From positions 2,843,370-2,907,369 of the forward strand of contig NW_008705561.1 of the NCBI RefSeq assembly GCF_000186865.1: a stretch of 64,000 nt of DNA, read 5' to 3'. Shown piece by piece: positions 1-64,000 of this stretch; position 1 is the first letter of the stretch, and each line of letters begins with the position of its first letter. The translations under genes and the position numbers were made by a program. The notes under the pieces are model-generated. The model was not told the DNA's origin and ran no database searches. It worked only from the letters and a program-made list of their open reading frames with translations. This stretch comes from Aureococcus anophagefferens (Eukaryota > Sar > Pelagophyceae > Pelagomonadales > Pelagomonadaceae).

Positions 1-2
1 AT

Positions 3-254
3 GTCGGCAACAACAACAACACCCGGGATGACACGATCCACTGCTATTGCCCGAACCCGGCGTGCGACGGCGGCGCGAACGGCACGGCGTACCGCACCTC
101 CATCCCCCACCAGAGCCGCGACTTCCCCAAGCACTTCGCCAAGTGCTCGCCCTGCGCGGACTTCGTCCGCAAGGCGCTCGACGAGGACGACCCGGAGGGC
201 GTCCTCTTCGGCTCCCGCTTCAAGTGGCCGAAGTGGCTCCCCGCCCAGCAGTAA
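3..254 (+). CDS. C-terminal fragment of a Cys-rich protein (5' end outside window)
   Basis: The third forward frame is open from the window edge to TAA at 252-254 and gives 83 residues, with no start codon in the window. The peptide has clustered cysteines (HCYCPNPAC near the start, CSPC in the middle) that look like a small metal-binding module, followed by an aromatic and proline-rich end (FKWPKWLPAQQ). The other two open frames here are Arg/Ala/Pro-rich shadows without protein-like character. I do not recognise the family. Codon use (GC-rich third positions) matches the neighbours, so I regard it as a real gene end. Confidence 0.6.
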   Translation, partial: VGNNNNTRDDTIHCYCPNPACDGGANGTAYRTSIPHQSRDFPKHFAKCSPCADFVRKALDEDDPEGVLFGSRFKWPKWLPAQQ

Positions 255-565
255 GTGAGCCCTGCCCTGTCTCAGCTGACCCTCGAAGGCCTTCGGCAAA
301 TGCTTCAAGTTATACATATAAGTTGTCGGTTTTTGCGAGGCGATTTTTGAGGTGGTTTAGCGACGCTCGTTTCCCGTGCATGTTGCATGTTTTTTACGGC
401 CAGCCCGGACCGGACAGGCATGGAGTGGCCCCAAGGAGTCCGCGCTGTAGTCGGTCTTTGGTAGCTCGCGACTGCCGACCAGTGTGACCGCGCGCCGTGG
501 AACAGGAGCCCGCGCCGTAGACGACCGCGCAACGTCGACGGCACCGCGCGCGCCGCGAAACGACC
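255..565. other. intergenic region upstream of the cyclase gene
   Basis: 311 bases between the stop of the first gene and the ATG of the cyclase. The first part is less GC-rich, with a run of T and TATA-like words around 305-345. It must hold the 3' end of the left gene and the promoter and 5' leader of the cyclase. I see no recognisable element. Confidence 0.4.
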
Positions 566-3500
566 ATGAAGTACCTCGACATCCTCGCGTCCTACGTGCC
601 GTCGTTGGTGGTGTCCCACCTCCTCGACGACCTCGAGGGCCCCGTGCCGACGCGCGAGGCCTTCCGCACGGTCTGCCTCTTCTGCGACGTGTCCGGCTTC
701 ACGAAGCTCAGCGAGGCGATGGCGCAGAGCGGCCGCGGCGCCGAGGGCCTGAAGACGCACCTCAACTCCTACTTCTCGCAGATGAACAAGATCATCTCGG
801 GCAACGGCGGCGACATCTTCAAGTTCGCGGGCGACGCCATGATCGTCCTGTGGCCGCCGAGCGACGACCTCGGCGACTTGGCGCGGCGCGCGACGCAGTG
901 CGCGATCGAGATCCAGCGCGCGCTCGACCAGAGCCACGCGGAGGTCGCGGCGTTCTCCGCGGGCCCGGCGCCGGCCGACGGCCGCGGCGCGCCGCCGGGC
1001 AAGGCCGCGCAGGTCAATCTATCCGTCAAAATCGGCGTCGGCGTCGGCGACGTCGCCGTGCTCCACGTCGGCGGCGACCACGGCCGCGCGGAGTACGTCG
1101 CCGTCGGCGACCCGCTGGACCAGGCCTTCGGGGCGGAGCACCACGGCGCCGCGGGCCACGTCGTCTGCTCGAAGGAGGCCTGGGCCCTCGTCGGCGACCA
1201 CTTTGGGAAATTGGAGGACGCGGGCGGCGGCTTCGTGCGCGTCGACGCGGAGGCGAGATACGCGAAGACGCGGTGCCAGGGCATCGCGGCGTTCACGGAG
1301 GACCGCTTATCGTCCGCGTCCACGGACCCGAAGACCGAGGCGGCGCTGGAGGTGCGGCTCGAGCGCTACATCCCGCGGAGCGTCCTCGCCGCGCTCCAGC
1401 GCGACTCGCGCGAGTGCGAGAAGTGGGCCAACGAGATCACGTCCTGCGTCGTCGTTTTTGTGAATCTGGGCATCTCCGAGGCCATGCTCAACGGCGCCGC
1501 GGACGCGCGCAGCGACCCCGACGGGTCGCGGCTCCGCTTCCTCCACGACGCCTTCGGCGCGGCGCAAAAGGCCGTCTACGAGTACGAGGGGTCCGTCAAC
1601 AAGTTCCTCCACGACGACAAGGGGTCGACGCTCATCGCCTGCTGGGGCCTGCCCCCGACGACGCACGTCGACGACCCGGTGCGGGCCGTGCTCGCCGCGC
1701 TCCGGCTCTGCGAGCTCCTCGCGGACTTAAAGCTCGTCGCGTCCGTGGGCATCACCGTCGGCGACGTCTTCTGCGGCGTCACGGGGTCCGTGAAGCGCCG
1801 CGAGTACACGTGCCTCGGCGACTCCGTGAACCTGGCCGCGCGCTTGATGCAGAAGGCGGGCACGCTCGTCGCCGGCGGCGACGAAGACGCGCCCTGCGGC
1901 GGCGTGCTCGTCGACGCGAAGCTCCGGGACCGCGTGGGCCCGGTGCTCCGGTTCGCGAGCCTCGGCGAGATCACGGTCAAGGGCAAGTCGGAGAAGATTT
2001 CTATTTTTCACCCCTACGGCCCGCGGCGGACCCTCGACTGGCCCGACGACCCGCGGACGGCCGACGGCCATACCGCGCGCCACCGCCACTCGCCGGCCGC
2101 GGTCTACGCGCGCCACCTCGCCTGCCAGCTCGACCAGCGCGCGGCCGCGACGGCCCTCGAGGCCGCGCGCGCGGCCTTTGGCTTCCGCGCGAAGCCGCCG
2201 GACGGCGCCGCGTGGCTCAAGGTCCAGCACTCGTCGACGCGCGCGCGCGTCGGCGCCGTCGTCGGAGCCGCGGCGAAGGCGCGGCCCGGCGGCTCGACCT
2301 ACGGGCGGCTCCGGAGGTCCGTGCTCGGGGCGCGGCCGTCGTCCAAGGGAACGAGGAAACCAACGTCCTTCTTCCAGATGTCGCCGCGGGGCCGCGCGCC
2401 GCCGTCGCCCGCGGCGTCCGGCGCCGACGACGACTCCGACGACGGCGACGCCGTCGATTTGTTAGATGACGAGGGCTACGACATGGGGCAGCTCGTCGCG
2501 CGCGAGCCGGCGTTCGCGCGCCGGAGCCGGTTGCTCTGGCGGCGCCTCGAGGGCGAGGAGTTCCTCGACGACGACCGCGACCACGCCGTCGTGCGCTACG
2601 CGGGCGAGGCGGCGCCGTCGCGTCTCGTCGTCGAGTGCGCCGAGGGCGGCGCCTTACTCGGCTTCGGCGGCGACGCGGCCGCGGACTGCCTCGCCTTCGA
2701 CCTGGACGGCTGCGAACGGCCGACGATGCGCGACCTCCGCGACCGCGCGCACGCGGCGGCCGTCGCGGCGGGCCTGCTGCCGGCCGCGCGGGAGCCGGGC
2801 CCGTCGCCCGCGGCGACGCGGCTCCGCAAGGCCGCGCTCCGCGCCGTGGCCTTCCGGACGCCGCGGCGCAGCGCGAGCGAGGACCCGAAGCGCGGCCTGA
2901 GCCGCGACGCGCCGCGCGAGGCCTCCTTCTTCAAGGGCCGCGCGCTCACGTCGACGGCGCGCGCGGCGCGGGGCAACCGCCACTTCTTCTCGCGGGCCGT
3001 CGTCGACGCGGGCGACGACGACGACGACGCCTTCGCGCCGCGCGCGCCCGCGACCGAGGCGCGCGAGCCCCCCGCGAGCCGCGACGCCTACGTGCTCCGC
3101 GTGCGCGGCACGCGCGCCTGGCTCCCCGCGGACTCGCTGCTCCCGCTGACGAAGCTCCAGGCCTTTGTCGCCGCCGTGCTCGGGATCGCGCCGGACGCGC
3201 TCGACGAGCGCCGCGCCGCGCCGCACTGCGATCCGGCCGGCGGCGGCCGCGTGCGCCTGGCGCTCACGCGGCGCGTCCACCTGCTCGGCGCGTCGAGCCG
3301 CGTCTCCGTGCTCCGGAGGGAGCTCTTCCTCGCGAAGACGGCGCTCGGGGGCATCCTCGAGGCCGCGGCGCCCGACGCGCCGGTTGACGAGGACCTGCCC
3401 GCGCTGCTGGAGCGCGCGAAGCGCGCCGCGGAGGAGGAGCCGATCCCCGAGCGCGACGCGCCGCCGGGCCTGCCCCTGCCGCCGGCGGACGCGCGCGGGG

Positions 3501-6500
3501 ACGACCCCGCGCGGCCGCCGGAGCCGGACGGCGCGGCGCCGGAGCCGGAGCCGGCGCCGGGGCTCGCGGGCTCCATCGCCGCGTCGCTCCGGGCGTGCAA
3601 CGTCGCCGCCTGCGGCTCGGCCATGGACGCCGAGGACCCCTGCGAGGACGTCGTGCCCCGGGCCTACGAGCCGCCGCCGGAGGGCGCCCCCGCGCGCCGC
3701 GAGTCCGCGCGCGCGTCGTCCGCGGCGGCCGCGCGGCGCGGCCGCGCGGTGCTCGTCGTGCCCGAGGCCCGACTCGGCAGCCGCCACGGGCGCGTCGTCG
3801 TCGTCGAGGCCGAGTCCGGCTGCGGCAAGTCGGCGCAGGTGTCCGCGTTCGCGGCGCTCGCGTCGCCGCGGACCGCCGTCGTCTGCTTCTGTGCGGCCAA
3901 GCCCTTCGGGGAGACGACGCCGCTGGGCCCCTTCGTCGCCGTGGCCGCGCACTACGTCGGCGTCGTCGCGGCGCGCGCCTGCGGCGGCCGCCACGTCGCG
4001 TGCCGCGCGCTGCTCGGGCGGCCGGAGCTCGACGACGACGGCGCGTGGGACGCTGTGTGGAAATCAAATCTTCAACCCAACTTCAATGTGCGCGTAATCG
4101 AACGACTTGGACAAGACTCTTTCGCTGTGCTCCGAGAACTCGACGAGAGCAACCGATTCGTCCAAAAATCAGCCAAATCGACTTCGATTTGACCGAGATA
4201 GAGAGCTCTGAAGTTTGGTGGGGACCCCCCAAACCAGTGGTTGATTTCCACACAGGTGGGACGCGGCGCGGCGCGAGCTCCGCGACGTGCTGCGGGCGCC
4301 GGCGGAGCTGCGCCTCGACGGCGGCGACGGGAGCGCGAAATTCGCCCTGCTCTTCCGCCTGCTGAACGCCGCCGCGCGGGGGCCGCGGCCGCTCGTCGTC
4401 GTCATCGACGACGCGCAGCATCTCGACGTCGCCTCGTGGAAACTCGCGGCGCTCTGGCGCTCCGAGGCGCTGCCGGGGCTGCTGGTCCTCGCGACGCGGC
4501 CCCTCGTGTGCCTGCCGCCCTGGCGGGCGCGGGAGCGGGCCGCGGCGGCGTGCCTGCTCGGCGACGACGACGCGAGCGACGGCGAGGCCGACGAGGTCGC
4601 GCGGCGCGACGGCGGCGCGGCGCCGGCGGCGCCGACGACGATCCGCCTGGATGGGTTGCCGCCCGAGGACATGGAGTGCCTCGTGCTGGAGACGCTCGGC
4701 GTCGGCGTCTGCGCGCGCTCGCCCGTGCGGAAATCAACCGCTGGTTTGGGACGTCCCGACCAAACTTTGAAATTCTCTAGCTCGGCCAAATCGCCGTCGA
4801 TTCGGCTGATTTTTGGACGAATCGATCGCTCTCGTCGAGTTCTCGAAGCACAGCTGAAGATATTGTGTCGAAACGTTCAAATACGCGCATATTGAAGTCG
4901 GGTTGAAGATTTGATGTCCACGCAGGTGCTCGCGCGCGCTCCGCGGCGCGGTCTTCGAGTACTCGCGGGGCAACCCGGGCCTCGCCGCGGACGTTTTAGA
5001 CGAGCTCGTCCACGGGCCGGACCACGACGCGCGCTTCTCGCGCCGCGACGCGGGCCTCCCGCCGAGGCGCCGCCCGAACGCGGCGGCGCCCAAGCGGTCG
5101 TCGGCGAACGGGAAGCGGAGCCTCGCGGCCGCGCCGGCGAAGGACGGCGTCGTCGACGCGCGCCGGGCCCGGGCCTGGCTGCCGCCGCGGCCCGGCGCGC
5201 CCTCGCTCGAGGTCGTCGAGCTCAACGGGTCGACGCTCGTCCGCGGGCCCTCCGGGCGCGGGCCGGCCGCGCGGCTCGACGACCTCGGGCCCCGCGGCGG
5301 CCCGCACCCGGGCTGCCGCCTCGCGCGGGCGCGCCTGCGCACGTCCGCGGGGGCCCCGCTGCGCGTCGCGGAGACGGCGCGGCCGCGGAGCGCGTCGGGC
5401 GACTTCGCGGAGCGCGCGTCCGACGCAGGGCAGCAAAAGGGTGATTCAACGTCGCTTCAACGTGAGTGTTCCGCGCGCGCGCGTTTCAAACCCAGCACCC
5501 ACGCTTCGAGAGCGCTCCGAGAGATGATCGCTCGTCCAAAAATCAGCCGAAACGAGCGAAAACCGACCGAGATAGGAGCCTTTGAAGTTGGGCATGTCGC
5601 ACCCTTTTGCTGCCCAGGTCCGACGCCGGCGACGACGGCGCGGCGAAGAAGCGGCCGTCGTCGAGCGTCGTCGCCGTCGTCGACCGCTTCCCGCTCGCCA
5701 ACACGTCCCGCCAGTCGCTCACGGAGAAGCTCAACGGCCTCGACGTCACCGCGCTCATCGTCGCGAAGACCGGCGCGGGAAACGGGCGCGACAGGCCCAA
5801 AGGCTCCTCTCTCGGCCGTTTTCCACTCGTTTCGGCTGATGCTTGGACGAGCGATCATCGCTCGGAGCGGACTCGAAGCGTGGACGTTTGTTTTCCTCGA
5901 ACGCTCACGTTGAAGCGACGTCGCATCACCCAGGTCAAGACCGCGGCGCTCGTCGGCCACGCGTTCTCGCTGCCGTTCCTCAAAGACTGCGCGCCGCCGT
6001 CGCTGGGCGGCGACGCTTTGGAGGACGCCGTCGGCGACCTCGTGGCCCTCGGCCTGCTCGAGGTGCTCCCGGACGCGGGCGACGCGGTCGCGGGCCACGA
6101 CGACGCGCGCTACGGCGCGGGAAAAAAGGGCGCGAACTTCACAGGCTCCTAGCTCGACCGGTTTCCACTCGTTTTGGCTGATTTTTGGACGAGCGATCAT
6201 CCCTCGGAACGGCCTCGAAGCGTGGATGCTTTTTACGGAACGCGCGCGGAACGCTCCCGTTGAAGCGACGTCGAATCACGCTTTTCAGGTGCTCTACGCG
6301 GTCGCGCACGGCCCCGCGATGCGGCGCACCGTCGCGCGGCGCATGCTCGTGAGCGACCAGCAGCTCCTGCGGGACCGCATCCGCCGCGCGGCGGACGCGG
6401 CGGCCCAGAAGCGGTTCCGGCGGCGCGAGGCGCAGCTCGCGCGGCAGGTCGCCGTCGCCGGGTCGAGCCGCGGCGCGGAGACGTCGGGCGTGCTCCTCTG

Positions 6501-8130
6501 CCTCAAGCGCTGCGGCAAGGTGTCGTCGGCGCTGGCGCGCGTCGCCTGGACCTGCGAGGCGCTGTCGGCGCCGTCGCCGCGCGAACAGGGCGACGACGAC
6601 GCGGCCGACGGCGGCGTCTTCCGCGGCGCGTTCGTCCGGGGCGACCGGCGCCTCGCGGTGAACCAGCACGTCCACTACAAGCCGCGCTACGCGAGCCTCA
6701 CGGCGACGGAGCTGCTGCTCTTCAAGACGGAGGCCGACCTGCGCCGGGGCGCGCCCTACCACGCCGTGCCGCTCCTCGGCGCGTCGTGCGCGCTGGCCCG
6801 CGACGAGTCGCCGTCGTCCGCGACGAATCGGGCCCGGTCCAAGCTCGGCGGCCAGTCCGGCGCGCCGACGTTGGTGCTCACGTCGGGCAACTCGACGTCG
6901 AAGAAGCGGCGCGACGTCCTCGTCTTCGCGTCGCCGCGGCCCGGCGACGACGACGCGCGCGACGACCTCGAGGACTGGCTCGTCCGCGTGCGCCTCCTCG
7001 CGCGGCGCGAGCAGCAGCGGCGCGCGGCCCGGGACCACGACGCGGCGCACCACGACGTCGACGCGGCGGAGGAGGAGGAGGCGCCGCCGCGGCAGCGGTC
7101 CGCGGAGGACCACGCGCCGCCGCCGGACGCCGGCGCGGGACGCGGGCGCTTCGAGTTCGCTTCAACACGAGTGTGACGCGCCCGAGTGTTCCGGAGAAAG
7201 GATCCACGCTTCGAGAGCGCTCCGAGAGATCATCGCCCGTCCAAACATGAGCCAAAACGAGTGGAACACGACCGAGATCGGAGCCTCCAGAGTTGGGACG
7301 TTCGCGCGCTTTAGGCCGGACGCCGGCGACCACGTCGCGCCGCACCGCCACTCGCTCGCGCACCGGGCCGACGCCATGGTCCTGTCGAGGAACACGCGGC
7401 GCGACGGCCCGCGCGCCGCGCCGGCCGCGCCGCCGGACCTCCTGCGCGTCGTCGTGCGGGTCGAGGCCGCGAGGAACCTGCTGAACCGCGACGTCTACGC
7501 GCTCCCGCACTCCGTCGCCTACGCGCTGGCCCTCGGCGGCGCGCGGCGGCGGAGCGCGCGGCCCGTGCTCGGCAAGGCGGCCATCACGTGGGCCGAGGAG
7601 CACGCGTTCCTCGCGGAGCGCGCGGACGTCGACGACGGGGCGGGAACGGAGAGATTCAATTTCGCTTCAACGTGAGTGTGCCGCGCGCGCGCGTTCCGGG
7701 ACAAGCATCCACGCGTCGAGACCGTTCCGAGAGATGATCGCTCGTCCGAAAATCAGCCGAAACGAGCGGGAAACGGCCGAGATCGGAGCCTTTGAAGTTG
7801 GGCATGTCGCACTCTTTTCCTGCCCAGGTCGAGGACGCGACGTCCGGGTTGTCGAGCCTGAGGCTCGCGGTGCTCGACAAGCGCGCGTTCATCGCGCCGG
7901 ACCGCCTCGGCGACGTCGACGTCGACCTGCGGCCCTACGTCGTCGACGACCCGCCGGACGAGCCCGACGGCGCGCCCTGGGAGCGCCACGCGTGCCTGCG
8001 GGCCACCGACGCGACGTCGTTCCCGCTCAACGCGCCCCAGGAGCAGAACATCCTCTGGCTCGCGAAGGACAAGGTCCAGCCGCCGACCATCGCCCTCGCC
8101 ATCAAGATCTTCAAGGCGCGCGTCTCGTAA
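566..8130 (+). CDS. soluble adenylyl cyclase-like protein with PH-like and C2-like tail
   Basis: Class III nucleotide cyclase of the ADCY10 (sAC) type, expected to make cAMP from ATP. Exons: 566-4044, 4256-4714, 4926-5417, 5618-5759, 5934-6104, 6289-7121, 7315-7627, 7828-8130; joined they give 2063 codons with consistent phase. Cyclase domain 1 keeps both metal aspartates (CDVSGFTKL, D41; FKFAGDAM, D90). Cyclase domain 2 (about residues 290-440) carries VNLG and EYTCLGDSVNLAAR, the sAC C2 pattern. A STAND-type ATPase follows, with Walker A ESGCGKS near 1085 and Walker B VVIDDAQ near 1206. After the ATPase come a PH-like segment (about 1690-1825, ending in EDWLVRVRLL) and a C2-like segment (about 1900-2000); neither tail domain occurs in animal sAC as I know it. 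All seven introns are introner elements. The cyclase and ATPase assignments are firm, the tail domains less so. The ATG at 566 is the first in frame before cyclase domain 1. Confidence 0.9.
4045..4255 (+). mobile_element. introner element A-1 (cyclase intron 1)
   Basis: The target duplication GTGGGACG occurs at 4045-4052 and again at 4256-4263. The element between begins CTGTGTGGAAATCAA and ends with its inverted copy finishing in CAG. The donor GT is the first two bases of the left duplication and the acceptor AG is the end of the right inverted repeat. Removal restores WDAARRELRDVL across the junction. The core CGTCCAAAAATCAGCC is in the gene's sense direction. Confidence 0.95.
4715..4925 (+). 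mobile_element. introner element A-2 (cyclase intron 2, GC donor)
   Basis: Left duplication GCGCTCGC (4715-4722) and right duplication GTGCTCGC (4926-4933) differ at base 2. The element starts CCGTGCGGAAATCAA and ends TCCACGCAG. The core is antisense, opposite to A-1. Splicing from the GC at 4715 to the AG at 4925 keeps the frame into RALRGAVFEYSRGNPGL of the ATPase. No nearby GT gives a comparable join. Confidence 0.9.
5418..5617 (+). mobile_element. introner element B-1 (cyclase intron 3)
   Basis: The duplication GTCCGACG is perfect at 5418-5425 and 5618-5625. Terminal repeats are CAGGGCAGCAAAAGGGTG on the left and its complement on the right with one mismatch. The core is sense. Intron length is 200 and the donor is GT from the duplication. 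Splicing joins ERA to SDAGDDGAAKKR. Confidence 0.95.
5760..5933 (+). mobile_element. introner element B-2 (cyclase intron 4, degraded ends)
   Basis: A subfamily B copy in antisense orientation (GGCTGATGCTTGGACG) ending CATCACCCAG. The right flank reads GTCAAGAC. The left flank is GTCGCGAAGAC, which equals the right copy plus three bases. Using GT at 5760 gives ALI-VKTAALVG, matching the sAC ATPase pattern. Using GC at 5763 is also in frame and adds one Val. The left inverted repeat is poorly preserved. Confidence 0.85.
6105..6288 (+). mobile_element. introner element B-3 (cyclase intron 5, GC donor)
   Basis: Antisense subfamily B copy. Left flank GCGCGCTA and right flank GTGCTCTA match at six of eight positions. 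The acceptor is CTTTTCAG at 6281-6288. Splicing GC(6105)-AG(6288) is phase 0 and joins GHDD to VLYAVAHGP. Confidence 0.87.
7122..7314 (+). mobile_element. introner element B-4 (cyclase intron 6, GC donor)
   Basis: The duplication GCCGGACG is perfect at 7122-7129 and 7315-7322, so the co-opted donor is GC from the start. The acceptor is TTTAG instead of the usual CCCAG. Sense core, with point changes (CGTCCAAACATGAGCC). Splicing restores PPDAGDHVAPH. Confidence 0.92.
7628..7827 (+). mobile_element. introner element B-5 (cyclase intron 7)
   Basis: Left duplication GTCGACGA and right duplication GTCGAGGA differ at one base. The terminal repeat pair is CGGGGCGGGAA and TTCCTGCCCAG. Sense core, GT donor, 200 bp, phase 0. 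It joins ERAD to VEDATSG inside the C2-like segment. Confidence 0.93.
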
Positions 8131-9020
8131 GGAGGGCGTCGCCGGGGCGTTGTGTTTTTTTTTTGCGCCAGGCTCGCTGAATTCCATTGCAAGCGCCCCT
8201 ATCTAGGCTATGGACTCGATGAGTTCGATAAGTCGCGCGCCCCTACAGTGTAAATACACGAGTACAGGGTGCTGGCCTCCAAAGGGGCCGGGATTTCGGA
8301 GGAACTATGCGTGGGGTCGTGAGAGGTGTCGAGGTTCGCGAGTCGCTGTCCGGCCTCACCCACCCCCGGCCAAATCGCTCTGACCTCGTGCCTCAGCGCT
8401 CTGACATCGCCCTCGACACCGCCATCACCGTCTCGCGCGCGCCGGCGCGGGCTTCGCGCGCGCTCTCGCGCCGTTTTAAGGGTTGCTTCGCGTTGCCCGC
8501 CCCCCTCAGAGTGCATCGCCCGACGCGCGCCTCGGGGGGTGGCGCCGAAGGTGTTGAGCGAATCGAGGTTCGCGAGTCGCTCGTCGAGTGAGAGTTCACC
8601 GACCCCGGCCAGATCGTGTTGTGTTCAATCACAATCAACCAGCGGGGTATCCTCAGTGTCGATTCCACACATAGGGCTGGGGCGCCCCATAGGAATTAAG
8701 TAACTAACTATCTCGGCCGGCCGGAGTACGTCTAGGGAGCTATCCTGGGCCGCCAGTACGCCTAGGGAAGGGGCGAGGTCGTCGAACCTCGGCAAAATTG
8801 GTCGCCTATATCAAATCATGTCAACATAAGCTCGTTATATGTCGAAAAAAGGCGATTTGGAGGCGTTTGGGGGGCAAAAAATCGGGGAAACGTGGTAATT
8901 GAACTTCAACATTGCACTTCAAGTGCAAACTTTTTGATTCAACGGATCTCGGGTTATCTCACGAAAATTTTTGGTTTTCGACACTGGTGGCCACGGGCGG
9001 CGGGCGTCGCCCGCGTAGAC
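8131..9020. other. long intergenic region with short repeats
   Basis: 890 bases without a convincing gene between the cyclase stop and the sulfotransferase start. It holds a T-run near 8154-8164, an imperfect direct repeat pair (listed separately), a pair of AGTACGTCTAGGGA-like words near 8727 and 8756, and a small perfect hairpin TTGCACTT/AAGTGCAA at 8912-8928. ORFs here are short and have no protein-like composition. Confidence 0.5.
8329..8616. repeat. imperfect direct repeat pair
   Basis: TCGAGGTTCGCGAGTCGCT occurs at 8329-8347 and 8563-8581. Each copy is followed about 10-15 bases later by a CACC(C)ACCCCCGGCCA(A)ATCG-like block (near 8358-8376 and 8597-8616). The copies are roughly 234 bp apart and in the same orientation. 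They may belong to a dispersed non-coding repeat. No function can be assigned from sequence. Confidence 0.6.
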
Positions 9021-10254
9021 ATGCGGTCGCTTCTCTACCTGTTCGTCGTGGCCGTCGCGGCGACTCCGCCGGCGAGGAAGCAGAAGCGGGCGGACAAGAA
9101 GCTGAAAAACTACGCGTCGACGCCACGCGAGGCGAGGAAGCAGAAGCGGGACGACAAGAAGCGGAGAAAATACTGCTACGCCGATGCGAACGACTCGTGC
9201 GACCTCCTCCACAACGCCGTCGGCGGCAACTGCCTGAAGCGGCTCCGCAAGGACCCGTCGCTCTGCCGGCGGCTCCGGAACGCGACGCGGAACGCCGTCG
9301 GGTACCTCGAGGACGCGGGAGCGCCGCCGATCGAGCCGATCCTCCGGCCCGTCGTCATCGGCGCGGGCTTCGGGCACACGGGCACGCACGCCGTCGCGGC
9401 GTACCTCGACGAGCTGGGCTTCAACGTCGCGCACAACCTGCCCCACGTCGTCGTCGACGCGATCCGCTGCCGCAACTTCGCGAAGCTCGACGCGTTCGAC
9501 GCGTTCCTCGCCGTGCCGAATAGCTTCCACCCGACTTCACTATGCGCGTCATCTTACGGTCTGGACCGGACTCCTCACTGGTTGATTCGCGCGCAGGTTC
9601 TTCGACGACCCGCTGGCCGCGACGTGGCCGATCCTCCGCCGCGTGTTCCCGAACCACCGCCTCGTGCTCACGCACCGCGACGACTACAAGCGCGTCTACG
9701 CGCCCGACGACGCGCGCTGCGTCGCGCGGCGCGAGCGGCGCGACCCGATCACGCTCGCGCACGCGGCGAGCTCGTGCATGGTCTTCGGGGCCGTCTGCGC
9801 CGCGGACCGGGCCTGGAACAAGCGCCTGCAGGACGAGAACGTGCGGCGCTTCCGCGACCACGAGCTCGTCGCGCGGCACCGGCGCAGATTCGGCATCGAG
9901 CACGGGCGCGCGCGATCCTTCGACATCAAGCGGGGCGAATTGAACTTCACGACGATGCGCGACTTCATCGGCACCTTCGGCGCCGCGGCGACGTACACGG
10001 GCGCGGGGCCCCACCACCCGGACTGGCCCTTCGACCACAAGGTCGACTCCGTCGGCTTCTCCCGCGGGAGCCCGGCATCCAAAATCAGCTCGGCGGGGAC
10101 GACCGGGGGGCGGACGCCCGGGCGCGCGCCGAGGACGCCGAAGGCCCGCGACAAGCTCGGGGCCCGCGCGGCGCCGTCCACGTTCCTCGACGAGGCCACG
10201 TTCCGACGAGCGGGCCCCGTGGACGTGCGGTTCGACGACGACATCGTGCGATGA
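9021..10254 (+). CDS. secretory-pathway sulfotransferase-like protein
   Basis: Exons 9021-9502 and 9597-10254 give 379 residues. The start at 9021 opens a hydrophobic signal or anchor (MRSLLYLFVVAVAATPPA). It is followed by two copies of a basic ARKQKR-DKK unit, then GAGFGHTGTHAVAAYL (near residue 113), the 5'-phosphosulfate loop pattern of the Sulfotransfer_4-type family. LVLTHRDDYKRVY lies where the 3'-phosphate-binding segment of that family sits. The likely role is transfer of sulfate from PAPS to a glycan or protein in the Golgi; the substrate is unknown. A PAPS-transporter-like gene lies at 60242-61252. The frame also extends upstream of 9021, but that part does not look like protein. 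It converges with the next gene, 30 bp between stops. Confidence 0.75.
9503..9596 (+). mobile_element. internally deleted introner element A-3 (94 bp)
   Basis: Left duplication GTTCCTCG (9503-9510) and right GTTCTTCG (9597-9604) differ once. The left part (CTTCCACCCGACTTCACTATGCGCGTC) is recognisably the A-1 start, and the right end CTGGTTGATTCGCGCGCAG is the A right end. The middle, including the shared core, is missing. Splicing GT(9503)-AG(9596) restores DAFDAFFDDPLAATW. Confidence 0.85.
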
Positions 10255-10284
10255 TAACGACGGCTGTTTGTGCTCCGTTCTACC

Positions 10285-12432
10285 CTAGACCACGCTTGCG
10301 TCTTGCGAAGGGCGCACGAGCGCCGCGGCGTGGTCGGGGTCCTTGTCGTCGTAGGCGTCGAGCTCGTCGAGCGCGCGCGCCATAACGTCGTGCGCGGCCG
10401 CCCCCTCGGTCGGCGGCGCGTCGTCCGGAGGCGGCGCGAGCTCGTCGAGCGCGCGCGCGAAGTCGTCGTCCGGGGCCTCGTCGGCCGGCGGCGCGGCGGT
10501 CTCGTCCTCGGGAGGAACCGCGTCGTCCGGAGGCGGGTCGTCCGGAGGCGGCGCCGCGTCGTCGGCAGCCGCCGCGTCGTCCGGAGTCGACTCGTCCTCG
10601 GCAGCCGCCGCGTCGTCGGGAGTCGACTCGTCCTCGGGAGGCGCCGCGTCGTCCGGAGGCGGGTCGTCCGGAGGCGGCGCCGCGTCGTCGGGAGTCGACT
10701 CGATCTCCGGCGGCGCCGCGGCGGCCGGAGGCGGCGCGTGGGGCGGCGCCTCCGCTTCGTCGTCGGACGGCCGCGGCGTGTCGTCGAGTGGGATATCCAC
10801 GAGCACGCCCTCGTCGCCCTCGGCCCCGGCCTCCTCGTCGCCGGCGGCCTCTTCGAGGCGCATCGGGTTCTCCGAGACGCGGACGTCGTCGCCGTCGTAG
10901 GCGTCGACGGTGGCCCCCGGCTTCGCGGCGCGCGCGAGCGCGGGCAGCTCGACGCGGCGCGGGATGAGCGCCCGGGGCCCCCGGAGGCAGGCGTCGAGGC
11001 GCGGCCGCCGCGCGCGGACCTCGCCGACGTAGGCCCGCCACGCGTCCAGCGACTTGCGCTGCAGCCCAAAGGTGAAGAAGCAGGCGCAGCCCTGGGCGCT
11101 GCCGACGCCGAAGAAGACGAAGTAGAGCACGACCTTGGAGTAGGGGTAGCCGCCCGGCGCGCCCCGGCAGGGCCCCGCGTCGCCGTCGAAGTAGCTCTCC
11201 TCCAGGAGGCACGCGATCCACCGCTCCCACGCGTCGGACCCCGCCTCCTGCGCCATGGCGTCCACGGCGATGGCGAAGCAGCAGAACATGAAGATCATGT
11301 TCGCGCAGTGGAGCACGATGAAGACGAGGGGCGTGCCCGCCTGTGTGCAAATCAACCGCTGGTTCGGGACGTCCCGACCAAACTTTTGAAATTCTCGAGC
11401 TCGGTCACATCGAAGTCGATTCGGCTGATTTTTGGACGGATCGATTGCTCTCCTCGAGCTGTCGAAGCACAGCGGAAATGCTCGTCTCAAAACATTTCGA
11501 ATACGATCACATTGAAGTCGGGTTGAAGATTTGATTTGCGCACGGGTGCCCGCGAAGCCCATCTTCCGCGCGAAGCCCGGGTCGTCGAAGATCGCCGGCG
11601 TCGCCGACGCGCGCGCCTTCGCCGCCGCCGCCGCGATGGACGCCAGGGACTTGCGGAACCGCGACCGCCGCGTCGCCTCCGCGCCCGGCGGCGGGGCCGC
11701 GGGCGCCGCGCGGTGCTGCGGCGACACGGCCGTCGTCGGTTTCCGCGCGATGACGTATAGGACGTGGCACATGAAGCCGAGGCCGACGAAGGACGTCGCG
11801 AACATGGGCCCGAGCCAGAAGGCCCAGATGAAGGTGCCCGTGACGCGTTCCCGCGCCGGCGCGCTCCCGGGGTTGAGGTAGGGCCTGTGTGCAAATCAAC
11901 CGCTGGTTTGGAACGTCCCGACCAAACTTTGAAATTCTCTAGCTCGGTCAAATCGAAGTCGATTCGGCTGATTTTTGGACGGATCGATTGCTCTCATCGA
12001 GTTCTCGAAGCGCAGCGGAAGTGCTTGTGTCAAAACATTCGAATACGCTCACATTGAAGTCGAGTTGAAGATTTGATTTCCACACAGAGGTAGGGCGAGC
12101 AGATGGGGANNNNNNNNNNNNNNNNNNNNNNNNNNNNNNNNNNNNNNNNNNNNNNNNNNGCCAGCGTCGCCGCGACGGCGGCGTCGCTCGCCGCGTCGAC
12201 GCCGGAGACGACGCCGGCGCAGGCCGCCGACGCGTTGCCCGCGAGGGACCGGCCGCCGCAGCCCCCGCCGCAGTGGCAGCCCGACAATCGCAACGCCGCG
12301 CAGGTCTGGGGCGACCGGTCGCCCGGCGCGAAGCCGCCGCAGACCGCACCGCAGCCGCCGGCGGCCGCGATCTCGCGCGTCAGCGAGGCGCCGCCGGCGC
12401 CCGCGACGACGAGCAGCAGCCGCGCGAAGATC
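10285..12432 (-). CDS. multi-pass membrane protein with acidic Pro-rich tail (spans assembly gap)
   Basis: Exons on the minus strand: 12432 into a 50-N gap and on to 12097; 11884-11554; 11340-10285. The start gives a signal-like MIFARLLLVVAGAGGASL, followed by a Cys/Gly-rich ectodomain (GCHCGGGCGG). After the gap there are three clear hydrophobic segments: one around WAFWLGPMFATSFVGLGF, one around LVFIVLHCANMIFMFCCF and one around VVLYFVFFGVGSAQGCACFF. The C-terminal third is acidic and proline-rich, with a repeated S/TPDDAAPPPDDPP unit that is also a DNA tandem repeat at about 10490-10710. A receptor-like topology is possible but no family signature is seen. Two introners split the membrane region. 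The gap leaves part of exon 1 unknown. Confidence 0.7.
10490..10710. repeat. coding tandem repeat (Asp/Pro/Ala tail)
   Basis: Repeated GCGTCGTCCGGAGGCGG-type units, about 30-45 bp and variably spaced, encode the TPDDAAPPPDD-type repeats of the membrane-protein tail. Copies differ at a few bases and in length, as expected from slippage. Confidence 0.7.
11341..11553 (-). mobile_element. introner element A-4 (GC donor)
   Basis: The perfect duplication GCGGGCAC (minus strand) lies at 11553-11546 and 11340-11333. The element starts CCGTGCGCAAATCAA and ends TTGCACACAG. The core is sense to the gene. Splicing GC(11553)-AG(11341) restores MGFAGTPLVFIVLH, so the co-opted donor is GC. Confidence 0.94.
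11885..12096 (-). mobile_element. introner element A-5 (GC donor)
   Basis: The duplication GCCCTACC (minus strand; ten bases match if the ends are included) lies at 12096-12089 and 11884-11877. The terminal repeat is CTGTGTGGAAATCAA and its complement with one change. Sense core. Splicing joins CS to PYLNPGS in phase 2. Very similar to A-4, so probably recent. Confidence 0.94.
12110..12159. other. assembly gap (50 N)
   Basis: Fifty consecutive N inside exon 1 of the membrane-protein gene. Its uniform length suggests a placeholder and not a measured size. The flanking sequence is GC-rich and codes on the minus strand. Confidence 0.99.
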
Positions 12433-12558
12433 ATGGCGCCCGAAGAGCCATAGCCCAGCGTGCACGCTTCAATACGCTTCACCGCCGGCCGCAACTCGCA
12501 CCAGACCAGCAAGTAGACCAGCTCATCTGACCAGCTCCCGATCCCAAAAAAACGGAGG

Positions 12559-13204
12559 TTACCCGAGCTCGCTCCGCTTCACGGTGCGCGTCTGGCCCGC
12601 GGCCTTGGCCTTCTTGTAGTCCGGGTCCCAGGGCGCGGGCGGCTCGACGCGGCGCGTGCGCGGGTTGATCCAGCAGTCCCTGACGAGGCTCTCGTCGACG
12701 GCCGGCGCCCGCGCGCCGGAGCTGAAGAAGAGGACGAGCGCGAGCGCCGCCGCCGCGGCGCCGAGGCCCCGGGGCCCCAGGAGCCGCTCCATCTGCGTCA
12801 GCTTCCGCGAGTCGCTGCCGAAGGCGTTGCGCCGCGCGTCGCGCCGCTGCTTCGCCCAGGCGTCGCCGCCGCCGCCGCGGACGCCGCTGCTAAGGCGCTC
12901 GTCGAAGCGCGCGCGCTTCTCCGGGTCGCCGACGGTCTCCCAGGCCTCGGACACGGCCTTGAACTTCGTCGCCGCGGACTCGTCCGGGTTCGCGTCGGGA
13001 TGGTAGCGCTTCGCGAGCCGCAGGTAGGCCTACGACGGTGCGTCGGGGATGGTTGCCCGGGACAAAGGGTCGCACCGCCTTGCATTCGGCCTGCGACGCG
13101 TCGGCGTCGACCTCGAGCACGTCGTAGAAGCTGAAGCGGCGAACCGTCGGCGGAGCCGTGCGACGCCGCGCTTCTCGTTGTTGCAGGAACGCGAGCGCGA
13201 GCAT
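12559..13204 (-). CDS. J-domain membrane protein (DnaJ/Hsp40 type)
   Basis: Exons 13204-13076 and 13029-12559 give 199 residues. The J domain runs from FSFYDVLEVDADAS through RLAKRYHPDANPDE, with the HPD tripeptide that stimulates Hsp70 ATPase, to WETVGDPEKRARFD. A single hydrophobic helix (GAAAAALALVLFF) follows, then a short basic tail, so it is probably membrane-anchored with the J domain recruiting an Hsp70. The intron at 13030-13075 is only 46 bp with GT-AG ends and no flanking duplication, so it is not introner-like; it falls between helix I and helix II of the J domain. The basic, Gln/Arg-rich start could be an organelle-targeting segment. Confidence 0.85.
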
Positions 13205-13387
13205 GGCTCCCTCGTCGACGGCGGCGACGCGTCGCGAGCTGCGAGGTCGCGCGCACGTCGAGCGCGGACGCGGACGCCGATGAGGCGGTGCTAAGCACTT
13301 GCACGGTTGCGGCCGATGGTGCACCATGGTGCATCTACGTTGCCCATCGCAATGGAACGGATGCCTGCAGCCCTTTGGCAATGAGAG

Positions 13388-14455
13388 ATGAGGCGTAGCG
13401 CGCTGCTGGCGCTCGTCGCGGGCGTCGCCCGCGGCGACGACGCGCTCGTGCGCTGCGACCTGTCCGCCGAGTCCGGGCAGCTCGCGGCGGGCCTCGCGAA
13501 GCGCGGCGCGAGCTGCGCCGCCTTCGCGCCCGTCGGCCCGGCGCGCGGCGGCGGCCGCGTGTGCCTGAAGGCGCTCCCCCAGAGCGGTTCCACGTTCTCG
13601 GAGCTCGCATTCTCCCGGGTCCTCGAGGACGCGTGCGCCGCCGAGGCGGGCTGCCGCTTCTCCAAGACCGACGACGACGCGCGCGCGGCCTGGCGGGCCG
13701 GCGCGCCGACGGTCCTCGCGTACGGCAGGAAGCACGCGCCGATCCAGAAAGACTGCCCGCGGTCGGTCGTCGTGCTGCGGGACCCGCGCTTCCGCGCCGC
13801 GTCGCACCTGCGCTACCGCGAGCAGCTGAAGCGCAAGGCGCGCGCGCGCGCGGACCTCCCGGACCGCGTCTTCGCGTGGGACGTGAGCTTCGCGCTCCTC
13901 GCGGAGGCGCGGCTCCTGCGGGACCACGTCCTCGACCGCGTCGGCGGCAACGCCACGGCCCTCCTCGTCCGCTACGAGGTCCTCGCCGACGGAATTTACG
14001 GGCCGGCCATCCTCCGCGACGTCGACGCGTTCCTCGGCCTCGCGGGCCGGCGCGGCGCGCGGCTCCCGGCGGCGGCGGCGCGGCGCGTCGCCAACGACAC
14101 GTCCTACGCCGAGCTCGCCGCGCGGTGCGGCGCCGGGGACTGGGTCGCGGCCGCCGCGGCGCCGGGCTGCCCGGCGACGCGGCCCCAGGAGCTCTACCGC
14201 GCGCACGCGCCGCGGTCGCTCGAGGACCTCCTCGTCGGCGGCGACGCGGCCGGCGTCGACGCGGCCCTCGCGAAGCACCGGCTCCTGCGCGGCCTCTGGG
14301 GCTGCTTCGAGGCGCCGCCGCGCGCGACGGCGCCGCGGCGGCCGACGGCCGCGTCCTGCCCGCCGCCGCGCCCGGAGCCGCCGCCGCGGGCCGACGCGAT
14401 GGCGCCGCGCGCCGCCCCCCCCGCGCCGCGCGGCTGGCAGCCGGCCGCGGCGTAA
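13388..14455 (+). CDS. secreted or Golgi sulfotransferase-like protein
   Basis: 355 residues in one exon. The N-terminus MRRSALLALVAGVARG is a signal peptide or anchor. VCLKALPQSGSTFSEL (near residue 58) resembles the 5'-phosphosulfate-binding loop of sulfotransferases (P-x-S-G-[ST]-T). SVVVLRDPRFRAASHLRY (near 126) matches their 3'-phosphate-binding motif (R-D-P-R-x-x-x-x-S). Expected donor is PAPS; acceptor unknown. The C-terminus is a proline/arginine-rich low-complexity stretch. Together with the gene at 9021-10254 and the transporter at 60242-61252 it suggests sulfated glycan synthesis. It converges with the prenyltransferase gene. Confidence 0.7.
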   Translation: MRRSALLALVAGVARGDDALVRCDLSAESGQLAAGLAKRGASCAAFAPVGPARGGGRVCLKALPQSGSTFSELAFSRVLEDACAAEAGCRFSKTDDDARAAWRAGAPTVLAYGRKHAPIQKDCPRSVVVLRDPRFRAASHLRYREQLKRKARARADLPDRVFAWDVSFALLAEARLLRDHVLDRVGGNATALLVRYEVLADGIYGPAILRDVDAFLGLAGRRGARLPAAAARRVANDTSYAELAARCGAGDWVAAAAAPGCPATRPQELYRAHAPRSLEDLLVGGDAAGVDAALAKHRLLRGLWGCFEAPPRATAPRRPTAASCPPPRPEPPPRADAMAPRAAPPAPRGWQPAAA

Positions 14456-14569
14456 GTCCAGCGTCGGCACGAGCAAGGCTGCCTTGCGCTCCTGCCATCG
14501 AAGGCCCTCCGGGAAAGCCGCGAGGCGAGACCCGTGGATCTGTCTGAGCGCATCCTCTAGAGGGTACGC

Positions 14570-15670
14570 CTACGCGAGCAGCAGGACGAGCGTCGCCGCG
14601 AGCCAGAGCGGCGCGAGCTCGATGGCGTCGCGGAGCTCGGCGCGCCCGAAGGACCGCGCGGCCCGGAGCGCGAGCGCGGCCTGGGCGAGGAGCGGCGCGG
14701 CGGCGCGGCCCGGGGACGCGGCGACGGCGCCGGCGAGGGGCAGGAGCGACAGCGCCGCGGCCCGCGGCCGCCCGAAGACGACCGCCGCGGTGCGCACGCC
14801 CGCCGAGGCGTCGCCGTCGCGGTCCTTGCAGTCCATGAGCATCTCCCGGTGGCAGATGAGGCCCGCCGTGGCCGCCATGGCCGGGCCGAGCGGCGCCAGG
14901 CTCCCGACGCCGCCGCCGCGCGCGAGGCCGCCGAGGCCGACGGCCATGGCGACGACGGCCGCGCAGGCCGCGTTCTTGACCACCGGCACGGGCTTGAGGT
15001 GCCGCGTGTAGACGTAGGTCGCGAGCGCGTTCGCGAGGACCCAGAGCCGCATCGTCGCCGTGTCGATCAGACAGATGAGCGCCAGGAGCGCCGCGTAGGC
15101 CCACTTGAGCACGAGCTTGACGGTCGCGGGCCGGACGTCGCCCGCGACGAGCGGCCGGTCCGGCTTCGTCGCGCGCGTGTCGACGCCGTGCTTGTGGTCG
15201 AAGTAGTCGTTGATCAGCATGGACCCGGCCGTGACGATCGTCGTGCACGCGACGGCGACGCCGAGCCGGAGCGCGGAGCCGACGTCCGCCGCCGCCGGCG
15301 GCGCGCCGCGCGTGCCCCAGGCGCCCGCGGCGACGAGCGCCGCGCCCATGGGCAGCGTGTTCGGCCGCGCCATGCGCGCGAGGCCCGGCAGCTCGTCGCG
15401 CAGGGACCGGGCGCGCGGCGGCGCGTGCTGCGCGGCGCGCCGCTCGTCCGGCGGTGCGCGCGCGTAGACGTCTTGCGCGACCGACCGCAGCTGCGTCGCG
15501 CGCCGCTGCGTCGCGCGTTGATGCGCTATCGGTGCGTGCAGCGGCGCGACGCGTCGTGCAACGAGTGTCAGCACACAGTGAGCGAGTATACCTTTGTTGT
15601 GGTTCCGAGCCATGCTCGCGGCGTACCAGTAGTAGACTTTGTTCTTTGCCATTGTTCGCAGACACCTCAA
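14570..15670 (-). CDS. UbiA-family prenyltransferase
   Basis: 366 residues with about eight hydrophobic helices. The first Asp-rich motif NDYFDHKHGVD is followed by KPDRPLVAGDV, and the second motif is DCKDRDGDASAGVRT. Together these bind Mg2+-diphosphate in UbiA enzymes, which move a prenyl chain onto an aromatic or polar acceptor. The motif spacing resembles chlorophyll synthase and digeranylgeranylglyceryl-phosphate synthase types; I cannot choose the acceptor. The N-terminal 100 residues are hydrophilic and Arg/Ala-rich, consistent with plastid or mitochondrial targeting. Several Met codons could be the start, at 15670 or slightly downstream. Confidence 0.85.
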   Translation of the reverse strand: MRCLRTMAKNKVYYWYAASMARNHNKGILAHCVLTLVARRVAPLHAPIAHQRATQRRATQLRSVAQDVYARAPPDERRAAQHAPPRARSLRDELPGLARMARPNTLPMGAALVAAGAWGTRGAPPAAADVGSALRLGVAVACTTIVTAGSMLINDYFDHKHGVDTRATKPDRPLVAGDVRPATVKLVLKWAYAALLALICLIDTATMRLWVLANALATYVYTRHLKPVPVVKNAACAAVVAMAVGLGGLARGGGVGSLAPLGPAMAATAGLICHREMLMDCKDRDGDASAGVRTAAVVFGRPRAAALSLLPLAGAVAASPGRAAAPLLAQAALALRAARSFGRAELRDAIELAPLWLAATLVLLLA

Positions 15671-15831
15671 ATGCCAACCTTGAAGTCATCTTGATGTTCA
15701 AGAAGCCTCCCGCCCCCGGCCCCAGCAGTTGCCGCGCGTCGGGCTCACAGGAATCACAGGACGGCGCGGGGCGGGGCGGGGTTCGGACGGGGGCCTGGCG
15801 CGGACTCGGGGGAACGCGGCGACAGGGGGGC

Positions 15832-17235
15832 CTAGTAGCCGAGGAGGCCGCGGAGCTGGTACGTGTTGGCCCAGTTCTGCTGCTTGAGCATGGGGTAGAC
15901 GGCCGTGAAGGCCGCCTTGGACTCGACGGTCGAGAAGGAGCGGCCGCCCTGGACCTTCCAGAGCACGCGGACCGCGTCGCCGTCCGGGAGCTCCGCGCGA
16001 AGCTTCCGCCGGCCCTCGCGCGTCGCCGTCGACGGCGCGAAGGCCGCGGGGAAGACGTGGGACGCCGGCTTGGGCCCCGCGGCGAGGTTTCGGGGGTCGA
16101 CGTGCGGGTGCGGCGGCAGCAGGCCCGGGTGGACGACCTCGAGCCGCGCGCAGAGCGACAGGCAGTCGCGCTTGAGCTGGAGCGCCGTCTCCTGGCGGTC
16201 CTGGGGCAGCCCGATCAAGGGCTTGGACGCGTGGAGGTCCAGGAGCATCTCCAGGTTCGGCCGCCGCGGCACCGTCGCCCGGCCGCACAAATCGTGGACC
16301 ATGGACGCGCCCTTGACGTACGCGCCCTCGGCCTGCTCGCCGAGGGGCCGCGCGCCCGCGGCGGGCTCGGCGAAGGTCGCCGGCGCGGCGGCGACGGACG
16401 ACGGCGACGCCAGGGAAGCGCCGGACGCGTCGGCCCACGCGCGCAAGGCGTCGAGCGGGTCGTCGCCCTCCGGCACGGCCCTCAGGAACTCGATGGCCTT
16501 GGACGGCGAGAGCCGCAGGCCGTTGCCGCCGCTCCGCTCGCAGCCCACCAAAGCGGCGAAGGCCACGAGGCGCCGGTGCGTGAGCTCCGGGTCCGTGTCC
16601 GCGCCGCCGAGCGCGTCGTGGAGCGAATCCGCGCGATATTCCAGCATCCTCCCCTCCCGCAGGGAGCAGAAGGACGTGGCCTTGTAGACGACGCGCGCGC
16701 CGTAGAGGAAGACCTCGGGCGTCGACGTGATGATGCCGTCCGCGAGGCCGAGCTGCTCGAGCGCGACGCAGAGCGGCGTGACGGATTCGCCCTTGCGCGC
16801 GCGGACCCACGAGCAGCCGAGGGCCGCGAGGAGGGGCACGGCGTCCTCGACGGGCTTGGGCCCGGCGTGGGGGAGGACGAAGACGAGGCGCACGTTGCGC
16901 CGTAGCAAGAACATGGCGCACGACACGAGGAACTTGAGGTGCGGGTGCTTGTGCTCGCCGCGGCCGGTCGGGTCCTCGAGCCACTTCGCCAGGTCCACGG
17001 CGAGCGTCTTGCCGCCGAGGCTCACCGTCGGGTCGACGACGGTCGACGTCGGCTCGACCATGTCGAAGAAGCACGTGCGCAGGCCGATGCCCTTGCCTAG
17101 AAAGCCCGTGATCTTCGGCGCGGACCGCAGGGGCTGGTTCCGGGCGGCCTCGAGCTTGAGCTTCACGTCGCTCAGGTTGCACTCGCCGACGTTGGCCCCC
17201 ATGAGCGACGACGACGCCGGGACCGGGTCCATCAT
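15832..17235 (-). CDS. XPG/Rad2 (GEN1-like) family protein with degraded active site
   Basis: The start chosen here is MMDPVPASSS at 17235; the frame stays open up to 17403. Family features: GKTLAVDLAKWLE (N-region, Asp kept) and DGIITSTPEVFLYGARVVYK, which aligns with the I-region of GEN1/FEN1 nucleases, followed by LVGCE where active members have LxGxDY. Catalytic acids are largely lost. The family TxDxD reads TSTPE, GEAEA reads GESVT, and the terminal Asp of GCDY is Glu. The fold is probably kept for DNA or protein binding while flap or junction cleavage is unlikely. That functional loss is an inference from single residues. No frameshift is present, so it is not a simple pseudogene. Confidence 0.65.
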   Translation of the reverse strand: MMDPVPASSSLMGANVGECNLSDVKLKLEAARNQPLRSAPKITGFLGKGIGLRTCFFDMVEPTSTVVDPTVSLGGKTLAVDLAKWLEDPTGRGEHKHPHLKFLVSCAMFLLRRNVRLVFVLPHAGPKPVEDAVPLLAALGCSWVRARKGESVTPLCVALEQLGLADGIITSTPEVFLYGARVVYKATSFCSLREGRMLEYRADSLHDALGGADTDPELTHRRLVAFAALVGCERSGGNGLRLSPSKAIEFLRAVPEGDDPLDALRAWADASGASLASPSSVAAAPATFAEPAAGARPLGEQAEGAYVKGASMVHDLCGRATVPRRPNLEMLLDLHASKPLIGLPQDRQETALQLKRDCLSLCARLEVVHPGLLPPHPHVDPRNLAAGPKPASHVFPAAFAPSTATREGRRKLRAELPDGDAVRVLWKVQGGRSFSTVESKAAFTAVYPMLKQQNWANTYQLRGLLGY

Positions 17236-17416
17236 CGACGTTCGGGAAAGGGCTGGGGGCAGCGCCGGCGCTCCCGGAGCGCCTGGACGAAGACGCTCTC
17301 TGTTTACTAGTACGCTGTGCGGCACTATTGATGTATCCCTAGTCATCACCGCCGGGGGTCTTCGCATGCGGCGCGTGCTAGCCCCCCCCCTCCCCCCCCG
17401 CACCGGCTAGACGAGG

Positions 17417-18808
17417 TTAGAGCGTCGCGCTGCGGATGGCCGCGGTCGGGAACGGGTCCTTCTTCGACAGCACGAGGGTCTGCTTCTGGTGGGAGATGTA
17501 GCCCTTGATGAGGCCCTTGAAGATGAGGTTCGCGAGGATGCACTCGACCTCGTCCATGTCCGTCGGGCAGCCGAGCCAGGCGAAGGCGCGCTGGAAGAGG
17601 TGGAGCTTGAGCTGCGTCGCCTTGCCCTGGACGAGGTAGATCTTCTTGAAGAGGTTGCGGTAGACGAGGATCTTCACCTTCTCGAGGAGGAGGAAGGTGC
17701 CGCGGCGCACGAAGGCCATCTGGTTCTTCGCGAGCTCCGCGTTGAAGGTGCCGAGGTCCCCGGAGCGCACGGCGTCGACGAGGGGCGCGAGCGCCGCGAG
17801 GCCGTGCTTCTCGAGGAGCGCGCGCCGCGGGAGCGCGCCGCGGCGGAGCCGCACGGGCAGCAGGAACTCGAGGATCGCGCGCTTGTTCCGCCGGCTCGAC
17901 GCGTCGCAGTGCGCGAAGGCGTAGATGAGGTGCTCCTCCGCCGCGCCGTACTGGTCCTCGAACATGCGGAGCCGGCCGACGAAGAACCGGTACGCGACGA
18001 CGTCGCCCTGGGGGAAGATCTTCCGCGAGTCGAAGGCGCCGGACCGGCCCGCCGTCGCCTCCAGCGGCCGGATCAGCGGCTGGGCGAGCTTGAGCAGGTT
18101 CAGCTTGAAGTAGATCTTGAGGAGCTGCGCGACGACGTAGAGCGTCGCGCGCTTCTTGCTCTCGAGCGACCCCGGCGCGCCGCCGCCGCGGTCGTTCCAG
18201 CACGCGCTGAAGCCCTTCTTGAGCGTCTTCTCGACGTCGCGCAGCGTGTCGTAGCGCGCCGCGTTCGCCGTCGCCGCGGCGGCCGCCGCGACGGCCGGGG
18301 CCGCGCCCGCGCGCGCGCGCTTCGACGTCGCGAGGCGCTCGTCGTCGGCGCGGTCCGCGACGACGCGCGCCTCGTAGGTGAGGCGCCGCAGCACGGGCAC
18401 GACCCAGCCCGTCTCCTCGCGCATCGCGTTGATGAGCGCGTTGTAGCCGCCGACGAGGCACGCGTAGGCGCGGTCGACGTCGCCGGCCGCGAGCGCCGCC
18501 CGGGCGCAGAGCTGCTTCGCGGCGATGGGGCCCCAGCGCTCGCCGACGAGGTCGTAGGCCGCGTCGTCGACGCGGCCCTCGCGCTCCGCCGACGCGCAGA
18601 AGCCCTGGACGCTCGGCGGCAGCGGCCGCCGGTCCAGCACGCCGAGCAGCGCCGCGAGCTGCGCGCCGTTCTGCTGCGCCACGCAGCGCGCCACGTCCTG
18701 GAGCGAGGGCTGGACCGACTCCATACTCGCGGGGAGGTGCAGCACCTGCACGATGCCGCCGATATCCATCGATTCAACGCTACCGACCGGCTTGGCCTGC
18801 CCGTCCAT
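17417..18808 (-). CDS. PCI-domain protein, PCID2/Thp1-like (TREX-2 type)
   Basis: 463 residues. The central part, with LLKIYFKLNLLKLAQPLIR, then VAYRFFVGRLRMFEDQY, AEEHLIYAFAHCD and ILEFLLPVRL, follows the helical-repeat plus PCI pattern of PCID2/Thp1. The winged-helix end includes ILVYRNLFKKIYLV and ECILANLIFKGLIKGYISH. PCID2/Thp1 pairs with Sac3/GANP and Sem1 in TREX-2 at the nuclear pore and helps mRNA export. A CSN12-like role is the alternative because the two are paralogues. It is divergent from the dynein-docking gene, with 56 bp between start codons, implying a shared promoter. Confidence 0.88.
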   Translation of the reverse strand: MDGQAKPVGSVESMDIGGIVQVLHLPASMESVQPSLQDVARCVAQQNGAQLAALLGVLDRRPLPPSVQGFCASAEREGRVDDAAYDLVGERWGPIAAKQLCARAALAAGDVDRAYACLVGGYNALINAMREETGWVVPVLRRLTYEARVVADRADDERLATSKRARAGAAPAVAAAAAATANAARYDTLRDVEKTLKKGFSACWNDRGGGAPGSLESKKRATLYVVAQLLKIYFKLNLLKLAQPLIRPLEATAGRSGAFDSRKIFPQGDVVAYRFFVGRLRMFEDQYGAAEEHLIYAFAHCDASSRRNKRAILEFLLPVRLRRGALPRRALLEKHGLAALAPLVDAVRSGDLGTFNAELAKNQMAFVRRGTFLLLEKVKILVYRNLFKKIYLVQGKATQLKLHLFQRAFAWLGCPTDMDEVECILANLIFKGLIKGYISHQKQTLVLSKKDPFPTAAIRSATL

Positions 18809-18864
18809 CGTCCCGCGGGTAGCGCGCGCTGGTCGCGCCCTACCGGCGCCCGTGAGTCGCCGCC
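18809..18864. promoter_or_regulatory. short bidirectional promoter region
   Basis: Only 56 bases separate the ATG codons of the PCID2-like gene (minus) and the dynein-docking gene (plus). Both transcripts must start within this interval or inside the opposite gene's leader. No TATA box is visible. Confidence 0.45.
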
Positions 18865-20448
18865 ATGAGCGCCCCGAAGATCAAGCTCGGCACGGACGTG
18901 CGCGCGGCCATCGAGAAGATCCAGGGCGAGAATGAGGCCCTGAAGCAGGACCTGGCCCGCGAGAGCCGCCAGTCGCGGCTCACGCAGGTCATGAACAGCA
19001 ACCAGGGCGGCGAGGTCCAGCGGCTCCAGATGGAGGCGGACATGTACCTGCGGAAGATCGAGGGCGAGCGGCGGAAGATCGAGCAGCTCGACTACAAGAT
19101 CGCCATGGCCCAGCGGACGATCATCGAGCAGCGGCAGAAGATGGGCGGCATCAACGCGTCCAAGGAGAACCACGACATGATCTCGAAGCAGATCCGCATC
19201 TTGGAGAACCGGCTGGACAAGGCGCTCCAGAAGTTCAACGAGTCGTTGGCCATGAACAAGCAGCTCCGGGAGCAGATCGACAATTTGCGGAAGGAGCGCG
19301 TCGTCTTCGACGGCATCTACAAGAAGCTCGAGAAGGACCTGCACGAGAAGAAGAAGGAGATGGCGGCCATCATCGAGGATTCCAAGGTCGCCTACCAGCG
19401 GAGCGACCGCGCCATGGGCGAGATGGTCGCGCTGAAGCAGCAGGTCGACAAGGAGAAGGCCGAGTTCGAACGCGAGTGGCGCGATCTGGGCAAGCTCATG
19501 GAGCAGGACCGCCAGCTCCGGGAGCAGCTGCGGCGCCAGAGCCGCGAGGAGCACCTCGCCGGCGGCGCGCGGCGGTCCGGCGGCGGCGACCCGTCGGAGG
19601 GCGCCGCGAACTTCGAGGCCGCGGACGACGGCGCCGCGCCGGGCCTCGAGTACGGCGGCGACAAGGACAAGGCGCCGCTCGCGCTGAGCCACGACAAGGT
19701 CGTGTCCTACGAGGAGACCTTCGCGAAGATCCGCGAGGCGACGGGCGTCGAGACCATCAAGGACCTCGTGGACACGTTCCAGGACATCGAGCAGAAGAAC
19801 TTCTCGCTCTTCAACTCCATCAACGAGCTCAACTCCGACATCGAGGCGTCGGAGCTCGCCATCGCGGAGACGAAGCTCGAGATCGAGAAGTACAAGGGCC
19901 AGGGCGTGTCCACGGACACGCAGCGGAAGAAGGTCCTCCGGGACCTCGAGGAGCGCCTCGCGCGGACGGAGGCCAAGGCCGACGAGTACGATTTGAAGCA
20001 CCAGAACGCGACGAAGACCATCAACCAGCTCAAGACGGGCATCCACTCCATCTTCAGCCGCCTCGGCTGCGCGTCGACGTCCGTCGAGGAGATGCTCGGC
20101 AACCAGGGCGTCACGGAGTCGAACATGATGCAGTACCTCGAGATCATCGAGCAGCGCACGACGGAGATCCTCCAGATGTACGCCGCGTCCCAGCAGTCCA
20201 CGAAGGACGACCTCCTCGCCAACAGCGCGCTCCAGTCGGGCATCGTCCAGCCCGCGGCGTCGCGGCTCTCCGTGCAGCCGCCGGCCTGGGACGACTTCAG
20301 CTCCGGCGACGAGAGCGACCAGGAGGACGACGAGCGGCCCCTCACGCGCGAGGAGCTCCAGCGGAAGACGCTCCGGGGCCTCGGCATGAAGGACAAGAAC
20401 CAGCACCACGCGCGCGCGACCAAGGTCGTCAAGGCCGGGGGCAAGTAG
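18865..20448 (+). CDS. outer dynein arm docking complex coiled-coil protein (CCDC63/CCDC114/DC2-like)
   Basis: 527 residues, almost entirely predicted coiled coil from residue 12 to about 210 and again from about 280 to 440. The block GGINASKENHDMISKQIRI, followed by LENRLDKALQKFNESL and LRKERVVFDGIYKKLE, is the conserved core of CCDC63/CCDC114 (ODAD1) and Chlamydomonas DC2. In cilia these tether outer dynein arms to doublet microtubules. A central Gly/Ala-rich linker and an acidic C-terminus follow (SSGDESDQEDDE). It converges with the ATP6AP2-like gene. Retention of this gene implies the alga keeps, or recently had, a motile flagellated stage. Confidence 0.85.
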   Translation: MSAPKIKLGTDVRAAIEKIQGENEALKQDLARESRQSRLTQVMNSNQGGEVQRLQMEADMYLRKIEGERRKIEQLDYKIAMAQRTIIEQRQKMGGINASKENHDMISKQIRILENRLDKALQKFNESLAMNKQLREQIDNLRKERVVFDGIYKKLEKDLHEKKKEMAAIIEDSKVAYQRSDRAMGEMVALKQQVDKEKAEFEREWRDLGKLMEQDRQLREQLRRQSREEHLAGGARRSGGGDPSEGAANFEAADDGAAPGLEYGGDKDKAPLALSHDKVVSYEETFAKIREATGVETIKDLVDTFQDIEQKNFSLFNSINELNSDIEASELAIAETKLEIEKYKGQGVSTDTQRKKVLRDLEERLARTEAKADEYDLKHQNATKTINQLKTGIHSIFSRLGCASTSVEEMLGNQGVTESNMMQYLEIIEQRTTEILQMYAASQQSTKDDLLANSALQSGIVQPAASRLSVQPPAWDDFSSGDESDQEDDERPLTREELQRKTLRGLGMKDKNQHHARATKVVKAGGK

Positions 20449-20537
20449 GCGCCGCGGCGTAAGGGGTGTGAGCGGCACGGGATGTTAGCGGCGCGGTCGC
20501 GGGCGGTCCGCGGTCGGGGGGGGGGGGGCGCCTGAAC

Positions 20538-21636
20538 TCAGTCGTGCTTGCCCATGGGGGCGTTCACATTCGCCTGGAACGTGCAGTACAAGAGGCTGTC
20601 GTACTCGGGCTTCATGGTCGCCAGCGCCACGACGGCGCTCAGGGCCGCGGCGATGAGGGCGATGGCCGTCCAGAGGCCGATCTGGTACTCCTTGACGTCG
20701 TCGATCGTGTAATAGTCGTCATCCCCCGCGGAAGTCGGCGCGGCCGTCGCGTCCGCGAGCCTACCAAGCATGACGGTGACGGTTTCTCATTGTTTTCCCA
20801 CCCCAAATCTCTCGAAAATCGTCACGGCCACAGGACGCCGCCGCGAGCCGCCGCGCGTCGTCGTCGTCCTCGAAGACCACGAAGGCCGCGGGCCGCGCGC
20901 CGTGGCGCGCGACGGCCTCGAGGATCGCGAGCCCCGCGGCCGCGTCGCCGGGCGCCAGCGCCGCGAGCCGCGACGCCACGAGCACGTCGACGCGCGGGCG
21001 CTCCGCGTCGCCGTGCGGGCCCGCGGCGACCTCCGCGAGCCCCGCGGCCTCGCCGAGGAACGCGCCGTGGGTTTCGGCGTCGAGCCAGGCGCCCGTCGCC
21101 GACCCGCGCACGCGCGCCGGGCCGCCCTCTCGGACGACGGCGCCGCCCGCGGCCGCGACCGCGGCCTCGAGCGGGTGGCCCGCGGCCGCGAGGCGCCGCA
21201 GCGCGCGCTTCCCGTCGACGGGCTGGAGCCACCGGTCGCAGAGCGCGCCCGCGGCGCCGGCGTTGGCGCCGGCCGCGCAGACGACGCCCGCGACGCGGCC
21301 GCCGGCCGCGTCCGCGGACCGGAGCCCCGCGCCGACGGCCGCGGCGACGTCGCCGCCCGGCGCGAGCCGCCGCGCGCCGGCGCCGCCGGCCCCGGCGGCC
21401 CCGGCGGCCACGGGCGCCACGACGACGGCGAGGCGGCTCGGGGGGCTCAGGAGGTCCGTGGCCGGGAGGCCCGCGTCGGCGCTCAGCGGGGCGCCCAGCG
21501 TCGCCGCCCAGCGGCCCAGGGCCTCCCCGGCGATGGACGCCGCGCCGCCGCCGTCGGCGGGGAAGGAGCCGCTGAACGAGACGTGGGCCGCCGACGCGCA
21601 GCACGCGAGGGCGAGCAGCGACGCGACGGTGCGCAT
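20538..21636 (-). CDS. ATP6AP2-like V-ATPase accessory protein
   Basis: Exons 21636-20849 and 20760-20538 give 336 residues. MRTVASLLALACCASA is a signal peptide. The luminal part is Ala/Gly-rich and low in similarity. The single transmembrane helix GLWTAIALIAAALSAVVALA followed by MKPEYDSLLY closely resembles the ATP6AP2 (renin receptor) tail, where a Tyr-Asp-Ser motif follows the helix. Family members assist V-ATPase assembly in the secretory pathway. The intron (20761-20848) is short with a GC donor and is listed separately. The signature is confined to the last 45 residues, so the assignment is moderate. Confidence 0.65.
20761..20848 (-). mobile_element. candidate introner of another family (88 bp, GC donor)
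   Basis: GCTCGCGG occurs at both intron ends on the minus strand (20848-20841 and 20760-20753), exactly as an 8-bp target duplication would. Inside lie partly inverted words GTGACGATTTTC and GAAACCGTCAC. It lacks the A and B terminal repeats and the shared core. GC(20848)-AG(20761) splicing is the only join I found that is in phase (DDARRLADAT). Confidence 0.55.
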
Positions 21637-21732
21637 GGTCGTCGTGCGGCCGATGGCGCGGCGACGCGGAGCGGCACGGCCTCGGCTCGGCTCCGCGTGA
21701 TGCACTGTCGGCTTTTTTGTGGCAACAAAGCG
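21637..21732. promoter_or_regulatory. bidirectional promoter interval
   Basis: 96 bases between the divergent start codons of the ATP6AP2-like gene (21636, minus) and the dihydrouridine synthase (21733, plus). No known element is recognised. Confidence 0.4.
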
Positions 21733-22954
21733 ATGGCGGCCACTTTGGAGTCGGCCACCATGACAGACGACGTCGTCCGGCTCTGGCCGCCGAAGCCCAA
21801 CGCAACAACACCGATCAAATGCCTCGGTCCCATGGTGCGCGCCAACAGCACGGCGCTGCGCATCCTCGCGCTCGAGAGCGGCGCGGACATGGTCTACTCC
21901 GAAGAGCTCATCGCGCGGCGCATGGACGTGACCCAGTTCCGGTTGAACGAGACGCTCGGCACGGCGGACTGGCTCGACGCCAACGGCAAATCGGTGGCCC
22001 TGCGCGTGGACCCGGCCCGCGAGCGGGGGCGCCTCGTGGTGCAATTCGGCGCGGCCGACGGCGACGTCGCCGCGCGCGCGGCGGAAGCCGTCGCGCGCTA
22101 CGCGAGCGGCGTGGACCTGAACATGGGCTGCCCCAAGCCCTTCAGCGCGGGCAACGGCATGGGCTCGGCGCTCATGCGCGACCCCGCGCGCGCGGCGTCG
22201 ATCGTGAAGGCGATGCGGCGCGCGACGCCGGCGGACGTCGCCGTGACCGCGAAGATCCGTCTGAGAGAGACCGAGGCGGCCACGATGGACGTCTGCCGCG
22301 CCCTCCAGGCCGCGGGCGCCGCGGCCATCGCCGTGCACTGCCGCTACGTCGGCGACGACCCGCCCAAAGATCCGCCGCAGCTTCCGAGCCAGCGGAGCCT
22401 CTTTTCCCGGCTGCGTTCGGAGCACGCGGCCTTCCGCGAGGACTGCGCGCTGTTGGCCAACGGCGACCTCTACACGCCGGCGGCCGTCGCCGCCGCCTGC
22501 GCCGGCGAGGGGCGCGCGGACGGCGTCCTCGTCGCGCGGCCCGCGCTGTTGGATTGTTCCGCCATCTTCCGCGACGGACGCGGACCGCCGGCCGCGCCTC
22601 GCCGTGCTCCGCGACTACATGCGCCTCGCGCGCCGCTACGACGCCCACCACAAGAACGCCAAGTACGTCGTCATGGAGATGCTCGCGAAGCGGCGCCACC
22701 CGGCCGCGGCCTACGGTCCGTTCAACGCGGCGGACCCGCTCCCGGGCCGCGTCACCATTTCCGCCGTGTCCACGGCGAAGAGCCTGCGGGCTATTGATGA
22801 TATCCTGGGCGTCGACGACATCGTCGAAACGCGGCCGCTCGTCGACGCGCGGGACGCGATCTCCCGCGACGACCGCGCCTACAGCGACGCCTACTTCGCC
22901 GACGACGACGCGCGCGCGGCGTCCCTCAAGCGGCCGCGCGAGGGGGCCGGCTAA
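21733..22954 (+). CDS. tRNA-dihydrouridine synthase (DUS2-like), apparent frameshift
   Basis: The N-terminal frame covers the FMN-binding barrel: KCLGPMVRANSTALRILAL, VDLNMGCPKPFSAGNGMGS (with the active-site Cys of DUS enzymes), VTAKIRL and AIAVHCRY. This is the pattern of DUS2, which reduces U20 of tRNA. At about 22575-22600 the coding potential moves to the next forward frame, beginning RPRLAVLRDYMRLARRYDAHHKNAKY and continuing to TAA at 22952-22954. No GT/GC-AG intron fits this short interval, so a one-base indel is most likely, either a draft-assembly error or a real lesion. The C-terminal region ends in a basic KRPREG tail. The start could also be 21760. Its stop lies 11 bp from that of the convergent oxygenase. 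Confidence 0.8.
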
Positions 22955-22965
22955 GTCGCTTCTCG

Positions 22966-24329
22966 TTACCCGATGAGGCGCCGCATGGCCGGCGTGAGGT
23001 CCGCGTCGCGCCTCGTCGGCTTCTCCGTCGGCGCGTCCGCGTCGAAGCGGAAGGGCCAGTGGCTCGTCGTCTGCTCGCCGACGTAGGCGCCGCGCCGCTT
23101 CACAAGGACGTCCTCCGGCGCCTTGGACCGCGGCGCCATGCTCACGAGCGCGACCAAACGCTGGAGCTCCGGCGCCGTGTCGTTGAGGCAGGACGCGTCG
23201 ATGGGGAAGTGGCCGAAGCCCGCGATGGACGCCAGCCGCTTGAGCGCGCGCTTCGTCCGGTCCCCGGGCGTCGCGGCGGCGTCGTCGTCGAACCAGACGC
23301 GCCCCGCGTCGCGTGAAACGCCGCGGTGGGGCACGCGCGCGTTCGTCGACGCGTGGAGCAAACGGGAATCCCACAACACCAAGTCGCCCGCGGCGCACGC
23401 GACGAATTTCGGCGCCGCGCCGAGCAGCGCCGGGTCGTCGGGGCGGGCGAGCAGGAACTGGTGGTCCGGGTCGTTGACGCCCCACCACTGCGCCGCGCGC
23501 GCGGACACGTCGCGGTGGAAGCGCCGGAGCCCGGGATCACGACGAGCCCGCCCGTCTCGGCCGCGTTGTCCGACAGCGCTAAAAAGCCCTGGACGGACTC
23601 GAAGCCGTCGTAGGTCGCCGCGTTCATGTCGACGTGGTACCAGCGCTCGGGCGTGCGCCAGCGCGCGGTGCACCTCACGGGTCGGAACGCGACCGCGCCG
23701 CCGAAATCCGTGAGGAGGTCGTCGTCGCGCCAGACCGCGGCGAAGACGCGCGAGACGTTCGGGTTCAGGCGCAGGCGCCAGAGGGCGTCGCTCTGGCCCA
23801 CGCCGTACTGGAGCATGATGCCGTACTCGTTCGCCGGCAGCAGGTCCCACGTCGCGACGTCGTCGCGGCGGACGCCGAAGCGCTCCTCGAAGAAGTCCCA
23901 GAGTTTGTTTGTGATCGCGGCGACCTCGCCGCCGTCGGCGACGCCGGCGAAGACGGCGTAGCCGTGCTCGTGGAAGTAGGCGACGCCGTCGTCCAGCGCG
24001 CCGGCGGCGTCGAAGCGCGGCGGCGGGTCTTCGTAGTCCACGGGCCCGAGCTGCTCGTGCGCGACGGGCGACAGCGGCGCGTGCGGGTGCGCGCCGCCGC
24101 ACTGCCACTTCGCGCGGCGCGCCACGTGGCCGGCGACGACGGCCACGCAGTCGCCGCCGAGGGCGCCGACCGTCGCGCAGAAGGCCCGGGCCGCGTCCTC
24201 GGCGCTGCGGCTCTCATCGTAGGCGGCGTAGTGCACCTCCCGCGAGCCGTCGACCTGGATGGGGATCGTGAAGCGGCAGGCCTCCTCGGCGGCCGCCGCG
24301 GCGACGAGCGCCCAGCGCGGCAGGCGCAT
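22966..24329 (-). CDS. phytanoyl-CoA dioxygenase-like 2-oxoglutarate/Fe(II) oxygenase, apparent frameshift
   Basis: The start is MRLPRWALVAAAAAEEA, a signal-like segment. WYHVDMNAATYDG supplies the HxD iron ligands. VVIPGS follows in the same frame. Near 23521-23530 the coding signal shifts by one base into FHRDVSARAAQWWGVNDPD, and DLVLWDSRLLHASTNAR supplies the distal His and the 2-oxoglutarate-binding Arg. A single missing base explains the break, so an assembly error or recent lesion are both possible. All three iron ligands are present once the frames are considered together. Members hydroxylate small molecules or lipids; substrate unknown. Upstream, it is divergent from the 2H phosphoesterase gene. 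Confidence 0.75.
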
Positions 24330-24473
24330 GGACGACGCGGCTGTTCATTGAGGCTGCCTCGGCTGCCCCATCTCGGAGATTGAGCTTTTGTCCTAAGAGT
24401 TGAACTTTTGAGTGAACTTTTTTAGAGATTGCCACAAGGCCATGGTCCTGCTCAAGAGCCTCTCAATAATATT

Positions 24474-25124
24474 ATGGATCTGAACATCCATCTGCGCCTC
24501 GACGCAGCAACGCAAGCAAAGGTGCACGCCGCGGCGGCCGGCCTCGTCGCCGCCGGCGCCGACGCCGACGCCGTGGACGTGACGTCGCCGACGTCTGCGC
24601 ACGCGCCGCATGTCACCCTCTTGCTGGGCGCCTTCACGGGCGACGCCGCGGCCGTCGCCGCGGCGCTGGCGCGCGCGCTCGCGGCCCGCCCGCCCGTCGC
24701 GTTCGCGCTCGTCGCGGGGCCGCCGCACCACGCGGGGAGGTACGCCTTCTGGAACGCGACCGGCGCCGATCTCGCGGCGCTCGCCGCCGAGGTGGTGGTG
24801 GCGGCCCAACCGGTCATCGCACGCACACAAACCGAGCCGTCCTGGCTCCCGGCGCTGCCCGAGGCGGAGCGAGCGGCGCGGCGCGCGCAGCTCGCGGAGT
24901 ACGGCACGGCGAACAGCTTCGAGTTCTACCGTCCCCACGTGACGTTGGCCTACCACGACGACGCGGCGGCGCTCGGCGCCATCCTGGCCCGCGCGCCGCC
25001 CCTGGCGCGCGTCGACGCGACGGCGGCGGAGATCCACGTCGCGCCCCTCGCGCCCCGCGGCGCGGTGCCCCGCGCGTCGGCGTCGGCCGTCGTCGCGCTC
25101 GCCGGGGACGCGGCCCCGGACTAA
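24474..25124 (+). CDS. 2H phosphoesterase superfamily protein
   Basis: 216 residues from MDLNIHLRLD; an in-frame ATG at 24429 would add 15 residues. Two HxT motifs, APHVTLLLG (about residue 44) and RPHVTLAYH (about 156), sit at the spacing typical of 2H enzymes (2'-5' RNA ligase, cyclic phosphodiesterase and LigT-like groups). These open cyclic or act on 2'-5' phosphodiester bonds using the two His-Thr pairs. Substrate is not predictable. It has no signal peptide. It converges with the ShK-like membrane gene with only 7 bp between stop codons. Confidence 0.75.
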   Translation: MDLNIHLRLDAATQAKVHAAAAGLVAAGADADAVDVTSPTSAHAPHVTLLLGAFTGDAAAVAAALARALAARPPVAFALVAGPPHHAGRYAFWNATGADLAALAAEVVVAAQPVIARTQTEPSWLPALPEAERAARRAQLAEYGTANSFEFYRPHVTLAYHDDAAALGAILARAPPLARVDATAAEIHVAPLAPRGAVPRASASAVVALAGDAAPD

Positions 25125-25131
25125 CGCGCCC

Positions 25132-27639
25132 TTAGTCCACGGCGAGGGCGCAGGTCGTCGACTCGGGGAACGAGTTGGCCATGCGCTTCTGGTAGGGCGG
25201 GCAGTCGGGCTCGGACCCGTTTCGCGCGGGGCAGGACGTCGGGCAGTGGGGGTCGCCCGCGTAGCAGCCGCAGGCCACGGGGCACCAGTACGACATCGGC
25301 TTCACTCCGAACCACCAGCCGTCCTCGACGCAGGAGTTCGCGCCGAAGAGATACGCAGGGACGCCCATCGCGGCCCCGTCGCCGTCGAGCGCGTCGCAGC
25401 CCAAGTTCCGGAAGATGCCGACCCACGTCGCGCCGCCGCCCGCCCAGTCGCTGGGCCACGTCGCCGCGACGGCGGCGAAGTCGTCCAAGAACGCGACGAA
25501 GGCGGGATCGTCGCGCGCCACGTCCTCGCAGGGCAGCTCGTCGAGCCTCGACCGGTAGACGCCGCTCCGGGTGCACTGGTCGCCGCAGCCCGCGGCGCCG
25601 TCGAAGAGCGCGAGCGGCGACCGCGGGTCGTTGCAGCCGCACGTCTGCGGGCAGAGCTGGCGCGCGCGGATGCCCGTCTGGGTGTTCGCCGCGCAGTGAC
25701 CCGCGACGTCCGCGCAGAGCGGCGTGACGCAGCGCTCGCCGTCGCAGTAGGCGGCGTTCGGCGGGCAGCCGCCGCAGGGCGCGCTGTCGACCGTGTCGCC
25801 GATGGCCGCGGCGAGGAGCTGGTTGTAGGGCAGCCCGAGGTCGAGCGCGTCGTAGCACATGGGGTTCCAGATGGCCACGGCCTTCTCGACGGACCACGCG
25901 GCCTTGGTGGCGACGGAGTAGTCCGTGCCGACGACGTCCTGGGCCGCCGTCTTCTGGACGAGGCAGCAGCCCGGCGCGTCGTCGCGCGGTTTGCCGTAGG
26001 GCGAGCCGTCGTCCTCCGTGCACGCGGACGGCGGCGCGCCGTACCCGCAGACCGCGTCCGCGCCGTCGCCGTAGCAGCAGTCGTCGTTGGGCACGCGGCC
26101 GAGCTGGCGGAGCAGGGCCTCGACGGTCGCGCCGCCGAACGAGCCGTAGTTGGAGCCGAGGTTGAACTCGTCCGCCACGTAGGGCACGTCGCCGCCGTCG
26201 GGGTAGTTGCGCTCGCGGTAGCCGCCCGCGCCGCCGGAGCCCGGCGGGAAGCCCCAGACGGGCACGCCGAAGCCGTCGGTCGCGTACACGAAGTCGCGGT
26301 CGCCCGCGCAGAGCGCGTCGCGCGCGTCGACGATGTCCCGCGTCTGGGGCAGGACCACGAGGAAGACGAAGTAGAGGACCGCGCCGAAGGCCGCGGCGAG
26401 CGTCGCGAGCGACCGCGCGTCGAGGCCCCGCCAGGACCGCGCCTTGGGCACCGCGAGGCCCGCGAAGCCGTCGACGTAGGCCTGGACCGCCGCGGGCGCG
26501 AGCGAGCTGAAGATGAGCTCGTCGACGCCGAGGACGAACTCGAGGGCCACGGTGTTGAGCAGGAGCGTCTCGATGTCGATGGTCACGGCGAGGAAGACGC
26601 CGCCGTAGTACGCGAGGAAGCCGCAGACGACGACGCGGACGACGAGCACGAAACCGGCCGCGGCCCTGCGGCCCCGCGACACGGAAGAGAAAGAAGCGCC
26701 GTCTTCCCCCTCGACGACCAGCGTCCGCGGGCCCGCGGGCGCGTGAAAAAGCGCGCGCGCGTGGGCCCAGGCGTCGTTCGTCTCGCCGGCGATGGTCAGC
26801 ACCCAAACAACCAACGCGACGAAGCACATGCAGGGGCCCGGCGCGAACGGCGACGCGTCGAGCGACGCGCCCGCGTAGCGCGCGAAGGACTCGTACTGGA
26901 CGGCCTGGGCCGCGGACGTCTCGAGGCCCGCGTCGCCGTCGCAGACGCGGCGCGCGAGGGACTGGCGCGACCGGTCGTCGTAGTACTCGGCGTTGTGCGC
27001 GACGTTGAAGCGCCACGTCCGCAGCGACCGGATCGTCGAATCGCCGACCTGCGGCTCCGTGAGGTTCTCGATGACGATGTAGAGGAAGAAGACCTGGATG
27101 AAGACGTTGAAGCCGAGGAGCAACACGAGGAGGCAGGACGCGCCGAAGCCCACGGGCTCCGTGAACGCGATCAGCGCCACGGACCACATGGACGCCTGGA
27201 GCTCCTCCGAATCGGTCTCGCCGGCCTCCGCGTCGACCTCGACCTTGCCGCAGTCGTCGCGCTCGGCCTCGCCGGCCTCCGCGTCGCGCTCGCACGCCGC
27301 CGCGTCGCGCTCGCTCCGGGGCGGCACGGACCCCGTGGCGCCGCCGCCGTCGAGCCCGAAAGTGAGGTCGCGGTCGCGCCGGAGGTCCCGCACCTCCGCC
27401 TCGAGGGCCTCGACCTTCCTCGCCAGGGCCGCCAGCGCTTCGCCGGCCTCGTCGCGGGGCTCGAGGTGCGCGTACTCCCGCGGCGCGCTGTCGCCGATTG
27501 ATTCGTCGCCATCGTAGCAGGACACGATGCCGCAGAACAAGGACTCGGGCTTCTCCGCGTCGCTCGCGTGCACCGTCGCCGGCTGCTGCGTCGCGAGCGG
27601 CCGCCGCGCGACGCGCTTGGGTTTCTTTCGACGCGGCAT
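25132..27639 (-). CDS. large membrane protein with Cys-rich ShK-like C-terminal modules
   Basis: Start taken at MPRRKKPKRVARRPL (27639); an open frame continues to 27801 but would overlap the divergent selenoprotein gene. About 835 residues: a short coiled coil (LARKVEALEAEVRDLRRD), about five hydrophobic segments in the first half (for example SCLLVLLLGFNVFIQVFFLY, and FVLVVRVVVCGFLAYYGG), then a long Cys-rich extracellular part. This contains ShK-like modules (CADVAGHCAANTQ ... CPQTCGC; WCPVACGC ... CPTSC). ShK-like modules in eukaryotes are extracellular and often in channel-like or secreted proteins. No channel signature is recognised. I see no intron. Confidence 0.75.
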   Translation of the reverse strand: MPRRKKPKRVARRPLATQQPATVHASDAEKPESLFCGIVSCYDGDESIGDSAPREYAHLEPRDEAGEALAALARKVEALEAEVRDLRRDRDLTFGLDGGGATGSVPPRSERDAAACERDAEAGEAERDDCGKVEVDAEAGETDSEELQASMWSVALIAFTEPVGFGASCLLVLLLGFNVFIQVFFLYIVIENLTEPQVGDSTIRSLRTWRFNVAHNAEYYDDRSRQSLARRVCDGDAGLETSAAQAVQYESFARYAGASLDASPFAPGPCMCFVALVVWVLTIAGETNDAWAHARALFHAPAGPRTLVVEGEDGASFSSVSRGRRAAAGFVLVVRVVVCGFLAYYGGVFLAVTIDIETLLLNTVALEFVLGVDELIFSSLAPAAVQAYVDGFAGLAVPKARSWRGLDARSLATLAAAFGAVLYFVFLVVLPQTRDIVDARDALCAGDRDFVYATDGFGVPVWGFPPGSGGAGGYRERNYPDGGDVPYVADEFNLGSNYGSFGGATVEALLRQLGRVPNDDCCYGDGADAVCGYGAPPSACTEDDGSPYGKPRDDAPGCCLVQKTAAQDVVGTDYSVATKAAWSVEKAVAIWNPMCYDALDLGLPYNQLLAAAIGDTVDSAPCGGCPPNAAYCDGERCVTPLCADVAGHCAANTQTGIRARQLCPQTCGCNDPRSPLALFDGAAGCGDQCTRSGVYRSRLDELPCEDVARDDPAFVAFLDDFAAVAATWPSDWAGGGATWVGIFRNLGCDALDGDGAAMGVPAYLFGANSCVEDGWWFGVKPMSYWCPVACGCYAGDPHCPTSCPARNGSEPDCPPYQKRMANSFPESTTCALAVD

Positions 27640-27721
27640 TCGGCCGTTCGCGGGCAGCCTGCCTACACGCCCGGCAATCTGAGATTCTAAAAATAAAAAA
27701 GAGAGCACCATTCTTGCGAGC
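27640..27721. promoter_or_regulatory. bidirectional promoter interval of the selenoprotein gene
   Basis: 82 bases between the divergent ATG codons at 27639 (minus) and 27722 (plus). The interval is locally A-rich (AAAAATAAAAAAG near 27689-27701) in an otherwise GC-rich region, which could mark a nucleosome-free promoter. Confidence 0.4.
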
Positions 27722-28204
27722 ATGGCAGCCCTCTCCCAAGGATCTACCGCAGCCAAAAGCATCGAGTTCGCGTACTGCGAGCACTGACGCTTCGCGCCCA
27801 AGGCGTCCTACTGGGGCTCGCTGCTCATGGCAAAGCTCGCGAACAAAACGACCACGGCCTACAGCTTCGAGCGGGGCCAGCCCCGGGGCACGCTGACGAT
27901 CCGCGTCGAGGGCGCCCTCGTCTACCAGAAGCCGCCGGGCCGGAACCCGTCGAATCCCGAGCCGACGCCGGAACAATTTAAAAGCATCACGGAGCTGCTG
28001 CTCGCGAAGGCGGGCGTCGCCGGCGGCGTCGAGGCCGAGGAGGAGGAGGCCTACGCGGCGCTGCACGCCGCCATGACGGCGAAGCTGCTCGCGCTCGTCG
28101 CCGAGGGCCAGCTCACGGCGAGCGGCGAGAAGGTCGAGGGCGCCTACGAGGGCGCCGCCGGCAAGCGGGAGATGACCGCCGAGGAGCGCGCGCTCCGCGC
28201 GTGA
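27722..28204 (+). CDS. selenoprotein of the SelW/Rdx thioredoxin-like group (UGA = Sec at codon 22)
   Basis: Reading from ATG at 27722, the frame is open to TGA at 28202-28204 except for one TGA at 27785-27787. The context is IEFAYCEH-U-RFAPKASYW, a CxxU redox motif in the position where SelW/SelT/SelH proteins carry it near the N-terminus. It is followed by TLTIRVEGALVYQKPPG, like the Rdx beta-hairpin. Total 160 residues including Sec. Rdx selenoproteins are thioredoxin-like oxidoreductases, probably acting on protein or glutathione thiols. A SECIS-like hairpin follows the stop by 18 bases. An annotation starting at the ATG at 27827 would miss the active site. The C-terminal 60 residues are an Ala/Glu-rich extension beyond the usual family length. 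Confidence 0.85.
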
Positions 28205-28213
28205 CCGCGGCGC

Positions 28214-28268
28214 GCGAGGCCGATGACGGCGGCGGCCCACCCGACGGGGGCCGCCGCCCGACGCCCGC
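28214..28268 (+). promoter_or_regulatory. candidate SECIS element
   Basis: The core has ATGA at 28223-28226 opposite CGAC at 28259-28262, giving the tandem G-A quartet. Between them an 11-bp helix forms from GGCGGCGGCCC (28228-28238) and GGGCCGCCGCC. The apical loop is ACCCGACGG, with C residues in place of the usual AA. Below the quartet GCGaGGC can pair with GCCCGC with one bulged A. Location in the 3' UTR, 436 bases after the Sec codon, is as expected for a eukaryotic SECIS. Confidence 0.75.
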
Positions 28269-28303
28269 TTCTAAGCGCCCGTGGTGTTAGCCCGTTGCGC
28301 GCT

Positions 28304-29929
28304 CTACGCGCTCGCGCCGAAGGATTCGAACTTGCCGAGCGCGACGTCGTCCACGCGGAGCTCGGAGCTGAGCGCGCGGTCGTCCGTGGCCGCGGGCTCC
28401 TCGACGGCGGCGCCGTGGACGGGCTCCTCGATGTGGACGGGCTCCTCGACGGGCTCCACGAGGGCTTCGGCGGCGAAAACGGCCTCCTCGAGGACGGGGT
28501 CCACGTGGAAGGAGGGCTGCTCGGGGGCGTCGGCGTAAAAGACGGGCTCCTCCGCGGCGGGCTCCTCGTGGAACGCGGGCTCCTCGAGGGCGTCGGCGTG
28601 AAAGACGGGCTCCTCCACGGCGGGCTCCTCGTGGAACGCGGGCTCCTCGAGGGCAGCATCGGCGTGGAAAACGGGCTCCTCCAGTACGGGCTCCTCGTGG
28701 AACACGGGCTGCTCCAGGGACTCGGCATGGAAAACGGGCTCCTCGAGGGCAGCTTCGGCGTGGAAGACGGGCTGCTCCAGGGACTCGGCGGGGAGCGCGG
28801 GCTCCTCGGCGTGGAGCGCCTCGGCCTCGGGCATCTCCGGCGCCGGCTCGTCGTCGAGGGCCTTCTCGATGGCCGCGACGACGTCGGTCTCCGCGACCTC
28901 GGGCGCGTCGAGGGAGATGTGGTTGTACTTGGGCGCGGCCGGCGCGGCCGGCGCGGCCGGCGCGGCCGGCGCGGCCGGGACGGCCGGCGCCGCCGCGTAC
29001 GCCGGGACCGCCGCCGCCGCGGGCGCCGCGGGCGCCGCGTACGCCGGGACCGCCGCCGCCGCGGGCGCCGCGTACGCCAAAACCGGCGCCGCGGGCGCCG
29101 CGTACGCCGAAACCGGCGCCGCGGGCGCCGCGTACGCCGAAACCGGCGCCGCGGGCGCCGCGTACGCCGGGACCGCCGCGGCGGCCGCCGGCGCGGACGA
29201 GTCGGCGACGGCGTGGGCGAGGTCCGCGAGGTTCGCCGCGGCCTTGATGATGTCGCTCTTCTCCTCGAGCGTCCGCAGCGCCTCGTCGAGCGCCTTGCGC
29301 AGCTCGAGCGCCTCGACTTTCGCCGCGTCGCGCTCCGCGCGGGCCGCGGCGACGTCCGTCGCCGCCGACGCCGCGGCCTCCGCGTGCTTCGCGTTCGCCG
29401 AGGCCTCCGCCGCCGCCGTCGCGAGCTGGTTCTGGCAGAGGCCGAGCTGCTGCGTGAACGCGACGCGGAGCTCGTCGATCTCGACCGCGTGGCCGTCGAC
29501 GGCCTCCGCGTGGTCCTCGTGGGCCGCCGAGTGCTCGCGCCCGAGGGCGTCGCGCTCCTCGCGCGCGCTGTCGAGCTGGGCCTGGACCGCGTCGAGCTCC
29601 GCGCCGAGCCGCGCGCCCGCCTCGCGCGAGTCGCGGAGCGCGTCCAGCGCCTTCGTCGCCTTGTCGCCGAGCTCCTTGATGACCGCGCCGGAGGACGCCT
29701 TCTCCGCCGCGAGCGCGCCCGTCGCCGCCGTCGCCTCGTCGAGGCGCCGCGCCTCGAGCCGCGCCTCGAGCTCGCGGTTCGCCGACGCCGACGCCTCGAG
29801 CTCCTGGTTCCGTAGGCTGACCTGGCGCTGGGCCTCGGTCCGCGAGCTCAGCGTCGAGAACATGGCGCCCATGAAGACCATGGCGACGCACACGTCCTTG
29901 ACCTTGAGGCGCGACACGCCGGCGGACAT
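28304..29929 (-). CDS. signal-anchored coiled-coil protein with two tandem-repeat domains
   Basis: Start at MSAGVSRLKVKDVCVAMVF (29929); an earlier ATG at 29971 is possible. A hydrophobic helix at residues 9-25 is followed by a coiled coil of about 220 residues (RNQELEASASANRELEARLE onward). Next come an Ala/Pro repeat (units like AYAAPAAPVS, around 28940-29190) and then about a dozen acidic units of the form EEPVFHAEAALE (28420-28800). It ends KFESFGASA. The architecture suggests a type II membrane protein with an extended repetitive luminal or cell-surface domain. No enzymatic signature. Its stop is 99 bp from the convergent selenoprotein stop, leaving little room beyond the SECIS. Confidence 0.75.
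   Translation of the reverse strand: MSAGVSRLKVKDVCVAMVFMGAMFSTLSSRTEAQRQVSLRNQELEASASANRELEARLEARRLDEATAATGALAAEKASSGAVIKELGDKATKALDALRDSREAGARLGAELDAVQAQLDSAREERDALGREHSAAHEDHAEAVDGHAVEIDELRVAFTQQLGLCQNQLATAAAEASANAKHAEAAASAATDVAAARAERDAAKVEALELRKALDEALRTLEEKSDIIKAAANLADLAHAVADSSAPAAAAAVPAYAAPAAPVSAYAAPAAPVSAYAAPAAPVLAYAAPAAAAVPAYAAPAAPAAAAVPAYAAAPAVPAAPAAPAAPAAPAAPKYNHISLDAPEVAETDVVAAIEKALDDEPAPEMPEAEALHAEEPALPAESLEQPVFHAEAALEEPVFHAESLEQPVFHEEPVLEEPVFHADAALEEPAFHEEPAVEEPVFHADALEEPAFHEEPAAEEPVFYADAPEQPSFHVDPVLEEAVFAAEALVEPVEEPVHIEEPVHGAAVEEPAATDDRALSSELRVDDVALGKFESFGASA
28420..29190. repeat. coding tandem repeats in the coiled-coil gene
   Basis: Two blocks. At 28420-28800, units of roughly 33-48 bp built on GGGCTCCTCG encode EEPVFHAE-type repeats. 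At 28940-29190, units around GCCGCGTACGCCG encode AYAAPAAP-type repeats, including five near-identical GGCGCGGCC steps at 28935-28978. Length variation between strains is likely. Confidence 0.8.
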
Positions 29930-30147
29930 GGCTTCGCGTCGCGTCGACGCGGGCGTCGGCGCCGAGCACACGCGGCCCAGATGCCTACAGCTGTATCCTC
30001 ATGTTGACCAATTTATTGAAGGGGACGCGCGCGGGTTGACCAAGTTATTGATTATGTATCCTGATAGCCGCCTCAAGATTGCCATCCACCCCTCTCGCGC
30101 TGCCATTCCTTTTTAGCGCCGCACGTGCCCAACTCCGCTCGTGTCCG

Positions 30148-31377
30148 ATGGTTTCTCGCAACTCCCTGCTCTTCGCGGCCTTCGCGACCTAAACGTCCGC
30201 TGAATTCATCGAGAGCACCAACAGCCCCTTCCCCTACATCGACGTCGGTTTCGCCAACAAGCCCTGGTTGGCCGACGTCGACGGCGACGGCGACCTCGAC
30301 CTCGTCGTGGGCGATCACTATGTCTTTGGCGAACCCGGAAAAATCAGCTACTAAGAAAACGTCGGGTCCGCGGCGTCGCCGAGCTACGAGGAGAAGACCG
30401 GCACCGCGAACCCCTTCGACGGCATCGACGTCGGTTCCTACAGCGCGCCCGCGCTCGCCGACGTCGACGGCGACGGCGACATCGACCTCGTGGTGGGCGA
30501 ATCCGTAGGCTTCCTCTACTACTACGAGAACGTCGGGTCCGCGGCGTCGCCGAGCTACGAGGAGAAGACCGGCACCGCGAACCCCTTCGACGGCATCTAC
30601 TTTCACAATGGCTACAGCGCGCCCGCGCTCGCCGACCTCGACGGCGACGGCGACCTCGACCTCGTCGGGGGCGAATTCGACGGCTGGCTCTACTACTACG
30701 AAAACGTCGGGTCCGCGGCGTCGCCGAACTACGTGTCCGTCACCGGCAGCGACAGCCCCTTCGAGGGCCTCGACGTCGGTGACGACTTCGCGCCCGCGCT
30801 CGCCGGCGTCGCTGACCACAGCGTGCCCGCGCTCGCCGACGTCGACGGCGACGGCGACCTCGACCTCGTCGTGGGCGCAGGCGACGGCACCCTCTACTAC
30901 TTCGAGAACGTCGGGTCCGCGACGTCGCCGAGCTTCGCGGCCGTCACCGGCAGCGACAGCCCCTTCGACGGCGTCGACGCCGTTGAGCGCAGCGCGCCCG
31001 CGTTCGGCGACGTCAACGGCGACGGCAACCTCGACCTCGTCGTGGGCGCTATGGACGGAAAGCTATACTACTACGACGAACCGACGCACGCACCGACGCT
31101 GACGCCCGCGCCGTCCCCGCGGCCGACCACGCCCGCGCCGTCCCCGCGGCCGACCACGCCCGCGCCGTCCCCGCTGCCGACCACGCCGATCGACGACGAC
31201 GACGACGACGACGACGCCATGTCCGCTGCGATGATCCTCTTCGCCGCCTCCGGGTGGTGCGTGGCGCTCGTGGTGATCGTCGCCGCGCTCGTCGCCGCGA
31301 AGCGCCGCCGGACGCCCCCCCTCGAGCCCGCCGTCGAGCTCCCGACGAAGGAGGCGCCCGCCGCGCAGATGGCCTAG
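30148..31377 (+). pseudogene. FG-GAP/VCBS-like repeat membrane protein with two in-frame TAA codons
   Basis: From ATG at 30148 (MVSRNSLLFAAFAT, signal-like) the frame carries TAA at 30190-30192 and again at 30352-30354, then stays open to TAG at 31375-31377. The encoded repeats are about 55-70 residues with the pattern ENVGSAASPSY, NPFDG, SAPALADVDGDGDLDLVVG, LYYY. The DxDGDxDL loops are Ca-binding FG-GAP style. The second TAA replaces a Tyr of the repeated YYYENVG motif. A Pro/Thr stalk (PSPRPTTP repeats), an Asp run and a C-terminal transmembrane helix (GWCVALVVIVAALVAAK) complete a surface-protein layout. Either the 5' part is dead and translation starts at 30490, or the whole gene is a recent pseudogene. 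Confidence 0.7.
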
Positions 31378-31434
31378 GCGCGCGGGAGCGTGCCACGTAC
31401 CCCGCCGGCGGGTGCGACGTCGACGGCTCAGGAC

Positions 31435-31590
31435 CTAAAAGTCCGCCGCGTCGTAGATGCCCTGTCCTCGGTCGGGAGGTAGCTCGGCTCGTGGGCGAGC
31501 GGGAAGGGCGTGTCGAGGCCGCAGACGCGCGCGGGCGGCGCCTCGAGGTGGAGGACGCACGCCTCGGACACGTGCGCGGACGCTCTCTCC
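31435..31590 (-). pseudogene. 3'-end fragment of a branched-chain ketoacid dehydrogenase E1-beta gene
   Basis: The minus strand encodes [17 protein letters not shown] then [20 protein letters not shown], which matches the C-terminus of BCKDHB-type E1-beta (VCGYDTPFP and an EP-x-Y-x-P motif). A one-base shift after PTED is needed to reach GIYDAADF and the TAG at 31437-31435. Upstream of about 31590 similarity stops. No room exists for the roughly 300 missing residues before the EGF gene, so this is a truncated, frameshifted copy. An exon of a gene whose other exons lie elsewhere is unlikely. Confidence 0.65.
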
Positions 31591-31734
31591 CAACGTCACA
31601 GAGACGACGGGAGCTGGCTGCCCGCCGTTCGCGCCGCGTTGCTCCGCGAAGATAGCTTGGTAGCGTGGCTTAGGAGCGCCGCGCCCGCGGCCGCGCGCGG
31701 CGCGCGCGGGGGGCGACGGCGCGCGGCTGGCCGC

Positions 31735-34059
31735 CTAGACGGCGAGCGCGGACTGCTGGTCGCAGTTGTCGTTGGTGTAGCCCGTGAAGCACTCGCAGAG
31801 GCCCGAGCCCGCGTCGCAGAGGCCGCGGCCGGAGCACTGCGACACGTATTCGTAGTTCCCGGTCGACGCGGGCGCGAACTTGACGATGGACTGGAGGCCG
31901 ATCATCTGCTCGGAGGGCGTCTCGCGGAGGTCGTCGTCCGTGTAGTCGGCGTCGATGACGGAGGACACGGCGGCCGTGCCCGCCGCGGCGGTCGCGACGA
32001 GCGCGCGCGCGGCGACCTCGGAGCCGTCGTAGTTGATGACCTTGTCGACGACGAAGTAGAAGCGGTCCTCGACGGCGTAGGTCGACGCCGACGTGGGGTT
32101 GACGCCGATCTTGACGATCTTGTACATGTTGCCCGCGGCGTTGGACGACGTGCGGAAGCCCTCGCCCTGCGAGTCGCCCTGGTTGAAGGTCGTGATCTTG
32201 TTGGAGAAGAGGAAGACGAAGTCGCCCTTCTCGAGGCACGCGTTGAGCGTGTCGAACTTGGCCGACGTCTGCGAGTAGGCCGCGTTCTCGTTCGAGGAGC
32301 CGCCGGCCCAGGGGTACGACTGGACGCCGTGCATCGTGCCGGAGTAGCAGGACACGTCCTGGGACGTGTAGACGATGTCCGTGCCCTTCTCGAAGTAGGC
32401 CGTCACCGGGTTGTGGTTCATGTCCGTGAAGCCGCCCGTGCCCGTGCCGAAGTGGCCGTCGGTGCCGTTGGCCAAAAGCGTCGCGACGCCGTCGGTCGTG
32501 AAGACGATGTAGTCGCGGTCCGCGACGGACTGGCCGGACGAGTAGAAGGTGCCGCCGGGCGCGCCGCCCGTCGCCGTGTTGTCCTCGTCCTCGAAGTACA
32601 TGAGCATGAACTTGCCCGCGTCGTAGACGTCCTCCTTCGGGCTGACGCCGGACGTGGGGTGCGGCGCGACCTTGACGATGTGGGGGTGGTACGTCGTGTT
32701 CCAGGAGCCGTAGTCCCAGTTGTAGACCTCGACGTTGTTGTCGCTGTCGCCGTCGGCGTCGCCGAGGCAGCGCTTGAGCAGCTTCTTCTCCGCCACCGTC
32801 AAATCCTCGAGCTCGCCGAAGTACGCCTTGTCGGACGTCGTCGGGAAGGTCGCGCCGCCGGCCCAGTCGGCGACCGTGAAGACGACGCCGTCGCAGTAGT
32901 CGGAGAAGTAGTCCGTGAACTCGCCGGAGATGCCGAAGTAGTTGGGGTAGACCGCGATGTCGACGTCGAAGTCCTGCTTGGACGTGGAATTCGCGTTCGC
33001 GACGTAGACCGTGGGCCGCGCGCCGTCGAGGTAGGCGTTGACCTCCATGGGCTTGAGGTCGCCGGGGTTCTCCTCGAAGAGGAGGTCGTAGGTGACGAAG
33101 CCCTGGTTGCCCAGGTCCTTGGTCGGGTTCCCGAAGAGCACCTTGTCGCCGCTGTAGTCGAAGGAGTCGAAGCAGCGCACGGAGTTGGCGGGGATGACGC
33201 TGTTGGGCAGCTCCTCGAGGGCCGTGACAACCTCGGCGCAGCCCGCGGACGCGGCGAGGGGCGCCGTCTGGTAGTCCTCGCCGAAGACGTCGTAGAACTT
33301 GATCGCGTACGTGCCGTCGATGTACTTCTTCGTCTCGTAGGTGTAGCCGACGCCGTCCTCGGACTCCGTCGTCGCGCTCGAGTTGTCGAAGGACATGACG
33401 ACGCGGGCCGTGGGCACGCGGATCGACATCATCTCGTCGTCGTCGTAGAGCGGGTCGACGCCGTACTTGCACATCTTGTCCGCGCAGGACGGGCCGCTGT
33501 AGCCCGGCTCGCACATGCAGCCCATGGACACGTCCTTGTCCCAGAGGCGGTAGACGTTGTCGAAGTCGGCCGTCGCGAGGTCCTTGGCGGACATGCACGT
33601 GCCGTGGCCGCTGCACGTCGGGTCGGGGCACGACGCGCGCTGGCAGCCCGCGCCCTCGTAGCCGGGGAAGCACTCGCACTCGCCGCTCTTGCGGTCGCAG
33701 ATGCCCTTGTTGCCGCACTCCGCGTAGGCGTGGGCCGTGTTCTTGAGCTCGCGGCCGAACGTGTCGACCATGAGCGGGTACTGCTCCGTCGTGCCGTACG
33801 GGTAGACCGTGGACTCGGTGATGACGACGGACGACGTGCCGGAGAGGGCGTCGGCGGAGCCGTCGAGGTCGCCCTTGGGCGAGTCGACGTGGGCCAGGGC
33901 GAAGGGGCACGTGCGCCCGCTGCAGTCGGCCTCCTGCCAGTTCGGGTAGCAGTGGCACTCGTCGAAGGCGCCGCAGGTGCCGTGGCCGCTGCAGGCGTTG
34001 GGGCACTCGGCCGCGGCCGGGGCCGCGAGGGCGAGGGCGAGGAGGACGCGGGAGGCCAT
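31735..34059 (-). CDS. secreted protein with EGF/tenascin-like modules
   Basis: About 774 residues from MASRVLLALALAAPAAA, a clear signal peptide (a further ATG lies two codons upstream). Four Cys-rich EGF/tenascin-like modules are visible: CPNACSGHGTCGAFDECHCY at the N-terminus, CGNKGICDRKSGECECFPGY, CPDPTCSGHGTCMS, and a last one near the C-terminus (CSGRGLCDAGSGLCECFTGY). The 480-residue middle is Asp/Thr/Gly-rich and without recognised domain. No membrane anchor follows. EGF-bearing secreted proteins of this form are common in stramenopiles and may be cell-surface matrix components. Single exon. Confidence 0.85.
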   Translation of the reverse strand: MASRVLLALALAAPAAAECPNACSGHGTCGAFDECHCYPNWQEADCSGRTCPFALAHVDSPKGDLDGSADALSGTSSVVITESTVYPYGTTEQYPLMVDTFGRELKNTAHAYAECGNKGICDRKSGECECFPGYEGAGCQRASCPDPTCSGHGTCMSAKDLATADFDNVYRLWDKDVSMGCMCEPGYSGPSCADKMCKYGVDPLYDDDEMMSIRVPTARVVMSFDNSSATTESEDGVGYTYETKKYIDGTYAIKFYDVFGEDYQTAPLAASAGCAEVVTALEELPNSVIPANSVRCFDSFDYSGDKVLFGNPTKDLGNQGFVTYDLLFEENPGDLKPMEVNAYLDGARPTVYVANANSTSKQDFDVDIAVYPNYFGISGEFTDYFSDYCDGVVFTVADWAGGATFPTTSDKAYFGELEDLTVAEKKLLKRCLGDADGDSDNNVEVYNWDYGSWNTTYHPHIVKVAPHPTSGVSPKEDVYDAGKFMLMYFEDEDNTATGGAPGGTFYSSGQSVADRDYIVFTTDGVATLLANGTDGHFGTGTGGFTDMNHNPVTAYFEKGTDIVYTSQDVSCYSGTMHGVQSYPWAGGSSNENAAYSQTSAKFDTLNACLEKGDFVFLFSNKITTFNQGDSQGEGFRTSSNAAGNMYKIVKIGVNPTSASTYAVEDRFYFVVDKVINYDGSEVAARALVATAAAGTAAVSSVIDADYTDDDLRETPSEQMIGLQSIVKFAPASTGNYEYVSQCSGRGLCDAGSGLCECFTGYTNDNCDQQSALAV

Positions 34060-34249
34060 GATCACCGGGGGGGGCGCACCAACAGCGAGGCCGGTGTATT
34101 TAGCGCTTGTGTTGTGAGGGCCAGTGAGGAGCGGATCTCACAACCAACGAGCATGATACATACGAAAGATTCGGGGTTTGCATCGTCGGGCCAACGAATC
34201 CGCAGGAGCCCTGGGAGTCGATGGCTGCCCGGCCCTAGGCTCCCGGACC

Positions 34250-35914
34250 ATGACGTCCATCTTCTTCTGCTTCGACGAGACGGAGAGCGGGTCCGTGGCG
34301 CCCAAGGCGCTCTGGACCGCCGCGGGGTCCCCGATGAACGCCGTGCCCAAGTCGCAGCAGGAGGAGTCGGTGCTCGACGTCCTCACGCCCGACGCGGAGC
34401 TGCCGGCGTCCATGGCCTTCTGCTGCAAGACCGGCGACGAGGAGGGCGAGGCCGCGCCCACGGTCGACAGCGCCCGGCTCCTCGCCCAGGCCCAGGACAG
34501 CGGCCGCTGCGACTACGGCGACGCGCGGGCGGAGCTGTTCAAGAAGGCGCGCGCGGAGCTCGAGCGCGCGCGCCACGACGCGAAGCAGGCGCGGCGGCTC
34601 AAGCAGAAGTCGCTGCGCGACGAGGCCTTCGACCTCTACCGCAAGTGCGTCGCGACGGAGCTCCGGGAGCTCGAGCTCGAGGGCGTCGTCGAGCCCGACC
34701 GCCTCGACGAGCTCCTCGTGTGCCGCCACGAGCGCGAGTTCAAGGGCCAGCAGTACGGCATCACGAACGCGGGCCTCGACAGCAACGACTCGCGGGGCAA
34801 CGGGTGCCTCCACCAGCTCCTGGAGAAGTGGCACGCGGCCCGCGACGACGGCGCGCGGTCGCGCGTCGAGGAGGAGTTCGTCCTCGTCTGCGTCGTCGGC
34901 GCCAAGCTCGACGCCTACAGCCGCGAGCACCTCGCGCCCCTGTCGAGCGCCGTCAAGTTCGGCGCGACGGCCGTGCTCCGCGTCCTCATCCTCTTCGGCG
35001 CGGACCTGCGGTGCAAGAACGGCCAGTCGTTCCGCCCGCTGCTCCTCGCCGCGGAGTGCGACCAGCAGGCGTCCTTCCAGGTCGTCGCCAAAGCGCTGCG
35101 GGCCCGGGGCGAGCTCTGCGACGTCGCCGCGGACAAGGGCAACGGCTACACGGTGCTCCACTTCGCGGCCATCAACAACAACGCGGGCCTGCTCCTCTCC
35201 GCGCTCGAGTACGAGGAATATAGGGACCCGCTGGTCATCGACGCGCGGAGCTCCTTCGAGACGACGGGCGCCGAGAGCGGCGGCGCGGGCGTCGACGCGG
35301 CCTACGTGTCGAACCAGACCGCGCTGCACAAGGCCGTGCTCTACGACTTCCGGGACTGCGTCGTCGTGTTGCTCGAGCACGGCGCGAACCCGAACGTCGC
35401 CGACAACTCGGGCCGCACGCCGCTCCACTCGTCGGTGACGCGGAACAACGTGCCCCTGACGCGCGCGCTGCTGGACGCGGGCGCGGACCCGCAGTCGCGC
35501 GACGGCAACCGGCAGACGCTCCTGGAGAAGGACCGGCACATGGACGGCCGCCGCACGAACAAGGAGTGCATGGCGCTGATCCGCGCGACGCTGGCGCAGC
35601 CGCCCAAGGTCCGCATGGGGCCCGCGCACCACCTCAACAAGGCCGCCAAGGTCGGCCTCGACGTCGACGCGAACAAGGCGCTCAAGGACGTCACGGGCGT
35701 CGACGCCGTCCAGGCCGCGCCCAAGCTCGACACGACGGAGCTCGAGGCCAAGGTCGACGAGGCCGCCGACGGGGCCGCCGGGGCGCCGCGGCGCTTCGGC
35801 AACTTCGCGGGCCTCTTCGGCCGCCGGTCGTCGTCGTCGCCGGCGCCCGCGCCGCCGTCGCCCGCGGCCGCGAAGAAGAAGAAGAAGAAGGCCAAGAAGA
35901 GCAAGAGTAAGTAG
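34250..35914 (+). CDS. ankyrin-repeat protein
   Basis: 554 residues from MTSIFFCFDE; the frame is open further up to 34178. The N-terminal third has a short coiled coil (ARAELERARHDAKQARRLKQ). Ankyrin repeats follow in the middle, clearest at NGYTVLHFAAINNNAGLLLS, at QTALHKAVLYDFRDCVVVLL with EHGANPNVADNSGRTPLHSS, and at NNVPLTRALLDAGADPQSRD. The end is Ser/Pro-rich with a poly-Lys tail (KKKKKKAKKSKSK), which may act as a nuclear or membrane-binding signal. It is a protein-interaction scaffold by family. It converges with the galactosyltransferase fusion (44 bp between stops). Confidence 0.85.
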   Translation: MTSIFFCFDETESGSVAPKALWTAAGSPMNAVPKSQQEESVLDVLTPDAELPASMAFCCKTGDEEGEAAPTVDSARLLAQAQDSGRCDYGDARAELFKKARAELERARHDAKQARRLKQKSLRDEAFDLYRKCVATELRELELEGVVEPDRLDELLVCRHEREFKGQQYGITNAGLDSNDSRGNGCLHQLLEKWHAARDDGARSRVEEEFVLVCVVGAKLDAYSREHLAPLSSAVKFGATAVLRVLILFGADLRCKNGQSFRPLLLAAECDQQASFQVVAKALRARGELCDVAADKGNGYTVLHFAAINNNAGLLLSALEYEEYRDPLVIDARSSFETTGAESGGAGVDAAYVSNQTALHKAVLYDFRDCVVVLLEHGANPNVADNSGRTPLHSSVTRNNVPLTRALLDAGADPQSRDGNRQTLLEKDRHMDGRRTNKECMALIRATLAQPPKVRMGPAHHLNKAAKVGLDVDANKALKDVTGVDAVQAAPKLDTTELEAKVDEAADGAAGAPRRFGNFAGLFGRRSSSSPAPAPPSPAAAKKKKKKAKKSKSK

Positions 35915-35958
35915 GTCAGGAGGCGGCGCGCGACGGAAATTAAAATGGGCGGGCCCTC

Positions 35959-38900
35959 CTAGCCCGACGTGAGCCGCCGGTTGCCGCGGGAGGAGCTCTT
36001 CTCGCGGGGCTTGCGGCCGCCCTGGAGCATGTACTGCTGCTCCGTCGTGAGGAGCTTCTTGTTCTTGTGCATGAGGCGCGCCTGGCCCGTGCGCAGGTTG
36101 CCCATGGCCGCGAGCGCGCGCGTCTGCGCGAGCGCGGCGTCGGCGACGGGCCCCGACATCTTCGCGTCGAGGCACGCCTTCAGGCTCTTGCGCGCGGAGA
36201 CGAGGGCGACGACGCCCTCCTTGCGCTCGAGGTCGTTCTGGAGCTCGTAGAGGAGGCGCACGACGCGGCCGCCGAACTCGTGGGTCCGCGCGATGAGCTC
36301 GGAGTGGCCCTCGATGTCGCTGAGGCCGCGGTCGCGCCACCACTGGCTGTAGAGCTCCCAGTGGATGGGGCCCGACACCTTGGGCTGGCACTTGCCGTTC
36401 TCCATGTCCATGTTCCACCACTCGTGGTAGTAGCCCCGCTCCTCGCTGTGGACGATGTTGTACAAATTGATGGGGTCCAAATCGGAGTACGACCCGACGG
36501 CCTCCGGCGGCTTCACGATCTTCAGGCCCGCCTCGACCATGCGCAGGGCGATCTCCTCGTCGTCCAGGCCCCAGCCCCAGTTGTCGTTGGCGTAGCCGTT
36601 GCAGGCGACGTAGTCCTCGGGCCGGAACGCCAGCGCGCCGCCCACGAACTCCGCGTTGCGGTACTTGGTCCGCCACGCGCCGCCGAGGTGCACGGGCCGC
36701 TTCGACTTGGGCGGGCACGTGTAGTAGGGCATCAGATCCTCGCTCGGCAGAATGTCGATGTCGTGGAAGATGACCGAATCGTAGGGCCGGCCCTCGGCCT
36801 CCGCCTCTTGCACGACGTCGCGGAACGCCGCGTTCATCAACCGGCCCCGGTTGAACTTGCGGCCGTCGTCGGTCTGCGTCGCGATGACGACCGTGAACTC
36901 GCACTTGGGCCGCGCGTAGCCCAGGTAGGCGACCATGTAGGGCACGAACTTGAAGAGCTGGGGCTGCCGGTCCTGGAGCGGCAGCTGGTTCCGGTACGCG
37001 GCGATGAGGCAGACGCGCGGCGGCCGGTCGCCGAGCTTCGCGCTGACCATGGAGATGATCGCGTCCGTCTTGCGCTTCACGAGGGCCATGGGCGATTTGT
37101 CCTCCTCCTTCTCCTCGACGGCCGTCTCCTCCTCTTTTTTCTCCTCCTCGCCGTCCTTGGCCTCCTCGGCGCCGCCCTCGGCCGCGGCCTTGATCGCCTC
37201 GGGCGTCTTGCCGCCCTCGGTGAGGAGCTGGTACTCGGCCTCGCACTCGTTGACGTAGTGGTCGTCGGGCTTGGAGCAGACGAGCTTGTGGTGGGGCCTG
37301 AGTGGAAATACAACCAGTGGAACGCCCTGTCCAGCAAAAACTTCAAACCTCTCTAGCTCGGCCAAATCGAAGTCGATTCGGCTGATTTTTGGACGAATCG
37401 ATTGCTCGCGTCGAGTTCTCGAAGCACGGCCGAAGAGCTTGCGTCGAAACTGTCGCATGCGCTCACATTGAAGTCGGGTTGAAGATTTGATTTCCACGCG
37501 GGGTGGGGCCACGCGGCCTTGCCGCACTCCGTCGAGCAGTAGAGCGTCGTCTTGCAGCGGCCGCAGCGCTTGAACTTCTTGTTGCCGTGCATGAGGCGCG
37601 TGGGCTTGCGGCACCAGGAGCACTGCTTCTCGTTGCGGAAGGGGTTCATCGTCGCGTGGTCCATGCCGTTCCAGTCGTAGCCGTCCGGCCGCTGGAGCAG
37701 CGAGAACGAATTCGGGTCCACGAGCTCCTTGCCCGTGACGTCCTCGTCCTGGAGCTCGCACGACAACAGGTCGACCTCGAAGCGGAGCCAGGTGCCCCGG
37801 GGCGACTCCTTGGAGTAGCCCGGCACGGCCGGGTAGCGGCCCTTGCGGCCGAAGGTCTTCTCGGGCACCATGACGAAGTGCGCGAGCTCGCCGACGCGCA
37901 TGGACGCGAGGCCCTCGTGGAGGCCCTGGAGGTACTTTTTGGAGCGGGGCACGCCGTTGTGGTCCTCGTCGCAGAAGAGGCGTAATTTCTCCGGCTCGAC
38001 CTTTTGGGTCTGGTAGTCCTCGTCGTACGAGCTCTGGCAGACCGTGCCGTCGAGGCGCGACATGATGATGTGGCAGACGACGAGGCAGCCCGCCGTGGGC
38101 CGCCGGTTCGGCCCGTCGCGGGGCGCCTCGCGCTCGATCCACTTCTTCACGGAGATGTCGCCGTTGAGCAGGTAGGGCTTCTCCTTGGTCGCGTTCCGCT
38201 CGTCGTCGGACGCGGGCTCGCCCTGCGCGTCGTAGTAGGCCCGGTGCGTCGGCGCGCCGGGGCGGTGGGGCCACTCGTCCCAGTCCCAGAACTTCTTGTA
38301 CTCGTCGGTGTCCGTCTTCCAGATGTGGCCGCTCTTGACGACGTCCTCGACGGTGAGCAGCGCGAGCTGCGTCGCGGCCTCCGCCTCTTTCGCGTCGTCC
38401 TCCGCGGACTTGGCCGGGCCCGTCGCGGGCCGCGGCGGGAGCTTGTACTGGCGCCAGCCGCTGTTCTTCTGCCGCTCCCACTCCTCGGCCTCCTCGAGCT
38501 CGCGCTGCTCCCGTTCCTCGCGCGTCTCCTCGATGACCTTGTCGTCGTCGCTCGCGGCCGTCTCGCCGTCGCCGCCCCCGAGGCCGTCGAGGCCCAGGGA
38601 GAGCACGGGCAGGTCGTCGTCGCTGCCGATGAAATCGTCGTCGTCCGCCTCGGGCGTCAGCCCGCCGTCCGCGACGGACATCATCTCGAGCAGCGCCATC
38701 GGGTTCGGCGCGCCGTCGCCGCTCCGCGCGCCCGGCGCCGCGCCCTTGAACAACCCCTCGGGCGCCTGGGGCACGTCGATCTTGCCCTGCTCCCAGGCCA
38801 GCAGCTGCTCGTACCACTCCACGGTCACGTCCTTCTTCTCCATGATCGGGTTCGCGGCTTTGAGGGACCGCGAGATGCCCTCGCCCTCCTTGATCTTGCC

Positions 38901-39745
38901 GACCCACTCCTTCTTGCGCACGTGCTCCGCGGGGATCTTCAGCTCCACGTGGCCGTGCTGGAAGCGGATGTCGTAGGTGCAGTCCTCGTCGTGGATGCCG
39001 ACGACCATGCCGTTGAAGTAGTTCCGCACCTTCTTGTAGCGCGCCTCGCAGCGGTCGCCGATGTCCATCTGCATGAGGTGGCGCATCTGGGCGTAGTCGA
39101 TGTAGTAGCCGAGGTTCATGCCGCTCTGGCCGTCCTGGGTCTCGATCTTCGTCTTGTTCTTATCGTGGCCCAGCTGCTCCTCGCCGCCGTCGCCGCGGCC
39201 GAAGTAGTAGCCCTTCATGCGGCCCTCGAACTTCAAGGCCGGTATGAACTCGACGCGGCCGTCGGCCCCGCGGCCCTTCTTGAGCTTCTGCTGGCGGTGG
39301 AAGTACTCCATGTTCTTGACGCGGACCTCCGCGATCTCGGCCGGCGTCAGCTGGCGCCGCTCGACCTCGGGCGGCTCGAACTTCTTGATCTTCTCGAGGC
39401 GCTCGCGCTCCGTCTCCGCCTCGAGCTCCTTGACCTCGAAGTCCATGGGCGCCCAGAGCGGGTGGTTCCGCGGCAGCGCCCACGCGGAGCCGACCTGAGA
39501 AAGTTTCGCCTCGGACGCGCGCGGCGCGAACTCCGGGGACGCCGCTTCCGCGCGTTCGGCGTCGCCGCGCCGTAGAGCGAGTGCGTCTCGATGTCGCCCT
39601 GCTGCACGGGGTCCACGAGCGTGATCGCCCCGGCGTCCGCGATCTTCTCGCCGCGGTCGAAGCGGCCCGTGCCTACGTTGCGGGTCTGGGGGGCGCCGCG
39701 CGCGCGCGCCACGCACCCTCGCCGCCGCCGAACTCCCATCGGCAT
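35959..39745 (-). CDS. fusion of FKBP-type isomerase, MYND finger and beta-1,4-galactosyltransferase domain
   Basis: Main exons: about 39525-37510 and 37297-35959. N-terminal exon(s) near 39745-39550 (NVGTGRFDRGEKIADAGAIT) have an unresolved splice. Domain order: charged helix; Tudor-like segment (GDRCEARYKKVRNYF ... CTYDIRFQHG); FKBP domain (AGCLVVCHIIMSRLDGTV to LRFEVDLL); MYND zinc finger (CSWCRKPTRLM, FKRCGRCKTTLYCSTEC, then H..C in the next exon); and a GT7 domain with DIDILPSED, FVGGALAFRPEDY and NDNWGWGLDDEEI, the donor- and metal-binding motifs of beta4-galactosyltransferases. The introner at 37298-37509 splits the MYND finger. No signal peptide is seen, which is odd for a GT7 enzyme; two genes joined by read-through is the alternative, but the MYND finger is only complete when both exons are joined. 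Confidence 0.8.
37298..37509 (-). mobile_element. introner element A-6 (GC donor, inside MYND finger)
   Basis: Perfect duplication GCCCCACC on the minus strand at 37509-37502 and 37297-37290. The element starts CCGCGTGGAAATCAA and ends GTATTTCCACTCAG. Sense core. Splicing GC-AG gives AAWPHHKLVCSK, which completes the last His and Cys ligands of the MYND zinc finger. Confidence 0.95.
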
Positions 39746-39970
39746 CGCTCCGACTGGTTCGTGCCCTTCATCGTGCCGGTGGCGACGCCAGCCGAGAGAC
39801 TAGACGACTTCCACGGCCGTGATGGCTGGCGCGGAGAGCAAGCCCTCGACGACGCGTCGCTGCAGTTTTCCGTTTTCAGCTTGAAGTTCAACGTAGACGT
39901 AGTCCCGAGTCGTGCCGCCGGCCGCGGAGTCCGGCCGACGACGCGACGCGCCGCCCTCGGGCGTTCCCTC

Positions 39971-41813
39971 TTACGGGTCCGCGGGCCAGTCGACGACCCC
40001 CCCGCAGACGTCGCGGCGGCAGGCGTAGAGGTCGCTCTGCTCGCCGCCGGCCTCGCGCGCGGGCTTGCCGAAGCGGTAGTCGCGGCGCACGGAGTCCGGC
40101 GACCGCCAGTCGGGCGACCGCGCGCCGCGCCTGAGCCCCGCTTTCGTCGCCGTGGCCTCGAAGCCCAGCGCGGCCACGGGCAGGTGCTCGTCGTCGGCGA
40201 CGGACCACATGAGGTGCGGCACGAGCTTGAAGCCCCCGTAGCCGAGGTGCTCGAGCGAATCGAGCGCGGCCTGGTCCTCCGCGGAGACGTAGAGCGGCCG
40301 GTGCGGGAAGGGCACGCGCGCCAGGGAGTCGATGCAGACCTGGTCGAAGCCCTCGATGTCGACCTTCAAGTAGTAGCACGCGCCGCAGAGCGAGCCGACG
40401 ACGGCCGCGCACGTGGTCGTGTTGACGCGCGCGCTCGCGCAGCTGTTGCCGCGCCTGCGCTGCTCGTCGCAGGAGAGCGTGCTGCTCGACATCTCCGGGT
40501 TGTCCTTGTTCACGGCGAAGTCGACGTGGGGCGCGCGCGGCGCCCAGGACCCGTCGCCGCCGCCGGGCGGCGCGACGGCGACGAGCCGGAGGTCCGCGCG
40601 GCCGTGCGCGGCGGCGAGCGCGACGACGGGGTGGCGCCGCGCCTGGCGCAGCAGGCCGTCGTTCGCCTCGAGGCCCACGACGCCGAAGCCGTGGCGCCTG
40701 TGGAGGGCGCGCGTGTCCTTTTTCAAAAAAATTCCGTCCCGCGCCGCGCCGCGCAGGTAGGCCGCCGTGTCCGCGCCGTTGTGGACGCCGACGTCGACGA
40801 CGACCTGCCGGTGTTTCGTCGGGGCGCGCGCCGGCGCCGTCGGGCGCCGCCGCCGGCGGGCAGCGCGCGCGGGTCCGCGAGGCGCGCCGCCGCGTCCTCG
40901 ACGAGCGGCGGCGGCGCGGACCTGCGGTCGATGGTTTTTGAAACATGCGGGGGTCGGCACGCGGCGACGCCGGGACGGGACGGCACGAGGTCGCCGGCGA
41001 TGTACTCGTCGCAGCTCGAGCCGCGCCACCGCTTCGGCGCGTCTCCGTCGTCGCGCGACAGCGCGCCGTCGCGGATCGCCTCGCACCTGGCCCGGGCCCA
41101 CCAGGCGAAGCCGCCGACGGGGTCCCGCGCCCAGGCCGGGGGCCGCTTGAGCGTCGCCATGGTCTTCTTCGCGTTGAGTACCGCGCCCGCGCAGCCGGCC
41201 TCCTCGCGGCACCGCTGGAGCGCCTCCGCGCAGCCGCCGCGCGCGCACTTGACGACGATGGGCGGGTCGAAGTCCGCGCCTGCGAGGCGCTCTCCCGCGG
41301 AAGTCTACGTGCGGGACGCGGGGCCGCGCCGACGAGCGCCGTCGGCGTCCGCGGCGGGAAGACGCGGGGCGCCGGCGGCGCCTTCGCCGCCGCCGCGGCG
41401 TCGCCGTAGACGACCGGCGTCGCCGAGGCGAGCGGGTGCGGGTCCGCGTTCGCCGCCGCCGCGCGCGCCGCGCACGCCGACGGCGGCTGCGCCTCGGGCG
41501 ACGCGGCGCGCGGCGGCGCCGCGAGGTCCGAGGCCGCCGTTCGCGACGCCGGTGGCGGCGCGATCCGAGGCGGCGTCGCACCGTGCGGCGTGGCGGCGGC
41601 GACGTCCGCGGACGCCGCGACGACCGGAGGCGGCGGCGCGGGCTGCAGCGGCTGGGAGCCCCGCAGCACGCACACCAGCAGTGCGCCGGTGACGATGCCC
41701 AGCGCGTACGCCGCCAGCGTGTGGCTGCGCGATGTCGACGACAGCTGCTGTTCTGGCGCTGGGCTCGGCTCGGTCTGCGGCGCGTACGGGGCGCGACCAC
41801 GCCGCGACGCCAT
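39971..41813 (-). CDS. membrane-anchored FkbM-family methyltransferase
   Basis: Start MASRRGRAPY at 41813, then a signal anchor (AAYALGIVTGALLVCVLRG) and an Ala/Pro-rich stem, typical of Golgi type II enzymes. Exon 1 is 41813-41330. A 50-bp intron with GC donor and a 7/8 flanking repeat (GCGCGG[C/A]C) leads to exon 2 at 41279 (GADFDPPIVVKCARGGC). Exon 3 is 40804-39971. The exon 2 end is unresolved. Exon 3 holds the SAM-binding core: VVVDVGVHNGADTAAYL, VVGLEAND, then YYLKVDIEGFDQVCI, the LKxDxEG motif of FkbM (Methyltransf_21) enzymes, which O-methylate small molecules or glycans. Acceptor unknown. Confidence 0.75.
41280..41329 (-). other. very short intron (50 bp, GC donor)
   Basis: Minus strand GCGCGGCC at the donor side and GCGCGGAC after the acceptor match at seven of eight bases. 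Removal joins VG to ADFDPP in frame. An internal 29-base GT-AG alternative (donor at 41308) is also in phase, so the exact intron is uncertain. No A or B terminal repeats. Confidence 0.45.
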
Positions 41814-42352
41814 CGTTCCAGGGGCTGCCCCAACGGAGTTAATCCACATATTAAGGACAAAGTTCAAATTTTACCTTACACGGAAATGACCCCTTAGTCA
41901 AGAACAAGCACATTTTCGGTTATTTTTTAACACATCTCGGTTTTTTTTCGCAAATTTTATAAGGATTTTTTTACACCAACGTCCTTTTTAAAAATTTACA
42001 TTTTAACAACCACTTTTTAATGATTTTTTAGCGAGTTTCCTAAAATTTTAAAAAATTTAACCACTTTTGGTGAAGTAATGTTTACCTTCAAAAATCGCGG
42101 TCAGTTTTATATCAGGTTTGGTTAAATATTATTTGGTCTTTTATAAGGTTTTGTGATGGTCACAAAGAAAAACTCACAAACCTAAAACATAAAAAAAAAC
42201 CTACCTAATAGGACTAAAACAGGAAATGACACTTCAACATCTGTTTTTTGGAAAGTCCGGGACAAATTCCCTAATAAAAACTTCCCCATCAGAATTACTA
42301 TGATTTCCTCCTGGGCAATGACACCTCCATCCGGCAGGAATCAGCATGCACT

Positions 42353-42649
42353 CTAAACACCTAATAACATCAATTCCATATTTATCACATTAGAAACATT
42401 CCAATTAGATATATCTTGATTGAAAGCCTCCGCTTGATAGAACATATTTTTCATATTAGTCACATTAGAAACATTCCAATCACCAATATATTGATTAAAA
42501 CATTCAGCGTCCGAAAACATACCTATCATTTCAGTAACATTAGAAACATCCCAATTACCAATAGGTTGATTGAATTTTTCACATGCAGCAAATACATAAT
42601 TCATTTTTTTTACATTAGAAACATCCCATTTAGAAATATCTTCATACAA
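42353..42649 (-). CDS. DUF285-type (BspA-like) repeat protein, probably a fragment
   Basis: 98 residues with four tandem units of about 25 residues: FNQPIGNWDVSNVTEM, FNQYIGDWNVSNVTNM, FNQDISNWNVSNVINM and a first partial unit starting EDISKWDVSNVKKM. This is the DUF285 signature (FNQDISxWDVSxVTxMxxMF). Such proteins occur in bacteria, some protists and large algal viruses; function unknown, often surface or interaction proteins. It ends abruptly after a degraded last repeat (MELMLLGV) and starts without a signal peptide, so it is a fragment of a longer repeat protein. Codon use is AT-rich, unlike every neighbour. Confidence 0.75.
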   Translation of the reverse strand: MYEDISKWDVSNVKKMNYVFAACEKFNQPIGNWDVSNVTEMIGMFSDAECFNQYIGDWNVSNVTNMKNMFYQAEAFNQDISNWNVSNVINMELMLLGV

Positions 42650-42660
42650 TAATTATATAA

Positions 42661-43078
42661 TATACAAAATACATCTCATTCCCTTATCCAGAAAGGGTCG
42701 CGCTTTAGCGGTGAATACAGCGTGGAATTGCCATTCAAGTTTTCGGAAGTGTTTTGATATTCCAGGATTTCAGTTTTTTAAAAGGGAATATTGCTACAAC
42801 TCCTTATATAACACATCCAAATCAACAATCTCTTCCTTTTTACAGACGTTTTTCAAAATAAAATTAAAAAAATTCGAAAAAAAAATAAATTTATTACAAG
42901 ACTTATAGAATATACCAAATACAACTCATTCCCTTATCCAGAAAGGGTCGCGCTTTAGCGGTGAATACAGCGTGGAATTATACAAATACATCTCATTCCC
43001 TTATCCAGAAAGGGTCGCGCTTTAGCGGTGAATACAGCGTGGAATTATACAAAAACCGCATCATTCCCTTATACAGAT
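42661..43078. repeat. 67-bp repeat, three full copies and one partial
   Basis: The unit contains ATTCCCTTATCCAGAAAGGG then TCGCGCTTTAGCGGTGAA and ends near CAGCGTGGAATT. Copies: 42661-42729, 42911-42979, 42980-43046, and a broken one at 43047-43078. The second and third are directly adjacent. CCCTTATCCAGAAAGGG is itself a weak inverted repeat. The unit is notably richer in GC than the surrounding island. Confidence 0.9.
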
Positions 43079-43461
43079 GATCTCAAAAATTTTAACATCA
43101 TGTCATAAAATAACCAGTGTTGTTTAATTATTAACTTCTGGTTGGATATGAACAAACTTTGGTCATTTTACAAGCCAATTCCCCCCAACGGGCCTCGAGT
43201 TTTTGTGGAAACTTGCCATAACTAGGGGATCGTGGGCCGCGCGGTCGTGCCTGTTTGTTGTTGGCGAGCAGGCTTGTGCGCGACGTGGGCGGCGGTAAGG
43301 CGAAAAACGATGTCCCCCACGCCTGCCGCTGCGACGTCTGTGGCAGGCGCGACGACGACGTGTGCGGGCGCCGCCCGGGGCGGCCGCCCCGTGTCCCGGC
43401 GGGGCCGGCCGTAGAACAGAAGACGAGCATCTGGGTGCCCAGGGCGATCCGCGCCGTCAAG

Positions 43462-44262
43462 ATGCTGGGCCTGCGAGCGATGGGCGCCCGCCTGGGCGTG
43501 GGCAGGAGCCTCGCGCGGCCGCTGTCGAGCGTGGCGGCGCCGAGCTCCGAGCTCGGGTCCTTCGACTACGGGTTTAAGAAGGACCGCATCGCGAAGACGA
43601 CGAGCGGCGCCGCGGAGAACCGGGGCTTCACGTACCTCGTCATGGGGTCGAACAAGTTCATCTACGCGTCGGCCGTGCGCATCGGGGCGCTCAAATTCAT
43701 CGCGACGATGTGCGCGTTCGGCGTCCGGGTTTCGAACCGGCGGCCCCGCCTGCCGGCCGCGGAACGCGGCTGGATTTGGGGGGGGAGCGGCCGCCCCGCG
43801 CCGTCGAGGGAAGGCCCCGCGCGCCGCCCCGCGCCGACCCCCCCGCGTGCCCGCAGGTCCGCGTCCAAGGACGTGCTCGCGCTCGCGAGCGCCGAGTTCG
43901 ACGTCGGCGCCGTCGAGGAGGGGCAGACGATCACGGTCAAGTGGCGCGGCAAGCCCGTCTTCATCCGCCACCGCACGGCCGAGGAGATCGCCCAGTCCGA
44001 GGCCGTGACCCTCGACGAGCTCCGCGACCCCCAGCTCGACAGCGAGCGCGTCGACACGTCCGAGTGGCTCGTCGTCATGGGCATCTGCACGCACCTGGGC
44101 TGCGTGCCCATCGCCAACGCCGGCGACTACGGCGGCTGGTTCTGCCCCTGCCACGGCTCCCACTACGACGTCTCCGGCCGCATCCGCAAGGGGCCCGCGC
44201 CGCTCAACCTCGAGATCCCGCCCTACAAGTTCACGGACGACACGAACCTCCTCGTCGGCTAG
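43462..44262 (+). CDS. mitochondrial Rieske iron-sulfur protein of cytochrome bc1 (complex III)
   Basis: Exons 43462-43709 and 43857-44262 give 217 residues. [20 protein letters not shown] is a basic mitochondrial presequence. The membrane helix region is [20 protein letters not shown], and the hinge [17 protein letters not shown] follows directly after the splice. Both cluster-binding boxes are present: CTHLGC and CPCHGSHYD, with two Cys and two His ligating the 2Fe-2S centre. The protein transfers electrons from ubiquinol to cytochrome c1. Without splicing, the intron is open in frame and would insert about 49 Arg/Pro-rich residues between helix and hinge, so gene callers may miss it. It lies just right of the AT-rich island. 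Confidence 0.93.
43710..43856 (+). mobile_element. candidate introner of another family in the Rieske gene (147 bp)
   Basis: GTGCGCGT (43710-43717) at the donor and GTCCGCGT (43857-43864) after the acceptor CCCGCAG match at seven of eight bases, as a target duplication would. The sequence is GC-rich, lacks the A and B ends and the core, and contains a near-palindrome CCGGGTTTCGAACCGG. GT-AG splicing restores [14 protein letters not shown]. Confidence 0.55.
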
Positions 44263-45013
44263 GCGGCGGTACCCGGCGCCGCGGTCGGGCCGCGGCATCC
44301 CTCTTTTCTCCTCCTCCCTTTGAGTTCCCCCGCTCTCTCTATTAAGTTCTAGTACCGCCTTTTTTTGGGAGCGGGGACGCGAGCTCTGGAGGCCGACGGC
44401 GTCATCGCGGCGCTGGGCGGCATCATGCCCGACGGCGTCCGGGCCGTGGGCGAGATCACGATCGTCGACAACGGCGCGCCACACGAGCAAGCTCGAGCGC
44501 CTCGGCCCGCGGCGCGACCGGTACCCCCTCGGCACGTACTTTGCGCCGGCGCTCAGGCTCGCGTCCGTGGCCATCACGCTCGACCACGACATGTGGATCC
44601 CCGGCTCGCCGTTGTCCGTCGTCATCGAGTTCGCGCTGACGCCGGCGGCCCGCCGGCGCCGCACGACGCGCGCCGAGCGGCTGCTCGACGCCGCAGCAAG
44701 TGGCCCATGGGCCGCCGCGCGGCGGCAGCGTGTCGCGGAGGGGCCTGAGGAGCGGGTCGCCGCGGGTGTGAGGAGTTCCGCAAACGCTGGCGCCGTGCTT
44801 CGACGACGACGGTCGCGACGTTCGAGGAAAGTTGTGGAGGCGTTTGTGATGGATTCTCGGCTTCACCGCCTTCAGTTTGAACTTGAGGCCCTAGACGTCA
44901 GACTCAGATTGTGCGCCGCCATACGCGGCGCCTGTGGATCCGAAGTTGAGCATCAACCGCACCCGCGACAGAGACGCACGGACTGCCAAAAACGTCTGCA
45001 CACGACAGCCACA
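44263..45013. other. region with possible gene remnant
   Basis: 750 bases between the Rieske and MYB genes. Near 44391-44480 one frame reads GVIAALGGIMPDGVRAVGEI and then TIVDNGA. Near 44485-44640 another frame reads LGTYFAPALRLASVAITLDH and then DMWIPGSPLSVVIEFALT. Both look more protein-like than random GC-rich frames, and one shift near 44480 would join them. I do not recognise the family. It may be a decayed gene or an unannotated exon pair. The rest is leader sequence of the MYB gene. Confidence 0.35.
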
Positions 45014-45898
45014 ATGCCCGAGCTCGCCACAACGACCCACGACAACAGCAGCGACGAGGACTGCGTCAAGTACGTAAAAGCAGCCACCACCGTTGAAGCC
45101 GAGGACGCCGCCGTGGTGTCCGGCGGCTCGGAGGAGGGGGACCCCGAGCCGGAGCGCCTGCGGGCCGCGTCCAACGACGACGACGGCGTCGACGAGCCGG
45201 AGGCGCCCGCGCGGGGCGAGTCGAGCGCGAACCTCGAGAGCGGCCGGTGGTCCGCCGCGGAGCACGCGCGCTTCGTCGACGGCCTCCAGCGCTTCGGGCG
45301 GCGCAAGTGGATCCGCATCGCGGAGCACGTCGGCACGCGCACGGTCATCCAGGTGCGGTCCCACGCGCAGAAATACTTCAAGAAGCTCCGGCGGACGGCG
45401 TCGACGAACAGCCTCCGGAGCCTCGGCGAGAGCGACGACGAGGGCGAGGGCCCGCCGGCGGCGACGCGGGACTGCGCGACCCTCGAGGCCCTCGACGCCA
45501 CCGAGGGCTTCGCGCTCCTCACCGCGGCCGCGAAGCTCGTCGAGGGCGCGAAGGCGCACGTCCGGCCCGACGAGTCGGGCGACGAGGCCGCGAGCTCGTC
45601 CCTGAGCGCGTCGGGCAGCCTCGACGACCTCCACCGGCCCGACTGCGACGACTCGCGGAAGCGCGGCCGGTCGTCGTCGAGCGAGGACGACGACGAGCTC
45701 GCCGCCGCGGCGGAATCGTCGAAGCGGGCCGCCGTCGCCGTGAGCCCGCTCCTCGCCTCGTCGTCGCCCCGCGTCGCCGCGCCGCTGCTGCCGGCGCCCT
45801 TGGGCTGCCCCGTCGTCTCCGCGGCGACGACGCCCGAGGCGCGCCTCGACGACAGCCGCTACTCGCGCCTCGGCGGCTTCGCGCTCGAGTCGCACTGA
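45014..45898 (+). CDS. SHAQKYF-type single-MYB transcription factor
   Basis: 294 residues from MPELATTTHDNSSDED. An upstream open extension exists but is not protein-like. One MYB repeat GRWSAAEHARFVDGLQRFG, RRKWIRIAEHVGTRTVIQV then RSHAQKYFKKL carries the regularly spaced Trp residues and the SHAQKYF motif that identifies the CCA1/REVEILLE/MYB-related group, which binds GATAA or evening-element DNA. The remainder is Ser/Glu/Asp-rich with an NLS-like KRGRSSS. In plants and algae such factors regulate circadian or light-responsive genes; the target here is unknown. Confidence 0.9.
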   Translation: MPELATTTHDNSSDEDCVKYVKAATTVEAEDAAVVSGGSEEGDPEPERLRAASNDDDGVDEPEAPARGESSANLESGRWSAAEHARFVDGLQRFGRRKWIRIAEHVGTRTVIQVRSHAQKYFKKLRRTASTNSLRSLGESDDEGEGPPAATRDCATLEALDATEGFALLTAAAKLVEGAKAHVRPDESGDEAASSSLSASGSLDDLHRPDCDDSRKRGRSSSSEDDDELAAAAESSKRAAVAVSPLLASSSPRVAAPLLPAPLGCPVVSAATTPEARLDDSRYSRLGGFALESH

Positions 45899-46128
45899 CT
45901 CCCCCCCGAGATCCCCCCCCTTCCCGCCGCCCGCGACGTCGCGGGCGACGATGACACAAAGGAAACTCCCGCGCGCGGCGCCAAGCACGGCCGCGCGCGC
46001 GTCGCCGCCGGGGACCCCCGCCGGGCGGGCAGCGATATGCCCCCGCCCCCGCGATCCCCGCCGCCGAGCAAGGTCTAAATTCAATCCAAGCTAGCATGTG
46101 TGTCACGGCGCGGCGAACGCACCTTACC

Positions 46129-46815
46129 TCACTTACCCGCCGCCGCCGCGATCTCGTCGGCGAACTCGGCCGCGTGGTCCGCGAGCCAGGTCCGGAGCTG
46201 CGCGAGCGCGCGGCCGCGGTGCGAGATGGCGTTCTTCGCGGCCTTGTCCATCTCGGCGTAGGTGAGCCCGCCGCTCTCCGCGGGCTCGAAGACGGGGTCC
46301 CAGCCGAAGTCCGTCGGCCCGCGCGCGGGCACGATCGCGCCCCGCGTCCGTCCGTCGAACAAGCGCACGGGCGCGCCGGGGCCCGCGCAGAGCGCGAACA
46401 AACACTGCGCGTAGGCCCCCTTGTCGTCGTAGGCCGCCAGGAGGTTGTTGAGGCCCGCGTGGCCCGTCTTCTGCAGGAACCACTTGATGTAGGGACCGGG
46501 CAGGCCGTTCAAGGCGTCGAAGCAGAGGAGCGTGTCCTCGCACATGACGGCGCCCCCGGCGGCGGCCGCGGCGAGGACGCACTTCTCCCGCGCGATGTCC
46601 TCGGGCTCGCCCTGGAGCTCGGGCAGGTCCAGGGCGCGGTTGCCGATGGCGAAGGGCAGCGGCGTTCCGGCGTTGAGGATGGCCGTCACCTCCTCGAGCT
46701 TTTTGGCGTTGCCCGTGACGAAGGTGAGCGCTGGCTTCTTCGACGCGAGCGCGGCCATGCTCGAGGCGCGCCGAACGCCAACGACGAGGGCGGCGAGGCG
46801 CAGCGTGTTGCGCAT
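46129..46815 (-). CDS. inosine triphosphate pyrophosphatase (ITPA/HAM1 type)
   Basis: Start options are 46854, 46815 ([13 protein letters not shown], presequence-like) and 46758 ([11 protein letters not shown], just before the domain). [14 protein letters not shown] is the nucleotide-binding start of the ITPA fold. [39 protein letters not shown] and FGWDPVFEP are conserved substrate-site blocks. [15 protein letters not shown] closes the family. It hydrolyses ITP, dITP and XTP to monophosphates and so keeps deaminated purines out of nucleic acids. Length after the presequence (about 209) fits eukaryotic ITPA. Single exon. Confidence 0.92.
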
Positions 46816-47055
46816 GCACCAGGGGAGAGCGGGGCTCGAGTGCTGCTGCCACAAGCCCTCGGCTCGCTGATCTAGCAGCGCGAGATCGCAGCCCGCATGC
46901 GAGTTTGGTGTTGAGGATTTCGCGGTGATGCTCGCGGTGATTCAAGGTGACGACAGAAACGACGCCAACCAACGTATCCAGGCTCGCGTATCACAGCGAG
47001 CCGAAGGCTTCAACAAGTATCAAGGCAGCCCCGCGTTGTCGAGAGGCTCCGCACG

Positions 47056-48267
47056 ATGGCCGACGCCGCCCTGGGCGCGGCCGTCTTCGATGTCTGTTCG
47101 GGCGTCGCCGCGCGCGCGACGCGCGGCGTCGTCGACGAGGCGGCGGGCCGCCTCGAGTTCCGCCTGGGCATGGTCGCGGCGCGCGTCGCGTCGCTGGGCG
47201 TCACCTTCCGCTTCGAGGCGCCGGCGGCGGCGCCGGCGCCGTCGACGGCCCTCGCCGTCGTGGAACCATCGGTGGCGACGCGGGACCCCTGGGCCTGGTC
47301 GTCCTTCGGCGACACGAACGCGAGCCGGCGCTGGACGGCGGCGCTCGACTGGCGGGAGGCGGCGCCGGGCGTGACGTTCGCGTCCGAGAAGGACGAGGCG
47401 CGCATGGCGCTGCCGGACGGCCGCACGCAGCTCGACCCCATCGTCGAGACCTATCTCGGAAACAACGCGGCGCGCGTCGTCCGCGCCGTGCGGAGCCGGA
47501 GCCGGAGCCGCCAGCACGGCCGCCCGCTCACGGGCCCCATGAAGCCGCGGACCATGGCCGAGGCCGTCGCCGCCTGGAAGCGGCGCGAGGCGCGGCGGGC
47601 GGCGCCCATGACCCTCGCGGAGCGCGAGACCCACTGGAACGGCCGCACGCTCGGGCCTCCCTTGCCCGCGTACGACGCCGTCGGCGACGCGCACTGCACC
47701 TACACGCTCGGCGTCGCCTTCGCCGCGTCGCCCTACAAGGCGGCCCTCGAGGCGACGCGGCCGGGCTACCGCGACGACCTGCTCCGCGCGCCGCGCGTCT
47801 ACCACCGGCCCAAGTGGCCGACGGCGACGCACGCGTACAAGGACGACCCCGTGCTGCCCTCCTTCTCCGTGTCGTCGTGCAGCGAGCCGGGCCCGGACGC
47901 GCGCCACGCCCTCACGTCCGCCGGCGCGGCGGCGCGCCGCGACGCGGCCTACGGGTCGTCCGTGGCGCACGCCGAGGGCCGCCGGTCCCGCGTCTACCAC
48001 GTGCCCCTGTCGCGGACGGACTACAACAGCGGCAGCCTCCACCCGGTCCGCGGCTCCCTCGGGCCCGAGGAGGGCAGCCTCCACTGGGCGTCCGTGCCCG
48101 CGCGGAACTGGTTCAAGCTCCAGTCGGAGAAGACGCGCTCCTTCCACGGCGACAGCTGGATCGAGATCGTCCAGGCCAACGCGATCCACGCGACGACGCG
48201 CGACCTCGCCGTCGAGAACCGCGCCATCTCCAACCCGAAGCTCCGCAAGCGCGGCCGCGCGAGGTAA
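47056..48267 (+). CDS. protein of unknown function, conserved-looking, Arg/Ala-rich
   Basis: 403 residues, one exon. I do not recognise a family. Composition shows many aromatic and His/Asn residues in ordered blocks (for example WNGRTLGPPLPAYDAVGDAH, YHRPKWPTATHAYKDDPVL, and HWASVPARNWFKLQSEKTRS), which is unlike random GC-rich frames. No signal peptide, membrane helix, coiled coil or metal cluster. An (RS)n stretch (RSRSRSR) lies near residue 145. The pattern of short Pro/Tyr/His-rich motifs resembles microtubule-inner or flagellar proteins, but that is only an impression. Confidence 0.7.
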   Translation: MADAALGAAVFDVCSGVAARATRGVVDEAAGRLEFRLGMVAARVASLGVTFRFEAPAAAPAPSTALAVVEPSVATRDPWAWSSFGDTNASRRWTAALDWREAAPGVTFASEKDEARMALPDGRTQLDPIVETYLGNNAARVVRAVRSRSRSRQHGRPLTGPMKPRTMAEAVAAWKRREARRAAPMTLAERETHWNGRTLGPPLPAYDAVGDAHCTYTLGVAFAASPYKAALEATRPGYRDDLLRAPRVYHRPKWPTATHAYKDDPVLPSFSVSSCSEPGPDARHALTSAGAAARRDAAYGSSVAHAEGRRSRVYHVPLSRTDYNSGSLHPVRGSLGPEEGSLHWASVPARNWFKLQSEKTRSFHGDSWIEIVQANAIHATTRDLAVENRAISNPKLRKRGRAR

Positions 48268-48370
48268 CTCGGTTTTTACACTTGTTTTTACGCGCGCCCA
48301 AGTTGCAGCACCGTAAGAATCATTCCCGAGGCGGCCGGCAGGAATTCCTGGCCGATGGCCATGGCATCAC

Positions 48371-48448
48371 CACGAAACCCAACCAGCTCCAAGCAACACA
48401 GAGACCAGACACGAAACCCAACCAGCTCCAAGCAACAGAGAGACCAGA
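48371..48448. repeat. 39-bp tandem duplication directly before a start codon
   Basis: Two adjacent 39-bp units, beginning CACGAAACCCAACCAGCTCC and ending GAGACCAGA, differ by a single base (CACA versus CAGA). The second unit ends immediately before the ATG at 48449, so the duplication forms the leader of the next gene. Confidence 0.9.
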
Positions 48449-49210
48449 ATGAACCCCATCGCCCGGCCCGTGATCCTGCAGGTCGCCGAGCCCGTCGCGC
48501 CGCCCCAGCTCAAAGCCGGCTTCCACCGCACGGCCAAGCAGCCCCTCCTCAAGCAGAAAACCAAGAAGCTCATGATGGTGCAAAAGTCCGTCGCGGCGAT
48601 CATGCAGGCCGCGAAGAAGCCCGTCGTCGGGCGGGCCAAGTCGTGGGTCACCAAGAAGCAGAAGCCGAGCAAGCTCGTCGACGTCTTTTTGCAGTTCGAC
48701 CACGACGACGCGAACGCGCTGGACTACGCGAAGCTCGAGGCGCTGCACCGCTTCTACGGCGAGCCCCTCGACGCGCACCAGCTGCGCGACGACGTCGACA
48801 CCTTCGGCGACGACTACGGCGCAATCGACTTCGCGGGATTCGTGCTCCTCGCGCGGCGGCGGCAGCGGCGCGGCGGCTTCCGCGGCTTCGAGGACGCGGC
48901 CGCCGCGTCGGACGACGCCGCCGCGGCGCGGCGCGAGGCGGAGCTCGACGACCTCCTCATGCGCGCCCAGGCGGCCGACGCCCTCGCCGCGGCCGCGCCG
49001 CGCGCGCCGCGCAAGGCGGCCGCGCCGCAGTTCGACCGCCCGCTCTCCGGCCTCCGCACGTCCGCGGACACGGCCGCGCGGAGCGGCCTCAACTGGGGGC
49101 TCCTCAACGACGCGGTCAAGCGCCGCGCCGAGGACCGCGCCGAGCTCGCCTACAAGCCAGAGCCGCCGCGGCGGAAGCGGGGCGGCCGCCGCCGCGTCGT
49201 CCCCGTCTAG
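48449..49210 (+). CDS. EF-hand-like protein of unknown role
   Basis: 253 residues. Residues 75-130 resemble a degenerate EF-hand pair: VDVFLQFDHDDANALDYAKL, then a second half-site DTFGDDYGAIDFAGFVLLAR. Only some loop positions keep acidic side chains, so Ca2+ binding is uncertain. The N-terminus is Lys-rich and the C-terminus strongly basic (RRKRGGRRRVVPV). No signal peptide. The ATG directly follows a tandemly duplicated leader. The stop is 55 bp from that of the convergent DUF4396 gene. Confidence 0.65.
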   Translation: MNPIARPVILQVAEPVAPPQLKAGFHRTAKQPLLKQKTKKLMMVQKSVAAIMQAAKKPVVGRAKSWVTKKQKPSKLVDVFLQFDHDDANALDYAKLEALHRFYGEPLDAHQLRDDVDTFGDDYGAIDFAGFVLLARRRQRRGGFRGFEDAAAASDDAAAARREAELDDLLMRAQAADALAAAAPRAPRKAAAPQFDRPLSGLRTSADTAARSGLNWGLLNDAVKRRAEDRAELAYKPEPPRRKRGGRRRVVPV

Positions 49211-49265
49211 CGTAACGACTTCGGAAGTTTTCAGCGGGCGCATTCCCAAAGGCGGCCTTACGAGG

Positions 49266-49895
49266 CTAGTGGCAGGCCCGCCCGTGCTTGCGGAGCATGA
49301 AGTAGTTGTAGGGGAGCGGCGCGAGGAAGCCCGCGGCGAGCGACGCGGGCAGGAAGGCGAAGAAGTGCTCGGAGCAGATGTCGCCGCCCGTCGCGTAGTA
49401 CGACACGGCGTTCTCCGCGCCCTCCATGCTCAGCATGGAGATCAGCGACATGTTCGCCGCCGTCGAGGCCGCCGTCGTCCAGCTCGCGAAGCCCTCCCAG
49501 ACCCTGAGCACCCACGTCTCGAGCGCCATGGACGTCGCGACGCCGCAGGCCATGGACGCGGCCATGGCCGGCGCCGCGCCGAGCTCCGGCGCGGCGGACG
49601 CGAGCAGCCAGAGGCAGGACAGGTCGCCGACGCTGCAGCCGACGAGGCACCGCGTCGTGTTCCGCGCGGCGCGGCGCCACGACGGCGCGTCCGCCCAGAA
49701 CGCGGCGGACGACGCGCCGGGCATGGTCCCGCCGCAGGACGGCGCGCCGGGCGTCGTCCCGCCGCGGGACGGCGCGGCGGACGGCGTTCCGCCGCGGGAC
49801 GACGAGGCCGCGCGCGACGCCGCGGCGACGGGTCGCGTCCGCGCCGCCGCCGCGCGCGCCGCCGCGGCGCGCCGCGCGGCGCTCCGCAGCATCAT
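49266..49895 (-). CDS. DUF4396-type membrane protein, probably mitochondrial
   Basis: 209 residues. MMLRSAARRAAAARAAAART is a basic Ala-rich targeting sequence, followed by a threefold GGT-P-A repeat. The conserved part RCLVGCSVGDLSCLWLLAS, then MACGVATSMALETWVLR, NMSLISMLSMEGAENAV and the ending YFMLRKHGRACH fits DUF4396, a four-helix family with a GC-x-x-GD motif and a C-terminal Gly/Arg-x-Cys-His. Function unknown. Its ATG overlaps the stop of the upstream twin-CX9C gene on the same strand (ATGA), so both may share one mRNA. Confidence 0.75.
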   Translation of the reverse strand: MMLRSAARRAAAARAAAARTRPVAAASRAASSSRGGTPSAAPSRGGTTPGAPSCGGTMPGASSAAFWADAPSWRRAARNTTRCLVGCSVGDLSCLWLLASAAPELGAAPAMAASMACGVATSMALETWVLRVWEGFASWTTAASTAANMSLISMLSMEGAENAVSYYATGGDICSEHFFAFLPASLAAGFLAPLPYNYFMLRKHGRACH

Positions 49896-50083
49896 CGCTT
49901 CGCCTCCTTCGCCGCCTTCTTCTTCTCCAGCGACTCCTCGACGCACTCCTTGAAGGCGTCGAAGAGCTCCTCGCAGGCGTCCTCCTCGGCGCCGCTCGCC
50001 GTGCCCCACTTGAAGGGCTGCTTGCTGAAGCACTCCTGGTACTTCTTGTGCAGCTCCGCGCAGGCCGGGAAGGTCTTGTCCAT
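49892..50083 (-). CDS. twin CX9C small protein, TRIAP1/Mdm35-like
   Basis: 63 residues from MDKTFPACAELHKKYQECF (an ATG at 50155 would add 24 residues). The two motifs C-AELHKKYQE-C and C-EELFDAFKE-C are twin CX9C pairs, as in mitochondrial intermembrane-space proteins imported by Mia40. The spacing and the Phe/Lys-rich linker resemble TRIAP1/Mdm35, the partner of PRELI lipid-transfer proteins that moves phosphatidic acid between mitochondrial membranes. The C-terminus is Lys-rich. The stop TGA (49894-49892) overlaps the downstream start by four bases. Confidence 0.85.
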   Translation of the reverse strand: MDKTFPACAELHKKYQECFSKQPFKWGTASGAEEDACEELFDAFKECVEESLEKKKAAKEAKR

Positions 50084-50155
50084 CGGACGACGCGCGTGGC
50101 GGAGCCTGTGGCAAGGCCAAACGAGCTCTGCTCGCCGACGGCATCGACGGCCCAT

Positions 50156-50638
50156 CGTGTCGGGGGGGGGTTGCTCCCAGGGTTGCTCCGCCAGTGGGCC
50201 CCGGCCGACCCCTCTAGCGCAGCGACGCTGTACTCGAAAGTCACGATCTTGAGCGTGATCGAACCTTCATAGTACCGTCGATTAGGAAACCAAGGGGCAT
50301 GTCCAACGCCATCGATGGTGGCGAGATCGGCGACTCGGACTGTGCCGGATTTGTCCGTAGGAGCGCGGTGGACGAACGAGGCCCGTAGGGTGGATTTTGG
50401 ACCAACACCGAAACTGCGTCTCCGGCACTGACCAACCGTCCAGGGCGACGCCAGGGGTCATGGGGCGTCGCCCCGACCACAAAAAGCGACCGTTCTGCGC
50501 CTATACGCAGCGCATGGCTGGCGCGTATACGCGCGTATTCGTACGTAGGCGGTCCTTTTTCGAGCATATTTCAGTGATTTCGTCGAGTTAGAAAGAGCTT
50601 GCTTCACGCGGGCGTAGCTCGCCGGGACGTCTGGGACC
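50156..50638. other. intergenic region, less GC-rich
   Basis: About 480 bases between divergent genes. Contains a run of G (50160-50170) and the paired words GCGTATACGCGCGTATTCG near 50521-50539. No gene-like frame. It should hold the promoters of the CX9C/DUF4396 unit and the nucleoporin gene. Confidence 0.45.
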
Positions 50639-51921
50639 ATGCGAAAAAGAGTGACTTTAGACGCCGCCGTCGCGCGACCGCGCCGACCTTGCCGGAGCAA
50701 CCCCCCCCATCATCGCGCGCCTCGCGCGNNNNNNNNNNNNNNNNNNNNNNNNNNNNNNNNNNNNNNNNNNNNNNNNNNGCCGGCGCGCCGCCCGCCGCGG
50801 CCGCGCCGGCCTTCGCCTTCGGCGCCGCGCCCGCCGCGCCGCCCGCCGCGGCGAAGCCGGCGTTCGCCTTCGGCGCCGCGCCGGCCGGCGGCGGCTTCGG
50901 CGCCGGGAGCAGCTTCATGGCGTCGGCGAAGCCGCCGCCGCCGCCCGCGCCCATGGAGTCGTCGCCCGCGCCGCCGCGCGCGCCGCCGGCCGCCGCGAAC
51001 GGCGCCGCGCGGCCGTCGTCCAAGGCCGACAAGGTCGCGAAATGCAACAAGGCCTTCCTCGCGTGGCTCCAGCGCCAGCGGGCGGCCGCGCCGTCGGCGC
51101 CCTGGACCGCCGGCGTCCGCGACTACGTCGCCTACGTCGAGAAGCTCGAGCGGCTCGCCGGCGACGCCGCGCCCGCCGCGCCCGCCGCGCCCGCCGCGCC
51201 CGCGGCGCCCGCGGCCGCGCCGAAGCTCTTCGCCGCCGAGGCCGCGGCGGCGCCGAAGCCGGCCTTCGGCTTCGCGCTCGGCGGCGGCGACGCCGCCGCG
51301 CCCGCGCCCGCGAAGCCCGCGGCGCCGCTCTTCGCGTTCGGCGCGCCCGCGCCCGCGGCGCCCGCGGCGGACGCGGCGCCCGCGAAGCCCCTCTTCTCCT
51401 TCGGCGCCGCGGCGCCCGCGGCCGGCGCGGCCCCCGGGGGCTTCTCCTTCGGCGCGGCGCCCGCGGGCGGCGGCGCGGCCCCCGGGGCCTTCTCCTTCGG
51501 CGGCGGCGCGGCGGCGGCCGCGCCGGCGGCCGCCGGCGACGACGACGAGGCCATGCCCAAGGAGGAGCTCGTCGCCGTGCAGCGGGGCGACGACGGCGAC
51601 GAGTCGACGGTCTTCGAGTCGCGCTGCGCCATGCGGCGCTACGACAAGGGCGACGGCGGCGACGCGCCGCAGTGGCGCGACCTCGGCAAGGGCCAGCTCC
51701 GGGTCATGGAGCGCGGCGACGGCGACAAGCGCGTCGTCGTGCGCAACGACGTCGGCAAGGTCGTGCTCAACTTCGCGCTCGCGGCGGCGATGAAGGTGCG
51801 CAAGACCAAGGCCGGCGTCGCCGTGAGCGCGGACAGCGGCGCGGGCGTCCAGCAGTACCTCCTCCGCACGAAGGCGCCGCTCGAGGCCGCGCACCTCGCG
51901 CCCGCGACCTTCGCCGACTGA
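50639..51921 (+). CDS. NUP50-like FG nucleoporin with C-terminal Ran-binding domain (spans gap)
   Basis: The probable start MRKRVTLDAA at 50639 lies before a 50-N gap, and the frame resumes at 50779. After the gap come FG-type repeats (AFAFGAAPA, FGFALGG, FSFGAAPAGG) in Ala/Pro-rich spacers. A folded helix pair NKAFLAWLQRQRAA then DYVAYVEKLERL matches the central NUP50 segment. The final 120 residues, with VFESRCAMRRYD, WRDLGKGQLRVMERGDGDKR and VVVRNDVGKVVLNFAL, form a RanBD1 domain. NUP50 sits in the nuclear basket and helps recycle importin-alpha. The sequence in the gap and the true start are unknown. Confidence 0.8.
50729..50778. other. assembly gap (50 N)
   Basis: Fifty N in the 5' part of the NUP50-like gene. 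Same length as the first gap, so a standard placeholder. The frame relation across it cannot be judged. Confidence 0.99.
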
Positions 51922-51933
51922 GTTCTAGTTCGC

Positions 51934-52854
51934 TTAAAGCCGCTCGTAGAGGACGTCGTAGGTGCGGATGTCGACGGCGCGGCCGTCGGCGGCCTGCGCG
52001 CGCATCGCGGCGTAGCCCTCCGTCGCCACGAGCCACGTCGACGTCCGCTGGACGGCCGCGACCCGCGTCGGCGAGAGCCGCGTGAAGCAGTTGATGGTCT
52101 CGATGTCCTTGACGGACGGCGGCACGGCGGCGCCGCCCGGCAGGGACAGCTGCTGGCGCGTGAGCTCGCCGACGTCGAAGACGCGGCGGCCCGCGCCGTC
52201 GACGATCTCGCCCGCCGCGGGCTCGTAGCGCCGCGCGAGCGCGCGGAGCCGCGCGAGGTAGACGCCGCCGCCGGAGCCCTCGGGGGCGAGCTTGAAGGTC
52301 AGGTCGTCGGGGTTGAAGTTCGCCGAGTCCGGCAGGTCCCGCACCGCGCCCGCGCCGCCCATCGTCGCCGCCGCCAAGCTCTGAATGTTATAGGGCCGGT
52401 CCGCGACGAGCCGCCCGCGCGCGTCGCGCACGAAGCGGCAGTCGTAGACGACGGGCGGCGACCGCAGCTCCTTGAGCGCGGCGGCGAGCGACGCGTTGCC
52501 GCCGAAGAGCGCCGCGCCGAGCGGCGCCTGCACGTCGACGGCCGTGGACGTCGTCCGCCAGGAGCCCTCGAAGAAGTCGGGGTAGTAGACGTCGCTCGCG
52601 TCGAGGCCGTAGGACGGCCGCGCCGTCGTGACGCGCTGGCCCACGCGCCGCCGCAGCGTCGTCAGCGACCCGTCCGGCGGCGGCGCGGCGGCGGCGGCGA
52701 CGCCGGGCGCGACCAGGGCCGTGCGCAGGGCCGCCGGCGCGCCGACGAGGACGTCGCGCCGTTCCGCCGCGGGGCGCAGGGCCGCGCAGGCGCACGCGTG
52801 CAGCAAGAGGCGCCTCACGGTGGTGAAAGGCGAGGTTGACATCGATCGAGTCAT
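51934..52854 (-). CDS. probable plastid-targeted protein (DUF6816-like)
   Basis: 306 residues. The N-terminal 60 residues are Ser/Arg/Ala-rich with a hydrophobic Cys/Ala stretch (LLLHACACAALRPAA), like a bipartite plastid leader. The conserved body includes VYYPDFFEGSWRTTSTAVDV, PLGAALFGG, RPYNIQSLAAATMG, KDIETINCFTR and VDIRTYDVLYERL. This resembles the DUF6816-type family of algal, plant and cyanobacterial proteins, of unknown biochemical role, probably thylakoid-associated. Family recall is from memory and moderate. Its stop is 12 bp from the nucleoporin stop. Confidence 0.65.
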   Translation of the reverse strand: MTRSMSTSPFTTVRRLLLHACACAALRPAAERRDVLVGAPAALRTALVAPGVAAAAAPPPDGSLTTLRRRVGQRVTTARPSYGLDASDVYYPDFFEGSWRTTSTAVDVQAPLGAALFGGNASLAAALKELRSPPVVYDCRFVRDARGRLVADRPYNIQSLAAATMGGAGAVRDLPDSANFNPDDLTFKLAPEGSGGGVYLARLRALARRYEPAAGEIVDGAGRRVFDVGELTRQQLSLPGGAAVPPSVKDIETINCFTRLSPTRVAAVQRTSTWLVATEGYAAMRAQAADGRAVDIRTYDVLYERL

Positions 52855-52976
52855 CGCAGAGCAAAAGCGCCCTGGTCAATGTGCCGTCAACTTAATTTAT
52901 GCAGCCCTTTGTTGAAGCCCGACGCGTACGACCGAACCGAAACCGCGCTCTTATAAAAAAAAGACGAGGACGCGCC

Positions 52977-55900
52977 TCAGTCGTCGGTGGCGAAGCGCGC
53001 GAGGAGGTGCTCGTACTTGGGGACGTCGCGGAGCGTGGCCGTCTTCGCGTCCGCGTCCGCGAGGAGCCGCTTGACGTCGGCGACCGCGTCCGTCCGCGGG
53101 CTCACGGCCGCGTCGCCGACGGCGACGAGCGCGAGGCCCGGCGCGAAGCCGCGGTCCGCCAGGTTTTGGGGCTGGTCGCCGAGGACGAAGTACGCGCGGC
53201 CGTCGACGTCGCCGACGGCGACGTTCAAGGCGTCGCCGGCCGCGAGCGCGACGACGACGTCCGGCGGCGGCGCGAGCGTCACGGAAAAGGCCGCCCCACT
53301 CGCCGCGGCGGCCTTGGCCTCCGCGAGCACGCGCCGCCCCACGAGCGCGGGCGTCGCGTAGCCCGCGGACATGCGGAGGAGCCGCCTGGGCAGGAAAAGG
53401 GTGCGAAATTCCCAACTTCAAAGGCTCCTCTCTCGGTCGTTTTCCGCTCGTTTCGGCTCATTTTTGGACGAGCGATCATCTCTCGGAGCGCTCTCGACGC
53501 GTGGATGCTTTTTCCGGAACGCGCGCGCGCGGAACACTCATGTTGAAGCGAACTTGAATCACTCTTTTCCTGCCCTGGGAGCCGCGGCGCGCCCGTGCAC
53601 GCGCAGAGCAGGAACCCGACGGTCGCGCCGCGCCGCTCGCCCGCCGCGACCTCGCCGTTCGGCCCCCGCGCGAAGTCCTTGACGACGCAGGCCTCGGTCA
53701 TCGTCCCGTGCGTCTTGAGCTTGAGGCCGATGGTCTCCGCGCGCCGGCCCGGCGGCGACGCGTCGAAGAGGACGACGTCCGCCGCGCGGCCGCCGCGGCC
53801 GCCGCCGCGGCGCCGCGCGCGCGCGGCCCGGGCCCCCGGCGCGAGCTCGAGCCCCAGCACCCGGGGCCGCGCGGGCGACGTCACGCGCACGACCGTGTCG
53901 TCGCGCGCGAGGTCCCGCGCGTCCGCGCCGTCGACCTGGGCAGGACAAGAGAGATTCAACGTCGCTTCAACGTGAGTGTTCCGCGCGCGCGCGTTCCGAA
54001 AAAAGCATCCACGCTTCGAGACCGTTCCGAGAGATGATCGCTCGTCCAAGAATGAGCCGAAACGAGTGAAAAACGGCCGAGATCGAAGCCTTTGAAGTTG
54101 GGAATTTCGCTCTCTTGTCCTGCCCCGCCGTCGACGGACACCAATCGCGCGCCGGCGACGTCGTCCGCGGAGAAGCCCTGCTGCGCGAGCGCCGCGGCGC
54201 ACTGGCCGCCGGCGACGAGGCCCGCGACGGCGAGGTGGCGCGGGTCGTCCGGGTGCTGCGCGAGCTCGAGGCCCAGGGGCCCCGGTGCCCGGAGCGTCAC
54301 GTCGACGTCGCCCGCGGCGCAGTCGCCCTCGAGCCGCGGCAGGTCGCATACGTCCGGCAGGTCCAGCGCCCGCCGGAGCGGCGCCCAGGACGCGCCGAGG
54401 AGCGCGTTGATGGGCTCGAGCAGGTCGCGGCTCTTGTCGACGACGAGGTCCCGTAAAGCTTCGCAGACGTAGTCGCGGATCTGGTCCCGGAAGAGCCCCG
54501 CGAGGGAGTTGAAGACCCAGGAGAAGCGGTGCTCGTCCATGGTCAGCTCGAGGTCGTCGATGGCGACGTCGCAGCGCGTCAGCGCGACGACGGGCTCCGG
54601 GTCGCCGCTTTCCGAGTTCCGGCGCCGCGCGCTCAGCGCGAGCGCGACGGACGCGTCCGCGACCTGGGCGGGAACAGGGTGATGCAACGTCGCTTCAACG
54701 TCAGAGTTCCGCGCGCGCGCGTTCCGGAACAAGCATGCACGCGTCGAGACCGTTCCAAGAGATGATCGCTCGTCCCAAAATCAGCCGAAACGAGCGGGAC
54801 GCGGCCGAGAGAGGAGAAGTTGGGAAGTTCGCACCCTTTTCCCGCCCCGTCCGCGACGGCGACGTCCGCGCGGCCCTCGGCCTCGAGGAAGGGGAACTGC
54901 TTCTGCCGGAAGCGCCAGGTCAGGTTCGGGAACGTCGCCGAGATGCGCACGGCCTTGAGCGCGAAGAGCGCGCCGCCGCCGTCGACGTCCGCGTCGTCGC
55001 CGCCGGCCCGGAGCCCGACGCCCTTGCGCACGACCCGGGACCCGTCGGACGACGCGACGTCGACGGTGACGTCGTTCTCGTCGATGCGCAGCTGGGACAA
55101 ATTCAAATTGTCGAGGAAGTAGTCGACGTTGTCGGACTCGACGTCGACGGGGGGCACGGGCATCGCCGGCAGGTGGCGCAGCAAGAAGCCCAGCGCCGCG
55201 TCGTTGACCTTGCGGACGACGTCGTCGCGCGCCGACGCGTCGGCCGCCAGCGACTCGGCCGTCGCGACGACGTCGTCCGCGTCGAGCGTCGCGACGGCGT
55301 CGAGCGCGTCGCGGACGCCGTCGTCGTCCGTCGCCATTTGGGCAAAGTGCATGACGCGCTCGTCGCGGTTCAGCGCGCTCAGCGTCTCGAGGAGCGACGC
55401 CGACGCGTCCGCGACGCGCCGCACGCCGTCGACGGCCGCGTCGCCGTCGAGCGCGCGGCGGCTCGCGGCCGCGACGTCGCCGCTGCCCGCGACGTCCTCG
55501 AGCGCGGACTTCAGCGGCGACTCCGCGAGGAGCGCGCCGAGGGCGTTGTGGTCGCCGCCGCCGGCGTAGCCCAGGGCGAGCGTCGCCGCCCGCCGCGCGA
55601 GGTCGTCGCCGGACTCGGGCGCGCCCTCGGCGAGCGTCGCGACCAACTCGTCGACGGACGCGGTCGCGGCCCGCGCGAGCGCGCCCTCGTAGGCGTCCGC
55701 GGCGACGGCGAGGTCGAGGAGCCAGCTTTCGCCGAGGCCGCAGGCCTCGGCGGCCTCCACGGCCGCGGCGAGGGCCGCGCGGAGCGCGTCCGCGGCCGCG
55801 TCCGGCGGGAGCCGCGAGAAGCCCGCGGACCGCGCCTCGCGGAGCCAGGCCCGCGCGAAGTCCGCCGCCGCGTGGGCGACGGCCGCCGCGGCCTCGCCCG

Positions 55901-57502
55901 CGCCGCCGGCGCTCTCCGCGACGAGGGACCAGGAACTCGCGCGCGCGGCCGCGAGCGCGTCGTCGAACGCGCGCTCGAACGCGTCGCCGTCGAGCAGCTT
56001 GCTCGCGACGACGCGCGCCGCGACCTCCCGGGCCTTGGCCTTGAGCGCGTCGCCCCGGTTGTCCGCGCCGACCTCGGCGCCCATGAGCGTCGCGAGGGCG
56101 CCCGTGCGGCTCTCGGCCTCGAGCGCCGCGCGCGCGCGGCCGACCTCGGCCTCCAAATCCCGCGCCGCGCGCGACTCCGCGACGGCGGCGCCGACGGCGC
56201 CCGACAGGTCCGTCACCTCGTCGCGCGCGCGCCGGAGCTCCGGGTGGTCCGCCTCCGCTCTTTCCAGGGAGCTCGCGAGCTCGCTCGACGCGCCGTCGAC
56301 GAGCGCGCGGAGGTCCCGGGGCCCGTCGGACGCCGCCGCGGTCCGGTAGAGCTCGAGCTCCGCGGCCTCGTCGCCCACGTCCCGCGCCGTGGCCTCGTAG
56401 ATGTCGGCGGCCTCGCCCGACTTGCGCCGCGCGAGCGCCGCGAGCTCCGCCTCGACGTCGTCGGCCTCGAGCGCCGTCGCGAGCGACGACCGGAGGTCGC
56501 GCCTGGGCAGCAAAAGGGTGATTCAACGTCGCTTCAACGTGAGTGTTCCGCGCGCGCGCGTTCCGGAAATAGCATCCACGCTTCGAGAGCGTTCCGAGAG
56601 ATGATCGCTCGTCCAAAAGTCAGCCAAAACGAGTAGAAAACGGCCGAGAAAGGAGCCTTTGAAGTTGGGAATTTCGCTCTCTTTTCCTGCCCTGGGTCGC
56701 GCGTCGCTCCTTTCGTCCGCGCGACGAGGCGGTCGAGCGCCGGCGCGTCGCGCTCCAGCAGGCCCGTCGCCTCGGAGAGCCCCGCGTCGATGCGGTCGTC
56801 GAGGTCCTCGGCGAGGAGCGCGTCGCGCACGGACGCGGGCAGCGCGTCCGTGAGCTTTTTGAGCGCGCCGATCGCCGTCTCGACCATGGCGACGGCCGCG
56901 CCGGAGACGCAGTGCGCGACGGGCGCCGCGGTCGCCGCGGGGCAGGCGACGGACCGCGCGTCGTGCGGCGCCACCAGGCGGCCGCCCCAGTCCAGGACCG
57001 CGCGCGTCGCCCCGTCGCCGACGGCCGCGGCCGCGCCGCGGCCGAACGGCGTGACGACCGCGTAGCCGTCCGCGCAGGGCAGCGCGCGCAGCACGTCGCC
57101 GCTCGGGACGACGTCGAGGCCCGGCGCGACGAGGTGCGCGCCGTCGGCCGCGCGCCAGCCGAGGAGCACGCCCGTCCGCCGCGCGCCGTCCGGAGCGCGC
57201 CACGCGACGCACGTCCCGGGCGGGCCGAAGCCCCGCGCGCCGACGCGCGCCCAGGCCGCGCGCCAGGAGCCCCAGGCCGCGCGGACGACCACGGCGTCGC
57301 CCTCGATTTGCACCACGACGCCGGCGCAGGGCCCGGGCAGCGCGACCGCGCCGCCGACGGCGGGCGCCGGCGACGGCGCCGGGAACTCGGCGCTGCCCCA
57401 GGCGCACTCGACGCGCACCGTCGACGCGTCGACGCGCGCCACGACGCCCTCCGACGCGGCGTCGCGCATGCACACGGCCGCGCCGACGCGGGGCACCGCC
57501 AT
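52977..57502 (-). CDS. large BPI-like lipid-binding and PDZ-like protein with four introners
   Basis: Exons 57502-56703, 56502-54858, 54663-54136, 53935-53586, 53385-52977; 1243 codons in consistent phase. The N-terminal 200 residues have repeated small beta blocks (VRVECAWGSAEFPAP, VVVRAAWGSWRAAW), then a long helical region of about 450 residues. From about residue 720 to 930 the sequence (VDYFLDNLNLSQLRIDENDV, ISATFPNLTWRFRQKQFPF, DDLELTMDEHRFSWVFNSLA) resembles BPI/HAM1-type lipid-binding folds. Two or three PDZ-like segments follow (PLGLELAQHPDDPRHLAVAG; AETIGLKLKTHG; a last one near FAPGLALVAVGDAAV). It may bind lipids at a membrane contact, but no exact family is identified. No signal peptide. 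Confidence 0.75.
53386..53585 (-). mobile_element. introner element B-6 (GC donor)
   Basis: Perfect duplication GCGGCTCC (minus strand) at 53585-53578 and 53385-53378. Terminal repeats CAGGGCAGGAAAAGAGTG and CACCCTTTTCCTGCCCAG. Core sense to the gene. 200 bp. Splicing restores GAPRLLRMSAGY. Confidence 0.95.
53936..54135 (-). mobile_element. introner element B-7
   Basis: Perfect duplication GTCGACGG (minus strand) at 54135-54128 and 53935-53928. Terminal repeats GCGGGGCAGGACAAGAGAG and CTCTTGTCCTGCCCAG. Core antisense. GT donor, 200 bp, phase 0, joining LVS to VDGADARD. Confidence 0.95.
54664..54857 (-). mobile_element. introner element B-8
   Basis: Duplication GTCGCGGAC (nine bases match) on the minus strand at 54857-54849 and 54663-54655. 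Ends GGGGCGGGAAAAGGGTG and CACCCTGTTCCCGCCCAG. Core antisense. GT donor, 194 bp. Joins ADVA to VADASVALAL. Confidence 0.95.
56503..56702 (-). mobile_element. introner element B-9 (GC donor)
   Basis: Perfect duplication GCGCGACC (minus strand) at 56702-56695 and 56502-56495. Ends CAGGGCAGGAAAAGAGAG and CACCCTTTTGCTGCCCAG. Core antisense. 200 bp. GC-AG splicing restores TKGATRDLRSSLATAL. Confidence 0.95.
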
Positions 57503-57575
57503 CGCGACGATGTGGCTTTACTTGAAGTTCAACGTACCGTCAAATAAACATCGCCGGCGCCGCCAGCACTTCCAC

Positions 57576-57693
57576 CAGCTGGAGCGCGGCCGCAGGCTCG
57601 CCCCCCAACACCGGCCTTACGACGCCGCGCGTCGCCTTGGCGGTGACGTGGGGCCCCGGGAGCGGGAGCGGGACGGGCGCGGAACATTCGTCG
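57576..57693 (-). pseudogene. duplicated 3'-end fragment of the METTL7-like gene
   Basis: CAGCTGGAGCGCGGCCGCAG followed by TTACGACGCCGCGCG...GTCGCCTTGGC and GGGACGGGCGCG repeats the end of the methyltransferase gene and its 3' flank at 59170-59290, in the same orientation. On the minus strand it reads PLPGPHVTAKATRGVV against PFLRPHIIAKATRAAS in the intact gene. The similarity ends exactly beside the stop codon of the unknown gene at 57694, so a local duplication placed this tail downstream of that gene. Confidence 0.8.
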
Positions 57694-58707
57694 TCACCAG
57701 TCGTCGTATCGCGGCGTCGACATGCGGAACATGCACGGCAGAAAAAGACACCCGCCGCAGAGGCCCTGCGGGCCGCCGCAGCCCCAAGATACGCGGCTGG
57801 AATGACAGAAGTCGTCGTGGAATACGATCGTCGCGTTTTTATTTTTGAAGACACCGTCCGCTCCGCTTCGGCTGTAATAGTCATCTTTTTTCGGCCCGGG
57901 TTTATCGCAAATGGTGTACATGACAAACCTGTTGCGCCCTCGTGCTTCCAGCTTGTAACAGCAGACGGGGCCGAGCGGCACGGCGAGGGCGCCGCCCGGT
58001 CCGAGGCAGCAGCAAATCCCGACGCCGGGGCCCAACCTACGTTTGAAGGTGAGATCCTCCCACGTCCAGCGGCGCCGGCGCACGCACCACCACCCCTGCA
58101 CACGCAGCGCGCCACCGATCTCGTCGTCGCGAGACGGCTGCTGTCCCTTCGAGTCCGACGCGCGCGCCTCTTCTGCCGTCCCGGCGTCGTATTTCGCGGC
58201 GCCGGCCTGCGCCTCTTCTGGGTATTTCGCGGCGCCGGGCTGCGCGACGACGACGCCTCCCCTTTGCTGGATCGCGAGGACGCGCGCCTCCCGGGCCTTG
58301 GCCCTGGCGATCCGCTGTCGCTGGAGGCCCTGGAGCTTCCGCGCGCTGTCGTCCCGGACGTATTCCCGAGGGGGCGGCGCGCCGCCGTCGCGGCCCCGCT
58401 CGCCGCTCGGCGCCGCGCCCGCCGCGGGCGACCCGCCGTCGACGACCGCGCGGCAGCGCCTCGCCCGGTCCACGAGCGTGCCCGTCTCGTCGACGCCCAG
58501 CGCGCGGCACGCGCCGGAGATGACCTCGGGGATACGTCCCTCGAGACCGAGCTGTTCCTTGAGGAACACGCAGTGCTCCTTGAGCGTCGGCTCCGGCCCG
58601 GGGGCGACGGCGACCACGCGCGCCTCGATCACCGGGACGGGCTCCGGCGCGACTCTGCCCGAGTTTGCGCCGTGCGCCTTTTGTACAACGCGCGGCGCGT
58701 CGTCCAT
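57694..58707 (-). CDS. protein of unknown function with Cys-rich C-terminus
   Basis: 337 residues. I do not recognise a family. The N-terminal half is helical with an IQ-like basic helix (ARKLQGLQRQRIARAKAREA) and Ala/Gln-rich linkers with a small repeat (AAKYPEEAQ, AAKYDAGTAEE). The C-terminal 120 residues contain many Cys, Trp and aromatic residues (GWWCVRRRRWTWEDLTFKRR, GICCCLGPGG, PVCCYKLEARGRNRF, CGGPQGLCGGCLFLPC). The CC/C-rich end resembles PLAC8/Cys-rich membrane-associated proteins, without a firm match. Its 3' flank carries the METTL7-derived fragment. Confidence 0.65.
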   Translation of the reverse strand: MDDAPRVVQKAHGANSGRVAPEPVPVIEARVVAVAPGPEPTLKEHCVFLKEQLGLEGRIPEVISGACRALGVDETGTLVDRARRCRAVVDGGSPAAGAAPSGERGRDGGAPPPREYVRDDSARKLQGLQRQRIARAKAREARVLAIQQRGGVVVAQPGAAKYPEEAQAGAAKYDAGTAEEARASDSKGQQPSRDDEIGGALRVQGWWCVRRRRWTWEDLTFKRRLGPGVGICCCLGPGGALAVPLGPVCCYKLEARGRNRFVMYTICDKPGPKKDDYYSRSGADGVFKNKNATIVFHDDFCHSSRVSWGCGGPQGLCGGCLFLPCMFRMSTPRYDDW

Positions 58708-59210
58708 GGACAGACGTTTGATGGCTTATCAGGAGTGTTTCTTGGCGCCGTTTCTTCACGTCGGGATTGACGCTTCTATGGCGCCCGGCATGTTGCTGCC
58801 GCGTCGAAGCCCGTCAAACCAGCGCGCGTTGGCATAAGCATTGCTGCCAGGAATGCTTGCCCCTGACGGAGCGCAATCAGGCTGTGGCGCACGGCGTAGC
58901 AATGATGAGGTTTTCAGGTTTCCAAAAGTTTGGTGGCTCGGAGCCAAAGGTCAAAATTTACCCCGCATTCTGGTGCCGAATCGGCACCAGCGCGTTTTGG
59001 CTGTGAGCTGCATCTCAGCCGCATTGGATTTCGTCAGGGACAGAGGGCAGCCTCGCATCCCAACTAAGTTACTTCAACCACCGCCTACACAAGTACCTCT
59101 GCTGGCATAAGCGCAGTAAAGGGGACTCAAGATGCCGCCCGTGCGCTTGCGGCGCGAGGCCGTGCCGGCCAGCTGGAGCGCGGCCGCAGTGGTCGCTGGA
59201 AAACCCGCCC
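58708..59210. other. intergenic region with a perfect hairpin
   Basis: About 500 bases without a gene, less GC-rich than the coding flanks. A perfect 10-bp inverted repeat with a one-base centre, CTGGTGCCGA / TCGGCACCAG, lies at 58970-58990. Duplicated METTL7 3'-flank sequence begins near 59168. Nothing else recognised. Confidence 0.5.
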
Positions 59211-60062
59211 TTACGACGCCGCGCGCGTCGCCTTGGCGATGATGTGGGGCCGCAGGAACGGGATCGGGACGGGCGCGAGGAACTCGTCGATGTCGAGGCC
59301 CTCGAAGAGGCCCGGCGCGACGGCGCGGATTGCGTCGGCCGTGCGCCGGAACTTGCAGCCGTTGCCGACGATCTCGAAGACGGGCGCAAAGGCGCGCTGC
59401 GCGAGGCGCGTCGCCGTCCCATCCTCTGCGGCTACGTGCTCCATGACGAGGAGCTTCCCCCCCGGCCGGAGCGCGCGCGCGGCCTGGCGCAGGACCGCCT
59501 CGGGGTCGTCGACGGAGCAGAGCACGTGCGTGAGCACCGCGACGTCGAAGGATGCCGCGGGCACGTCGACGTCCTCGCCCTTGAGCCAGGCCGTCTCCCG
59601 CGGGAACGTTAGGTGCGCGGCCGCGGCGGCCTGCGCCGCCTCGAAGTGGCGGTTCGGCTCGACGCCCGTCCACCGGCTCGGCGCGTTCGCGGCGTCGAGG
59701 CAGGCGAAGTTCGTGCCCGGGCCCGGGCCGAACTCGATGACGGCCCGGCCCGCGAGCGCGCCGCCGAGGCCGAGGCGCTCGCAGCGCGGCGGCAGCATCG
59801 CGGGCTCCTTGGCCAGCGATTCGCACAGCCTCGCGAACGCGCGCGCGCGCAGGGACCCGTCCGACGCCAGCGCCGCGAGCCCGAGCGCGGCGACGAGCAC
59901 GACGGCGCCGAGGACGTAGGACAGGAACTTGAGGGCCCTGCTCGCGAAGCCACGAGACTCTAGCGCGAGGCGAGCCGTCGCGACGATGCACAGCGACGCC
60001 GTCGCCAGGCCTATTGCTACGGGGGGCACGCAACACGGACAGACCTGCAGCCCCAGAGACAT
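59211..60062 (-). CDS. METTL7-like SAM-dependent (thiol) methyltransferase
   Basis: 283 residues. The N-terminus holds hydrophobic segments (VAIGLATASLCIVATARLAL, and LKFLSYVLGAVVLVAALGLA), consistent with ER or lipid-droplet membrane anchoring as in animal METTL7. The SAM site is AVIEFGPGPGTNFACLD. The class signature THVLCSVDDPEAVLRQAARA then LRPGGKLLVMEHVAAEDGTA is the METTL7 (TMT1) pattern. Family members methylate alkyl thiols or small substrates. It ends PHIIAKATRAAS. A copy of its last part lies at 57576-57693. Confidence 0.85.
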   Translation of the reverse strand: MSLGLQVCPCCVPPVAIGLATASLCIVATARLALESRGFASRALKFLSYVLGAVVLVAALGLAALASDGSLRARAFARLCESLAKEPAMLPPRCERLGLGGALAGRAVIEFGPGPGTNFACLDAANAPSRWTGVEPNRHFEAAQAAAAAHLTFPRETAWLKGEDVDVPAASFDVAVLTHVLCSVDDPEAVLRQAARALRPGGKLLVMEHVAAEDGTATRLAQRAFAPVFEIVGNGCKFRRTADAIRAVAPGLFEGLDIDEFLAPVPIPFLRPHIIAKATRAAS

Positions 60063-60241
60063 GCCGCGAGCGACGACCGTGCGATGAGAAACGCCTCAGC
60101 CAAGACCCTGGACTGCGATTTTACCGCAAGTAAAAGGGGAGCTTCAAGTTCGATACTTAAAGCTCCGCTCCCACAAATCAAAAAGCAAGCAATCAAAGTA
60201 AATAAGTTCATGCATATGGGCTAGCTAGTTAGAAAGCGCGG

Positions 60242-61252
60242 TCACCGCGGCCGCCCCCGCGCGTAGGACGCGAGCCCCACGCCCGCGGCGAGGAGCGCGA
60301 AGGCGGCCGCGTGCGCGGCGGAGAAGGGCTTCTCGAAGAGGAGGAAGCTGAGGACGAGCGTGAGGACCTTGCGGAGGGACGTGACGACGACGCCGGCGAC
60401 GCCCGAGAGCTCCTTGACGACGACGAGGTAGGCGCGGAGCCCCGCGTAGGAGCAGCACGCCTGCGCGACGAGGAGCGCGGCGCCGGCGCCGTGGTCGCCG
60501 CACCACGCGAGCGCGGGGCGGAGCTCGCCGGACCCGGCGCAGTAGGCGAGAACGAGGACGAAGCAGCCCGCGTTCGAGTAGACGATCATGCGCCCCACGG
60601 GGTACCGGAGCTCCCGGAGCACGCGCTCCTGCAGGTTCGGCACGAGCGCGTCCGCGAAGACCGCGAGGCCCAGGAGACCGCAGCCGAGCGGGAGCCCGTC
60701 CCTCCCGTCGCCGGCCTCGCCCCGGAAGTCCGCCAGGGACAGGAGCGCCAGCGCGGCGCACATGAGGAGCGCCGCGGCGTACTCGAGCGGCGCGAATTTC
60801 TTCCCCCCGAGGATCGTGCCGAAGACCATCGTCGGCACGAGCTTGCTCGACTTGAAGGCGACCTTGACGGGGTAGTTGACGTAGTTGAGCGCCGCGGAGC
60901 CGCTGCCCTGCGACGCCGCGAGCGCGACCGCGAGCGCGGCGACGCAGCGCCGGAGCGTCGTCGCGTCGGCGGGCGCGAGCGCCTCGTCGAGCGCCTGCCA
61001 CTCGAGGGCCGCCGCGCAGGCCGAGACGACGGCGATCTCGACGAGCGTCATGAACCAGCCGAAGGAGAAGCCCGGCGTGCGGAAGGCGCGCTCCTGCAGC
61101 GCGTCGTGCGCGAGGAAGAAGAGAAAGAGGCAGGCCACGGCGGCGGTCAGGCGCGGGCTCCAGGCCGGCGGCGGCTCCGCGACGTGATCCTTCAGGGCCG
61201 ACACGTGCTCCGGCCGCGGCGACCCGAGGAGCGCGTTGTCGGAGCTCGTCAT
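60242..61252 (-). CDS. PAPS transporter, SLC35B2/B3-like
   Basis: 336 residues with about ten membrane helices. The motif ALNYVNYPVKVAFKSSKLVP, GKKFAPLEYAAALLMCAALA, DALVPNLQERVLRELRYPVG then MIVYSN, and TSLRKVLTLVLSFLLFEKPF are hallmarks of the SLC35B2/B3 nucleotide-sulfate transporter group, including the conserved Lys pairs. It would bring 3'-phosphoadenosine 5'-phosphosulfate into the Golgi in exchange for PAP, feeding the two sulfotransferase-like proteins found elsewhere in the window. Start at MTSSDNALLG. Single exon. Confidence 0.9.
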   Translation of the reverse strand: MTSSDNALLGSPRPEHVSALKDHVAEPPPAWSPRLTAAVACLFLFFLAHDALQERAFRTPGFSFGWFMTLVEIAVVSACAAALEWQALDEALAPADATTLRRCVAALAVALAASQGSGSAALNYVNYPVKVAFKSSKLVPTMVFGTILGGKKFAPLEYAAALLMCAALALLSLADFRGEAGDGRDGLPLGCGLLGLAVFADALVPNLQERVLRELRYPVGRMIVYSNAGCFVLVLAYCAGSGELRPALAWCGDHGAGAALLVAQACCSYAGLRAYLVVVKELSGVAGVVVTSLRKVLTLVLSFLLFEKPFSAAHAAAFALLAAGVGLASYARGRPR

Positions 61253-61573
61253 GGCCGCCGTCGAAGCAGAAATCTGACCCGCACTCCTCGCAGCCGTTGT
61301 CGCGGTCCTTGTACACGACCTTGGCCGGGTTGCGCGGGATGCCGCCGCGCCGATGCCTCCGAGCCGATGGACTACCGACGGCTTGGAATCGGCTTGGAGA
61401 TTCGAGTCAATGTTTGACATCAAGTTGACATTAACAGTGCTGCTAGGCTGCCCCGATCGGGCCTCGCGACAGTTGAGCCAACACGCATAAAAACTAGCCC
61501 GTGTCCTCGCCGGCGGTTCCTCGCGCTCGGCTGGGCGTAAACGGGAGCCACGGCGCTGGTCCGCGGCGCCGCG
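61253..61573. other. divergent intergenic region
   Basis: About 320 bases between the PAPS transporter (minus) and the EF-hand-like gene (plus). It includes a TTGAAATC-like, AT-richer stretch around 61380-61440 with GTTTGACATCAAGTTGACATT. No gene or known element is seen. Confidence 0.45.
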
Positions 61574-62083
61574 ATGGGCGCCGTGACGGAATCGACGATC
61601 CGCGAGAAGCGCGACGCGCTCGCGCGGGACCAGGCGGCCCTCGCGGCGACGGGCCGGCTGCGGAGCGACCGGGACTCGCAGCGCGCCGCCGACGCCGCGG
61701 CCGAGGCGACGAGCTCCCAGGCGGCGAGCGCCGAGGCCGTGAGCCAGTGCTTCGTGGCGCGGCCCGCGGCGCGCGGCGGCGCCAACGAGCGCGTCCTGCG
61801 GCGCGTCTTCCACGCCGAGGAGCGGCGCGCCCGCGAGCGCGGCCGCGCGGGCGCGGGCCGCGCGGAGCTCGCGGCGGCGCTCGAGGCGTGCACGGGCTGC
61901 GCGCCGCGGCCCGCCGAGGTCCGCGCCATGCTCGCGGGCCGCGACACCGTCGACGTCGACGCGTTCCTCGCCATCTACCGCGACGTCCGGGCCGGCGCCC
62001 TCCCCTTCGAGAACCTGGCCAGGGCCATGGCCGCGTTCGCCGCGCTCTGCGCGGCCATCCCGGACACCGCCGCCGTCGCCTAG
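61574..62083 (+). CDS. small helical protein with degenerate EF-hand-like half
   Basis: 169 residues from MGAVTESTIREKRDAL. The N-terminal half is a charged helix (REKRDALARDQAALAATGRL). The second half, RVLRRVFHAEERRARERGRA then AELAAALEACTGCAPRPAEV and DTVDVDAFLAIYRDV, has the helix-loop-helix rhythm of calmodulin-like EF-hands, but the loops lack the acidic Ca2+ ligands. It is probably a structural relative without metal binding. Start could be elsewhere by a few codons. I see no membrane or signal segment. Confidence 0.6.
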   Translation: MGAVTESTIREKRDALARDQAALAATGRLRSDRDSQRAADAAAEATSSQAASAEAVSQCFVARPAARGGANERVLRRVFHAEERRARERGRAGAGRAELAAALEACTGCAPRPAEVRAMLAGRDTVDVDAFLAIYRDVRAGALPFENLARAMAAFAALCAAIPDTAAVA

Positions 62084-62232
62084 GGGGCGAGGGCTAAGAT
62101 CTGCTAGCGCTAAGCAGTACTCTAGGCAACGCCGGCTTCATCAAGTTGACAACGACGGAAAAAGCAGCCCGCCGTGAGATGGCTATCTGATGGCTGGGTC
62201 GCTGGGCTAGTATCAAACCATATACGGCCTCG

Positions 62233-63804
62233 ATGTCCTTCCGCGACTTCGTCAAGAGCCGCGGCGCCGCGCCGGCGCGGGCCGAGGCGGCGCCGGCGCC
62301 GCGGCGGCGGCCGGGCGGCGCGGCGGCGGCGGCGCGCGGCGGCGAGGCGGTCGCGACGCGGACCTTCGGCCGGTCGGCCCCGCGCAACGGCGCGCGCGCG
62401 CGCGCCCGGGCGGAGAACGCGAAAAAGCTCGGGGGCAAGGTCTTCGTCGGCACGCCCGGCGACGTCGCCGCCCACGAGTCGATGGCGAAGCTCCTCGCGC
62501 GCGTGGCCGAGCACGTGCCCCTGCCGCCGGGGCGGCCGCGGCCCCTGGCGGGCTTCGAGGCGCCCGCGCACGCGCGCCTCAACGCGCTGCGGCGCGCGAC
62601 GGCCCTGCTCGTCGGGCCCGACGCGCTCGAGGCCGCGGAGGCGAGCGAGCGCGGCCTCGGCATCTTCTGCGAGGCCGCGTCGACGGCGCTCAACTTCCTC
62701 GCGGCGCTCCTCGAGTCGGACCACCCGCTCCGCTACGGTCTGGGCACCCGCTTCAGCCTCCCGGCGCTCACGCGGCAGCACGCGGAAGCCGTCGCGCTCG
62801 CGACCGCGCGGCGCGTCGTCGTCCGCATGCACGACAACGGCTTCTTCGGCAACTTCCTCCAGCTCCTCGACGCGCTCGTGCACTGCCCGGCCTCCTGCGC
62901 CATCGCCGTCGACTGGCGCACGGACGGCCACGAGGGCCACTTCACCTACGGCTCCGAGAACGTCGGCGCGAACGTCTACGACGACCTCTTCGAGCCCCTC
63001 GGCGACGCGGACGTCCAAAACACACTAACCTTCCCGCCGGACGACGCTCCGCCGGCGGCGCCGGCCTCCGAGGCCGACGCCGTCCACGCGCAGATCGCGG
63101 CGCAGCTCGCGCCGCGCGACGGCGGCGTCGTCAAGAGCTCGCGCCGCGTGAACCTCTACCTCTCCGCGTGCTTCCGCGGCCTCTACTTCGACGCGCCGGA
63201 GTTCGACCGGCACCGGCGGGCCTACGCGGCGGCCTACGCGGCCCGCGTCCGCGTCCGCGACCGCTCCGTGAACGCGGCGTTCGCCGCGGTCGCCGCGGTG
63301 CTCGAGGGCGCGTACGTCGTCGGCGTGCACAAGCGCGTCGCGACGCCCGCGACGGAGCAGATGCAGCGGCGCCTGCGCATCCCGGCCGTCGCGACCTTCG
63401 CCGACGTCGCCGCGCGATTGTTCGTCGCGCGCGGCGGGTTCCAGCGGCGCGCGCTCGTCTACCTCGCGACGGACGACGCGGCCGCGCCGCCCGCGTTCCG
63501 GTCCGTCTTCGGCGACCGCCTCGTCGTGCGCGACGGCGTGCGGCGCACGGACGGCGGCGTGCGGAACGGCGTCATGAACGAGGTCCACAACCAGCCCGGC
63601 AGCGGCCTCCAGGAGGCGCGGGACGCGCTCCTCGACGCGCTCATTCTAGCCCACTGCTGCGACGTCCTCGTCCACGTCGACTCCAACGTCGTCCTCTCCG
63701 TCGCCTGCATGAACGCGGACCTCGAGCTCGTCCACGCGGCGGAGCACTCCGACGACGCCGCGGACCGCCAGGACCAGTTCACGGAGCTAACTAGCGAGGA
63801 GTGA
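62233..63804 (+). CDS. fucosyltransferase-like glycosyltransferase
   Basis: 523 residues. After an Ala/Arg-rich N-terminus, VRMHDNGFFGNFLQLLDALV, AIAVDWRTDG, TYGSENVGANVYDDLFEPL and YVVGVHKRVATPATEQMQRR appear. Later RALVYLATDD, RNGVMNEVHNQPGSGLQEAR and DALILAHCCDVLVHVDSNVV follow. The V-H-x-R, LATDD and 'LA-CDVLVH-DSNV' series is the layout of GT23/NodZ/O-fucosyltransferase-like enzymes, which use GDP-fucose, but exact specificity cannot be told. No clear signal anchor. Its 3' end overlaps the convergent gene by 18 bp. Confidence 0.65.
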   Translation: MSFRDFVKSRGAAPARAEAAPAPRRRPGGAAAAARGGEAVATRTFGRSAPRNGARARARAENAKKLGGKVFVGTPGDVAAHESMAKLLARVAEHVPLPPGRPRPLAGFEAPAHARLNALRRATALLVGPDALEAAEASERGLGIFCEAASTALNFLAALLESDHPLRYGLGTRFSLPALTRQHAEAVALATARRVVVRMHDNGFFGNFLQLLDALVHCPASCAIAVDWRTDGHEGHFTYGSENVGANVYDDLFEPLGDADVQNTLTFPPDDAPPAAPASEADAVHAQIAAQLAPRDGGVVKSSRRVNLYLSACFRGLYFDAPEFDRHRRAYAAAYAARVRVRDRSVNAAFAAVAAVLEGAYVVGVHKRVATPATEQMQRRLRIPAVATFADVAARLFVARGGFQRRALVYLATDDAAAPPAFRSVFGDRLVVRDGVRRTDGGVRNGVMNEVHNQPGSGLQEARDALLDALILAHCCDVLVHVDSNVVLSVACMNADLELVHAAEHSDDAADRQDQFTELTSEE

Positions 63805-64000
63805 GGGGTCGAGCTCGCCGTGGACGAAGCGGCCGAGGGCCTCCGCGTCGCGCACGGCCGCCGCGAGCGCGCCGCTCGCCGGAAGGTCGCCGGGCGCCGC
63901 GACGACGAAGGCCGCGCCGCCGGGTCCCCGGCCGCCCCACGCGCACGCCGCGCCGCCGCCGCGCGACACGGCGACGGGCGCGCCCGCGGCGAGCCAGGGC
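63787..64000 (-). CDS. C-terminal part of an unknown protein (5' end outside window)
   Basis: Minus-strand frame open from the window edge to TAG at 63789-63787, about 70 residues. The peptide GGRGPGGAAFVVAAPGDLPA then SGALAAAVRDAEALGRFVHG is Ala/Gly-rich with an ordered end (ELDPSLLAS). No family can be named. It overlaps the fucosyltransferase-like CDS on the opposite strand by 18 bases. Confidence 0.55.
   Translation of the reverse strand, partial: PWLAAGAPVAVSRGGGAACAWGGRGPGGAAFVVAAPGDLPASGALAAAVRDAEALGRFVHGELDPSLLAS

Follow-up and report, generated by a model that had tools for sequence, protein, structure and literature searches.

The genes in this window, a stretch of 64,000 nucleotides of the genome of Aureococcus anophagefferens, raise the question of where their introns come from. 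An original prediction had listed fifteen introns of 94-213 bp in five genes and had read them as introners. All fifteen were recovered within this length range, and the introner reading, the splice-site recruitment that goes with it and the comparison with Aureococcus are correct, the window itself being from A. anophagefferens. Judged by their sequence, the introns are short transposons that turned into introns on landing in genes, which in this species is no new phenomenon. Introners exemplify clearly how transposons can make introns wholesale, and a single gene of the window has seven of them. The introners of Aureococcus and Micromonas, and the mechanism behind them, were reportedly described by Huff et al. 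in 2016, and for A. anophagefferens this work is said to have found an 8-bp target-site duplication (TSD), a donor co-opted from the duplication and an acceptor in the element. Beyond this established phenomenon, an analysis gains its value from identifying the transposase behind the mobility of the elements and from explaining the asymmetric ends of one family (B) and why no donor-less copies were met outside genes.

Gene 1 (566..8130, plus strand) is adenylate/guanylate-cyclase-like (PF00211, E 1.2e-13) with a stop-to-stop frame of 2079 aa, and it contains, on the same strand, the family A introns 4045..4255 (TSD GTGGGACG, 8/8; GT donor) and 4715..4925 (core reversed; TSD GCGCTCGC/GTGCTCGC, 7/8; GC donor), followed by the family B introns 5418..5617 (TSD GTCCGACG, 8/8; GT donor), 5763..5933 (eroded; TSD 6/8; GC donor), 6105..6288 (eroded; TSD 6/8; GC donor), 7122..7314 (eroded ends; TSD GCCGGACG, 8/8; GC donor, TAG acceptor) and 7628..7827 (TSD GTCGACGA/GTCGAGGA, 7/8; GT donor). 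No full-length match to this gene was found in the protein database, and as the best-scoring match covers just 23%, its junctions stand without homology support. Gene 2 (9021..10254, plus strand) is possibly sulfotransferase-like (PF17784, E 6.4e-4, 20.1 bits, below the Pfam cut-off of 22.8) and has one intron, a family A copy internally deleted to 94 bp (9503..9596, plus strand; TSD GTTCCTCG/GTTCTTCG, 7/8; GT donor).

The remaining three genes and their introns lie on the minus strand. Gene 3 (10285..12434), two exons of which gave no family match in Pfam, contains a short run of N and two family A introns, 11341..11553 (TSD 8/8; GC donor) and 11885..12096 (9-bp duplication; GC donor). Gene 4 (35959..39446) combines FKBP, MYND and galactosyltransferase parts and has a single family A intron in the MYND region (37298..37509; TSD 8/8; GC donor). 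A protein that spans this junction, P0001 (1083/1095 identical, 65 members), is unbroken across it, which lends indirect support to splicing, although the protein could be the product of an intron-less allele and not of a spliced transcript. Gene 5 (52977..57502), with a stop-to-stop frame of 1248 aa and no Pfam family match for two exons tested in frame, has four family B introns, all with a TSD of 8/8: 53386..53585 (GC donor) and, with reversed core, 53936..54135 (GT donor), 54664..54857 (GT donor) and 56503..56702 (GC donor).

In all 15 introns, as had been predicted, the left duplication supplies the donor with its two opening bases (6 GT, 9 GC) and the AG of the acceptor comes from the element, which means that by position one splice site lies in the element and the other is recruited from the duplication. 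The inverted terminal repeats claimed for all copies are clear in 11 of the 15; the other four are the eroded copies 5763, 6105 and 7122 (named here by their first position) and the internally deleted 9503. Duplications of 8 bp with up to two mismatches were likewise found, 10 of them perfect, three at 7/8 and two at 6/8, except that 11885 has an extra base. For 5763, 6105, 7122, 9503 and 11885 the boundaries were picked from candidates constrained to start with GT or GC and to finish with AG, and among the 11 window copies positioned solely on the strength of their terminal repeats the donor is found unshifted in 10, and in 11885 after a shift of one base.

The duplication has a fixed length also beyond the window. 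Over 51 copies, 11 of which are from the window, flank identity is 0.82-0.98 at eight positions versus 0.22-0.41 alongside, and 46 of these copies match at 7/8 or better without any shifting. It is the shuffled-pair control, with a maximum of 0.73 at any position, that decides that the duplication is real. When the register is anchored on the repeat end, 94 of 106 copies have a duplication of at least 7/8, and a few deviate by having 9 bp or by being one to two bases off. A search of the whole genome gave 774 exact matches to the family A terminal repeat (TIR-A), versus none for the reversed pattern, and 1530 to that of family B (TIR-B), versus one in the control. In the window TIR-A matches 10 times (0.20 expected), and loose matches to TIR-B by themselves do not exceed the chance level there (15 versus 9.5 expected). 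The core sequence, which is common to families A and B, has 3,819 matches genome-wide and one in the control, so that near-identical introns occur in many unrelated genes. A mechanical scan for TSDs with terminal repeats was set aside as uninformative, as its 197 matches are mainly GC-rich noise and the reversed-sequence control was symmetric.

Removal of each element with one copy of its duplication leaves open frames that span all 15 junctions, as had been claimed, though in DNA of 71% GC great length comes cheaply and in several frames. The resulting stop-to-stop frames are 464-2079 aa long, and in the five genes they are open throughout once just these elements are excised, in line with the claim that transposition made nearly all of their introns. 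A coding-bias test on held-out junctions of the window found strand and phase kept in 13 of 14, the sole miss being 11885, which adjoins the short run of N. Outside the window both are kept in 33 of 37 copies, and this amounts to continuity without a surplus over ordinary DNA here, as frame agreement is already reached at 77.6% of random contiguous points.

It is thus almost certain that the window elements are Aureococcus introners, that is non-autonomous, MITE-like cut-and-paste DNA transposons of about 200 bp with a TSD-derived donor and an element-borne acceptor. A transposase supplied in trans would cut the target in a staggered way, by which 8 bp of the target are duplicated. On the transcribed strand the left duplication would then provide the 5' splice site with its two opening bases (GT or GC), and the 3' splice site would come from the terminal repeat of the element itself, with its final ...AG; splicing would take out the element and one copy of the duplication and would therefore restore the old mRNA. 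Whereas the repeats, the duplications, the donor and acceptor positions, the continuity of the frames and the agreement with the coding strand are observed, we infer the transposition by a trans-acting enzyme, the splicing itself and a selective loss of unspliceable insertions.

That the elements are ordinary MITEs in intergenic or other non-coding DNA, and that their fit to exons and introns is an accident of long open frames at 71% GC, would agree with the several long frames and with the noise in the unfiltered scan, but it is hardly conceivable in view of the splice sites. In 100 of 106 copies a GY donor is present on at least one strand (background 8-mers: 36%), and on inspection the remaining six reach GY if shifted by one base or two. 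The same holds for 55 copies chosen solely by an exact terminal repeat, 52 of which have a GY end (background again 36%) and three of which have it after such a shift. Where just one strand offers a donor, this strand is the coding strand in all 22 copies outside the window. From 48 copies with 240-base flanks and a TSD of at least 7/8, six with a weak coding score were dropped, and all 42 scored copies have GT or GC as donor on the coding strand (GC in 25), which is expected at about 20% (648 of 3212 random coding points). AG is present at the used end in 42/42 and at the unused end in 21/42, and the continuity of P0001 over the gene 4 junction also speaks against an accidental fit. An RNA-level spread of the introns, with RNA copies being reverse-spliced as has been suggested for introner-like elements of fungi, would be compatible with the predominance of coding DNA around the tested copies (outside the window 32 of 37 score as coding, versus 53.5% of random points). 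It would, however, yield neither duplications nor antisense copies, and as the elements have terminal inverted repeats and 8-bp duplications that include the donor, and are found in both orientations (22 sense and 20 antisense among the 42), this route is very improbable in comparison with DNA transposition.

Within the transposition of introners it may be asked whether, in addition to any purging afterwards, insertion is already aimed at coding DNA that is transcribed and offers GY on its sense strand. A symmetric preference of the transposase would enrich both ends equally, and such symmetry is absent in the copies analysed: the opposite end is only weakly GY-enriched (32/100 versus 21.7%, p 0.015, in the anchored register; 30/101, p 0.069, with the best register). 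If insertion were random and followed by purging, donor-less copies should abound in non-coding DNA, and no donor-less copy outside genes was met among the copies analysed. Both points argue for directed insertion, which is nevertheless a tentative and rather doubtful proposal; if true, each of the mirror-image one-way sublineages of family B would consist of elements attuned to a single direction of transcription.

As to the enzyme that mobilises the introners, no such transposase or autonomous partner was found in the genome among the hAT, KDZ, MULE and P-like candidates examined. An 8-bp duplication is a hAT feature, and the CAGGG... ends of family B presumably resemble hAT ends, so that the elements are possibly satellites of a hAT transposon, although this is not the probable outcome. 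Against it, family A begins with CTG, and PF05699 and PF14372 have no match in the genome, where the control genomes are equally silent and absence is thus not established. A search for KDZ gave no match in the genome with silent controls, too, and the single MULE domain model PF10551 gave none with 3 of 14 controls positive. An 8-bp duplication, as the introners have it, is also typical of the P superfamily; P-like transposases are present in the genome, and on contig C25 an introner core directly adjoins the transposase domain. This core is, however, itself an intron that splits the P-element-like transposase gene, so the proximity reflects an insertion, and the C25 transposase was dropped as master element. 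The P-like element of C2 differs in its terminal repeats (CAAGGGGATCTTC..., 65 bp) and does not share the introner ends, and one side of the C25 element reads N. No 7/8 duplication was found near the ends of the C2/C11 P-like element, and a further scan for TSDs with terminal repeats returned GC-rich noise alone. That the elements are satellites of a P-type transposon (P superfamily) from this same genome is still less likely than the hAT alternative.

Family B is one-way: among the matches listed, the two ends differ at base 2 in 29 of 29 pairs, from which a wider pair, 479 bp across with CAG at both ends, was left out. Differences between sense and antisense copies (0.116) exceed those within the groups (0.095; permutation p 0.0014, 14 copies) and the nearest neighbour is from the same group in 11 of 14, which is why family B appears to consist of two partly mixed, mirror-image sublineages and a single lineage for its ends was rejected. 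An exact pair of terminal repeats 4.5 kb apart on C1 consists of two separate introners and is not one long element, and twelve ends of TIR-A type in which the adjoining base is unusual belong to ordinary or shortened copies, none of them long. In viral contigs six stretches fit two patterns, none of them an introner (short partial model matches, best E 0.0014).

The work of Huff et al. 2016 is cited in PMC9860276, PMC9481584, PMC10228655 and PMC7789003, and the passages on A. anophagefferens introners in these four, which do not include that work itself, make no mention of a core homology of families A and B, of a one-way family B with mirror-image sublineages, of the contrast in AG between used and unused ends or of an introner inside a transposase gene. 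What these passages describe agrees with the window in species, terminal inverted repeats and direct repeats (PMC7789003), a length of about 210 bp (PMC9481584) and both orientations, the latter together with a location in nucleosome linkers (PMC10228655). The splice motifs are termed canonical there (PMC7789003), whereas GC donors are in the majority here; apart from this, nothing was found that contradicts the introners as portrayed in these passages. In the same genus, family 4 of Aureococcus sp. TARA_AOS_82_MAG_00129 (PMC9860276 Fig. 2F) also has an 8-bp TSD, but according to the part on this family the element bears the donor as well as the acceptor and lengthens the mRNA by 12 bp, unlike the window introners with their co-opted donor and restored mRNA. 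In Symbiodinium microadriaticum (PMC9860276 Fig. 2B) the introners are described as having, like those of the window, terminal inverted repeats, the 3' splice site in the element and the 5' splice site from the TSD, but their TSD is 4 bp long and the host is unrelated. The introns of Pelagomonas calceolata have a length peak near 210 bp and are likened in the relevant passage to A. anophagefferens introners (PMC9481584), a likeness by length. In keeping with the origin of the window from A. anophagefferens, its ODAD1 protein is identical to AURANDRAFT_19380 over all 495 aligned residues.

The fifteen introner introns that the original prediction had placed in five genes of the window were all recovered, eleven by their repeats and four, namely the copies starting at 5763, 6105 and 7122 and the 94-bp copy at 9503, by similarity to the repeat-found elements. 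Each intron was taken to comprise the left duplication copy followed by the entire element; on this reckoning, all fifteen end in AG and start with GC (nine) or GT (six), the boundaries of five having been selected under the requirement of a GT or GC start and an AG end. The duplications are perfect in ten cases, and have one mismatch in three and two in two. Removal of the elements plus one duplication copy yields five open frames (stop to stop): gene 1 with 2079 aa, seven introners and a cyclase domain (PF00211), gene 2 with 464 aa, one introner and a weak sulfotransferase match below the cut-off, gene 3 with 622 aa and two introners, gene 4 with 1198 aa, one introner and FKBP, MYND and galactosyltransferase domains, and gene 5 with 1248 aa and four introners. 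Repeats, duplications, splice-site positions and frame continuity in the sequence all speak for the introner reading, which we judge to be right. The phenomenon is already known in A. anophagefferens, and target-site duplications (TSDs) and terminal inverted repeats (TIRs) of its introners are in print in the accessible text of PMC7789003.

The elements far exceed chance. The window holds 10 family A repeats (TIR-A) with at most three mismatches where 0.20 are expected; for the family B repeat (TIR-B) at the same threshold, the 15 matches in the window are no excess over the 9.5 expected. Throughout the genome (49.05 Mb in 86 contigs, about 71% GC; the window is 2,843,370-2,907,369 of contig C1), exact TIR-A occurs 774 times versus 0 with the reversed pattern, exact TIR-B 1530 times versus 1 in the control, and a 17-base core with at most two mismatches 3819 times versus 1. 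A model search of 17 stretches of 10 kb on the window's contig, placed blind to the elements, found 10 copies in 170 kb, which extrapolates to about 2,900 copies in the genome; measured against this, the window is densely populated, with 15 introners in its 64 kb. In 51 full-length copies, left and right flanks agree with a per-base identity of 0.82-0.98 over eight positions and 0.22-0.41 outside, and shuffled flank pairs reach at most 0.73 at every position.

With a codon model trained solely on gene 4 and the ODAD1 gene, and the best of six frames taken per flank, strand and phase are kept across the junction in 13 of the remaining 14 introns of the window, and the sole miss adjoins a short run of N. 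Outside the window, a model trained on the window genes only was applied to 37 full-length copies that had flanks of 240 bases and a duplication matching at 7/8 or better. Strand and phase agree in 33 of these; as random contiguous points already agree in 77.6%, this agreement shows continuity. Of the 37 copies, 32 reached a coding score of at least 0.5; among 6000 random points, 53.5% did so (p 4e-5). The coding strand is the donor strand in all 22 copies with a donor on one strand; of the others, 14 have donors on both strands and one on neither in that register. At the gene 4 junction, inside the MYND region, the matching protein P0001 is unbroken (1083/1095 identical), its source being either a transcript or an empty allele.

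With the window copies included, 48 copies had such flanks and duplications, and 42 were scored after six had been dropped for a weak coding score. The used end is CAG in 42/42, and the unused end has AG in 21/42: in family A, the used end has AG in 30/30 versus 21/30 for the unused (Fisher p 0.002), and in family B in 12/12 versus 0/12. Coding-strand donors are GC in 25 and GT in 17, with none other, the GC:GT frequency in this DNA being 2.9:1. The copies lie in sense (22) and antisense (20) orientation, with intron phases 0/1/2 of 17/9/16.

With the repeat end fixing the register, a GY donor is present on one or both strands in 100 of 106 copies, and the other six gain one after a move of one or two bases. 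In a set of 59 stretches fetched solely for an exact terminal repeat, 55 of them with a full-length copy, the donor is present in 52/55 versus 36.3% of background 8-mers (p 9e-20). The opposite end is only weakly enriched for GY (32/100 versus 21.7%, p 0.015; with the best register 30/101, p 0.069). If insertion were random and followed by purging, numerous donor-less copies would be expected to remain in non-coding DNA; among the 106 copies there are none. The bias may reflect gene-directed insertion, or strong purging everywhere.

Families A (about 203 bp, ends CTGTGTGGAAATCAA) and B (about 192 bp, ends C[AT]GGGCAG[CG]AAAAG) appear to be a single stock that differs in its ends, as they have in common a core of roughly 50-150 bp with about 63-76% identity. 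In family A, a possible acceptor is present at both ends in 66 of 92 full-length copies, a figure inflated by the many copies chosen by exact end. For family B, 85 TIR-B matches, all on the window's contig and among the 1530 in the genome, were listed with their letters; among these matches, 29 complete pairs lie 150-200 bases apart, and in all 29 a CTG end is paired with a CAG end, 15 in one direction and 14 in the other. At positions 618576-619054 of that contig, two exact TIR-B ends face each other, 479 bp across and both CAG; this may be a longer or composite element, and it is the one exception to the rule among the matches listed. In 14 full-length B copies (five also among the 29 pairs, two with a weak coding score; four partial copies left out), the used acceptor is always the CTG end, regardless of core direction, and the other end is CAG in seven, CGG in five and CCG or CAC in the remainder. 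Antisense and sense copies form partly separate sublineages, and the simplest reading is that family B consists of two mirror-image one-way lineages. The accessible text of PMC9860276, PMC7789003, PMC10228655 and PMC9481584 does not mention this asymmetry, which we do not claim as unpublished.

Searches of the genome for transposase domains found no mobiliser of the introners. There were no matches for hAT (PF05699, PF14372) or KDZ (PF18758), where the controls were silent too, and none for MULE, where 3/14 controls were positive. A P-like transposase domain lies at 178372-178818 of contig C25, in a gene (about 177958-179312) that itself contains an introner as an intron. In the alignment with the related transposase of another stretch (L102), residue 282 is the last before the introner and residue 298 the first after it; by eye, the junction reads GTAAGCTA ... 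TAG/GTAAACTT, with a 160-bp intron and the phase preserved. Over the 395 codons before the introner, the frame is interrupted by seven TAG, with neither TAA nor TGA and no apparent frameshift; in the AT-rich part behind the introner, stops of all three kinds occur (by eye), and the gene looks like a decayed copy. Two relatives on C2 and C11, 99.9% identical to each other, have no stops over the matched part, their coding region being divided between two overlapping frames. The C2 element (about 3446601-3451872, about 5.3 kb), of which C11 has a near-identical copy, has 65-bp terminal repeats starting CAAGGGGATCTTC that are unlike the introner ends, and was rejected as the introner source; no 7/8 duplication was found near its ends. 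On C7 and C23, repeats of this type occur in pairs with a spacing of about 1.4 kb, and these pairs resemble non-autonomous derivatives. A literature search pairing 'introner' and 'P element' returned no paper.

The ODAD1 (outer dynein arm docking) gene at 18856-20445 of the window is uninterrupted and without introners. As its product is identical to A. anophagefferens AURANDRAFT_19380 at 495/495 aligned residues, the window is from the species, perhaps the strain, of the original introner description; AURANDRAFT_19380 lacks a 32-residue stretch present here. A second A. anophagefferens model, JL720_3647, shares 88% identity over 75%, and most of its differences are blocks that look like gene-model errors. 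At 30348-31014, the window has long tandem repeats of 174-204 bp, which overlap open frames. An AT-rich island lies at 41805-43231 (33% GC versus 71% in the genome); its minus-strand translation, with X written for stops, has a match to DUF285 (PF03382, E 5.5e-39), and the island is possibly a foreign gene.
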